Below are positions 1-50,599 of a stretch of DNA of 50,599 nucleotides, one piece after another; position 1 is the stretch's first letter, and every line of letters begins with the position of its first letter. Location: NCBI GenBank assembly GCA_025201845.1, contig MU603970.1, positions 43,419-94,017 of the forward strand, given 5' to 3'. Both the position numbers and the translations under genes were made by a program. Under the pieces are notes generated by a model that worked only from the letters and a program-made list of their open reading frames with translations, was not told the origin of the DNA and made no database searches. Source of the DNA: Martensiomyces pterosporus (lineage: Eukaryota > Kickxellomycota > Kickxellomycetes > Kickxellales > Kickxellaceae).

Positions 1-1472
1 GGAAAGATGGAGTGAAACTGAAATCTAGAGTGGTAACAGAGGCAATTAAAACCATGAAGAAAAAAGACACGCCAGCTGAGCACATCAAGCGGGGTTAGAG
101 AGAGGCTGGCTGTTTTATGTGATGATAGTTAGCAGCATTGCTTATGGGCTGTTGGAACTAGCGTGGCTTGTTTCGCTGCCTTCAACTGATTTGTGATCAA
201 GGGGGGAAAGCATGTGACTTGGAATTATTGGCCAAAAAAGTTTTGGAAGTATTGCTGGTGGGGGTTGGGCTTGTGTGCTGCTATGAGACGTGGCGAAAAA
301 ATGGAGTCGTATGCATTTACCCCTTGCGTTTGCCCTGCTCACATGCCAATGCAATTAGCATGTGCATGCGGGCTATGTGCGTCACTTAGGGCCTGGTTTG
401 CTGGTCACGACCGGCATATGAATGTCTCGTGTGCATATTGGTCCGAGACAAAGATGCCCTTTTTCTACTGCTGCGGCCACGAAAACGTGGACTGGGTGGC
501 AAAAAGAAGGATATCAAGAGGTACCAGCAGCCAGCGGCCAAAGGAAATCTCGGCACATGTGGAGATATACCGCTGCATCTCAAGAGAAAGGTGGAGAGGA
601 GAAATCAGCAGTAGAGAGGGGTAGCCTGAAGTTCCGCAGCAGATATTATTAACAAGAAGCGCCACGAGGCAGAAGATGGGAGGTCAAGTCCGGAAATGAA
701 CTGGCGTGTGCCCAGGTATCACAGAGCCAAGACAGCCAAAAATCAACAGAGCCGTTGCTCGTCTGCCTCTTCCCCAAAGATGTCTTGCTCCAGCTGTCTG
801 CACCCCAGCCAGTGTGACCACCTAGCATGCAAGTGATGCGCTGTCTTGTTGCGGTCAGACCTCCACGGTGATTATCCACGGATGGAGCAGGAGGAGTGGC
901 ATCTGTGCGGAGTATGAATCCATCCATCGCGCACGCTTCATGTATACCGTGTCGCTGCGAGTCAAAAATAGAGAGATTCCGAGAGCGGCAAACGTGACAC
1001 TGGAACCAAAATAACAGCTGGCGCCACGTCGGCCAAATCTAGTGCATTCAGGTATGAACTTTAAGAGGGTATTTTTAGGTCCACGCAAAAAGTAGTGGAA
1101 ATAGACAACGTTTGGCCGCAGGTGACATGCAACTTGCATGCGTGACCTGCAAAGGCCCCTCCACAAAGGGAAGGGTGTTTGATGAATGACCTTCCCCGCC
1201 CTCAACTGAAAAAAACAAGCAAGCGGGCGATGCAAGGAGTAAATTCTTGGCAAGCAGTTTTGCCCCCTTTTGCGTTGATTACCTGGCCGTTACTTTTTAT
1301 TTTCATGTATGCGTCCTGTATCTAATCTCAAGGACGAAAATCTGCGCAACCTTTGACATTTGGGTAAACCGCAGCCAAGAAATCCCAGGCGCCAAGGTGC
1401 ACTTGGCAAAAAAAAAGTGTGCTGGGCTTAATTCGCGGGCTATGTGTCATTGACCATGTGCACGTCTTTTGC
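1..1472. other. Intergenic, no gene seen
   Basis: No open frame in this stretch looks like a conserved protein; the short frames present overlap each other on both strands and have no recognisable motif. The right end is the promoter of the microprotein gene at 1667. The left end may hold the flank of a gene outside the window. Confidence 0.5.
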
Positions 1473-1479
1473 TATAAAT
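1473..1479 (+). promoter_or_regulatory. TATA box of C2H2 microprotein 1
   Basis: TATAAAT lies 194 bp upstream of the ATG at 1667 and is followed by a pyrimidine-rich C/T tract (about 1490-1560), as expected of a fungal core promoter and leader. The same layout precedes the other three members of the family. Confidence 0.6.
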
Positions 1480-1666
1480 TACCACTGGAACTCCCCTTCC
1501 CATCAGCATCTTTCTTTCCTTATCCTCCATCCGAATTACAACTATCACTGCGGCACACTCTTCTGACTTTTTTTTAAACCCGCAGCCCACTACAAACTCT
1601 ATCTTTTAGAATAACACACACAGCTAAGACAGCGCCAGAAACAACCCAGCTAACAAGCGCATAACC

Positions 1667-1834
1667 ATGTGCGACGTCGTCTGCAGGAACAAGTTCAACC
1701 ATGTCGCTGACGGCTTCGGTGTCTTCAGGCTCTACAACTACGCCTGCAACATCTGCGGCGCCATCTTCGACTCGGTGTATGATGCCAACGATCACGTCAA
1801 GGAACAGCACTTCTTCCCGCCCTTGGATGACTGA
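1667..1834 (+). CDS. C2H2 zinc-finger microprotein 1 (55 aa)
   Basis: Single-exon frame of 55 codons starting at an ATG in the context ataaccATG. Seen: one C2H2 finger, C27-x2-C30-x12-H43-x4-H48, with the core CNICG and F at C+4, then the tail EQHFFPPLDD at the very C terminus. The N-terminal 20 residues carry two extra Cys (C2, C6) but no other motif. There is no signal peptide or membrane segment. Three further genes in this window (32200, 33577, 38713 minus) encode proteins of 47-53 aa with identical finger spacing and nearly the same tail. A single classical finger can bind nucleic acid or a protein partner; which applies is unknown. It converges on REX4, which ends 420 bp downstream. I do not recognise a described family. 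Coding status rests on paralogue conservation and the TATA box. Confidence 0.8.
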   Translation: MCDVVCRNKFNHVADGFGVFRLYNYACNICGAIFDSVYDANDHVKEQHFFPPLDD

Positions 1835-2254
1835 ACAGGGATGCCGCGGCTGCGCAATTCGCTTCGTCTCTCTTCTACATAGCGAGTGAACACAAGCTTT
1901 GTACTATAATCCGTGTATATCTCTTCTCTGTATCCTAGACCTGTATAAAAAAGCCCATTTCACATACACTTCATCCTCGCCAGCACCGGCCACAACTACA
2001 CACGCGCCGGTCTTTTCACTTTTCACTTTTCACTTTTCATTAGTCATCCGCAGCCAGAGGTCCGGAGAATCTCATGGCTCGCATTTTTCAATTAGTCCCA
2101 GTTTTTCCTAGTCTTTTCATGCTCTTTTTGATCTTGGGCAAATAACATACACATAAACCCCACACCGCTTACAAACGAGCAAGTGTCTTGTTGAAAGGTG
2201 TATCAAATGCAGCGCTTTGCTCTCCGCAGCCACTCCTAAAATAGAACAAGCAGA
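1835..2254. other. Convergent 3' intergenic region with (CTTTTCA)x4
   Basis: This is the region between the convergent 3' ends of microprotein 1 and REX4. It contains four perfect tandem copies of the heptamer CTTTTCA at 2012-2039. No gene is seen. Confidence 0.55.
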
Positions 2255-3764
2255 TCACCGCTTCTGCTGTTGTTGTTGCTGCTGCTGGATCTCCTGGCGC
2301 AACTGTGCGAACCTCTCCTTCGTCTTGGCCTTTTTCACCTGCACCTTGTACCTCTTGGGTGCCAGCAGTCTCTCCCACTCGTCCTTGACCTTCCTGTACA
2401 GCAGCATGGTGGTCTTGGCATCCGTAACCGACGAGTGCTCTCCCTCCTGAATCGTGATGTTCAGCACACTGGCCGCCAGCTTCCTCAGTGCAGGCGCAGA
2501 CCCCTTGCTCATTTTCTTGAAGCCGGGGAACTTTGCCGTGTCGCGGATCATCAGGGGCGGGTGCGTGAGCATCAGCGCCTTCAAGTCGTGCTGGATCGCG
2601 TGGCCCACGATGACCCGATCCTTGAACAGCTCCGCGACTTGCTCCTGCACCTCCCTGAACGGCCGCCCCTTATCCAAGTCCGACTTTCTGATCCCCGACA
2701 CCCACGTCCGATAGTCTGTGACTTTCTCCGCGGGCCTGACGAATGTGTCCAGCACCACATGCCCGTAGTAGTTGACAACCGACACACGCGCGAGCATCGA
2801 CCTAGACCCCTTGAAGCCAGCACCGACCATCTCGCAGTCCACTGCCAAGAACTTGCCTACTGCCTCGCGCTTCTCCCTCGGGATCGCCGCCGCCGCCACC
2901 ATGGGGCGCATTTTGCTGTTACTCTCCGAAGCGGTGTCGCGTGACTTGACAATGTCTGTGGGCATATCCGCATCGGAGTCGCTGTCTGCATAGGTGGCCG
3001 CAGCAGCTGCCGCCGCCGAGGTTTCCTCCGAGCCTCTCTTGCGCTTGCGGTGGTTGGCCGCTGCCTTGTCCTTGGTCTCTTCGTCCAGTTTCTCGAACCA
3101 GTCGTCGGCATCGCGTGGCAGATCTCTGTTGCCGCCCTTCTCGGTATCATCAGCTACCATCAACGCCAAAGAAAGCGCACGCTGTCGCTCGGCTCTCCTG
3201 GCCGCAGCCTCTGCATCGGCGTCTTCGTCAACTTGCATTGTCTCTGCCACTGCGGGCTTCATGTTTTTCCTTGCCTCTGCCGGTGCGCTCTGTGGCTCTT
3301 CGGCTTGCTCCTCTTCCTCATCTGCTGAATCCCAGGCATACAGGTCCTGCACGTCATCGTCGTTGTATTGGCTCTCATCAGCCGCCTCCTTTTTGGCGCT
3401 GGATCTCTTTTGCTTTTTGGCGCTCGACGACTTGGACTTTTTGCTCTTCTTCTTCCGTGGCCTGCCCTCATCGCCATCATCGCCGTCTGCCAAAAGCGCG
3501 TCTACGAAATCATCCACTCCGTCGTCTTGGCGCGGCTTAGTGGCCTTCTTGCTCTTCGTCTTCGATTTTGACTTTGACTTTGTTATTTTGTCCATCGACA
3601 GAACCACGTCCTGCAGATCATCGTCGAGATCGATGGTGCTGACTGCTCTCTTCTACACAAAGAAATTTGGAAAATGCAGTGTGCTGTTCAGTTTCTGCTC
3701 GCAATTCAAGCAGTATCCTGGGCTGCAAGGCCCCCTATCTTGTCCTGCGTACCTTGGGTGCCAT
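2255..3764 (-). CDS. REX4: REX4-type RNA 3'-5' exonuclease
   Basis: DEDDh exonuclease of the Rex4/ISG20L2 group, which trims pre-rRNA in the nucleolus. Two exons are inferred: 3753-3764 encodes only MAPK, then intron 3653-3752 (GTACGC...TGTAG, 100 bp), then 2255-3652; 469 aa in all. This start is chosen because the frame stays coding-like (acidic S-T-I-D-L-D-D-D) upstream of the next in-frame ATG at 3595, back to an acceptor at 3653. The N-terminal half is Lys/Ser/Asp-rich low complexity, as in nucleolar proteins. The exonuclease domain begins near residue 270: VDCEMVG holds the first D-x-E, VGHAIQHDLKAL the second Asp, and HSSVTDAKTTM the catalytic His and last Asp. The C terminus ends in an eight-Gln run before KR. 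It is transcribed towards microprotein 1. Confidence 0.9.
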
Positions 3765-3913
3765 AGTCTTTTTTCTAAGCCAAAGCGGCAGCAGCTAAGC
3801 AATACAAACAAGGCAGAAATGGGCAACAGAGGAGGGAAATGCACGCTCTACCCAGCGCCCAAACCTGGCGTTTCCAGCACTGAAATAATTTTCCAAAATG
3901 CATACCGAACCAT

Positions 3914-3959
3914 CGGCTCGAGCCGAGCCTCAAGCATGCCGATGAATGCATGCTTGAGG
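3914..3959. repeat. Two adjacent palindromes in the REX4 upstream region
   Basis: Within the 356-bp gap 3765-4120, 3914-3925 is the perfect 12-bp palindrome CGGCTCGAGCCG, i.e. CGG-N6-CCG, the form bound by dimeric Zn2Cys6 regulators. It is followed by a perfect 12-bp stem (3928-3939 with 3948-3959) around an 8-nt loop. The pair lies about 150-200 bp upstream of the REX4 ATG and 160-200 bp past the stop of the Zn2Cys6 gene. It could be an operator or 3'-end structure. Function is inferred only from sequence shape. Confidence 0.5.
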
Positions 3960-4120
3960 TGGCAATCGCCCACAGGTGCTCCGTGTCAGCCAGAGATTTG
4001 ACTGACGCACACAGCAGTGGTCTATCTCATCCAGACGGGGTGTACTGAGGGTGCTTTATTGATAAGCTCTTTCCAGCGTTGATGCATGCCAGAATTAGAT
4101 ACCACCAGCACAAAACGCTG

Positions 4121-7036
4121 CTACTTCAGTGACATTGAAGATAGCTGCTCGGCCGCCTTGGCTACCTCGTCAATGTGCATCGGCTTGAGCAGCTCCGCTA
4201 AACCCCCAATATGCCACACGGATCCCATCTCTTGCAGTGCTCGCCACTGCCGGGCTATGCCCGCCAATGACCTTGTGTGCTCGTTCTTCCATTCCTCGAT
4301 TGGCATCTCGCTCATGTCGTTGGAGTCCATCGCATGCTTGCACTTTCGGAGCTGGCGCAGGAGCACGGTGATAGTAGAGAAGATGCAGAATGGAGCAACC
4401 GTATCCACTCGTCTCAGGGAAATATCGTCGTTCAGTCGAAGGACATCTGAAAGGCGATGTGCGGCGTCCACACACACCCTCCACGACCTTGGCTCAATGT
4501 CTTTGGCAACCAGTCCTTGGCTCCAGGCCGGACCCAGCGCCTTTTGCAGGGCCATGCTGATTTTGATTTCTTCCTCGTCGAGCAGCACCGACGACAATCC
4601 AGTGTCCGTTTCGGTGAACAGCGATGGCCTGTTGGATGAGTGAAGCATGATAACCGCCGGAAAGGTGTAGAGCTGCTGGCTGAAGTAGCGCACACGCAAG
4701 AGGTACTTTTTGTGCTCGATGTTTCCAAAGAACGATGCCTTGGAGGCGTTAAACAGCGGGTCCTTGAGGTTCGCTGCTGCAGGGGGCAGCGTGCACATGT
4801 AATCCAGCTGCTGCGAATACTCGCTAAACATCGGGTCGTCTGAAAGCAGCCTTGGTCTCCTAGGGGGTTTGCAGTCTGAGCCGCTGTTGACGCTAGACGA
4901 TCGAGCGCCGCTGATGAACTTGCCTATCTTTTTTACGAGGTTACAGTGCGGTGTGCGATGCCAGAACGACTGGAGCATTGTTTCCTGCATGGCATCGAAT
5001 CTGGCTGACGGTGTTGCTTGCTCAGTCACTATTCTAGCACTCTCTTCACTGCTACCAGCAGCTGGAATAGAAGCAGGGTCTGTCCAGCACCTGTACCGCA
5101 GGGCTTCGCGAGTGCTCACCCCGCTGTTGCCACCATCCTCAGAGTCGCTGTCTCTACCGTTCATATTTGCAAACACGCTGTGGGCATGAGCGCGGTTTAT
5201 CCAGCTACTCAGATCGTCCCACTCGCTCTCTGGGCACGGCATCCGCGTTCGCACAGCCTCTGCATCAAAGATTGCTGCTCCCCCGCTACGTCCCACATGG
5301 TAGCTGTCCATCTGGAAATTCATCCAAAATGCGCGACGCTTGGTCTCCAGATCCACCCACTCGTCCCATGTCTTTGGCGGCGGCGCATCCTTGTCGTCAT
5401 CCAGCCTGTGCCATCCGAGCTGCAAAACAAAGTTCGCAACTGCACACATGAGCGTGTCATGTGGAACGAATCCTCTGTAGCCACGGACACACATTGTGGT
5501 AATCTGCATGGCGCACACAATGTCTGTGGTGGGCTCTCCGGTGTGCATGACTAACCTTGACATCACTTTGCCAACATGGAGCTCGGTTTCGATGCGGCGA
5601 TCCGTGCCGTCTCTGGCAAAGCGTGAGGACAGCGCATGAATTGCGTTCATGAGCATTGGATCCACCTTGCCTGCAAGGACTTTGCGAAGAAACGAGGACG
5701 GCTGGAGTATAGGGCAGAACGCATAAAAATAGGTGTAGTACGTCAGCACAGCCTCGCAAGTTGCCGAGTCAACCTTGCCAGAGAAAAACTCCTGCATCAG
5801 GTCTCCAATCGGCGGTGGCCTAATGCCGAGCTTCTTCAGTTCGCCTCGGGGTGGATCCAGCACGAGCTGGTCGACAATGTCAATCGTTGGAATTGGCCCT
5901 GAAACGCCGTATGAACGCACTGCAGTAGGCCGGGTTGGTGCTTGCTCGGTAGCAAGTTGTAGCGGAGTGGTTCTTTCACTTGCGCTGTCCTCGGTAGATG
6001 AGTGGCTATCGTCGGTTTCAGGAATAGAAGCAAAGCCCACGCTATTCTCCGCCGAAATCAGGTTTGAGATGTCCGCCGCAGAAGACGCCACTGCCTTGGC
6101 CGCTGCTTGCTTGCCATTTTTGCCGCTGTTATCAGTCTGAGCAGCGGCCAGCACCCTTTGCAGGGCCGCAGAATGCTGTATACCGCGTGAGCCTGTGCTC
6201 GAGGATTGACTGCCCACATGTTTATCGGATTTGCTTTGTGCTTTCGTCTCCTTCGCAGCTGATCGCTTGGAGCTGGCCGCTGGCAGCTTGGGCTTTGGCC
6301 CACGCTTTTTGGATTCCCTCCACACGCATTCCAGGTTCTCCTTCACACAGTTCGCACACCGAACTGTGCCATCAATAAGAATGCTGCTGCCACACCGCGA
6401 CTTTTTCAGGCGGCAGTAGTTGCAGGCTTGCGTTCTTCGCCGTCTTTTGGGTATTTGGTGCTCGAGCAGCGGTACCAGACTGTATGCCATTGCTGTGCGC
6501 ACGTGGTGTGCAGGCAATACCTGGGCAGGCTGCACTTGCGGACGAGGAGGAGGAAGAGGGGTGGGAACTCTGTGCTGAGCCACGGGTGGGGGTCCTGGCT
6601 GAGGGTACGGCTGGTGCCTGCAACCGGAAGAGCTGTAGCCATGTGAGGCTTGGGCTGCACCGACAGCACCCCTGTGACCGTTGTAGGGCGTGCTTGCAGG
6701 ATTGGAAAACCTTGGCGATGACGGAAGGTGAGTACCGTGGCCCTGGGGACTGTGGCTGGGAACGTGCTGCAAAGGGTCTGCTTTTACGGCTGGCGACACA
6801 GTGACTGCTGCAGCTGGCTGCTGCGCATGGTGAACAACAGCCCAGGATGGTACCGAGTTGGGCTCTATGGTTCTGGGTTGTGGTGGGCTGTCCGTTGAGT
6901 AGCTGGAGAGATGGGGTTCTTGCGGCGCATAGGATAGCAAGCTTGCGACCGCGAGTCTTGATTGCGAGGATCGTTTGGGCAGCACAGAGTGTCGGTAGTC
7001 GCCACTTGACGCGGAGCTGTGGAGCTTGTCTTGCAT
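4121..7036 (-). CDS. Zn(II)2Cys6 fungal-specific transcription factor
   Basis: Large single-exon gene; 971 aa from the ATG at 7036. The frame is open to an earlier ATG at 7225 (1034 aa), but the extra sequence reads like a pyrimidine-rich leader, so 7036 is preferred. The N terminus is Ser/Gln/Pro-rich. The binuclear cluster lies near residues 203-237: basic KRRRRTQ, then C-x2-C-x6-C and, after a longer loop, C-x2-C-x6-C, followed by a basic K/R-rich linker. The second half matches the Fungal_trans middle homology region (FFSGKVDS..., YTYFYAFCPILQ, MNAIHALSSRFARDG, ETKRRAFWMNFQMDSY), typical of regulators of carbon or nitrogen use. The loop between Cys 3 and Cys 4 is unusually long (11 residues). 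The regulon cannot be told from sequence; no metabolic cluster surrounds it. A CGG-N6-CCG palindrome lies just past its 3' end. Confidence 0.9.
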   Translation of the reverse strand: MQDKLHSSASSGDYRHSVLPKRSSQSRLAVASLLSYAPQEPHLSSYSTDSPPQPRTIEPNSVPSWAVVHHAQQPAAAVTVSPAVKADPLQHVPSHSPQGHGTHLPSSPRFSNPASTPYNGHRGAVGAAQASHGYSSSGCRHQPYPQPGPPPVAQHRVPTPLPPPRPQVQPAQVLPAHHVRTAMAYSLVPLLEHQIPKRRRRTQACNYCRLKKSRCGSSILIDGTVRCANCVKENLECVWRESKKRGPKPKLPAASSKRSAAKETKAQSKSDKHVGSQSSSTGSRGIQHSAALQRVLAAAQTDNSGKNGKQAAAKAVASSAADISNLISAENSVGFASIPETDDSHSSTEDSASERTTPLQLATEQAPTRPTAVRSYGVSGPIPTIDIVDQLVLDPPRGELKKLGIRPPPIGDLMQEFFSGKVDSATCEAVLTYYTYFYAFCPILQPSSFLRKVLAGKVDPMLMNAIHALSSRFARDGTDRRIETELHVGKVMSRLVMHTGEPTTDIVCAMQITTMCVRGYRGFVPHDTLMCAVANFVLQLGWHRLDDDKDAPPPKTWDEWVDLETKRRAFWMNFQMDSYHVGRSGGAAIFDAEAVRTRMPCPESEWDDLSSWINRAHAHSVFANMNGRDSDSEDGGNSGVSTREALRYRCWTDPASIPAAGSSEESARIVTEQATPSARFDAMQETMLQSFWHRTPHCNLVKKIGKFISGARSSSVNSGSDCKPPRRPRLLSDDPMFSEYSQQLDYMCTLPPAAANLKDPLFNASKASFFGNIEHKKYLLRVRYFSQQLYTFPAVIMLHSSNRPSLFTETDTGLSSVLLDEEEIKISMALQKALGPAWSQGLVAKDIEPRSWRVCVDAAHRLSDVLRLNDDISLRRVDTVAPFCIFSTITVLLRQLRKCKHAMDSNDMSEMPIEEWKNEHTRSLAGIARQWRALQEMGSVWHIGGLAELLKPMHIDEVAKAAEQLSSMSLK

Positions 7037-7897
7037 TCTGCCAGGTGGTTTGAGGAGTTGTGGCAGCAGAAAATGTAAGGTATAGGGTGGGAGAAAAGCA
7101 AGAGAGGGCAGAGGCAGGGTGGCTGAAGAACAATCTCTGTAAACCCGGTATCCCATGCTTTTTTTTTGAACCGGCAATATGCGAACAAGGCATAGAGGAT
7201 TGTCGCATGAAGTGATGTGCAGCATTGAGCGAGGGAGTGGCCCTGGACATCCATCCCTGGCAGCCTTTGTTTGCTATTTGTTCTCAGGTGAACATTTGTG
7301 TCCAGAAAAAATCAGCAAAGGCCGGCCTTCGTGCAGAAAGCGATAGCCACAAGGAGAGCGGGCTGAGTCGACGCAGATAGCCTGCGGACAGGCACATTGC
7401 CTTCCAGGAGCATATATCCCGAATTAGCCAAGCGCATGCCCCGCAACAGCCCGAGCAGTTTCCGTATCATTTAGTGCGTCGCAGATCCATGGAATCGGCT
7501 TTGCGGGACCTGCATTGATGCCCGAGTATGAGAGCGCAGCATTCGGGGTTCGGGTTCATGACGGCAGCTGCTACACAGCCATGCCATTGATACGCCGAAC
7601 CCCACCCGAGATAGCGGTAAGCAGGGCAACACACTCAGACACCTCGCTGTTTCTAGAAGCGCATCCACTAAGACACGAGACATCCCCCACATACATGCCA
7701 TCAGCTAGCACACGCCTGGCGCCAGGTGGACAGGGGATCTGATTAGTCCATCAGCAAATCAAGGCGACTTCCAGTTTGTGCCATTTTCTTTCTCAGGCGC
7801 AGCCAAGCGCTGGCTCCTGCCTCTCCTGGCTCCGCATTGTACACATTTTAAATTTTGTTCGGCTTGTAAACTATCAGTCCCAGCAGATACTGACAGC
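7037..7897. other. Divergent intergenic region, Zn2Cys6 gene / Myb gene
   Basis: This is the shared upstream region of the divergent Zn2Cys6 (-) and multi-Myb (+) genes. It has a 9-bp inverted repeat, GGGGTTCGG at 7545-7553 with CCGAACCCC at 7595-7603. No further gene is recognised. Confidence 0.5.
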
Positions 7898-10372
7898 ATG
7901 AAGGGGCTAGCGCCTGAGCAAAAGAGAGAGCTTCTCAAGGAGATTCGCAGGCACAAGAAGCAGAGCAAGACGCTCCCCTGGTTCCTGCTTTCAGCAAAGT
8001 ACCACATGTCAGCCAAGGCGCTCCAGCGCATATACAAACATGACAAAACAGAGAAAAGGAAGGAACGGAAACTTTCGCGCGAAGTAACCAAAATGGCCAA
8101 CCGCCACTACGACAAATCACGCAGAAGGTGCAACTGGGAGTCGGTGTCGCAGGAGCTCGGGCTTCCAGTTCTGGACTGCTTGAGGCACTTTAGTCCAGAC
8201 AAGGCAAGCTTTGAGCCGCAGAGCATTCGCAATAGGTTCGAGTGGCCAGACGAGTACCTGCCTCTGCTGCAAGCGTTTTCTGAAAAGTACTTTGATGGCA
8301 TCGAAAATATCAACTGGGTGCTGGCTAGTGTCTATCTGAACGTCAAGTATACGGATGCAGATGCAATGGATTTGGACTCGAGCCCGAGCTCTGAGAGTGA
8401 GGAGGCTGCCGACAAGCCAATGGGTGAGGCCGATTCACAAGAGAACGGCGAGGACGACAGGGCACCAGCAAAGCCACAGTGGCAAATGACGCGCGAGATA
8501 TTTTTGCGGATCTGGCGGTACCGTGATGCTGGAGTCCGCTGGGACGACATGCTTGGGAAATTCCCTGAGCTGAATACCGATTTGCTGGCGCTAAGAACCA
8601 AGTTCAGCACGTACAAGTACTGTCTCCGGCTGAAGGGCGAGCTAAGCAGCACCGTTGCAGGGCCGAGTACTGTTGCTGGTAAGCCGGCATCGAAAGAGAA
8701 GCTGACTATTGAAAACATAACCTCCACAAGGTTCAGGCATTTGCAGGAGCTTGTACGCGAGCATGGCGAGGACTGGGATCTCATCAGCGATAAAATGATG
8801 ATCTTGGCCAGCGACTTGAGGCGGTGCTGGAAGGGATACACCGTCGACACCGAGATCACCAGCGGGTGGACTGAGGACGAGGACAGGCTGCTGCTGCAGT
8901 GCGCTGACCTGGGCATGGGCGGTGCTGAGGCTGCCAGGCATATTGGGACTAAGCTGCCCCACCAGTGTGTTGAGAGGATGCGGCTGGTAAAGAAAAAATG
9001 TAAGTGACGCTAGTACCCCTGGCTTCTTCGTATATGCTATTGTTGCTCTGTACAATCTGTGCGCAGTATGCTACTAACTGGGTCCTGTTTTTGTTGCCTT
9101 GTATGCGCCTTGTAGACGCTGTGCCTGAGAAGGCCATCGACCTGCGCAAGGGCTGGAATGAGCAGGACGACGCCGAGCTTCTGCGGCTGACTGAAGTCCA
9201 CACGGATGGCACGTTTATTCGCTGGGAAAAGGTTGCTGAGGTGCTCGGCTACAACCCGCTTTACTGCAGAGCGCGGAAGATCCAGCTGGACAGGGCCAGG
9301 GAGGCGAGCCAGCCAGATAAGCACAGGGACAAGATCTCGCGCGAGGTACAGCGGCAGCACGAGGCGCACGGCAAAGTCGACTGGGGAAAAGTCAGCAAGG
9401 CGACCGGGTTCTCTGTCGTGGGCTGTTTGGAAAACAGCACCTACGGCGAAGGAAAGGCTCGCTGGGTCTATGACCCAGATACATACTCGGAGGAAACGGC
9501 TGACAGCATGCTGGACTTTATCGACAGCAACTACCGCGACCCGCTGCCTACAAACTACACTGCTGTGTCAAATTACATGTGGATCAACATTGACGACTGC
9601 ATCAAGATGCACAAGCTGGTGGACGGCAAGTTCGAGTGGACAGAGGAGGCCATTCAGAGGGTGCGTCAGCGAAGGGAGCAAGGAGCAACATACACCCAAA
9701 TTGCGCGGGAGCTTTCGCCAAAAATGGGGCACAGGACAGTTGCATCCATGCTTTGTCGCACCAACAAGAATATGATTGTAAGACTGACGCCAGAGCAAAA
9801 GAGGCAGGTGCACGAGATCGTTGGCAGGCATGCTGGGAAAGAGACGATCAACGACATTTACAAGCTGGCGCGACAGGAGATGACGGGCTGCGATGGGAAT
9901 GAGGTTTTCGAGTGTGCTCGCAATGCAGTCGTCAAGCACCCGTACCTCGATCAACGACATTTACAAGCTGGCGCGACAGGAGATGACGGGCTGCGATGGG
10001 AATGAGGTTTTCGAGTGTGCTCGCAATGCAGTTGTCAAGCACCCGTATTACCAGAAGGTCGTCAGCAACGCCGACCACGAGTCTATCTTTGACCGAATCG
10101 CGAGCGGCGATGCCACCAACATTGACATCGCATCGGAGCTCGGTGTGCCAGTCAAGCTGATCTCACGCCTGCTGCAAAGCAAGCAGAACGAGAGCTACAC
10201 GATCGAGTGGACCGATGACGAGCTTCAGAAGCTTGCAGAGTTTGTCAAGTCGTCAAAGGGCAAAATGATCCAGTGGGCTCGCCTTTCCAAAATCATTGGC
10301 ACAAAGAGCCGCGACCAGTGCAAGTACAGGTATTACTACCTCAAGGAGTCCAGCTCCAGCTTGCTTGAGTGA
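7898..10372 (+). CDS. Multi-Myb/SANT domain protein, interrupted by a tandem duplication
   Basis: Exon 1 is 7898-8999 and intron 1 is 9000-9115 (GTAAGT, branch CTAAC with A9077, TGTAG). Exon 2 starts at 9116. The start is the first ATG of the frame. At 9845-10047 a 100-bp exon segment is repeated with 3 extra bases, so an unspliced read shifts frame and stops at 10005. Splicing 9904-10006 (AG|GT to AG|GT, 103 bp) would rejoin the frame to the stop at 10372, giving 751 aa. Myb-like units seen: WTEDEDRLLLQ...GTKLPHQCVERM (end of exon 1), WNEQDDAELLRL...CRARKIQL, a degenerate VDWGKVSK unit, and C-terminal WTDDELQKLAEF...SRDQCKYRYYYL. Repeated Myb units suggest a nuclear DNA-binding protein; the target is unknown. 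An acidic spacer (about residues 155-190) separates N-terminal helices. It may be a true gene with a new intron, a frameshifted allele, or an assembly error. Confidence 0.75.
9845..10047 (+). repeat. 100-bp exonic tandem duplication (period 103)
   Basis: Copy 1 is 9845-9944 and copy 2 is 9948-10047, separated by the 3-nt filler CCT. They differ at one base (GTC versus GTT, synonymous). The period is not a multiple of three. Each copy contains AATGAGGTTTTC, so an AG|GT pair occurs 103 bp apart. The segment 9904-10006 starts GT, ends AG, and has TGAC (A9986) 20 nt before the terminal AG with no AG in between. Confidence 0.97.
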
Positions 10373-10402
10373 CGTCCCAGCAGCGTGACTCTTTCGTGTT
10401 TC

Positions 10403-10801
10403 TCATGTGGTAGCCACCCAATGTCTGCATGGTGGGCCACTTCCATGTAACATACATTTCAGCACCTCCAGCAGCTTATCGGCAAATACGCTCTCCCTTG
10501 TGCTGATTTTGATAGATGACACAGATGGGTTGAGCTCAAAAGGAATCCTAGACGGGCTGCAACTCTCCACAAATGTCCTTCAGACATCCGTGTTGTCTAC
10601 CACTTTGGCCTGGTACCCTATAAAGGCTGTGCCGTATACGCATGGAAGAGCAAACCCTCTCCAAGCTCTGCAGACCCCCATGAGTAGTAGCAGTCTTTTA
10701 AATTGGCCAGTTTTTGATGGACACCAGTCCACTCCATGATAAATATAATCGAAAATCAGCCCTAGTGTCCTTTCAGACAGCCTTGCATAGCGCGGCATCA
10801 T
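10403..10801 (-). pseudogene. F-box-like protein relic
   Basis: The minus strand opens with MMPRYARLSERTLGLIFDYI and then LLLMGVCRAWRGFALPCVYG, which resembles the N-terminal F-box-like helices of the large leucine-rich-repeat F-box families of early-diverging fungi (L-x5-I-F-x-Y-I, then V-C-R-x-W-R-x-x-A-L-P-x-x-Y). Translation is stopped by TGA at 10580-10582, after which the same frame continues coding-like (RTFVESCSPSRIPFELNP) to a stop at 10403-10405. Normal members run several hundred residues, so this is a truncated and nonsense-broken copy. Family assignment is by remembered pattern only. Confidence 0.45.
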
Positions 10802-11438
10802 TGTCTAGTTTAGAGAATGTGCAGTAGTTCTGGGATATAGTTGAAAGATGTTGGGTTGGTGGAGGTAAGCAGCTATTAGCAAAAAGCTGAGAGACCGAGG
10901 GCTGTACTTATTGTGAACAGTGGACAGTGGATTGGTTACCACTCAGCAAATGCCTGCAGTTGCTTGCTGAATCGCTGTCAAAAAAACTGCATGATACACA
11001 CAAATACACCTCATGCACATGTAGACCACACATTCACGGGTGCATAGGCTGATGTACAATATGTTGCTGATTTGGCTCTATTGGCAGCACACAATACGTG
11101 CGCAACCATGTCCATGTATTTATAGCACGAGTCTGGAAATGATTAAAACTCGCACTGGGTGGCCCAGTCACAGTAAAGACAAAGAGCCGTAGCAATATCC
11201 TTTAAAAATGCAAAACCGCTAAGCGCAAAGGAATAATAGTAGAAGACAGGAAAGCCAAACCTCCTTGAAAACGCAAATAAAACGCTGAGATGTCTCGCCT
11301 TAAAGCCAGGAAGGGAGGCAAAGGCAGACTGCACTTGGCGAGAATGCCATTTCCGAGGCTACCTGCCAACGCCTTGCCTCCGGCACAGTGCTTACTCCAC
11401 TAGCTCTTATTTGAATAGGGTGTAGCTTTCCTGGAGCA
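10802..11438. other. Intergenic, no gene seen
   Basis: AT-rich stretch with only short unsupported frames. It serves as upstream region for the gene at 11587. Confidence 0.5.
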
Positions 11439-11446
11439 TATAAATA
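11439..11446 (+). promoter_or_regulatory. TATA box of the crinkler-like gene
   Basis: TATAAATA lies 148 bp before the chosen ATG at 11587. It lies too close to the earlier in-frame ATG at 11449 for that to be transcribed as a start, which supports 11587. Confidence 0.55.
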
Positions 11447-11586
11447 CCATGATTGCTGCTGCATCCTCTCTCTGCTCTCCATGCCCCTTCAGCATATTCA
11501 CTATTACTCAATTTATAGTGCCTTTTATAACAAATCAAACTATTCGCGTTCCAGCTATCTCTTGTTATTTCCGTAAAATAATCGAC

Positions 11587-12531
11587 ATGACCGATACCAG
11601 TCAAGCATTTCAAGGAGAAAATGCGACTCTCATCAATAGCAACCGTGTCCAACAGCTTGACTCTCTCACCAGGCAGATATTGAATCTCAAGGTTAGCCTG
11701 GCACTTGGAGACCTGCCGCAATTGCCGTCTCCAAAAGCCATCGCTGGTGTAGATGATAGCGCTCATTCAGGCTCTGAAAATGGCACTGCAGATTCAGCCA
11801 GCTCTTCAGGTTCGGGTGTGAGACAGCCAGTATTCACAGAAGAGGATTTCTGCAGCAAGCTATTTGCACCTCTTGGAGATGTGCCCGAGCCCGATAAACT
11901 CAAAAAACGGTTGCTGGAGGACCTGGCTGACCCGATTCCCATTCACCAGCATAGCTACGACATGCTCAAGGAAGTCGACCAAAACGTCCTGGAAAAGACG
12001 TTTTGTATTGTCGAGAAAACAGGCAAAATATGCCCTTTTCTGACTCCTCGGGTGGAGGCTGCGCTGCAGGTAACGAATGTCGGTGTTGGCACCAAAGCTA
12101 TGCAGCAGCACGTCCTGGATGCCTTTCTCATGGGGATCTTCGAGACAGCTCAAAAATATCTGGAGGCTGCTATCCAAATTAACCGCAACGCCAGAAAGGC
12201 GATACCAGAGCTGGACAGACGACCCAACTTTCTTTTGATGCTCAACGGCTCACTAGTGTTCACAGGTGAGCAAAATCTGGGTGGAAATATCAGCAAGCAC
12301 GCAGGCAAGGTTAAGGACAAGGTGCTGAAGACTCTGGTCGGCAACTGCGAGATAAAGTACATTCCATGTTATACTACGGCCGGTTCAGAAGTCCTGTTTC
12401 ACTGCATCTGTGGCAGCCAGGAAATCGTCGAGTGCTCGGACATCCTTAACCTGGAAGAACTTTGCGACCGTGTGACGATGATCATCATACTAGTTAACAT
12501 CATGCGTGTAGTCCGTTCCATCTCCCAGTGA
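11587..12531 (+). CDS. Crinkler/FunK1-type N-terminal module, kinase absent
   Basis: The protein is 314 aa from the ATG at 11587. The first 90 residues are Ser/Gly-rich. The rest (EEDFCSKLFAPLGD..., RPNFLLMLNGSLVFTGEQN, the Val/Lys-rich KVKDKVLKTLVG, YTTAGSEVLFHCI, and the final helix IIILVNIMRVVRSI) resembles the region that precedes the kinase-like domain in fungal crinkler/FunK1-like proteins (R-P-x-F-x-x-x-L-N-G-x-x-V-F-x-G-E). The frame stops just where the kinase should begin. The last codons are CCCA|GTGAGT, a strong donor overlapping the TGA stop, so the stop may lie in an intron. However, no kinase-like frame is seen in the next kilobase. It may be a 3'-truncated gene or a free-standing module. 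Family call is moderate, function unknown. Confidence 0.5.
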   Translation: MTDTSQAFQGENATLINSNRVQQLDSLTRQILNLKVSLALGDLPQLPSPKAIAGVDDSAHSGSENGTADSASSSGSGVRQPVFTEEDFCSKLFAPLGDVPEPDKLKKRLLEDLADPIPIHQHSYDMLKEVDQNVLEKTFCIVEKTGKICPFLTPRVEAALQVTNVGVGTKAMQQHVLDAFLMGIFETAQKYLEAAIQINRNARKAIPELDRRPNFLLMLNGSLVFTGEQNLGGNISKHAGKVKDKVLKTLVGNCEIKYIPCYTTAGSEVLFHCICGSQEIVECSDILNLEELCDRVTMIIILVNIMRVVRSISQ

Positions 12532-14942
12532 GTAGCTTTGCTGGTGTTTGCAATGTATATCCCATTCTCAAAAGCGAGCTGTGGTTACAATGCGGCATGT
12601 TGGGATGGAGCGGATGCCGGTGCCCCCTCCCAGGTATTTGAGTCTGCCCTCCATCTGATTTAGCTTTTCAGCTTTCCCTCCTCAGCTTCCACCTTTTTTA
12701 GTCTTCAGTTTGTTAACACAGTCTCCAGTCCACAAACCTGCCACGCTCACCACACCACCCACTGCCTGTTGCTAACGGAGTGGGAGTTCTTGTGTATGCT
12801 GCTGTCTAACTCTGGATCTCCGCCGCTACCCTCTTGAGTCTTTGAGTGCGCGACTTCTTTCATGGTTTTTCTGTGAACCTACCGGAACGATGATGAAACA
12901 CTGTAGAAAAGAGGTGCAAACCTCAGACAGGCTTCATTAGGTAGGGTTTATTGCCTAGAACATAAGAAAACTGGCAGGTCCTACGCTGGGTATGGACAAA
13001 CCTATCTCGAGGCATTTTGAAGGCCCTGTGTAGGGCTGACCATCTATGCGACATGCACTGCACCACAAAAAGGTCATAGTGAAATAAGTTAAAGTTCTGG
13101 TGGTCTACACCAGTGGCGAACTGATTGTATATTTGCAGAGAAAGACGAAGCGGGTTGAGTACATTTTGCTGAACGGCGGCTGAGAGAGAGAACATGTGCT
13201 AGGTGCTGCGGAGCGTGTGCGCAAGCAGAGTGGCTCGCTTTCAAATGGTGCACTCCCTAACCTCCTCAGAAACCACTCCACTGTTAGGGCTAGTGGTCGG
13301 GTAGTCCTTGTCGTTCAGCATTTTGGGCTGAAATCGGTGTGGTTTCACGTAAAAACTGTTGCGTGTGTGGGTGGATTGCGTTTTCAAGGTGGTCGTTGGA
13401 TATGACAGAGCTGCTGAGACGGTGCACACCTTACTTATTTTATCACACTGCTCACCCTTGGTGTTGCCCTGCTTGCACGTAATTCAAACACACATAGATG
13501 CTCACCTTCCCTTCCCCATCCAGGGAGAGCCTGGCTCCTGCCAAAAACTGCTCCATTTTTTGGGGTCCAACGTGGAATCCAAACATGGCGGTGTCACACC
13601 AAAAGTTACATTAGCGCTGTGGATCTCAATGTGAGAGCATGGATGTGAGAGGTAGGAAAGGGTGGACCAACTGGGGTAGGTGTGCACACATTCGAAGGAG
13701 ATGCATGGAATAGAGCAGCTTCCGTACGAGAAGAATGGTTGTTGCATACCGGCATATATATGCCCAAACAGACAGCAGTTCACAGCCGCTCCTTGCCGAA
13801 TAGTGACAAGTGGAAGCAGAGCGAAATTCAATTTAGGCATCCTTCATAGGTTTGAACGGAATCGATGTGTCTAGGAGGAGGGGGACAACGGCCATTTTTG
13901 GTGCCCACTGCACCCACAGCCATGATGTCTTCTCACTCCTCTCACAGAGGCATCCCCCAATGGGTAGCTACGTCCAGCCCATTGTCTCGAGTGAGCAGGC
14001 AAGCGTATGAATGCTGAAACGCACCTTGTTATTTTCCGTCTGTGCATCCCCATTACAGCGCCTTGCTTTTTGTTTTTGGGCATCCAAGTGCTGTGTGCAG
14101 CACTGGACATAGATTGCGTTTCATTGTTTGCTTCTCCTTCCGCTCTGGGATGCTGAAACGCACCTTGTTATTTTCCGTCTGTGCATCCCCATTACAGCGC
14201 CTTGCTTTTTGTTTTTGGGCATCCAAGTGCTGTGTGCAGCACTGGACATAGATTGCGTTTCATTGTTTGCTTCTCCTTCCGCTCTGGGAACGAGCCAGTA
14301 CACATATCGTCCCTTTCTCTGTGGTGACGACAACGTGCATTACACAATTATGTACGTATGCATGCTATTAGAGCACGATACCCCCATCATCCAGCATGTC
14401 CAATTACAGCATCCATCTCATTTGGCTGCAGGCGGTGGTGTGACATGGTGTGCAGCTACAATCTTGTTTTAATAAATCACACGCGTGTGCTATGTCCACT
14501 AATGCTGCATCATCGAAAAGCGCAAACCACGTGGATTAAATGTTAAAAGATCAATGCTTCTTTTAGGGCGGATCAGTTGCCAAAGAAATAAAGCCCCCAT
14601 TTGTGGCTTGTTTCCCTGGATTCGCACCTTCAACGGCTTCCTTGCATGCTTGCCACCCAGCCATACCTCTTGCGGCACCTGGCATTCCTGCTTGTCCAAT
14701 GCAATGGCACAACAGCAAGTTGGGCGAGTATTTTCACAGGTGATAGGGATACCGCTTCTCGCTTTCAAGCCATGGAATATGCCCCTTAAACAAGCTGGAG
14801 GTCCTACAATCTCCGTTCTAGAGCTAATCCACAACATGCAATTTTGAAACTTTGTAGTGAGCAGTAGGTGGTTTCCGTGCGCAATACCAAGCTCGTGGAG
14901 CTTCGCGAGTGCATCCTGTTGTGGATCCACTCCCCCCAACAA
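12532..14942. other. Gene-poor accessory stretch
   Basis: No conserved protein is recognised here. A 90-codon minus-strand frame (12926-13195) reads smoothly but has no motif and a stop two codons before its ATG; I leave it unassigned. The stretch holds the 139-bp tandem duplication at 14011-14288. Several GTGAGT/AG pairs exist but connect nothing recognisable. Confidence 0.45.
14011..14288 (+). repeat. Perfect 139-bp tandem duplication
   Basis: The segment 14011-14149 is repeated base for base at 14150-14288 (ATGCTGAAACG... to ...CGCTCTGGG). It has no coding content I can support. Perfect identity means it is recent, or that two alleles or overlapping reads were laid end to end in assembly. 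Confidence 0.95.
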
Positions 14943-15005
14943 ATCCATCACACCTTGGATCCATCATACTCTAGATCCATCTCACCATCTCCAATCCATC
15001 ATACT
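14943..15005 (+). promoter_or_regulatory. Four ATCCATCAYAC promoter repeats
   Basis: ATCCATC followed by ACAC, ATAC, TCAC or ATAC starts at 14943, 14959, 14975 and 14994, so the spacing is 16, 16 and 19 bp. The array ends about 35 bp before the TATA box at 15037. A phased repeat in this position looks like an upstream activating array; the binding factor is unknown. Confidence 0.5.
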
Positions 15006-15036
15006 TTCCTGTTTACTCTAGTCACCTTTCTTCGAC

Positions 15037-15044
15037 TATATAAG
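15037..15044 (+). promoter_or_regulatory. TATA box of gene 15166
   Basis: TATATAAG lies 129 bp upstream of the ATG at 15166, directly downstream of the ATCCATC array. Confidence 0.6.
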
Positions 15045-15165
15045 ACCAGGTCTTCCCAGGTCTTCCCTACTTTCCAGCAGGGCAGTTATTATTATTATGA
15101 ATCAACAAGCCCTTAAGTCACCATCTTGACAAGAGTCTTTAACGCAAATTACTTATTATATCCAC

Positions 15166-15615
15166 ATGGGTTTTGAAATTTTACACCGAGTAGATCCGCC
15201 CGAGTCATCAGCGCAAACAGCAAAACACCGGAGGACCAGCAGCCAAGACACCCACACAGCGGAAATATCGCTGCTTACCAGCTTCCCTCAGCCGCCAGCC
15301 GGGTTCGAGGACCGGTTCCATGACTGGGCCAGGAGGCGGATGGAAATTCATCCACACGAGGCAGCCAGTGGCGAGCTTTCTATGGCTTTGGCAAGATTGA
15401 ACCTACTTGTGACGGGCACAGCTGGCAGCCAAGGGACAGCCTTACTAGAGGCTGCCCAAAAACGCTGCCAAGCCGCGCAGGTGTGGTCGGATAAATTGAC
15501 TGTAGCTACCAGCAAGCTCCAAGATATAAAGGTCAAGGCACTAGAAGTGGCTATGAGCGGCGGACCAGGGAATCTAAAGCTGGTGAATAGCGAGCTCAAA
15601 TTTTTCAAGATATAG
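15166..15615 (+). CDS. Unknown 149-aa protein, arm 1 of an inverted gene pair
   Basis: This single-exon 149-aa protein has no homologue I recognise. Its blocks are MGFEILH at the start, a basic segment AKHRRTSSQ (possible nuclear signal), FPQPPAGFEDRFHDWARR, MEIHPH, and from about residue 65 a long Ala/Leu/Lys-rich helical region ending KLVNSELKFFKI, suggestive of a coiled coil. There is no signal peptide or membrane span. A paralogue of about 80% nucleotide identity lies inverted directly downstream (15650-16087, minus). Substitutions between the two keep blocks such as FPQPPAGFEDRFH and AASGELSMALARL intact, which supports past selection on the protein. The TATA box and ATCCATC array upstream suggest it is expressed. 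Confidence 0.6.
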   Translation: MGFEILHRVDPPESSAQTAKHRRTSSQDTHTAEISLLTSFPQPPAGFEDRFHDWARRRMEIHPHEAASGELSMALARLNLLVTGTAGSQGTALLEAAQKRCQAAQVWSDKLTVATSKLQDIKVKALEVAMSGGPGNLKLVNSELKFFKI

Positions 15616-15649
15616 AGAAGGCGTAAGCCGAGCTGAAAGATGCTTGGAA

Positions 15650-16087
15650 ACCTTTGAGCTGGTTGTCCACCAGTTCTAGGTCTCTTGATCCACCGGCCAC
15701 AGGCTCTTCCAGTGCTTTGACATTCACGTCTAGAAGCTTACTGGTAGCTGCAGTTAAGTTACCCAGCTACGTTTGCGCAGCCTGGCAGCGTTTCTGTGCC
15801 GCTTCTAGTGTTGATGTCCCTCGACTGTCAGCTGTGCTCGTCACAAGCTGCTTCAGTCTTGCCAGGGCCATCGAAAGCTCGCCGCTGGCCGCCTGGTGTG
15901 GATGGATTTCCATCCACCTCCTGGCCCAGCCATGGAACCGGTCCTCGAACCCGGCTGGCGGCTGAGGGAAGCCACTAAGCAGCGAGATATCTGCTTCACG
16001 GGCAGTCTGCCTAGTGGTCCTCCGGCGCTTCGCTGCCTGTGCCGAAGACTCGGGAGCATCTACTGGGTGCAGTATTTCAAAGCCCAT
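15650..16087 (-). pseudogene. Broken paralogue of the 15166 gene, arm 2
   Basis: It starts at the ATG matching arm 1 (MGFEILHPVD...) and follows it closely for 107 codons (FPQPPAGFEDRFHGWARRW, MEIHPHQAASGELSMALARL, LEAAQKRCQAAQ). A TAG at 15767-15769 then occurs where arm 1 has VWSD. The same frame stays homologous beyond the stop (NLTAATSKLLDV, KALEE, LELVDNQLK) to about 15650, so this is a nonsense-broken copy; a shortened 107-aa product is still possible. A TATAAG at 16186-16191 (minus) lies about 100 bp upstream, so the promoter may have been copied or retained. Confidence 0.65.
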
Positions 16088-16191
16088 ATGGATAAAATTA
16101 GTGATTTGCAATATCCTTCAAATAAAATCCAGTGAAGACAAGACACAAGCTGTGGTGAGGTGCACAATCAGCAGAGCTGCTGCCACTTATA

Positions 16192-16695
16192 CCACAATTT
16201 GCGCAGCCTGTGGAGAACTCAGGGGCTACTTACCAGAGCGAGCCATGTGAGAACTACTTCACGAAATGGAGCACATAGATAATCAGTCACAGCCGAATTA
16301 GCATTCTGTCTGCTGCGCTTTCCAGATACTAGACAAAAGCTCCCTGACAGGGTTTCTGTAAGAACAAGAACAACCCTCAGACCAAACATGGTGGAATGCT
16401 GCTCATTGCGGCACATTTCATGAAGGGGCTGATTGCTGCTACTGATATGGCCCTTGATGGCTCAAAGTGACGCTCTACTTACATTTTGTATTTCAGAAGT
16501 GGCTCTGTTTGGTATGTGGTGCGGGACGGCATGTGGTTGCTTAGTTTCCTGTTGTTCCCGCAGCATGGTTTCTTGTGCTCCTTAGCCGACTCCGCTACGG
16601 GGAATCTTTTGGCTTCTTGGCTCCTAGCAAAGTTTAATGGAAATATATCGGCCCATATATCAATTTGTTGGTAAATAAAAGAGGTGGAGTCTAAG
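16192..16695. other. Intergenic, no gene seen
   Basis: No supported gene. The stretch lies between the broken paralogue's upstream region and the 3' end of the oxidoreductase. Confidence 0.5.
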
Positions 16696-17736
16696 CTAGG
16701 CTTCTCTCGCCTTGATGATGCTCTTGCCAAAGTTCTTGCCCTCAAACAGATCCAGGATGGCCTGTGGGCCGTTCTCAATGCCCACAACCTCGGTGATCCT
16801 GTACTGAATCTTTCCCTGCTTGTACAGAGTCGAGACCTCATCGATGAAGTCAGCCCGGATCTTGGTGTTGCCGTACTCACTGACAGAAAATCCCTGAATT
16901 GTCGCCTTTTTCAGCAGGATACTGAGGATATTCTTGATAGGATACATATCCTCATGAGACGAGACGTTGTACTGCGAAATAGCGCCACAGGAAATGACTC
17001 TGGCATGGATGCTGATGTTCGCCAGGGCAGCGTCAAGGAACTCACCGCCAACGTTGTCAAAGTAGATGTCGATGCCCTCTGGAGCCACCTTCTTGATCGC
17101 CTGCACGAAGTCGCCAGAGGTCTTGTAGTTGAACGCCTCATCGGCACCCAGGCTCTTCACATACTCGACCTTGTCGTCCGACCCGGCAGCACCGATGACG
17201 CGCAGACCACGAGCTTTGGCCAGCTGAACAACGATCTGGCCCACAGCTCCAGCGGCGGACGAGACAAGGATGGTCTCACCAGCCTTGGGCTTGCCAAGCA
17301 CGACAGTTCCAACATAGGCTGTGAACGACGGCATACTGAGCACGCCGACATAGTCCCTAGGCGTGATGCCGTCCTGCAGCGGTGCCTTGACGAGGTCCTT
17401 GGCATCGGCAACGTACTCAGACTCCCACTTGCCGTCTCTCACGAAGACAGTATCGCCTTCCTTGAAATCACTGGCAGCAGAGGCCACAACAGATGCAACG
17501 GTGAAGTTCGAAATGGGCTCGTCCTTCACATAGCTTCCGATGTAGCTCATCTTCACGCCCGAAAGACGCCCGCGCTGGAAAGGGTCGACGGAGTAGTACA
17601 GGGGACGGATGAGGACCTGGCTGCCAGTGAGCGAGTCCCTGCTGGGAGCAGGAGCCGTCACGACCTTGAAGTCAGAGAGCTTGGCATGTCCACCTTGGAC
17701 GTAGCTGTTAAGGAGGACACGGGTGATTGTGGACAT
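16696..17736 (-). CDS. NADP-dependent MDR oxidoreductase (PTGR/CurA-like)
   Basis: This is a zinc-free medium-chain dehydrogenase/reductase of 346 aa, the usual length for the prostaglandin/leukotriene reductase and alkenal/one double-bond reductase group. Such enzymes use NADPH to reduce alpha,beta-unsaturated carbonyls. Seen: N-terminal GroES-like fold (LIRPLYYSVDPFQRGR), the SMPSFTAYVG helix, the Rossmann motif AAGAVGQIVVQLAK near residue 155, then GAAGSDDK and a YFDNVGGEFLD block. The catalytic-zinc Cys/His set of alcohol dehydrogenases is absent. A single exon is likely; the ATG at 17736 is 128 bp downstream of a TATA box. Probably cytosolic. Role is likely detoxification of reactive carbonyls or quinones; the precise substrate is unknown. 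Confidence 0.92.
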   Translation of the reverse strand: MSTITRVLLNSYVQGGHAKLSDFKVVTAPAPSRDSLTGSQVLIRPLYYSVDPFQRGRLSGVKMSYIGSYVKDEPISNFTVASVVASAASDFKEGDTVFVRDGKWESEYVADAKDLVKAPLQDGITPRDYVGVLSMPSFTAYVGTVVLGKPKAGETILVSSAAGAVGQIVVQLAKARGLRVIGAAGSDDKVEYVKSLGADEAFNYKTSGDFVQAIKKVAPEGIDIYFDNVGGEFLDAALANISIHARVISCGAISQYNVSSHEDMYPIKNILSILLKKATIQGFSVSEYGNTKIRADFIDEVSTLYKQGKIQYRITEVVGIENGPQAILDLFEGKNFGKSIIKAREA

Positions 17737-17863
17737 GTCTGTAAAGCAGCGATGGTGCGGTACGGCTTGGTCAATATGAGTAGTCTTGCTTGTTGCGAAA
17801 AGCTGGGAAAGGTACAGAGAAGAGAATGCTGAGCTGTTGTGACATCGGTAGGAGCTCTGTGTG

Positions 17864-17871
17864 TATTTATA
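17864..17871 (-). promoter_or_regulatory. TATA box of the MDR oxidoreductase
   Basis: TATAAATA on the minus strand lies 128 bp upstream of the ATG at 17736. Confidence 0.6.
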
Positions 17872-18722
17872 GTCCGGCTGCGGGGAATGAATACGTCTTT
17901 GAGCACTACCCTTACACTAATCAGATGCCATGCTCCTTGTTTTCCCACCAGCATTCAAGGACGACACACATATCATGTTATAAACATACTGGAACACCAC
18001 CATTCACCATATCATCTGCCCTGATTGTGCACCTCTGTAACACCTATTACGCAAATCCGCCTTTGAATACAAATCCATCGGACAGCCCTTGGCGTAATCA
18101 TCAGGACGCAAGAGTGCGGACATTCCACAGCATTGAGAGTGTAAATTGCCATTGTTCAAACCATGTACCACTGCGGTGATTGCCATGTACTTTGGAGGCC
18201 ATCAAGTTCCGATCACGCATCTTCCGTAGTCCCTCCGCACTGGGCGCCCGTCCTTCGGATTTTGCCATTAATCTCCAGAGGACACTCCGAGCGTCGTTTC
18301 GGCAGAATCGACAGCAGCCAAAGGTTCCTTTCCTTCCATCTTTTTCCGCTGCTGTAATACCAATGTCTCGCCAACTCGCCTCATGGCTTTCCTCTTCAGC
18401 ACACCAGTACCCTGCTTCATGGTCAACCCGCACGTGTGCGGATGTACGCGCTCTGATTGCCAATCCAGACGACGGACGCCGAGGCATTGCCGACACGCGC
18501 AGAATGGGCACGGGGGCTAGATACGTGGCACAAAAAACACCGCCCTGAAAACCTGCTTCAGTTTTGCTTTGCGACTGAGCTGGATACGCTTTGATTTCTT
18601 GGCAAACCCAGGCAGCACACGCTCCTCCGGTGTTTTAATTCTGCCCAAGAGGCGCGCCAAGGGCTCTTTCCCTGCCGCACCCAGCTCTTTTCGTTGTCCT
18701 TGTCCTTTTTTTGCTTTTTCTT
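17872..18722. other. Divergent intergenic region
   Basis: This is the upstream region shared by the oxidoreductase (-) and the NAPE-PLD-like gene (+). The last 60 bases before 18723 are strongly pyrimidine-rich. No gene is recognised. Confidence 0.5.
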
Positions 18723-20045
18723 ATGATCCTCAGCCGGACCGCAGCGCACAATCGGGGCTTACTTAGACTCTCACCGCCGTTGTCCGTAGCGAGGGCCAAC
18801 CAACACAGCCACAGCAACCTCCACTATTATCAGCGCTATTCAACAGCTTCAGCCGCCGCCGCCACCGTAGAAGAAGCTGCATGCAAACAGCAGCCAGTTG
18901 TTTTCCAGCAAAGCACACCAAATAGAATGAGCCCAGCAGCCGAGCAGCAAGAAGGCATCAAAGGCGAGGAGCTGCGAGTGCAGCTAGCCCAGGACAAGTC
19001 GCACCACGCCGAGAACGGGCGGTTTCGCAACCCGTGGAGGTCGTTTCAGATGCCGTCGTTCCTGACCCTCCTTCAATACGTCATCTTCACCAACAACATG
19101 TCTGTGCCCAAAAAGTCCGTCGCCGAGGGCAAGGTGCCCAAAGTCCAGCCCCTGGACCGCACCCTGATAGACAGCCCGCCTGCACAGGGCGAGTTGCAGC
19201 TGACGTGGCTTGGCCATGCCTCCCTTCTGCTGCAGATAGACGGGGCATCGGTGCTTTTTGACCCAGTGTTCTCGGACCGCTGCTCGCCGTTCCAGTGGCT
19301 GGGTCCCAAGCGGTACACAGAGGCGCCGTGCACTGTGGATGAGCTACCTGCACAGATCGACTTCCTTGTGCTGTCGCACAACCACTACGACCACCTGGAC
19401 TGGAACACGCTGAAGCAGGTGGCTCGCAGGTACCCCGACATCCGTGTGTTTGCGCCTCTGGGCAACAGGCCGATTCTGGAGTCCATTGGGTTCAAGACCA
19501 TCAGCATTGGCGACTGGTGGCAGGAGTTCAAGGTGCCCGCCCCTCAAGGAGAGTTCACGTTCGCCTGCACGCCGGCACAGCACATGACGGCGCGAGGCCT
19601 GTTTGACCGCGGCGTTACCCTGTGGAGCAGCTGGGTGGTGAAGGGCCCATCCGGCGGCAAGTTCTTCTTCTCGGGCGACACTGGCTACTCGGCAGTCTCT
19701 GAGAAAAATCCGGATGGCGAGCACTGTCCCGCGTTTGAGCAGATTGGCAAGGTGTACGGGCCGATTGATCTCTCGGCGATTGCAATTGGCGCGTATGATC
19801 CGCCAAGGATGTTCTCGGGTGTGCATGTCGGTCCCGAGCAGGCAGTGAGGATCCATGATCATATTGCGTCCCGAAAGTCGGTGGCCATTCACTGGGGCAC
19901 ATTTATTCTGACTGACGAGCCCGTGGACGAGCCCCCGAAGAGACTGCTGGCTGAGCTCTCGTCGACTGGCCACCATGCCTCTGAGTTCGTCCCGGTCTCT
20001 ATTGGCGAGACTGTTCGCCAGAAGGCAGATTCGTCGTCCGAGTGA
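18723..20045 (+). CDS. NAPE-PLD-like metallo-beta-lactamase hydrolase, mitochondrial
   Basis: 440 aa from the first ATG (18723). The metallo-beta-lactamase fold starts with LTWLGHASLLLQIDG. The zinc motif is SHNHYDHLDW near residue 218 (H-x-H-x-D-H), with further ligands or fold markers in TPAQHMTARG, SGDTGYS and AIHWGTF. The pairing of these with LFDPVFSDRCSPFQWLGPKR is typical of N-acyl-phosphatidylethanolamine phospholipase D, which releases N-acylethanolamines from NAPE. The first 50 residues are Arg/Ser/Ala-rich, lack acidic residues, and end RYSTA, a mitochondrial presequence pattern. This agrees with yeast FMP30, the mitochondrial NAPE-PLD, so it is probably a functional counterpart. 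Single exon; no break seen. Confidence 0.88.
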   Translation: MILSRTAAHNRGLLRLSPPLSVARANQHSHSNLHYYQRYSTASAAAATVEEAACKQQPVVFQQSTPNRMSPAAEQQEGIKGEELRVQLAQDKSHHAENGRFRNPWRSFQMPSFLTLLQYVIFTNNMSVPKKSVAEGKVPKVQPLDRTLIDSPPAQGELQLTWLGHASLLLQIDGASVLFDPVFSDRCSPFQWLGPKRYTEAPCTVDELPAQIDFLVLSHNHYDHLDWNTLKQVARRYPDIRVFAPLGNRPILESIGFKTISIGDWWQEFKVPAPQGEFTFACTPAQHMTARGLFDRGVTLWSSWVVKGPSGGKFFFSGDTGYSAVSEKNPDGEHCPAFEQIGKVYGPIDLSAIAIGAYDPPRMFSGVHVGPEQAVRIHDHIASRKSVAIHWGTFILTDEPVDEPPKRLLAELSSTGHHASEFVPVSIGETVRQKADSSSE

Positions 20046-23000
20046 AGGTGTCTTTTGCTTCGTTCTAGGCATTGGCTGGTATTCTTTTTAGTGCTTTCTA
20101 TGAATCAGCCAGCACATGGCGTTCGATCATAAGGACATGTGAGCGTGTGAGGGGTGGGGGAGAAAACGTGTGTTGGGTGAAGCAGCTTCGTGGTGCGCAG
20201 GCATGTAGCCATATAGCACTGCTATGGCACGATATAAATGCCTATTCTGGGCACAGTTGTATTAGTGGCACAGCCGTCAGAAAATTTGTTCTTTTTTGTA
20301 AATAACATCAGCGGGATGTGGGCACAGATGCTCCTCTCCTCCACACACGTTTATTGGCTCGGGACACACGGCGCTTCCTCTAAATATACACAGGAGCTGA
20401 TATCCCACCGCCTCCTGTTGCGGCGCTGCCTCGCTGGTGCTGGTGCCGCTGTTGGGCAGGCGTGAGAGCGGGTGTGCGCGCACCTCAGTGTGTGGGAGCT
20501 GGGAAGATGCTTGCTAATTCACCGTGTTAGTGGGAAAAGTGTGTATATTGAGGCGCTTGTGTAGAGCGGCTACGGATGTTGGGCGATTCTGCCTGATTGT
20601 TCTGAGGAAGCACCCTCCATAAAAGGCGTGCTGGGAGCAAATAAATATGCCCTACAAAGATGCCGAAGCGTCAGACAGCAACAAGGCATTGGGCCCAATT
20701 CCTGTGTGCATTGTCTACGGAGAAGGAGCAGGTTCTCAGCACATACGTAATAGGAGCTAGTGTGTGCTGCGTGCTCTATCCGCAACTGCCCTTGGTGGGT
20801 GTGTTTTTCTTTGCTTATATACAGATTGCATTGTCTCTGATTCCCACCTGTTTAGATGTCTTCTCGCTCCTGCCCACCACACGCCTCAATCAAGGACAGA
20901 TATTTGCATCAAGCGTCTGCGCCAACGGAGGAAAGCCATGGAGGGCGTGTGCCAAGACATGGTAGCCAGCGTGTGGGGGAGAAGAGGAGAGAGCCTGGGC
21001 AGCCTGATGCAAGTGGCACCAGTCATAAGATGAGATATGTTGGCTTGTGTGTAGAGGCCCGACTATTAATAGAGCGCAGGCCTGCGGAGAACGAGCAAGG
21101 GAGCGAGGTACACGGCTCACTGCACGGGCGGCGGAGCACGGGCGAAGATGTCGCAGCAGACAAGTGGCTCAACGCCTACACCTCTGCCCAAAGGAAGCAG
21201 ACAATCAGGCACGCAAGGGAAGGCAGGTCGCTTGTGCTCCACACGTTTCATCCAACAAAAAACGGCGGGTTTGCATTTTGAGCCAAGACTCTTCTCTGCC
21301 AAAGGCTGAGGCCGAAATTTGGGGGATGTAGGTTACACCCCCTTCTTCGCCTCCACACATCTCGTAGATGAGAAAGGGTGGGATGTGGTCTGAGGTGCCT
21401 CGGGTTGTGGAAGAGACGAAAGGCTTGCGCTGTCTCTGGTATAAAGCCACAAGCTTGTCTGCATCGTGGGGGTGTTGCGCGGGGTAAAACGAAGCACTGC
21501 TTGTCTTTTTTCCGTCTCGTATTCTCTTCTCCTCGCTGCTTGCGCCTTGGTATTCCTCTCTTTGCTATTCCGTTGCACTACACTCTCCCTTGTGCGCGCG
21601 CGCTACGTACGTGTTGCCTTTGTTTTGTTTTGTTTTCGTTGCTGTCGCCGATAACCCTGCACTATTTGTAACATCGGCAGTGGGGAAAATTCTGCTCAGG
21701 GTAGCACAGGCTTGGAGGGTTATCCGCACCATCCACCCGCAATAGCAGTAGCCCCGCCAGCACCGTCCGTCGCTGGGTTCTGTGGCCTCCTTTGTTTACG
21801 CTTGAGGCACCGGAATCAGCAGCAGCATAAAGGTAAGGAGCACATGCATCCTGGATCCAGCTCCAGATCCTCCAGACACATCTATTGACAGCATCGCTGG
21901 CCACGCCCTGCAAAACAGAGCCAGCAGGCGTATCTCCCATGTGCAGCAAGGGGGCATCACCTGCCAGCCGCCAGTCCCAATCCCGCTCTCTTGCGGCTGC
22001 TCCTCGCTATGCACTGTGAAGCAAGAACTCGGCTGTGGCTATTTTTGCGTGTGCTACGCCTGCCAGCCATAAATAGAATACGGCTGCTGGGATTAGCACG
22101 AATGGCCATTGGCTCGCGTAGTTCAAGAACACGCCAAATCTTTATTTGCACTCTCCCTGCCAGCTCTATGCGTATCCGCGATACTATTAGCTGCTGACTT
22201 GTGCTCTCCCCCAAAAAAAGCACGCACAGCAGCCCAGCGCGCCGAGAATGACGGTGCTGCTCGGGATGGCTGGGTTTTCGTGTGCCCTCATTACTACTCC
22301 CGCTATTGGGGCGAGCAGGTCTAAGCGGGGGAGAATGCAGTCCACGCTGCGTGCACATCTGCCTCAGCCGAAGGCCCCTCTTGTTTATTGCTTTGGGATC
22401 CTCTCCCCCCTTTTCCCTTCTCCTCAGTCATACGCACCTTTTTTAATTGCGCTTTTTTTTCTTCTTTTTATTCCTACTCTCTTCTGACGACACACCCGTT
22501 TTCCGTTGTTGAAGCAGGGCTTTTACACTTCCCCCGTTCATACTCCGGCATCTGCGTCTCTGGGCGTACCGCCATTATCTTGCCGTGCCCAGTGTCTATA
22601 CTTGGTATGTGTTGTCCCGGCTAGATATCGCTCAAGCCATCATTGCTTGCCCATCATTCTGCCCATTTGTTTACACTTGCAGGCAAAAGCCGAAATAAGG
22701 GCGGCAAGCCTCATTTGGAAAGCCCTCTTCAAAAATGAAATTACGCACTTTTGTTGTGCGTTTCATGCTGTGCGCCACACACAGGGCGGACAGTTCCTGG
22801 AGCCCAGCACTAATTCTACCTGCGCTCTCTTCTTGATGGTTCCTCTGTAGTGCACCTTTGACGGCGGCAGCTACAACCGCGCCCTCACACCATCCAAACA
22901 GGATTAGAGGTAGAAATAGAAAAAGACAAGGGGTTTGCATACGGACGACTGACAGGCAGCCCAACAGGCTTTCTTTTCTTTCCTCCTCGCTACTATTCCT

Positions 23001-23114
23001 GCGTCTGTCTTGACATAGCTCGTCTTTGCTTTCTTTCTCATTTGCTTCCGAGCCAGCGCTAATCTGCCGGGCGAGACCGGGAAATACAGAGGAAAGGAGC
23101 AGCATTTTTCTCCC
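20046..23114. other. 3-kb region without a recognised gene upstream of chitin synthase
   Basis: Many short overlapping frames occur on both strands, none with a conserved motif. There are scattered TATA-like words (near 20231, 20620, 21440) and long C/T tracts from about 22380 to 22510 that look like promoter and leader sequence of the chitin synthase gene. Either the chitin synthase has a very long regulatory region or 5' UTR, or a non-coding RNA lies here; sequence alone does not decide. Confidence 0.5.
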
Positions 23115-26100
23115 ATGTCGTCGAGCCACTTTGAGGACGACGGCTTTGACAACGGGTCCAGTCGCAACTACCCGCCCCAGCACAAGCCCGCTCAGCAGCA
23201 GCAGCAGCAGCAGCAGCAGACACGCGATGAAAACGGGTTTGACGGGTTCTACGCCAGCCCAGCTCCCCAGGCCGGGTACTTTGGACTCGCAGACCACAGC
23301 ACCAGCGCCGCCAACGGCAGCAGCAACGGCGTGGAGCTCGAGGTTCTGTCGAACACAAGCTCCAACACACGCAATGACCATGCGATGCGTGACCGGTCCG
23401 ACCGCCGCACAGGCTCGGACTACTCCTCGCAGGCCGGCGGGCAGCCCGACCGCCCGCTCATTTCCGGCGAGCCGCTTATCCAGGGCGTCAGCGAGGTGGC
23501 GCCGCCAATCCCAGCAGCCACAAAGGTCGAGGAGGGAAGGCACCTGCAGCGCCGCGCCAACCGAAGCAACGGCTACGACGAGGACGAGGAGGAGGCCATC
23601 GCCACCGGGTACCAGCCCTACAACCCGCCGCAGAGGGGCCGCTCGCTTGTGAGGCCCGAGAGGGCGCTGGGGATGCAGGAGGACCCGCACTTCCGCATGC
23701 GCAACATCGACTCGGGCTCCAAGCAGCAGGTGCTCACACGCCAGACCACGTCCGGCGAGATGGGCCGCGGAGGCAAGTCCCGCACGTCGACGGCGAGCGC
23801 CAGGCACCGCCGCAAGCAGCAGCAGGTGTACACGCCCAAGAAGCGCTGCTGCCCGTCGCCGTGGCAGACGTACTGCCGCATTATCACGTTCTGGGCGCCT
23901 GGGCGCGTGCTCAAGTGCTTTGGCATGCCTGACCCGCAGGTGCAGATGGCGTGGCGCGAGAAAATGGGCCTGGTCAGCATCATTCTGCTGATCATGGGCG
24001 CCATTGCGTTCCTCACCTTCGGCTTCCAGCAGGTGCTCTGCGGGCTGTCGGGCAAGCAGACGCGCATCAAGTGGAACGAGGTTGGAGACGGCTACGTGGT
24101 GGTCCACGGGCGCGCGTACGACATCACCCGGTTCAAGCACGATCTGGCCACGCCGTGGACGGGCGAGGCGGGGGCCAACCTGATGGGCCCGCCGGCCAAC
24201 GCTGGCGGAAAGGACCTGAGCTTCATGTTCCAGAACCCCAACAGCCAGTGCCGCGACGTGCTGCAGTATGCCTCGTCGATCGCCGACGCGAACGGCAACG
24301 TCGTCAACGTGTTCCCCTGCGTGTACTACAACTACACAGGGTCCATCAACCCGAGCCAGATCCCCAACAACCAGGGGTGCCACAACTCGGCGACCGCGCG
24401 CAGGGCGCTGAACGACCTCTACAACACGCCCATCCAGTACTCGTGGTCGGATGTGCGCAACCAGCCGAACCTGGTGGTGTTCAACGGCGCGGTGCTTGAC
24501 CTGCTGCGCGGCCAGTTCCTCATTGACGGCGTCACGATGCCGCAAGTGATGAAGCAGCTGGTCGACGGGCGGATGCGCGGCAAGGACATCTCGCTGTACC
24601 TGCCCAGCGGCACTAGGAAGCAGATGGGCAAGTGCCTGGTGGACCTCTTCCGCGTCGGCTCGATCGACTCGTCGTCGCTGGGGTGCATCGCAGCGAACAT
24701 CGAGCTGTACGTCTCGCTGATTGTCATCCTGGGCGGCGTGCTGGCCAAGTTCTTCATGGCCATCTACTTTGGCTGGTTCATGGGCCGGCGCCTCGGCCAG
24801 GTGAAGGAGGAGACGCCCGATGCGCGCCGCAACCGCCAGGCGGAGATTGAGGCGTGGGCCGACGTCAACAACCACTACGGCAAGGAGAATCTCGAGCGCA
24901 AGTACACCGTCCTCAACAGCAACAGCGCAGCGGGCGACGCAGCAGTGACGCAGGGCAAGGGCGGCAACAGAAAGTCGCGCTTCTTCCCGACCACCTCGCG
25001 GTACTCGCACTTCATGCCCGGCGACGAGCCCGGAGCACGCGACAAGGCGCGCATCGCCCGGCAGTCGCGCGCAGTGCCCTCGGCGTCATCGATGCCCCGG
25101 CAGTCGGCGTTTTTCTCGGACCACCGCGCCAGCCAGTACTCGCACAGCCAAGTGTTCCCGCCGGGCACCATCCCGCTTGACGACGACCAGGCCGCCGCGG
25201 GCATTGGCAAGGCCGAGGGCGGCAGCGGGCTGGACGTGAGGGCCATCCAGGTGGGGCCTGCGGGCCCGCCAGTGCCGGCTGTGTCGCCGTGGAACTTTGA
25301 GCTTGCGTACACGCTGCTGCTGGTTACCTGCTACTCGGAGGGCGCGCACGGAATCAGGACCACGCTGGACTCGCTCTCCGGCACGGACTACCCGGCGTCG
25401 CACAAGTGCCTGTTCATCATCTGCGACGGGCTGATCAAGGGCGCGGGCGAGGACATGTACACGCCCGACGTGTGCCTGTCGATGATGACCGACTTTGTCA
25501 TCCCGCCCGACCGCGTGCAGCCGTACTCGTACGTGTCCATCGCGCAGGGGGCCAAGCGCCACAACATGGCCAAGCTGTACGCGGGGTACTACTCGCCGAA
25601 CGAGAACTCGCCCAAGCATGCGCGCGAGAACCGCGTGCCCATGGTGCTGGTCGTCAAGTGCGGCACGCCCGACGAGGCCAGCGAGGCCAAGCCCGGCAAC
25701 CGCGGCAAGCGCGACTCGCAGATCATCCTGATGAGCTTCCTCCAGCGCGTGATGTTTGACGAGCGCATGACCGAGCTCGAGTACGAGCTGTTCAACGCCA
25801 TGTGGAACGTCACGGGAGTCACGCCGGACAACTTTGAGATTGTCCTCATGGTTGACGCAGACACCAAGGTGTACGTGGACAGCGTCACCCGGATGGTCAA
25901 GGCCATGGTGGATGACCCCACGATCATGGGCCAGTGCGGCGAGACGAAGATTGCCAACAAGACGGACTCGTGGGTGTCGATGATCCAGGTCTTCGAGTAC
26001 TACATTGCGCACCACCAGGCCAAGGCGTTCGAGTCGGTGTTTGGCGGCGTCACATGCTTGCCCGGGTGCTTCTGCATGTACCGAATCAAGGCGCCCAAGG

Positions 26101-27452
26101 GGCAGCACGGGTACTGGGTGCCCATCCTGGCGAACCCGGACATTGTCGAGAACTACTCGGAGAACGTCGTTGACACGCTGCACAAGAAGAACCTCCTGCT
26201 CCTTGGCGAGGACCGGTATCTCTCGACGCTGATGCTCAGAACATTCCCCAAGCGCAAGATGATGTTCATTCCGTCCGCCGTGTGCAAGACCATCGTGCCC
26301 GACGAGTTCAAGGTCCTGCTGTCGCAGCGCCGCCGCTGGATCAACTCCACTGTCCACAACCTCGCAGAGCTGGTCCTCGTCAACGACCTGTGCGGAACCT
26401 TCTGCCTCTCGATGCAGTTCATGATCCTCATGGACCTGATCGGCACCCTCGCGCTGCCCGCAGCCATCGTCTTCACGCTGTACGTCATTGTCATCTCGAC
26501 GTTCACCCGCCCCGTCCCCTGGCTCCCGCTGGCGCTCCTCGCCGTCATCCTCGGTCTCCCGGCCGTTCTGATTGGCCTGACGTCGCGCAAGCTCGTGTAC
26601 ATCGGATGGATGCTGATCTACCTGTGCTCGCTGCCCATCTGGAACTTTGTCCTGCCCACCTACGCCTACTGGCACTTTGACGACTTCTCGTGGGGCCAGA
26701 CGCGCATGGTCCAGGGTGAGGACAAGGACAAGGGCCACGGCGGCGGCGACGGCGAGTTTGACTCGTCGCAGATCGTCATGAAGAGGTGGTGCGACTTTGA
26801 GGCCGAGAAGAGGAGGAAGACCCAGGTCATCCTCGGATCCGTGCCCAGCCTCGCGGCCATCGCCATGGCCAACCCCGACCCCTCGCTGAGCGCCCGCCAG
26901 TCGCGCGTTGTCATCGCATCGCGGCCTGTCTCCTCGGTGCCCTCCTCTAACCAGCAGGCGGGCGAGCAGCAGCAGCAGGCAGCGTCGGTCGAGTCCACGG
27001 AGCAGCTGATCTCGTCCGTGGGCCCCGCGGCGCAGCTGCAGCAGGCGGCGAGCGAGATGGACGACGCCGAGGCGCAGGCGGCTGCTGGATCGATTGAGCG
27101 GCTGGGCTACCTCACGCCCAACATCATACCCGTCCTGGCATCGCAGGGTCTCGTCTCGGCACGCAACTCCACTGTAGCGCTGCCGACAATGTCGAGCCCG
27201 CACGGGCTTATGTATGCTGGCGGCAGTCGCCACAGCTCGTCGTTCTCGCCCGAGCCTTCCGCAAGCGGATTCTATGCGGCCACCGGGCCGTCGTCGGGCA
27301 ACACGTCGTCGGTGCACTTCGCGCCCGGGTCTATTCCCGGCGAGCCCATCACGGGGTCCATGCCCATGCCGCAGCCTTACCAGGCCGGCGCCGGCCTGGC
27401 TGCGTCGTCGCCAAAGTCGCAGCGGAGCGGCAACAGCTCGTCGTCGCACTAG
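23115..27452 (+). CDS. Chitin synthase, division 2 (class IV-like)
   Basis: This 1445-aa polytopic plasma-membrane enzyme polymerises UDP-GlcNAc into chitin. In order: disordered N terminus with a nine-Gln run; membrane span about 284-308; a cytochrome-b5-like segment near 324 (GDGYVVVHGRAYDITRF); span about 530-552 (SLIVILGGVLAKFFMAIYFGWF); GT2 catalytic domain from about 735 (LLVTCYSEGAHGIRTTLDSL) with VDADTKVY near 913, CLPGCFCMYR, EDRYL near 1032 and QRRRW near 1071; C-terminal spans about 1096-1186 ending in DDFSWGQTRMV. The absence of a myosin motor and the DDFSWG ending favour class IV (yeast Chs3-like) over classes V/VII. The last 250 residues are low-complexity Ser/Gln/Pro. Uninterrupted frame. 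Codon third positions are markedly G/C-rich, which opens long antisense frames. Confidence 0.95.
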   Translation: MSSSHFEDDGFDNGSSRNYPPQHKPAQQQQQQQQQTRDENGFDGFYASPAPQAGYFGLADHSTSAANGSSNGVELEVLSNTSSNTRNDHAMRDRSDRRTGSDYSSQAGGQPDRPLISGEPLIQGVSEVAPPIPAATKVEEGRHLQRRANRSNGYDEDEEEAIATGYQPYNPPQRGRSLVRPERALGMQEDPHFRMRNIDSGSKQQVLTRQTTSGEMGRGGKSRTSTASARHRRKQQQVYTPKKRCCPSPWQTYCRIITFWAPGRVLKCFGMPDPQVQMAWREKMGLVSIILLIMGAIAFLTFGFQQVLCGLSGKQTRIKWNEVGDGYVVVHGRAYDITRFKHDLATPWTGEAGANLMGPPANAGGKDLSFMFQNPNSQCRDVLQYASSIADANGNVVNVFPCVYYNYTGSINPSQIPNNQGCHNSATARRALNDLYNTPIQYSWSDVRNQPNLVVFNGAVLDLLRGQFLIDGVTMPQVMKQLVDGRMRGKDISLYLPSGTRKQMGKCLVDLFRVGSIDSSSLGCIAANIELYVSLIVILGGVLAKFFMAIYFGWFMGRRLGQVKEETPDARRNRQAEIEAWADVNNHYGKENLERKYTVLNSNSAAGDAAVTQGKGGNRKSRFFPTTSRYSHFMPGDEPGARDKARIARQSRAVPSASSMPRQSAFFSDHRASQYSHSQVFPPGTIPLDDDQAAAGIGKAEGGSGLDVRAIQVGPAGPPVPAVSPWNFELAYTLLLVTCYSEGAHGIRTTLDSLSGTDYPASHKCLFIICDGLIKGAGEDMYTPDVCLSMMTDFVIPPDRVQPYSYVSIAQGAKRHNMAKLYAGYYSPNENSPKHARENRVPMVLVVKCGTPDEASEAKPGNRGKRDSQIILMSFLQRVMFDERMTELEYELFNAMWNVTGVTPDNFEIVLMVDADTKVYVDSVTRMVKAMVDDPTIMGQCGETKIANKTDSWVSMIQVFEYYIAHHQAKAFESVFGGVTCLPGCFCMYRIKAPKGQHGYWVPILANPDIVENYSENVVDTLHKKNLLLLGEDRYLSTLMLRTFPKRKMMFIPSAVCKTIVPDEFKVLLSQRRRWINSTVHNLAELVLVNDLCGTFCLSMQFMILMDLIGTLALPAAIVFTLYVIVISTFTRPVPWLPLALLAVILGLPAVLIGLTSRKLVYIGWMLIYLCSLPIWNFVLPTYAYWHFDDFSWGQTRMVQGEDKDKGHGGGDGEFDSSQIVMKRWCDFEAEKRRKTQVILGSVPSLAAIAMANPDPSLSARQSRVVIASRPVSSVPSSNQQAGEQQQQAASVESTEQLISSVGPAAQLQQAASEMDDAEAQAAAGSIERLGYLTPNIIPVLASQGLVSARNSTVALPTMSSPHGLMYAGGSRHSSSFSPEPSASGFYAATGPSSGNTSSVHFAPGSIPGEPITGSMPMPQPYQAGAGLAASSPKSQRSGNSSSSH

Positions 27453-27692
27453 CGCGCCCTACATTTATTTTTCTCTCCATAGCTACATATATACTTTTTT
27501 CCCCCTTCTTTTTCTATTAAAGTCTGTTCTCTCCTTTTTCTTCCCTGCAGTCGCTGTTAAATTCCCATCCACCAGACCACAGCAGCCACGCAGAGCCAAG
27601 CACTCCTGCACAGCACATCCGGAGAGACATTGATATATATTTGATAGCGGGCATGTGGGAGCCAGATGCACAAAAGACCGCGCCAGCCACTC

Positions 27693-28795
27693 CTACTCAA
27701 CCATGGCAAGCGCCGCGCTAGGAGTCAGCCCCAGCTGCTTCAGTGTGCGCGACTGGTGGTGCGACCCAAACACCTTTCTCGGGAACGTCGTCGCCAGGTG
27801 GAAGTGCTTGATCCCCGTCTTCTCCTTGACCAGCTCCACCACGTCGGCCAGCGTCTGCTCCGCCTCAAACACATGCGTAATGGGCTGCGCGCCCTCCATC
27901 GACTTTGCCATCGGCCGGATCTGCAGTCTGGCCTGGCTGCTGTTCGACGACACCTTGGGCAGCCCAGCCTTCAGCAGCGATGTCCCCTCCTGCTTCTCCT
28001 CCGCCTGCGTGCCCTCTCTCTCCGCCTTCTCCCTGGCCAGCTTGGCTGCCCTGTTCCTCTTGTCCATCTCAATCTGCTCCTTCACCCGCTGCTTCGCCAG
28101 CTTGTCCATCTCCTTCTCCCTTCTCTGCTTCTCAATCTCCTTTATCTGCTGCTCCCGCTGCAGTTTCTCCCGCTGCTCCTGCACGTCTTGGCCTCCCTTC
28201 CTCCTAATCAGCTCGTTCTTCCGCTGCTCCTCCTTCTCTTCCTCCTCCCTCTTCTTCCTCTTCTCGGCCAGCTTTGCCTGCAGGTCGCCCAGCTTCTGCT
28301 TCTTCTCCTCTTCCGTGAGCGGCTTCACCACCTCGGTACTCTCGGAGAAATCCTGGTGTCCCGACTTTGTGGCGTGGTACTCTGCCTGCGAATGCGTGGC
28401 GAATTGCTTGCCGCACTCATTGCAATTCAACGACTGCGCGCTCGCTCCGCCTGCTTCTGCTGCCTCTGCTTCTGCTGCTGCTCCAGATGACTCCGCCGTT
28501 TCCTCGGGCTCCCTTTCTGCCTGTGCCTCGTCGATGGGGTCGTCGATATCCGCGTCATTCGCGTGCGCATCAAGCCAGTCGAGCGCCTGCTGTAGCCCGC
28601 TGCCCTTTGTGGCTCTAATAGCCTTCTCACTAGCAAAATGCAAAGCATGCAATAGGCAAGGCTCAGTACAGCTGCTGGCTTTTTCGTGTGCTGCGTTACT
28701 AAAAAGGCAACGACAGGTAGCGCGGGCAATAATACTACTTACGCGCGCAGGGCCGAGAACCCAAACTCGATAAGCATATCCTTGTCCGAAGCCAT
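27693..28795 (-). CDS. UBXN1-like UBA-UBX protein, Cdc48/p97 cofactor
   Basis: Two exons: 28743-28795 and 27693-28629, with intron 28630-28742 (GTAAGT...GCTAG, 113 bp); 329 aa. The splice rebuilds an N-terminal UBA domain (MLIEFGFSALRAEKAIRA, then GLQQALDWLDAH). Next is a C2H2-type finger (CNECGKQFATHSQAEYHATKSGH), a highly charged Glu/Lys coiled coil (about 125-235), and a C-terminal UBX domain (LQIRPM...ITHVFEAEQTL...) with the FPR loop (TTFPRKVF) that docks on Cdc48/p97. This order, UBA, finger, coiled coil, UBX, is that of UBXN1/SAKS1, an adaptor that links ubiquitinated clients to Cdc48. It is convergent with the chitin synthase, 240 bp apart. Confidence 0.93.
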
Positions 28796-29359
28796 AGCAA
28801 GGGTTCAATTTCTAGGTATACACTGGCAAATTGTCGTCACTCTTATGATAAATAGGCGCGAATATATATAGGAGTGAAAGAAAGAACGATACAGAAAGAG
28901 TGTCTGGACAGTGAGCGAATTTCACATCCACCTGGGTCTATTTCTTGAATGTCTCGCCTGGCGAAACACAGCGCACACGTCATCTCTATGCTTTGAGCGA
29001 GCCGCAGCCATCAAATGCCTGCGTAAACCACTCTCCCATCGAGCTGCCGAGCCATTCGCGAGGTCATTGGCAACAGCTGCACTGACCACTCCGTTGATGC
29101 ATGTGGACCTGAGCAGCACCTCGATCCAGTCAACATGGCACATGGACCCCCCAGCTGCCTGGGCACGGACCACTGGTGCTGAGCACCCCTATTGGCTTTG
29201 ACCCTGGGAGTGATCTGGGTACTTCCTCTACAGAGGAAAACGTGTGCACTTTTAAGAGCACCGGTGAGGTACTCAACGAGCGTGCTTGGGCTCGAGCCAC
29301 CTAAAGAGTCTGCACAAGCGAATGGCGCTAGCCAGGTCAAGCCATGCATGCTGGCACTG
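28796..29359. other. Left flank of the contig junction
   Basis: No recognised gene. Short coding-like frames occur on the plus strand from about 29100 and run into the duplicated segment, but no frame stays open and no motif is known. Confidence 0.4.
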
Positions 29360-30671
29360 TTGCTATCCAGCAAGCGCGGCTTTAAGTGCCGGCTCATTGA
29401 GGTATCTCGAGGTACTGGCAGCTGGATTCCAAGGTCTGCCTCTGGTCGGAGCTACTCCAGTACTACCTCACCAACACTTGAGTTTATTCTCTGGGAGACG
29501 GCTGAGAATATCTCCAGAGGCATCTGCGCGCTTTGCCGTGATGCTGTGGGCAAGTGGTCTGGGGTCTCGTTGTACGCTGACAGCGAGCCTGAGCCCTACC
29601 TTGAGGCTGCTGATACCAGTTGCTTGATGAGGCTGACAACTGGTGCTGGTGACAACGTGAGAGAAGAAGAAGAAGAATTTTATTGGCCCGTTTTTGCTAC
29701 AACGTGAGAGAAGAACTCTCCCTCCCTCCCTCCTTCCCTCCCAGCACACTGGCTACGCCTGAAGCCTTGGCAAGCGGTAGTGGTGTTGTGAAGCTGCCTC
29801 TGGCTGCGGACAACGAGACAGCACGTGCAGGCATGACTCCAAGCAGTGGCACTGCAACCGCTGCTGCTCCTACCAAGGGAAATTGCAATCTGCAAGTGAC
29901 CGGGTTCAGGTGGATCACGCCTGTCACGACAGCCGCCGCTCCCCTCCCTATCGCCTCGATGTAGGAAGTCACACTAGCTGGAATAACCACATGGGGGGAG
30001 AGGCCACCCANNNNNNNNNNTTGCTATCCAGCAAGCGCGGCTTTAAGTGCCGGCTCATTGAGGTATCTCGAGGTACTGGCAGCTGGATTCCAAGGTCTGC
30101 CTCTGGTCGGAGCTACTCCAGTACTACCTCACCAACACTTGAGTTTATTCTCTGGGAGACGGCTGAGAATATCTCCAGAGGCATCTGCGCGCTTTGCCGT
30201 GATGCTGTGGGCAAGTGGTCTGGGGTCTCGTTGTACGCTGACAGCGAGCCTGAGCCCTACCTTGAGGCTGCTGATACCAGTTGCTTGATGAGGCTGACAA
30301 CTGGTGCTGGTGACAACGTGAGAGAAGAAGAAGAAGAATTTTATTGGCCCGTTTTTGCTACAACGTGAGAGAAGAACTCTCCCTCCCTCCCTCCTTCCCT
30401 CCCAGCACACTGGCTACGCCTGAAGCCTTGGCAAGCGGTAGTGGTGTTGTGAAGCTGCCTCTGGCTGCGGACAACGAGACAGCACGTGCAGGCATGACTC
30501 CAAGCAGTGGCACTGCAACCGCTGCTGCTCCTACCAAGGGAGATTTCAATCTGCAAGTGACCGGGTTCAGGTGGATCACGCCTGTCACGACAGCCGCCGC
30601 TCCCCTCCCTATCGCCTCGATGTAGGAAGTCACACTAGCTGGAATAACCACATGGGGGGAGAGGCCACCCA
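29360..30671 (+). repeat. 651-bp direct repeat flanking a scaffold gap
   Basis: The segment 29360-30010 recurs at 30021-30671 (offset 661) with only two mismatches (29881/30542 and 29885/30546). Copy 1 ends at the N run and copy 2 begins right after it, so the same sequence ends one contig and starts the next. Each copy holds plus-strand coding-like frames: one ending ...LTTGAGDN before a GTGAGA donor-like site, and an Ala/Thr-rich one ending at a TAG (29962-29964). They are not assignable. An inner 15-nt direct repeat (CAACGTGAGAGAAGAA-like, 45 bp apart) precedes a (CCCT)n tract that ends CCCAG. Most likely unmerged contig overlap. Confidence 0.9.
30011..30020. other. Scaffold gap, 10 Ns
   Basis: Ten Ns, a fixed-size placeholder rather than a measured gap. 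Confidence 0.99.
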
Positions 30672-31913
30672 ACAACCGAAGCCTCTCCTTTTGAAAGCAA
30701 TCATGCAAGAGTGCATTAATTTCCTTCGCACGTTACCACTTCCTTTTGTGTCATGAGCAATTTATAATTGATAAGCTGCATTTTAGCAGAATACCAGAAT
30801 ACCAGAAGCGGAGGTAGATAAGCGGTCATCGAAATCAATGTAGTTATATTGCAGTCTATAAATACGTGACTGCAAACAGCTAGGCGCCAGCAAGCAAAAA
30901 ATAAACAGCTACAGCATAGACACAATTGAGGTCTGAAATAAACCAAATCATGGGCAAGGAAAATAAATAAAAAAAGCGCTTCTTTCGAGCGGGGGGCAGA
31001 AGAGGAAGGGAAATCCAATGCCAATGCCAGTGCCAACAGCATTCTGCGTTGTCTTGGCAAAATGCTGCTATGCCTCTCTAGCAATTGCGATGTCTTGTCG
31101 CTCAATTGGCGCGGGGCTAGTTCGCTGTTTAGGCTCACACTGTGCTATTAAAAAAAACGCCTGCTATGTGATTTCTTCTTTATAGTGTCCTTCTAGTTTT
31201 GGACGTCGTGTTGAACAAAACATCAGTGACCTTTTCAGCTAATCCACAATGTGAGCTGCGCCGTATCCACTTGCCACTGCTTAAGCTGTAGACTTGGCAA
31301 TTGAACCGAGTACAGACTTCCAGCATTCTTTTTATACGCATGTGTGGAATAGACAACTGTCTACGTGCGTGGAGATGAAATCAGCGACCCTTTTTGAACT
31401 CCGATGTTAGTGCTTTGCGAGCGAACGAAGGACGCTGGGTTAAATATAGAACAATTGCTTAATGCATCTCAACAGGCCAACAGACAGAGCCACGTGATAT
31501 GCAGACATTATTATAAGAAGGTATTATTAGGTGCTTGTGCTGCGGCCACCGTTGACACCGTCCTTCCTGCATGTGGAAATAAAAAATTACCACAACATTT
31601 GCGGCTCGCCCAAGCGCAACGATCTCCCCTTTGACAATGCACGGATTCACCTTGTATCGTCAGCTGTCTTTATGGCTCGGCTAGTCAAGCGGGCTAATGG
31701 GGGTGGATGCTGCTGTGTCTGCATCGGCGCAATGCGTATTCTCTACTAGCACAAACAGACATGCGCAGCCCCATCGCTCACTTACCGGTTAATCCCTGTT
31801 GAACTTTGTGGCAGCGGTCAGACAATCGCTTCGCAGCAGCCATACATCCGCGGCTGCCAAGTGATCGAGAAATGATGGGGGTGTGGTGGGGCATGAGTGG
31901 GTGTGGTGGGGGA
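30672..31913. other. Intergenic, AT-rich, no gene seen
   Basis: Only short frames without motifs. The right part (31865-31913) is a G-rich GGGTGTGGTGGG repeat-like stretch just before a TATA box. Confidence 0.45.
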
Positions 31914-31920
31914 TATAAAT
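31914..31920 (+). promoter_or_regulatory. TATA box of C2H2 microprotein 2
   Basis: TATAAAT lies 286 bp upstream of the ATG at 32200, directly after two GTGTGGTGGG words. A long pyrimidine-rich leader follows. Confidence 0.55.
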
Positions 31921-32199
31921 ACCTCTGCCCCCAGATTCGTCATTTTGGATTTGAAAAAAGGCTCTACTCAGCAGCGTATGCCCAAGTCTTACGTCTTTTC
32001 TTATTATTATTTTTTTCCAGTCACGAGCAGACATCTGTGGTTTTCTTTTCCTGCTCCGCTCTTTGCTCTTCTGCTTTTCTTTTTGTATGGAAGATACGCG
32101 CTCATATGCCAATCGACCCCCCCTCCAGCCAGCTTGTATAACCCAGACTCGCCCTTCTCCTGTTGCACACATTCAGTACTCAGACACACCGTTGAAACC

Positions 32200-32358
32200 A
32201 TGGTACCCACACACAAACACACAGCGGGCACAGCTCGCATTCGGCTGGGCAGACAAGAGGCCGAGCTGATGTGCTATCTATGCGGCACAGTGTTTGAATC
32301 GCAAACCGACGCAGCAAACCATCTGCGGGAGCAACATTTCTACCCGCCACTCGACTAG
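32200..32358 (+). CDS. C2H2 zinc-finger microprotein 2 (52 aa)
   Basis: The frame has an ATG in good context (aaaccATGG) and encodes 52 aa. Finger: C25-x2-C28-x12-H41-x4-H46 (CYLCGTVF... then NHLREQH), tail EQHFYPPLD at the end. The first 24 residues (Lys/Thr/Arg-rich) bear no resemblance to the other members, so only finger and tail are conserved. The upstream frame is open far beyond the ATG, but the TATA position and the size of its paralogues favour 32200. It is 1.2 kb from microprotein 3 on the same strand, a loose tandem pair. Confidence 0.75.
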   Translation: MVPTHKHTAGTARIRLGRQEAELMCYLCGTVFESQTDAANHLREQHFYPPLD

Positions 32359-33325
32359 ACAGCACAGAATCTCTGCGACAATGGCGATAACGACAGACTA
32401 GAACATAACGTCCCCTCACCTAACGTATTTCCTTCTCACAGACACGCGCATAGATGCGCTTTTTCAGTTCCTTACTTTATACCCCTCTTCAGGTCAAACA
32501 CAGGAGCCCCTCCCCCTTTGTAGCTGTATATTTTAAATACACACAAGTTCGAATAGAAAGGCATCTGCATCGTCGCCTGTTATCTATGCAGTCTGGCTCA
32601 ATTCATGACATGCCATTGCCCCAACAGTCCCCCACGTTTCCTTTTTGTTCATGGTGCTGGTACTGGTGCTGGGATATAGTGCGATGGAGTTTGGGCACCG
32701 GGGATTATCAAACTCCCTCAGCCTTGTGCGGCTGTCCACCCCTCGGACTTTTCACTGCCAAGCCTTGATTTCTCAACATATATGGCCGGCCCCGCGTGTC
32801 ATATGGCTGTATTCCGATTTTCCGCACTGATCACATCCCCTTCCACACAAAGTGCCCGCCATCTTAGCATGCCCTCCGCGAACAGCCAGCGGCAATGTGC
32901 GGTTATCTTTATGCACTGCACGCTCCTTCTGACAAGTGATGGCTAGACACCGCACAGCATCCTGGACGGCGAGAGAAAAAGCATTGGCAGCGCTGGGTGT
33001 CGCCGAGTGTCTGCTGCTGCGCAAAAAGAAAGCAGCAGCTCTCCACAACAGAAAAAAAGGATCTGCAGCGGAAGAGCACAATAAAGCAAGCTGAAACCGA
33101 GAGCCTAATAAGCGCACTGTCCTGGAATAGATTTCTTGTCTTTCAGCCGTGCAAAGATGGACATTCGGATACGGCCAAATGCCAATCCACATTCTCCGTG
33201 ATACCCCGCTGCACGTCATGCAAGAAAAAAAAAAGAGCAATCGTGCACCGCTATTACACATCACCTTTAGATTACATTTCGTTTTCCGCAGCAGCCTACA
33301 TACACTTCTCCAGTGACTGCTCAGG
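32359..33325. other. Intergenic between two microprotein genes
   Basis: No gene is recognised. The right end is the promoter and leader of microprotein 3. Confidence 0.5.
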
Positions 33326-33332
33326 TATAAAA
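33326..33332 (+). promoter_or_regulatory. TATA box of C2H2 microprotein 3
   Basis: TATAAAA lies 251 bp upstream of the ATG at 33577. Confidence 0.55.
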
Positions 33333-33576
33333 AACTGGCCAGATTCAATGTGCAGTCATTTTCATTCATTCGCTCACAACACTGCCCAGTAGCAAAGCCA
33401 GCCGTCAACCCCGTCTATACGCCCTTTTCTCTCGCCCGGGTCGTAACCTCCCCCCTAGATCAAGTACCCTTCAAGACCGCCACCAGTTATCGAGCATACT
33501 GGCCACCTGCTGCACTCCATCGACGCTCTACCGCCACAGTCGCAGCACCTTGACAAGATCGAGCCACTCACGCAAG

Positions 33577-33720
33577 ATGAATCGCTGCACCGCAGAAACA
33601 CAGGTGTTTGCCGTTCATCTCTGCAACAGTTACGTGTGCAACATATGCGGCAGCATATTCGGCACGGTCAGCGAGGCCGACGACCACATCAAGGAGAACC
33701 ACTTCTTCCCCGACCTGTAA
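33577..33720 (+). CDS. C2H2 zinc-finger microprotein 3 (47 aa)
   Basis: Shortest member, 47 aa. Finger: C21-x2-C24-x12-H37-x4-H42 (CNICGSIF, then DDHIKENH), tail ENHFFPDL, ending one or two residues after the conserved Pro. CNICG is shared exactly with microprotein 1, making these two the closest pair despite lying 32 kb apart. N-terminal Cys 4 and 16 are extra. The ATG is the first of the frame after the TATA box. No other domain. Confidence 0.78.
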   Translation: MNRCTAETQVFAVHLCNSYVCNICGSIFGTVSEADDHIKENHFFPDL

Positions 33721-33973
33721 ACCAGCCGGGCAACTCCCACCGCATTTTCGTATAAGCCATTTATTTCTTAACGGTGTAAATTTGTGTGTATTTGAATAGT
33801 CAAGAAATATATGAAAGAAGAATGAAAGAAACACGAAAAGGGCTGAAATAGGGGAGATGTTGCTGGTGTATGCCTGTGCACGCCCTCAGCCTGTTCGGCC
33901 ATCCCAGTCAAGGAGAGGGAGAGCACGAGCACACAAGCACAAAGGAAAAAGCTGTCAAACAGCACTGGGCTGT

Positions 33974-35416
33974 CTAGCGGTCAACCTCACCGAACACAAG
34001 ATCCATGGTACCAATGACGGCAACGACATCAGCCAGCAGAGCATCCTTCATGAAGGCATTGATGGCGCCAAGGTGATAGAATCCAGGAGCACGGATATGG
34101 CACTTGTAGGGGCGGGTGGATCCATCCGAGATCATGTAGATGCCCATTTCACCCTTGGGCGCCTCAATAGCGGTGTATGTCTCGCCAGCAGGCACGTTGT
34201 AGCCCTCCGAGAACAGCTTGAAGTGGTGGATCAGGGCCTCCATGTTTTGCTTCATGGCGTCGCGGGGAGGAGGAGAAACCTTCCAGTCATCGACCTTGTG
34301 GGGGCCCTCGGGCATCTGGTCAAGGCACTGCTTGATGATGCGGATGCTCTGCCGCATCTCCTCCATGCGGAGCAGGTAGCGGTCAAACACATCGCCCTTG
34401 GTGCCGATGGGCACATCAAACTCCATCCTGTCGTACACCTCGTAGGGCGCCGACTTGCGGATGTCGTAGCGGATGCCGGTTGAGCGGAGCATGGGTCCGG
34501 TGATTCCCCAGTCCAGGGCCTCCTTGGCCGTGATCTTGCCCACATCCACGGTACGCGCAAGCCAGATACGGTTCGAGGTAACCATCTCCTCGACCTCATT
34601 CAGGCGGTCGGGGTACTGGTCAGCCCACTCGTAGATGTCCTGGAGGAGACCGCGGGGGATGTCCTGCGCGACGCCACCAGGGCGCACGTACGCCGAGTGC
34701 ATACGCGCACCGCACACGCGCTCGTAGAACTCCATGCAGCGCTCGCGCTCCTCGAACAAATAGAGGAAGGGGGTCAGACCACCGACGTCCATCACGTGCG
34801 ATCCAACGGCCATGCAGTGGTTGAGGATGCGCGTGATCTCCGCAAACAGCACGCGGATGTACTTGGCGCGCAGCGGAACATCAATGTTCAGCAGCTTCTC
34901 CACAGCCATCGAGTACACCTCCTCGTTGGTCATCATCGAGCAGTAATCCAGGCGATCCATGTAAGGCAGCGCCTGCAGGTAGGTGCGGTACTCCATCAGC
35001 TTCTCGGTACCGCGGTGAAGAAGGCCGATGTGAGGGTCGGCATGCACAATGGCCTCACCGCTGAGCTCCAGGATCAGACGCAGCACACCGTGGGCGGCGG
35101 GGTGTTGGGGACCAAAGTTGATTGTGTAGGGCTTGAGCTCGGTCTTGGCCTCAAGCGAGGACTGCTCCTGGGGTCCAGGCCACTTGTCCGGGCTGATAGA
35201 CATGGGCGTAGCCCAGCCAGGTGGCGCGGTCTTGGTGTCCTCCGGGCGATAGAAAGTCTCCTCGGGGTCCTGCTGGTAGGGGCTCTGTGACTTTGTCTGC
35301 GCGGCGAGGCGTCTGGCACTGGTGCCAAACGACATGCGCGACATCGAGCCTACCAGGCGGCTCCTGGCGCTGAAAGCCGGGCGCGTAGCGCTGAGCAGGT
35401 TGCGAAAGGCCGACAT
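33974..35416 (-). CDS. NDUFS2: NADH:ubiquinone oxidoreductase 49-kDa subunit (complex I)
   Basis: 480 aa, normal for the fungal 49-kDa subunit (nuo-49, NDUFS2). It forms part of the ubiquinone-binding pocket in the matrix arm. The N terminus ([23 protein letters not shown]) is a mitochondrial presequence. Conserved blocks: [74 protein letters not shown], and the C-terminal [22 protein letters not shown]...DLVFGEVDR. Single uninterrupted coding exon. The bases just before the ATG on the minus strand (TTACCTTGTAG|AAC) look like an intron acceptor, so a 5'-UTR intron is possible. Confidence 0.97.
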
Positions 35417-35949
35417 GTTCTACAAGGTAAAATAGTGCACGAAATCAGGCGAGCTCAGCTTTCTGTGCTTTGTTTGATTGAGGAAATCCGCCGAGGAAAT
35501 CGGGCCTTTGGCTGCTCTCCGGGCGAGCAAAGAACCCATGATTGAGGCTTCATTTGGCTCGTGCCGTACCTTTCTTGTTCTTGTTTCTCTATTCCCTTAT
35601 TTTGCGTTTCTGCTTAATCGTGCTCGCCGCTGCTGCTGTTGCAAATGGGGCGAACGAATAAGAAGGAAAGCAGTGTGGTCGGAGGACAAATAAAAGCGTA
35701 TGGCAGAGGGCCAGCTGAATTGAAGGAGCAGAAGACGAGAACGACTGATGAGAGAAAAGGCGGAAAGCAGGGCAGCTGAGTGATTCGGCCTTTTAGTGCT
35801 GGAAGGTGGGTGTTGGCGGAGCAAATTCACTATTTATTCACACCCTAAAAAACAGCACGCCAAAATCCACCTGTTATCTCTGCAGATAAAATCATATCAA
35901 GGCCTGAGCCGACTCACGGCTCGGCAGCGAGCCAGTCACCAGACACGCC
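35417..35949. other. Upstream region of the complex I gene
   Basis: This gap between the metaxin-like 3' end and the 49-kDa subunit start holds no gene that I can support. Confidence 0.5.
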
Positions 35950-36783
35950 CTAGGACGACGCAAAGTACCCTTGCCAGATGCGCAGGGTGTAGTCAAGCAA
36001 AGGCTTGTACTTAGAGTCTGTCTGCGTCAGCGCTGTGCGGATGGGCGACTTCAGTGGTGCCTCGAGTGCGGTGTTGAGGCAGGCGAATACCTGGGCGTCG
36101 AGCAGGCTCGGCCCGCCAGCGAGAAAGTCCCCGTCGCCGAGGAGGACAAGCAGGGAGTCCATTGCACGGAAGGCGTTCTCGTACACCACGTCACCATCCA
36201 GCGCCGCGCCGTACTCTGGCCCACAGCTAACCCGCAGACTGTGTGCTTTCTTCACTGACATGATCCATCCCTGCACGTATCTGATAATCGATGGATATGC
36301 GCCCAGGTATTCCTTGTCGGCGATAGACTCAAAGCCAGCGTGGTCCACCCACACCATGTACTCGATGGCCGGCAAGAGATTATGTGTGACAAGTGTCTGG
36401 TACACCAGCTCATCTTGTAGCCCGCTCTCTGGCAGCTTGTATCCCCCCTTGTCTGCCAAAAAGCCCACGATCTGTGTGCGGTCGAGTGCGGTGCCGTCCG
36501 GGAGCAGCATGAAGGGCAACTCGCCATTCGGAGAAGAGTCGGGCTCGCTGGTGTACTTGGTGTCAAAGTCGAAGTTGAGGAACTTGAGCACTGTCAGAAC
36601 GCGCAGGCACTCGACATCCAGTGTGGGTGATGAGGCTTTGCTGGACGATAGAGGCTTGTAGATGTAGAGCTGTGGCCGGCTGATCTCCTCGGCTGTGAAG
36701 AACGAGGGGATATGGCGTAGGGGGAACTGTGTGAACGATATCGACTTGAGGATTTCGCGCATAGGCGCCTCTGGGGTAGCCAT
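35950..36783 (-). CDS. Metaxin-like SAM-complex component
   Basis: 277 aa from the ATG at 36783 (MATPEAPMREIL); the frame is open further up but without coding character. GST-like architecture of metaxin 2/Sam35: a thioredoxin-like half (LRVLTVLKFLNFDFDTKY, GELPFMLLPDGTALDRTQIVGFLADKGG) and a helical half (PAIEYMVWVD; GDGDFLAGGPSLLDAQVFACL). There is no C-terminal membrane span, which favours metaxin 2/Sam35 over metaxin 1/Sam37. The SAM complex inserts beta-barrel proteins into the mitochondrial outer membrane. It is divergent from TANGO2 with 560 bp between starts, and lies upstream of the complex I gene on the same strand. Confidence 0.85.
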   Translation of the reverse strand: MATPEAPMREILKSISFTQFPLRHIPSFFTAEEISRPQLYIYKPLSSSKASSPTLDVECLRVLTVLKFLNFDFDTKYTSEPDSSPNGELPFMLLPDGTALDRTQIVGFLADKGGYKLPESGLQDELVYQTLVTHNLLPAIEYMVWVDHAGFESIADKEYLGAYPSIIRYVQGWIMSVKKAHSLRVSCGPEYGAALDGDVVYENAFRAMDSLLVLLGDGDFLAGGPSLLDAQVFACLNTALEAPLKSPIRTALTQTDSKYKPLLDYTLRIWQGYFASS

Positions 36784-37199
36784 CGTTCTCTCGTTCTGTC
36801 GGACAAGGCGGCGAAAGTGTGCAGTGCGAGAGGAGTGGAGAAGAGCAAGCGTGGGGCAAGCCAGGCGACCATTTCTGCCCGGAGTTCGGCATGCTGTGGG
36901 TATTTTGTCAGACGTGGAGGCTGTGATGGGCAGTGTCACGTGCTGCGGAACCGGGCCAAAGGAGTGGTGTGTTGCGGTGTTTGGCTCAGCTTTGCAATCG
37001 TATGATGCACTCCTCCACTACTGTTGTTCGTATGCACCCGCTGCCAACACATGAGAATAAGAGCTGCGCATACATAGCGGAGGTGTGGTGGTACACGGAC
37101 ACACATGCGGGCTCGCGCGGGTGTCCCTTGCTTCGTTTGCGAACATTGGTGACTATGTGCACTTTGCGTCGATTTCCAGACAAAAGCCCACGAGGTGCG
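36784..37199. other. Divergent intergenic region, metaxin-like / TANGO2
   Basis: Shared promoter region; nothing else recognised. Confidence 0.5.
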
Positions 37200-37206
37200 T
37201 ATAAAA
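37200..37206 (+). promoter_or_regulatory. TATA box of TANGO2
   Basis: TATAAAA lies 137 bp before the ATG at 37343. Confidence 0.55.
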
Positions 37207-37342
37207 CCAAGGAGCGCAAGCTGGCCGGCCACTCGCTCTTTTCCCTCTTCACCCTGTAATTCTTGCACTCTTAATTGTATCATTACTTGCTATTCCCCTC
37301 CAGCCCTGTACTCTCTATTTATTCGTTTGTTCACCGACAAGC

Positions 37343-38486
37343 ATGTGCATTGCGTTTTGGAAGCTAAGTGAGGGCGGCGGCAGCCATGGATGCCGCGACT
37401 TTGTTTTGGCCTTCAACCGAGACGAATTCCTCGATCGGCCCACAAAGGGGTTCCACGCCTGGCCGCGGCACCCAAACATCTACGCGCCCCAGGACCTCAA
37501 GCCACCCGACGAGTCGCACCGGGGCTCGTGGCTGGGGGTCAGCCGACAGGGCCGCTTGGCCCTGCTGACAAACTTTCGCGAAGCCGTACCACACCATGAC
37601 GGCAAGATCTCTCGAGGCGCACTGGTGCGTGACTTTCTGCTCGACCAGCCCGTGACACCTGGCGGCCAGGAGATCGAAGGCGAGGAGGTCACGGTAGAGT
37701 ATGCCAGGCGGGTGTTTGAGGAGAGGCAGAAATACGATGGGTTTAACCTGGTTCTTTTTGACTTGAGGCCGGGAAGGAGGCAGGCAGTGTATGTGACGAA
37801 CCGCGGCAGCGAAGTGGGGCCTGACGGGACCCCCGGCTCGCTGAAGGTGCTGAGTGCCGGCGAGGTCGTTGGACTGTCGAATTCCACGATCGACAACCCG
37901 TGGCCTAAAGTTCTCAAGGGGAAGAGGGCTGTGACTCAGGTCCTCGAGGTAAGGGCCCTTGCTTGAGCAATCTATTTGGGATACTTTTTTTGCACTTGGC
38001 GATGCGCTGTATAACTGACTGCCGTTTGCTGGTTGCTGCACCTCATAATAGGACACACAGGATGGCGAGATTGGCGATCAGACTAGCGACTCTGCCGACG
38101 AGCAGCTAATCAGCTCTTTGCTGAGCATAATGCGGTAAGTTCTCAAAGTAATCTTCAAAGGAAGCTGGATGTCCAGCACTCCTGCTATCCATACAGAAGC
38201 CGCAATACCACACTGACAAACAGCGCTGTCGCCACCGGCATGTAGCAACCCGGAGCCGTTTTCGCAAGAGAGCCCGCCACAGTGCCTAGATGACCTAGCA
38301 GAATGCATATTCGTTCCCAAAATCAACGGCCTCAACGGACAGCTGGCAGCAGGGGACTACGGCACACGGACTACCGACGTGCTGATTCTGCGCGGGCATA
38401 AACTGACTGTTGCTGAGTGCAATCACCACCAGGCGCCGGAATCCGGCAGGGTACGCACCTCGCATCTTACGCTTGCATCGCAGTAA
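37343..38486 (+). CDS. TANGO2: TANGO2-family (NRDE) protein
   Basis: Three exons: 37343-37948, 38052-38134, 38246-38486; 309 aa. Intron 1 is 37949-38051 (GTAAGG...AATAG, 103 bp). Intron 2 is 38135-38245 (GTAAGT...TGTAG, 111 bp, branch CACTGAC with A38216). Nearer AGs at 38196 and 38223 are either upstream of the branch or 7 nt from it and would lead to the TAG at 38243; only 38245 keeps frame with the conserved C-terminal block. Seen: MCIAFW start with Cys2, AFNRDEFLDRP (the N-R-D-E signature), GSWLGVSRQGRLALLTNFRE, SRGALVRDFL, YDGFNLVLFDL, LSNSTIDNPWPKV, and late IFVPKI with DYGTRTTDVLILRG. The family is linked to haem or lipid handling in mitochondria and ER; its biochemistry is unsettled. 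Confidence 0.92.
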
Positions 38487-38712
38487 GCCACTTCCCACGC
38501 CCGGAGTATAGTTTTCCCAATATGCAGGTGGCTATGCACTAGCGTTTCTGAAAACGGGATAAGCGCTTTTTATTTGGTAGAAATATATGATTACACCCTG
38601 CTAGCGCAATCATTGAGCAGAAGATGCAGGCTGAGAAAGAACAGAGAGAAAAGAGAAGAGAGAAATGGTAGTGTAGACGCACTCAGAGAGCGCCGTGGAT
38701 GGGTCCTGCTGG

Positions 38713-38874
38713 CTACAAGGGGTCGAATAGGTGGTTCTCGCGCACATGGTCGGCTCCTTCCTGCTCGGACGTGAACGTGGCGCCGCAGACCTGGCAGATC
38801 CAGTCGAGCTGGCAGCGGAAGTGGACCATCTTTGCAACGGTGGATCTAGCGAGCTTGCCCACCTGGTACAGCAT
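38713..38874 (-). CDS. C2H2 zinc-finger microprotein 4 (53 aa)
   Basis: 53 aa from the first ATG in frame (38874); an inner ATG at 38829 would give 38 aa still containing the whole finger. Finger: C27-x2-C30-x12-H43-x4-H48 (CQVCGATF, then DHVRENH), tail ENHLFDPL. The Cys and His positions equal those of microprotein 1 exactly, which supports the longer start. The N terminus is basic (MLYQVGKLARSTVAK). Most diverged member in the finger (Trp-Ile before Cys). It is transcribed towards TANGO2, 226 bp from its stop. Confidence 0.75.
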   Translation of the reverse strand: MLYQVGKLARSTVAKMVHFRCQLDWICQVCGATFTSEQEGADHVRENHLFDPL

Positions 38875-39045
38875 TCTGTGACAGCAGTGAAAGCCGAGGT
38901 TCCTTTTGCAGAGAGAAGAGCGTATGTATGTACAAAAAGAGCAAAGTAAAGACAATGTGTGCGGAGGAGGGAGGGGGAGGAAATCGAGCTGCGTTTCTTA
39001 TGCAGCGGGGATACAGGCCAGCGGGCTTGGGGCTTACACTAATCC

Positions 39046-39052
39046 CTTTATA
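39046..39052 (-). promoter_or_regulatory. TATA box of C2H2 microprotein 4
   Basis: TATAAAG on the minus strand lies 172 bp upstream of the ATG at 38874. Confidence 0.55.
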
Positions 39053-40085
39053 GTGGCTAGGATGCGGGTAGATGACTTTGAGGGTATGCTGCGGGTCAAG
39101 GTTTTCGACTAGGTAACTTGCTTAATGTGTCGGCAGCTGCTGAGATATAAATAGAAACACAATAGATATTGCTCAAGCTGCAATTCCTGCAATGGCAAGA
39201 AAGAAACCTGTTCCATATACAACGCAAAGGTAAAAATAAGAGATCTGATGTTGATGGGCGATAAGCGAGCACCCCGGCGATCAGCAAAAACGGGCAGTTA
39301 GGACCAGGGTCAGCCTTGCGCAAGTTTCCCTATGGCGGAGCCAGGAGGGTAAAGAAAGGAGAAGCTCTTGTGAGTGGGTGGGAGAGGCAGTGGAGAGGGG
39401 GAGGAGGCGGAAGAGAGCAGCTGGGCAAGGCAGTGGGTATTTAAGCGAGGCCGGAACAATCAGGCACAGGCTGCAGGCATTCGAAAGTGCGCACTCCCGT
39501 CCTGTGATGGCTTGCAACACAAGAGATCCCTTATCTGAAATCAGCCCCAGCCGTGCTAGCTGGAAGATGTGGAGGCTGCATTGTTGGGTGCCAAACAAAA
39601 TAGACGCTGCGGTCAGGCCCCTCCCGGCTTGCCTCATACTTTCTAGCGCGCCCTACTGCTCGTGTCCCACTCTCCAAAGGGCAGTGCAGCCGGCTTACAA
39701 ACTCCCATTCGGCTGCTGTTCTACAGCCTTCTCTACATAATTGCGCCTGCATGCTATTCCAGGTGACTCCTACGCGGTAGAGGACATCAGCCGTATGCAA
39801 GGTGTGCAGGTGGCGAATATTCAGAGTCGCCCAAGTGTGTCACAAAGCACGCTGTGCGGACAGCTGCTGCTCTCGCTATGACTCAGCACATTTGCGATTT
39901 GCCTATTGCGCCTATTGCTTCAATGTGAAACAAGGGAGCAGTAAGGTCCGAAGGAATATGCAGGTGGCTGGTGCGCAGCCAGAAGCCCGCAGGAGAGCGA
40001 GATAGAAAGAGATACATTGAGCAAAAAAGAAAGCCGGAACAGAAGACACCGAGACTTTTCCCACACCCACAGGCACCCTCCGCGC
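39053..40085. other. Intergenic, no gene seen
   Basis: Short unsupported frames on both strands. The right end is the 3' flank of the carboxylase gene. Confidence 0.45.
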
Positions 40086-42527
40086 CTACTCCTCGCTCTC
40101 TTCAAAAGCAACGAGGTTCTTTCCTTCGTCAACCAAATCGCCGACCTTGTAGTACACATCGGTGACCTTTCCCTTCTTGGGCGCCTTGATGACGTGCTCC
40201 ATCTTCATGGCCTCAAGGACAACCAGCGGCGTGTCCTGCTCCACCTCGGCGCCAGCCTCAACCAAAACCTGGACGATCTTGCACGACATCGGCGCAGTAA
40301 CTGATCCCGGTCCAGCCTCCAAGGCGCTGTCGAGGTACTGTGGCTGAGCAACCTTGAATGTGGCCGTCTTGCCTTGGTCAAACACAGTAATCGACGAGTC
40401 CTTCTCGCTGAGCACCACGTTGGACTTGCACAGCCGGTCTCCCAGAAGAACCGCCAGCTGTCCGCTGCTGCGGCTGGCCCCAGTCTGCTGCGGCTGCCAC
40501 TCAGGGTGGGCATTTGTGAATGCGCCAACAACGTCGCCAGCCTCATTCTTGATCTACACACAAAGGCACGAAGTATGAAATGGAAACAAACAAAATCAAT
40601 TGAGTGTTTTGTGCCGGCAACCCATTGTTGTAGGTTACTGAGAATGTGAGAGCAGCAGCAGCGCGAGTCAGGTGGCCACAAAGTAAAATCAGCAGCCAGG
40701 CAGCGCGCTGCTCCGCCTGATATATCCTTAGACAGGCGCTGCATCTGCCAGCCGGGAATAAAACAATGCACACAGACACACAATGCACACAAATAAAGCG
40801 GTCAGTCTTACCTTGATAGCATAAACGCTCTTGCCTGTCACAGTGACGTCGACATCGAACTTCTTCTCGCCGAACAGCACAGATACCGACTGGCCACCCA
40901 GCGCATTGATGCGGAACAAGTCGGCCGCGGCCCAGGGCGAAGCCAAGCCCCCAGCCGTAGCCAGAGCTGCCTGCGAGTTGCTGTCGATGACGTATGCCAT
41001 GGCTGCCTGCGCAATAGCCAGGGGCGACGGATTCTTTGCCTTGGGGAACAGCTCGTCCAGATGCTTGTCAATGAAGCCCGTTTCGACCTTTCCGTCGATG
41101 AAATCGGGCGACTCGCACAGGCGCTTAAGGAAGTCAACGTTCGTGTGCAGTCCCGCCACCTCGTACTCGTCCAGGGCCTTGCGCAGCACGCGCAGAGCCG
41201 CTTGCCGGTCCTCTCCACGGACCACCAGCTTGGCGATCATCGGGTCGTAGTACACCGAGATGGCGTCGCCAGCCTCAACGCCGGTCTCCACGCGCACGTT
41301 GCTCGAGGGCTGAGGGGTCGACAGGTGGATGAGGCGTCCAGTGTCCGGAAGGAACCCATTGTCCGGGTTCTCGGCATAGATGCGGGCCTCAAAGGCGTGG
41401 CCCGTGCACTTGATATCCTCCTGGAGCCTGGGGAGCCTGTTTCCAGCAGCCACCTCCAGCTGCCAGTCGACCAGGTCGGTGTCTGTGACCATCTCGGTGA
41501 CTGGGTGCTCGACCTGCAGGCGGGTGTTCATCTCCATGAAGTAGAACTGCTGCGTCTCGTTGTCCATGATAAACTCTACAGTGCCTGCGCCCACGTAGTC
41601 GACGGCCTTGGCGGCTGCCACTGCCTTCTCGCCCAACTGCTGTCTGATCTCAGGAAGCAAGTCGGGAGCAGGAGCCTCTTCGATGATTTTCTGGTGGCGG
41701 CGCTGGACCGAGCAGTCGCGCTCAAACAAGTGCACTGCGTTGCCGTACTTGTCGGCAAACACCTGGACCTCGACATGTCTGGGCGTGGTGAGGTATTTCT
41801 CAACCAGCACCTTGTCGTCGCCAAACGACTTTGTGGCCTCGCGCTTTGAGGACTCCAGCATCATATCAAACTCCTCAGGCTTGTGCACAATCCTCATTCC
41901 CTTTCCGCCACCTCCCAGCACGGCTTTGATCAGCACAGGGTACCCGATCTCCGCAGCCTTCTCCTTCAGGAATGCCGGGTCCTGGTTCTCTCCATGGTAC
42001 CCCGGCACGACGGGCACGCCCGCCGCCTGCATGATCCGCTTGCTCTCGGACTTGGACCCCATGGCCCTCATAGCCGAGCCCGGTGGACCGATAAACGTGA
42101 TTCCCTCGGTGTCCAGGCGATCCGCAAACGCCGCGTTCTCCGACAGGAATCCGTATCCTGGGTGAATGGCCTGTGCGCCAGACCGCTTTACTACGTCGAT
42201 GATTGCATCGGTGCGCAGGTAGCTCTCGGCAGCGGCAGCGGGACCGATCAGGTACGCCTCGTCGGCCATCTGCACATGCATGGCGTTTGCGTCGGCCTCG
42301 CTGTACACAGCAACGGTCTTGACGCCGAGCTTGCGCGCTGTGTGCATGATGCGGCAGGCAATTTCACCGCGGTTCGCAATGAGAATTTTGTCGAACAGGG
42401 GCTTGCGCTCGCTTTCGCTCGTGCTGGTCGCAGTGGTCGACATGGGGCGCGACGAAGGTGCGGGCGCAGCGCGGAGCCTTGACAGCACGCCGGGGGTCAC
42501 TCGAGAGTACGCGCGAAGGATGGCCAT
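40086..42527 (-). CDS. MCCC1: 3-methylcrotonyl-CoA carboxylase alpha (biotin) subunit
   Basis: Two exons: 40812-42527 and 40086-40553, with intron 40554-40811 (GTAAGA...TGTAG, 258 bp, the longest here); 727 aa, close to human MCCC1 (725). It works in mitochondrial leucine breakdown: biotin is carboxylated with ATP and bicarbonate, then passed to the beta subunit. Seen: a presequence (MAILRAYSRVTPGVLSRLR), biotin carboxylase domain from about residue 44 (KILIANRGEIACRI, HPGYGFLSENAAFA, glycine loop GGGGKGMRIV, RDCSVQRRHQKIIEEAPAP, MEMNTRLQVEHPVTEM), a middle domain, and the biotinyl domain with EAMKMEH, the modified Lys being about K689. The missing PCT/pyruvate domain and the length exclude pyruvate carboxylase; propionyl-CoA carboxylase alpha is the main alternative. 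Confidence 0.9.
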
Positions 42528-42993
42528 GTGGGTAAATTCTAGCTTTGGGTTGGTGAATAGTACAAAAGCGCTATACTGTGAATTTCTAGTTTTTTCTTGT
42601 ATGTGAAATGAGCGTGCTGTTCAGCAGTCCTCCTAGGCAAGGTGTAATAAAGTGGCGGGCAGCAGTGTGGTGTGGTGTGGAGAGCAAAGAAGGGCGCTGG
42701 CGCGGATGCAGGCGGGCTGGCTCATAAACGGCAGTGCCCACGGGCGGGCTTGACCGTGGGAGGGAAAACACGCGGCTGTGCTCGGAAGATAAGCGGTGGC
42801 AGGCAGCCAAACCCAGCGACACAAGCGGTGGTCCTGTGAGCAGTTTTGCAGATCAGCGCCAGTGTTTGTGCCAAATCCGCGCACTTTTTTCCCACGCGAC
42901 TCCCCACAGAGCACAGACCCGCCTTGGGGGTCCGTAATCCTTGTGCATTTTAATACACGATTTATCTATCTCTCGTACGAGGATCAGAGGCGT
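42528..42993. other. Carboxylase upstream region
   Basis: This holds the promoter of the carboxylase gene and the 3' flank of the mucin-like gene. A short GTGTGGTGTGGTGTGG repeat occurs near 42669-42684. No gene seen. Confidence 0.5.
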
Positions 42994-44070
42994 CTACAGC
43001 ATGCAAATCAGCACAAGGAAGCCCAGCAGCGCCGTCGAGCAAACTGGGTGACTGAGTGCTGGAGACGCAGCGTTGGTGTGTGTCGACGAGGCGTCCATCG
43101 TGTGGATGACCATGTGCACGCTGCCGTCGACGTAGGTTGTGTATGTGGCCAGTGCGACATCATCGCTTGCGTTTCTGTCGTTGTGGTCGGTTGCAGTTGT
43201 GCCCACCACGGCCCTGCTATGAGCCTGGTTGCTGCTTGAGCCAGTGACCACGACTATCTGCGTCAGCAGCTTTGTGTACTTTGCTTTGGACTGTGCAGGT
43301 GTTGCTGAGTCCACGGAAGCCAGCGAAGTGGTGGTGGTAGTATCTGTGGGCACGGTCACGTCTGTCGTGGCGGAGTCAGTAGTCGTTCTAGGCTTGCTAG
43401 TAGGCAGCCTGGACGCTGTTGGTGTTGATCTCACAGAGAACCGCGATGATGACATCTGCGGAGACAGTGTGCGATAGTTTGTGCTTGAAAGGGCTGGTGT
43501 CTCAGTATCCGTTACGATCATTGTTGGAGACGTGATTGCGCTGGCTTCGGATGTAGCTGTCCCTGGCTTTGTTGCCTGTGCACTCGTGGGCGACCTGCTG
43601 GCTGCTGTGGATGGCGCACTGCTCTCTACAGTCGAAGCTGGCTTCCTCAGCGTGGTCAGTGTAGTCGCCGTTCCTTTGGTAGAGAGAATAGGGGTGCTTG
43701 AATATGATGTGGAAGAGGCAGTTGGCGTAGTGGTAGCAAGGGGAGTCGATGCAGCTGAAGTCGCTTCCCTTGTTGTGACTGGCAAAAAAGCGGATACTGT
43801 CTCCACATGTGAAGTCGTCGTGCCGGTTCCTTGCAGCGTGTAGCTCAGCATAGTTAATGCAGATAGTGATGATGATGACGGCACAGCTGTTTCAGCGGTT
43901 GTTTCACTAGGTGTCATGATAGTAGCTGTGGTGGTGGTGGTGGCAGTAGCTGCGGATGGTAGTGCTGCTGTTGTATTCTCTATTCCTGCCACTGATAGCG
44001 ACGCGCCTAAGGCTAATTGGAGTGCGGTGAGTATTAAGAGTGCAATTTGGTGCTCCTTGTTAGATGGATG
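42994..44070 (-). CDS. Ser/Thr-rich mucin-like cell-surface protein, GPI-anchor signal
   Basis: The frame is open from a TAG at 44071 to the stop at 42994. Over 300 residues are dominated by Ser/Thr/Ala/Pro, as in heavily O-mannosylated wall proteins. The C terminus ends in a hydrophobic tail after Ser/Ala (PALSHPVCSTALLGFLVLICML), the pattern of a GPI-anchor signal. Near the 5' end, KEHQIALLILTALQLALGASLSVAG reads as a signal peptide, but no ATG precedes it in this frame before the TAG. The first ATG in frame (43992) comes after it. So the start codon probably lies in an upstream exon joined at an acceptor such as ATTAG|CATCC (44071). It may be an exon of the same gene as the 44589 frame. 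Start unresolved. Confidence 0.65.
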   Translation of the reverse strand, partial: HPSNKEHQIALLILTALQLALGASLSVAGIENTTAALPSAATATTTTTATIMTPSETTAETAVPSSSSLSALTMLSYTLQGTGTTTSHVETVSAFLPVTTREATSAASTPLATTTPTASSTSYSSTPILSTKGTATTLTTLRKPASTVESSAPSTAASRSPTSAQATKPGTATSEASAITSPTMIVTDTETPALSSTNYRTLSPQMSSSRFSVRSTPTASRLPTSKPRTTTDSATTDVTVPTDTTTTTSLASVDSATPAQSKAKYTKLLTQIVVVTGSSSNQAHSRAVVGTTATDHNDRNASDDVALATYTTYVDGSVHMVIHTMDASSTHTNAASPALSHPVCSTALLGFLVLICML

Positions 44071-44106
44071 CTAATTTCTCTGCGCCCGAGAGTTCCCCCT
44101 ACCAGT

Positions 44107-44589
44107 CTAGTTCAGACTTGTGTTCTGTATCGGGGGCAGTTGCGTCGATTTCGTTAGCCTGCGCCCCACTTTCTCCTCAGCTGCGGACGGCAATTGGAGT
44201 GAGGTGGTGCGAGCACAGAGCCGCTGAAGGCGAAGTTTTGCAACTGAAAATTGCCCAAGAGTACAGCAGAAGGGTGCATATAGACAGGAATCAAGAGGCC
44301 CTCCTGGCTGTCCTGGGCATTGGCAATGTGTGAGTTTGGAGTTGCATGCTGAAGACCTACTTGTTACTGCCGCCGATATGCTAGGTGCGCTGCTGCTACT
44401 TGTCGCGGTGGCGCTAATTGAGGCGCCTCTTAGAGTGGTGGCTGAGAGTGCGTCTGTCTCAGCATGTCGTGTAGCAGCAGATACTGCAGAAAGCACCGCA
44501 GATGATAGTTCTTCGGAGATGGGTTTCTGTGCAGCGACCAGCGCTACCACAGAAGCCAATGCGCAGAATCCAGCACCAGCAATCTTCAT
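44107..44589 (-). CDS. Secreted protein with Cys-rich segment, or 5' exons of the mucin-like gene
   Basis: The frame starts with a clear signal peptide (MKIAGAGFCALASVVALVAAQ), then a Ser/Ala/Thr-rich stretch, then a compact Cys-rich segment C-x6-C-x-C...C-x5-C-C (CNSKLTHCQC to YAPFCC, about 44250-44345). After that the frame loses character, and a splice (for example at GCT|GTACTC near 44250) is likely. The downstream mucin-like frame lacks its own ATG, so both may be one gene: secretion signal, Cys-rich segment, Ser/Thr stalk, GPI anchor. Against this, the mucin-like part has its own signal-like hydrophobic stretch. The exact exon map cannot be fixed by eye. Confidence 0.5.
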   Translation of the reverse strand: MKIAGAGFCALASVVALVAAQKPISEELSSAVLSAVSAATRHAETDALSATTLRGASISATATSSSSAPSISAAVTSRSSACNSKLTHCQCPGQPGGPLDSCLYAPFCCTLGQFSVAKLRLQRLCARTTSLQLPSAAEEKVGRRLTKSTQLPPIQNTSLN

Positions 44590-45452
44590 CGTAAAGCATC
44601 AGAGGGTAGACAGAATGAAGAGCGGGAAGAGCGTAGAAAAACAATGAGGGACGAAGAGACAGAATAAAATGCCGCAAATAGGGGGTAGACATTTGGCATC
44701 TTTTGTAGTTTTCCGATGCAGGCCGTTCTTGCCAGGAAGCCTGCACTAAAGCAATGCAAGGGCGTATATTGCACACAAAACCCGAAACTGCTTGAGAGAA
44801 CAGACTTGGTTGGGCTTATGAATCCTGCTCACGACAGCAGAGTGCCTTTGGGTAAGGAGCAGCAGGGGCACAAGTCCCCGCCTCCCTCTCCTTGGCTCCA
44901 AAGCAGTCTGCGGCTGTTCTTGGTATATATTTAGCGGCAGAGTGCCAGCGCTTTCAGAGCTAGATGTGACTTGCGCTACAAAGGGGGCCAGCCAAAGGGT
45001 AGATGCAGGATTGTAGGATATCGTGTGCAACCGTGAACAACTCCAAGTTAAGACTTGTTTTGTCCATGATAGCATACAAAGGCCGTGCTTCCTGCTCGTG
45101 GTGGCCCGAAACAGCACTGCCAGCCGCCTGGAGTAAATGGTGCACCAGTATCCACGTCCAGGAATCCAGCCTCTTTGGAGCTGTCGCAATATTCGCAATG
45201 GCCACAGTCACGTGTGTGGGTGGCCAATCGCATCGCCATGCTCTCCAGAGGGCCAATGAAAAGACATTTCCTTTTTGGCTTACGATGATGTAGTCAGATC
45301 AAGATAAACAGCTGCCGCCTTTCGGAAGCGGGGGGAGGCAAAACTTTGCGACTTGCCTCTTTCTCTTCCAAATGGTCTCCAACTCTTGTCTGGCTCTTGT
45401 CTCAATTCAGCCGCCTCAATTTGCTATAAAGAAATAAAGCACGTAGATAATA
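44590..45452. other. Intergenic; one small Cys-rich open frame
   Basis: A 63-codon minus-strand frame at 45048-45239 (MAMRLATHTRD, then CGHCEYC, GGWQCCFGPP, FVCYHG) has six Cys in its last two thirds but no signal peptide and no family I know; it could be an exon or chance. Overlapping frames on the plus strand are no better. Otherwise no gene. TATAAAG at 45425-45431 lies only 22 bp before the dihydroorotase ATG. Confidence 0.4.
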
Positions 45453-46523
45453 ATGACGGCCGTTCCTGACGCTATCACGCTTCCTTGGGCCAGCGACTTC
45501 CACCTGCACCTGCGCCAGGGGGACATGATGGAGACTGTGGCACCGATGGTCGAGCAGGGCGGAGTGCGCACTGCTCTTGTCATGCCCAACCTGACACCGC
45601 CACTGACCACCACGCAGATGGCCCTTGACTACGAAAAGGAGCTGAAGGCGATCGCGCCCAACGTGCACTTCATTCTAACCCTGTACCTCAACCCCGATCT
45701 CACGCCCGAGGAGATCAGCAAGGCAGCAAGCGCCGGCGTTACTGGAGTTAAGGTGTACCCCAGCGGCGTCACCACCAACAGCGAGTGGGGTGTTCTGGAC
45801 TTCAAGATGTACTACCCGACATTCCAGGCCATGCAGGACAACAACATGGCCCTGTGTCTCCACGGCGAGTGCCCGTCGGACGCAGACAAGGGCATTTGCA
45901 TCCTGAACGCCGAGGAAAAGTTCCTAGCCACCCTGCGTGAGCTGCACCAGGAGTTCCCCAAACTGCGTATCGTGCTCGAGCACGCCACCACAAAGGCTGC
46001 CGTCGACTGCGTAAAGTCCCTGGGCGACACCGTTGCGTGCACTATTACCGCCCACCATTTGTTCATTACCGTCGATGACTGGGCTGGCCAGCCACACCAT
46101 TTCTGCAAGCCCGTGGCAAAGTACCCCGCTGACCGCGATGCTTTGCGTGAGGTTGTGAAGAGTGGACACCCGAGGTTCTTCTTGGGCTCTGATTCGGCGC
46201 CGCATCCGCGCAGGGCTAAGCAGGGCGAGAAGCCGGCTGCTGGTGTCTTCACCACGCCCATCCTCGTGCCTCTTATGGCTACCTTGTTCGAGAAGCTTGG
46301 CTGCCTGGACAAGCTCGAGGGATTCGTGTCGACTAACGGACGCAGGTTCTACCAGCTTCCCGAGGCTACAACCAATGACGGAGCCATCACGCTGAAGCGC
46401 TCGCCTTTGTATGTTCCCGAGGCGTACACTGTTAAGAGCAGTGCTGTGGGTTCGACTGGTGCGCCCGACACTGTTGTGCCATTTATGGCTGGCAAGGATC
46501 TTCCCTGGTCCGTTGCCCTTTAA
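45453..46523 (+). CDS. URA4: Dihydroorotase, monofunctional (URA4 type)
   Basis: 356 aa, the length of the single-function bacterial/yeast type. It catalyses ring closure of carbamoyl-aspartate to dihydroorotate in pyrimidine synthesis. Catalytic residues visible: H17 and H19 in DFHLHLRQGD, the carboxylated Lys K100 in TGVKVYPSG, H137 in LHGE, H177 in LEHAT, and D247 in GSDSAPHPR. Substrate contacts include MPNL. Single exon. A TATAAAG only 22 bp ahead of the ATG implies either a near-leaderless transcript or that this is not the functional TATA. Confidence 0.96.
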   Translation: MTAVPDAITLPWASDFHLHLRQGDMMETVAPMVEQGGVRTALVMPNLTPPLTTTQMALDYEKELKAIAPNVHFILTLYLNPDLTPEEISKAASAGVTGVKVYPSGVTTNSEWGVLDFKMYYPTFQAMQDNNMALCLHGECPSDADKGICILNAEEKFLATLRELHQEFPKLRIVLEHATTKAAVDCVKSLGDTVACTITAHHLFITVDDWAGQPHHFCKPVAKYPADRDALREVVKSGHPRFFLGSDSAPHPRRAKQGEKPAAGVFTTPILVPLMATLFEKLGCLDKLEGFVSTNGRRFYQLPEATTNDGAITLKRSPLYVPEAYTVKSSAVGSTGAPDTVVPFMAGKDLPWSVAL

Positions 46524-47177
46524 GGGGCTAGAGCTGCTTTGCTAGTTCTTGTTTCCGTTGCGCACTTTGCATGTCAGCTTCTATATATGCCCAAGTGACA
46601 GCAAACAGATAATGCCACGCGTGTGGTTTATACGTTGGTTCTGCTGCGTGCTGTGGCCGTGCATCGGCATTGCTTGCACAGTGCATGCAATACGAAATAC
46701 GTGCTCGAGGCCACAAGACTGTGGTTCATGCATACACGCTGCTGTTATTACTACAGACAGATGCATCGGCGACGTGAGGGAAGGGCAAAAAGAAGGAGGG
46801 GTGGTAGATCTCGAATCGCAGGCTAAGTATAGACGAGGCGAGCCTGAGGTATCCCTATCAAGATGACGAGAATTATAAATACAGGGCGATGCAAATCTCA
46901 CCGCCGGTATGTAGCTTGTTTAAGTGTACATGGTGTGGAGTGGATACATGGACAATCGGGCATACGCATCCACATGGGATAAAAATGGAATCTACAAAGG
47001 ACGAACCTCCAGAAAGGAGTATTCTTTGGAACACGTAAAATCCAAGGCTTGGCTACCCCATTGGCGACTGGCAAATCGCTCTAGGAATGCTCCAAGCCGC
47101 TGATTTGGACGAGCCCAAACAAACGAAAACAACAACAGGCATGGCCTGCTTTGCAGAGGCCCCTGCCCACGGTGCTG
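46524..47177. other. Intergenic, no gene seen
   Basis: No supported frame. Upstream region of the first expansin-like gene. Confidence 0.5.
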
Positions 47178-47184
47178 TATAAAT
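47178..47184 (+). promoter_or_regulatory. TATA box of expansin-like gene 1
   Basis: TATAAAT lies 114 bp before the ATG at 47298; a C/A-rich leader follows. Confidence 0.6.
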
Positions 47185-47297
47185 TGAACACCCATCCCAC
47201 GCAACATCCACAACTCCTCACCACCATCAGCAACATCAGCACTTGCACTACAGCCATCAGCAGCTTCAAACCCCACGAACCCCCAACAGTCTCAGCC

Positions 47298-47732
47298 ATG
47301 CAGCTCCAAGCCATCATCTCCTTCCTTGTCATCGCCACCGCCAGCGTCTCCGCCGTTCCTCGCAAGCACCGCACCACTTCCACCAAGGAACACTCTCCCG
47401 AGGCCACCAGCAGCAACCCCGCATCCGGCAGCTTCTCTGGCGACGGCACCTTCTTCTCCCCCAACACTGGTGCCTGCGGCAAGAAGAACACCAAGAAGGA
47501 CCTTATCGCTGCTCTCAACAAGCCCCAGTACGGTAACGTCGACAGCGTGTCGAAGAACTGCTTCAAGTGCGCCCTCGTTAAGGGCCCCCTGGGCGAGGTC
47601 AAGGTTCAGATCACTGACGCCTGCCCTGAGTGCAAGTTCGGTTCTCTTGACCTCTCGCCTGCTGCTTTCAACAAGATCGCCAAGCCCGATGATGGCCGCG
47701 TCAAGATCACTTGGCACTGGGTTAACTGCTAG
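47298..47732 (+). CDS. Secreted expansin-like DPBB protein 1
   Basis: 144 aa. Signal peptide MQLQAIISFLVIATASVSA, then a Ser/Thr/Pro linker (about 20-48), then a double-psi beta-barrel domain: GDGTFFSPNTGACGKKN, a Cys pair NCFKC, VKGPLGEVKVQITDACPECKFGSLDLSPAAF, ending KITWHWVNC. Six Cys would give three disulfides as in barwin/RlpA-like folds; the Asp before ACPEC corresponds to the Asp of the expansin/GH45 core. Members loosen cell walls or act at host surfaces without hydrolysis; the exact role here is unknown. The ATG at 47298 is chosen because the signal peptide starts there, although the frame is open upstream. First of three tandem paralogues. Confidence 0.9.
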   Translation: MQLQAIISFLVIATASVSAVPRKHRTTSTKEHSPEATSSNPASGSFSGDGTFFSPNTGACGKKNTKKDLIAALNKPQYGNVDSVSKNCFKCALVKGPLGEVKVQITDACPECKFGSLDLSPAAFNKIAKPDDGRVKITWHWVNC

Positions 47733-48660
47733 ATACCACGAAAGCGATGTCTTCACTTTCATCCACAATACACCCTTTATGGCCCCCAATTTGTACTATA
47801 AAATACTCATCCCTGCTTTCTCAATACACAGCTGAACAGGCACTCCGAACAGGCACTTGCAAGGAAACCACACCAATAGGATATTAATCAGGAAATGAAC
47901 CAGAGCTGTGTGGGCAGTGAATGGTACTGCATCTCAAAGAAGCCCCAGTGCACGTGTCAGAACAATCTCAGCAACAGACCGAAATTCACACTCACTTCCA
48001 GATTGCTCGTGCTCGGACATTCAGCCTGAAATACAGCTCTAGAACCCAATATCCTGCTGGGCATTCGCATAAATAGACTTGCTGTGTAGCACATTAGAAT
48101 TTAAGCGCATCAATGGCCTGCTGGTTTTTGATGTTGGAGGACTATTGGAAGCAGGTCATTTATAAATGGCAAGGGTGTTCCTAAAAAGCAAAACTACTCA
48201 CAAAGGAGCCTGGTCTACAAATAGAACATTCTGGCAGAACCAGCTATCAGCGGTCCAGGCAGCGTTCTATTTTTGCCACCTGGGAATTGGTTGCCAGCGA
48301 CATGCATGCCTGATTTCAATTATGGATGCAGTCGCCTTTGGCGACACCACTGAGGATATTCTGGCGGCTGCAGATTTTCCCTCTAACATATCCGAAGCAT
48401 GTCAGCTTGATGTGTGTCGTCTGCACGGATGCATGCCATTGGCGAGGACACACCCAGTTGCCAGTCTAATCCCGCATGTTTTTGTGTGGCCAGTTCTAAC
48501 ATCAATGCGTGTCCCTGCAATAAGGGTGGACTTCACAAAGCGGCCTTTGGATTGACAAGCATTTGCGTCTATAAAGCATTTGTAAGCCAAAACAACAACA
48601 AATCCGCCTCTGGCATCGGAGTTCGAGGCCTTGTATTTCAGTTTAACCAGCTTGGTATGG
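47733..48660. other. Intergenic between expansin-like genes 1 and 2
   Basis: Short frames without motifs; no gene recognised. Confidence 0.5.
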
Positions 48661-48667
48661 TATAAAT
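48661..48667 (+). promoter_or_regulatory. TATA box of expansin-like gene 2
   Basis: TATAAAT lies 127 bp before the ATG at 48794, nearly the same distance as in gene 1, suggesting the promoter was duplicated with the gene. Confidence 0.6.
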
Positions 48668-48793
48668 TGCTATCACCATGGTGGAAGAATAGCACTTCCA
48701 TCATCATAACGCCCACCCTCATCCTCAACCTCACGATTCAAGACTCCCCAACGCATCCATCTCATCCAGCATCCGCATAACGAACATTTCAAA

Positions 48794-49237
48794 ATGAAGG
48801 TCCAGTCAATCGTCTCCTTCGTCATCGTCGCCGTCGCCGGTGTCTCCGCACTCCCTGCTAAGCATCACTCCTCCACCAAGGGCCACTCGCCCCAGCCCAC
48901 TAGCACCAACCCAGGCGCTGGTGGCGGTGATTTCTCCGGTGACGGCACCTACTACGCCCCTGGCCTCGGCTCCTGTGGCATCAAAAACTCCGGAAACCAG
49001 CTTGTCGCTGCCATCAATGCCCCTCAGTATGGAAAAACCCCCAACCCCAATAACGCTCCTGTTTGCGGAAAGTGCGCCCTTGTCAAGGGCCCTAAGGGCC
49101 AGGTCAAGGTCAAGATTGTTGACCGCTGCCCCGTCTGCAAGCATGGCGATTTGGATCTCTCGCCTACCGCCTTCAATCGCATTGGTAGCCAGGCTAAGGG
49201 CCGCATCCACATCACTTGGTCGTTCGTTAGCTGCTAG
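48794..49237 (+). CDS. Secreted expansin-like DPBB protein 2
   Basis: 147 aa, closest to protein 1. Signal peptide MKVQSIVSFVIVAVAGVSA, linker with KHHSSTKGHSP (protein 1 has KHRTTSTKEHSP), then GDGTYYAPGLGSCGIKN, VCGKCALVKGPKGQVKVKIVDRCPVCKHGDLDLSPTAF and HITWSFVSC. All six Cys and the core Asp are kept, and the GDLDLS motif is intact (protein 1 has GSLDLS). Likely secreted and disulfide-bonded. Single exon, no break. Confidence 0.92.
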   Translation: MKVQSIVSFVIVAVAGVSALPAKHHSSTKGHSPQPTSTNPGAGGGDFSGDGTYYAPGLGSCGIKNSGNQLVAAINAPQYGKTPNPNNAPVCGKCALVKGPKGQVKVKIVDRCPVCKHGDLDLSPTAFNRIGSQAKGRIHITWSFVSC

Positions 49238-50069
49238 AGGCCTAGCAGCTATGCATTAACGGGCGTCTCGGCATCATGCTTACCTTCTTCATGATGAATG
49301 ATCTCTTGACTGCACACCTCCTCGCTATGACAACCCAGTACCCTGTTCTCAACCCAAAACACTTCATGACCTCGACTTTATTTGCCCTTCGCTAGACTTT
49401 CTCTTCAGCAAGAAGCACAACAGCTCTATGTGAGCATTTGGCCTATTTTTGCTATCATGTCTTATCAGTACAATGTACCAATACAATTCAAACGACATCT
49501 ATCCAAAGAATAGAGGCGATTTCTAATTTAAAAAAAGTGAAGAGATATATACCGACGCCGTCTTTAGCACATTGCACAGCTAAGCAGAGGCCGCACCTGT
49601 GCATTTGGCACTGAATTTCAGGCCCTGGTGCACTTCATTCTCACATAGGCAGCCTTGCAAGTTTCACGTTCTCCGCCGGTCCGCCAATGGCGCATCCTGG
49701 CGTCTTGATCCATGTCTTTCGTGTTGGCAGATTAGCTCATTAGTGGCATGTGTGTGAGACACACAGCATCTCAACATGTTTCTGGCCTGCTCTGCAATGC
49801 CCATGCAGCTGAGTGGTGCGCTGCCAAGGCTTCTTTGTATCTGCCCACCTTTGTGTGCATTAGACATCGGCGTTTGTTTACACAGCAGCAAAGTGCACGA
49901 TGAGCTTGCAGGCGCTAGACTGCACCATTTTCGTCCTACCGCACATGGCTGGCGTTTATTTCATCCCACCTGCCACTTCACATCTGCATGTTCAGCCGTC
50001 TATCCACCTCCATTCCCAACACCACTTCTGTCTGCGCTCGACCTAGCTGCCAAGGGTTATTTCCAAACG
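49238..50069. other. Intergenic between expansin-like genes 2 and 3
   Basis: No gene recognised. Unlike genes 1 and 2, no TATAAAT is seen 100-150 bp before gene 3; the nearest TATA-like word is TATATA near 49545. Confidence 0.5.
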
Positions 50070-50495
50070 ATGAAGCTTCAATCACTTTTCTCACTTTCCT
50101 CAGTTGCGATTGGCACCATAGCTGCTCTCCCTAGCGACAGCCACGACCCCAGCATCGCCAGAAGGAGCTTCGCCTCCATCAGCCGTTTGTTCCTCGGCTA
50201 CGGCTCCCACTACACTCCCACCCTCGGCGCTTGCGGCTGGGAGAACTCTAGCAGCGACTTGGTCGTTGCCATCAGCCCCCATCTGTACGGAAGCACGTCC
50301 CAGTCAAGCCAGTCCCCTCTTTGCGGCCTGTGTGTCCTGGTCAAGGGTCCGCGCAGCTATGTCAAGGCAAAGGTTGCTGGCGAGTGCATTGCCTGCAACT
50401 CTGGCGACCTGGAGCTCTCAGAGTCTGCATACAGCAGGATTGCCAGCCTGGACACCAACCGTGTCAGCATCTCCTGGACACTCGTCGCTTGCTAA
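50070..50495 (+). CDS. Secreted expansin-like DPBB protein 3, diverged
   Basis: 141 aa. Signal peptide MKLQSLFSLSSVAIGTIAALP, a short basic linker (ARRSFASISRL), then the barrel: GYGSHYTPTLGACGWEN, LYGSTSQ, LCGLCVLVKGP, VKAKVAGECIACNSGDLELSESAY, ending SISWTLVAC. The six Cys are kept, but the core Asp before the second Cys pair is Gly-Glu (AGEC instead of TDAC or VDRC) and the F-S-G-D-G-T motif is altered. So the fold is probably retained while the Asp-dependent function may be lost or changed. The start is set by the signal peptide; the frame is open upstream. Confidence 0.85.
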   Translation: MKLQSLFSLSSVAIGTIAALPSDSHDPSIARRSFASISRLFLGYGSHYTPTLGACGWENSSSDLVVAISPHLYGSTSQSSQSPLCGLCVLVKGPRSYVKAKVAGECIACNSGDLELSESAYSRIASLDTNRVSISWTLVAC

Positions 50496-50599
50496 GCCGC
50501 TGGCAAGAACATAGTGGCTAGTTCGTCCTTCCCACGCCTGCTCCACCGGTTGCACTCGTTTGGGCAATACGCTGCACATGATAAAGAGCACCTAAGTGA

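Follow-up and report, generated by a model that had tools for sequence, protein, structure and literature searches.

Single-finger C2H2 microproteins of Martensiomyces pterosporus: a small family with TATA-type genes and relatives in Kickxellales

The window analysed here, a stretch of 50,599 nucleotides from Martensiomyces pterosporus, contains four short open reading frames, each coding for a protein with one C2H2 finger and each preceded by a TATA box. The features are as follows.

1473..1478, + strand: TATA box of member 1 (TATAAA), 194 bp upstream of its ATG
1667..1834, + strand: member 1, 55 aa one-finger protein with putative orthologues in Coemansia and Dipsacomyces (translation, protein search, alignment)
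31914..31919, + strand: TATA box of member 2 (TATAAA), 286 bp upstream of its ATG
32200..32358, + strand: member 2, 52 aa one-finger protein; start uncertain (126 aa form from an upstream ATG)
33326..33331, + strand: TATA box of member 3 (TATAAA), 251 bp upstream of its ATG
33577..33720, + strand: member 3, one-finger protein of 47 aa; the own-genome search places it as the nearest paralogue of member 1
38713..38874, - strand: member 4, 53 aa one-finger protein (translation, own-genome search)
39047..39052, - strand: TATA box of member 4 (TATAAA), 178 bp upstream of its ATG

The lengths of 55, 52, 47 and 53 aa agree with the translations in the first-pass annotation of this DNA. By sequence, each ORF contains one finger of the form C-x2-C-x3-F-x8-H-x4-H, directly followed by a tail close to the stop codon. 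The narrower pattern that had been described, C-x2-C-G-x2-F with 12 residues from the second Cys to the first His and then H-x4-H, was found in all four. An E-Q/N-H step had also been described; it is present in the window members, as K/R-E-Q/N-H, but is absent from three further members outside the window, two of which also lack the G after the second Cys. Similarly, a tail is common to the four, but its description as a terminal aromatic-x-P-L was inexact: member 3 (33577) ends in FFPDL, and in members 1 (1667) and 2 (32200) one or two residues follow the motif. The tail of the window members is better described as [FL][FY]-[PDA]-[PD]-[LV]. In 13 of 13 aligned sequences the two Cys and two His, at the spacing C-x2-4-C-x12-H-x3-5-H, and the core aromatic are invariant, and it is this spacing and aromatic that define the C2H2 fold class. 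The ligands, taken with the predicted fold, suggest that the finger binds zinc. Using an expression composed after the members had been seen, four tailed fingers were matched in the window and none in any of 200 dinucleotide-preserving shuffles of it; the bare finger spacing occurred on average 0.005 times per shuffle.

We searched the genome of M. pterosporus (17.4 Mb, 216 contigs), in which the window occupies positions 43419-94017 of contig C42, for further members. With one finger as the query, seven loci were found at E < 0.001: the four of the window and a single locus on each of contigs C188, C93 and C23; three other queries at E up to 1 returned 6, 7 and 5 of the same seven loci and nothing more. 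The family has at least these seven members, since only the best candidates are scored in such searches. The members outside the window are 44 aa (C188), 44 aa (C93) and 54 aa (C23) long, and the last is identical to a 54 aa database protein of M. pterosporus, GQ54DRAFT_296418. A DNA pattern for H-x4-H-[FL]-[FY]-P gave 21 matches, of which five were known members; the other 16 were rejected because they had no C-x2-C at the right spacing. The seven genes encode proteins of about 50 residues, each with a single, usually acidic zinc finger. Among 12 stretches of viral contigs that matched a pattern, none encoded a relative.

Four of the seven members lie within 37 kb of one contig, which suggests local duplication. 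A segmental duplication was not borne out: comparison of the seven 3 kb loci by blastn gave just 80 similar bases, shared by the ORFs of member 1 and member 3 (the similarity appears twice in the output, since member 2 and member 3 have overlapping loci), and no flanking similarity was left. The paralogue tree did not settle the relations either, as none of its 11 inner branches reached the strong mark and 10 were open. We also noticed tRNA genes at two loci. The C188 member is flanked by tRNA-Val and tRNA-Phe (L004:999-1074 and L004:1739-1812), and a tRNA-Ser lies about 20 bases 3' of the C93 member (L005:1613-1696); there are none at the other five loci or in the window, and tRNA neighbours were rejected as a family trait.

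Additionally, protein database searches were performed, in which 29, 6 and 3 candidates were scored and 8, 5 and 3 were listed at E up to 1. Eight distinct proteins from outside the window were obtained: the C23 member, six from Coemansia (RSA 520, thaxteri, RSA 2706, RSA 2603, aciculifera and erecta) and one, marked partial, from Dipsacomyces acuminosporus. All are named hypothetical, one also carrying the UniRef name C2H2-type domain-containing. The seven proteins from other genera are 52–57 aa long and 62–73% identical to member 1, and we read them as its orthologues on the basis of the alignment. Their retention in two other genera indicates that the genes are real, and the dispersed family that had been proposed from four ORFs is thus borne out, with seven genes in the genome and relatives beyond it. 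Martensiomyces, Coemansia and Dipsacomyces all belong to the Kickxellaceae (Kickxellales), and the family has been seen so far only in this order.

The N termini had been called unrelated and free of selection. They are indeed unrelated between paralogues, but a Met-Cys start and G-[VM]-F-R-L-Y ahead of the finger are shared by member 1 and all seven orthologues, so that the N terminus appears to be under constraint in the sole group for which orthologues were found. For members 2–7 no orthologue was seen outside the genome; the searches depend on shared five-residue words and on annotated proteins, which makes this a weak absence. The two 44 aa members formed part of one protein-search query, yet the search did not list them, and they probably lack annotation in the database.

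These results could also mean that member 1 alone is a working gene of importance, the remaining six being neutral duplicates or relics. The restriction of orthologues to member 1, the long branches of members 2 and 4–7 in the tree and the probable lack of annotation of the two short members fit such an explanation, but the zinc ligands, an open frame and a TATA box have persisted in all six although their identity is low, which would not be expected under neutral decay, and we regard this explanation as improbable. Over the seven ORFs, GC at codon positions 1, 2 and 3 is 0.55, 0.37 and 0.74, and GC3 of the single ORFs is 0.60–0.85, compared with 0.68–0.90 in eight long genes. A dN/dS well below 1 had been suggested as a check. 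In the 10 of 21 paralogue pairs with finite dS (28 codons) the ratio was 0.22–0.62, but the other 11 pairs were saturated. These ratios mildly support the view that the ORFs are genes in their own right, and no more than mildly because discovery by protein similarity favours low dN.

The promoters of the genes were examined with 11 other putative gene starts of the window, picked from long ORFs, as controls. TATAAA lies 194, 286, 251 and 178 bp before the ATGs of members 1–4, in agreement with the claimed range of 172–286 bp, and 121, 128 and 269 bp before those of the three outside members. The latter are an independent check, as the first four boxes had already been named. At a distance of 100–300 bp the box is present in seven of seven members and two of 11 control starts (Fisher 0.002); within 400 bp three controls have it (Fisher 0.004). 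TATAAA is also the top hexamer of the member promoters (7/7). The C188 member has two such boxes (L004:1213-1340), one 243 bp and the other 121 bp upstream of its ATG. For other shared k-mers of 6–9 bases, of which 1665 to 4004 were tested at each length, the best p-values were about 3e-5 to 1e-3, and none stands out; the stress element AGGGG/CCCCT, which occurs 3.0 times per kb in the member promoters and 1.8 times per kb in those of the controls, was too weak to build on.

The gene models were inspected for signs that the ORFs are merely the terminal exons of longer C2H2 proteins, with exons further upstream overlooked, internal exons having been named as a finding that would speak against the family. 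Six of the seven members begin at the first in-frame ATG following a stop, which argues against longer proteins. In five, an in-frame stop lies 52–152 bp downstream of the TATA box and no in-frame ATG precedes the given start, and no donor-like splice site (simple pattern) was found in the leaders and ORFs of six. The database relatives, at 52–57 aa with the Met-Cys start of member 1, also speak for short proteins. A search open to about 50–157 aa returned 57 aa proteins only (3/3), a weak argument, as four known orthologues of such lengths escaped it. Member 2 is different: no in-frame stop follows its TATA box, and an in-frame ATG 222 bp upstream would give a protein of 126 aa, so its start is uncertain. 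Its leader (31914-32199) contains three upstream ATGs, two of them out of frame, and one GTATGG; there may be a 5' UTR intron or a protein of 126 aa. In member 3 the stop falls within the TATA box itself and a frame of 129 codons is open, though without an earlier in-frame ATG. The position of this stop and the missed orthologues make the exon explanation slightly more probable, and that of standalone proteins slightly less so, than they would otherwise be. Terminal exons nevertheless seem very unlikely to us; signs of them were absent from six members, and the start of member 2 is uncertain.

The charge of the finger was compared with that of 32 ordinary C2H2 fingers from the same genome. It was found that the mean net charge is -2.7 in the family and +2.8 in the ordinary fingers, and that helix positions 3 and 6 are mostly acidic. 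Basic or His residues (K/R/H) at helix positions -1, 2, 3 and 6 number 0.14 per finger (14 sequences) versus 1.59, 11 of the 14 have Ala at helix position 4, where Leu is usual, and an aromatic residue or Leu comes right after the last His. A C2H2 zinc-finger fold with a helix was predicted with moderate confidence. In a scan of 12 members, weak matches were obtained to PF00096 in 9 and to PF13894 in all 12, but in the scores listed members 1–4 stay below the curated Pfam cut-offs for C2H2 families: with PF00096, members 1–3 scored 17.7, 17.7 and 15 bits against a cut-off of 25.2, and member 4 had no listed match. Weak matches to PF17003 Actin_micro (12/12), DUF7128 (10/12) and an FmdB-type zinc ribbon (7/12, best E 0.0015) were put down to the CxxCG motif, and the member 1 scores shown were below the cut-offs.

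The standard spacing, the predicted fold and the Pfam matches would be consistent with nucleic-acid-binding mini regulators, in which the single finger reads DNA or RNA with the help of basic N termini or competes with larger finger factors for their sites. However, the finger is net negative with a mostly acidic recognition helix, and it stands alone, with a hydrophobic tail behind it in the place of the TGEKP-like linkers that many ordinary fingers have. Neither basic contact residues nor tandem fingers or a further DNA-binding segment, the marks of DNA-reading C2H2 factors, were seen. The acidic charge and the acidic residues at helix positions 3 and 6 thus make sequence-specific DNA binding unlikely. 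No larger protein with the same finger plus tail was returned by the own-genome searches at E up to 1, through which intron-split or more divergent fingers could escape. The competition with larger finger proteins suggested in the first-pass annotation was therefore not supported, and we consider mini regulators of this type an unlikely explanation.

An acidic helix and an aromatic residue or Leu directly after the last His would also suit a ubiquitin-binding finger, that is, a UBZ-like module linking a stimulus to protein turnover, and the family finger may resemble UBZ fingers in these features. The Cys-to-His spacing is presumably unlike that of UBZ, and in a Pfam scan of 12 members (E up to 1, weak matches filtered) no UBZ-named family was among the 25 families listed out of 30. 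No UBZ-named finger was among the 50 structure matches listed either, a result that excludes nothing. Such a role seems rather improbable.

The family shares with the C2H2 families PF00096 and PF13894 its Cys/His spacing, conserved Phe and predicted helix and finger fold, and differs in its scores below the cut-offs (members 1–4), mostly acidic helix, Ala at helix position 4, single finger and hydrophobic tail. Haloferax volcanii is reported to have many one-domain zinc finger micro-proteins of <70 aa, defined by two C(P)XCG motifs (PMC6562870, PMC11241148). They are like the present family in size and style, with one predicted zinc-binding domain and many such proteins in one genome, but they are archaeal and of the C(P)XCG type whereas ours are fungal and C2H2, and we claim no relationship. 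Likewise, microProteins, including the plant mini zinc finger proteins, are small single-domain proteins related to a larger protein (PMC6003976, PMC13087070). Our proteins are also small, have a single domain and could regulate through protein contacts, but they differ from the microProteins so described in that a larger relative was not returned by the own-genome searches. Among the papers listed in searches of an open-access library, which lacks most subscription papers, none describes the family in its title or the opening of its abstract.

The explanation that we favour, and to which we give a little better than an even chance, is that the proteins are a Kickxellales family of standalone one-finger C2H2 proteins, each made from its own small TATA-type gene and acting as a zinc-stabilised adaptor or inhibitor that binds a partner protein. 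From the charge, the few basic contact residues and the hydrophobic tail we infer that the finger and its conserved tail would form a protein-binding surface and not a DNA reader. The N terminus, which differs between paralogues, may set the partner, location or stability. TATA promoters mark regulated genes in yeast, and those found here suggest that the proteins may be inducible. A bolder form of this proposal is more doubtful, though still conceivable: lineage-specific, inducible, zinc-stabilised inhibitors or adaptors in which the acidic finger and hydrophobic tail dock and the N terminus of each paralogue selects a different partner, a free-standing C2H2 plug that does not bind nucleic acid.

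The family was read from raw sequence and holds across genera, with a finger charge opposite to that of the genome's ordinary fingers. Annotation easily overlooks short genes in early-diverging fungi, and those described here are small enough to be expressed or deleted one by one. If the proteins do bind protein, they would provide a minimal model for a C2H2 module that is no longer tied to nucleic acid.
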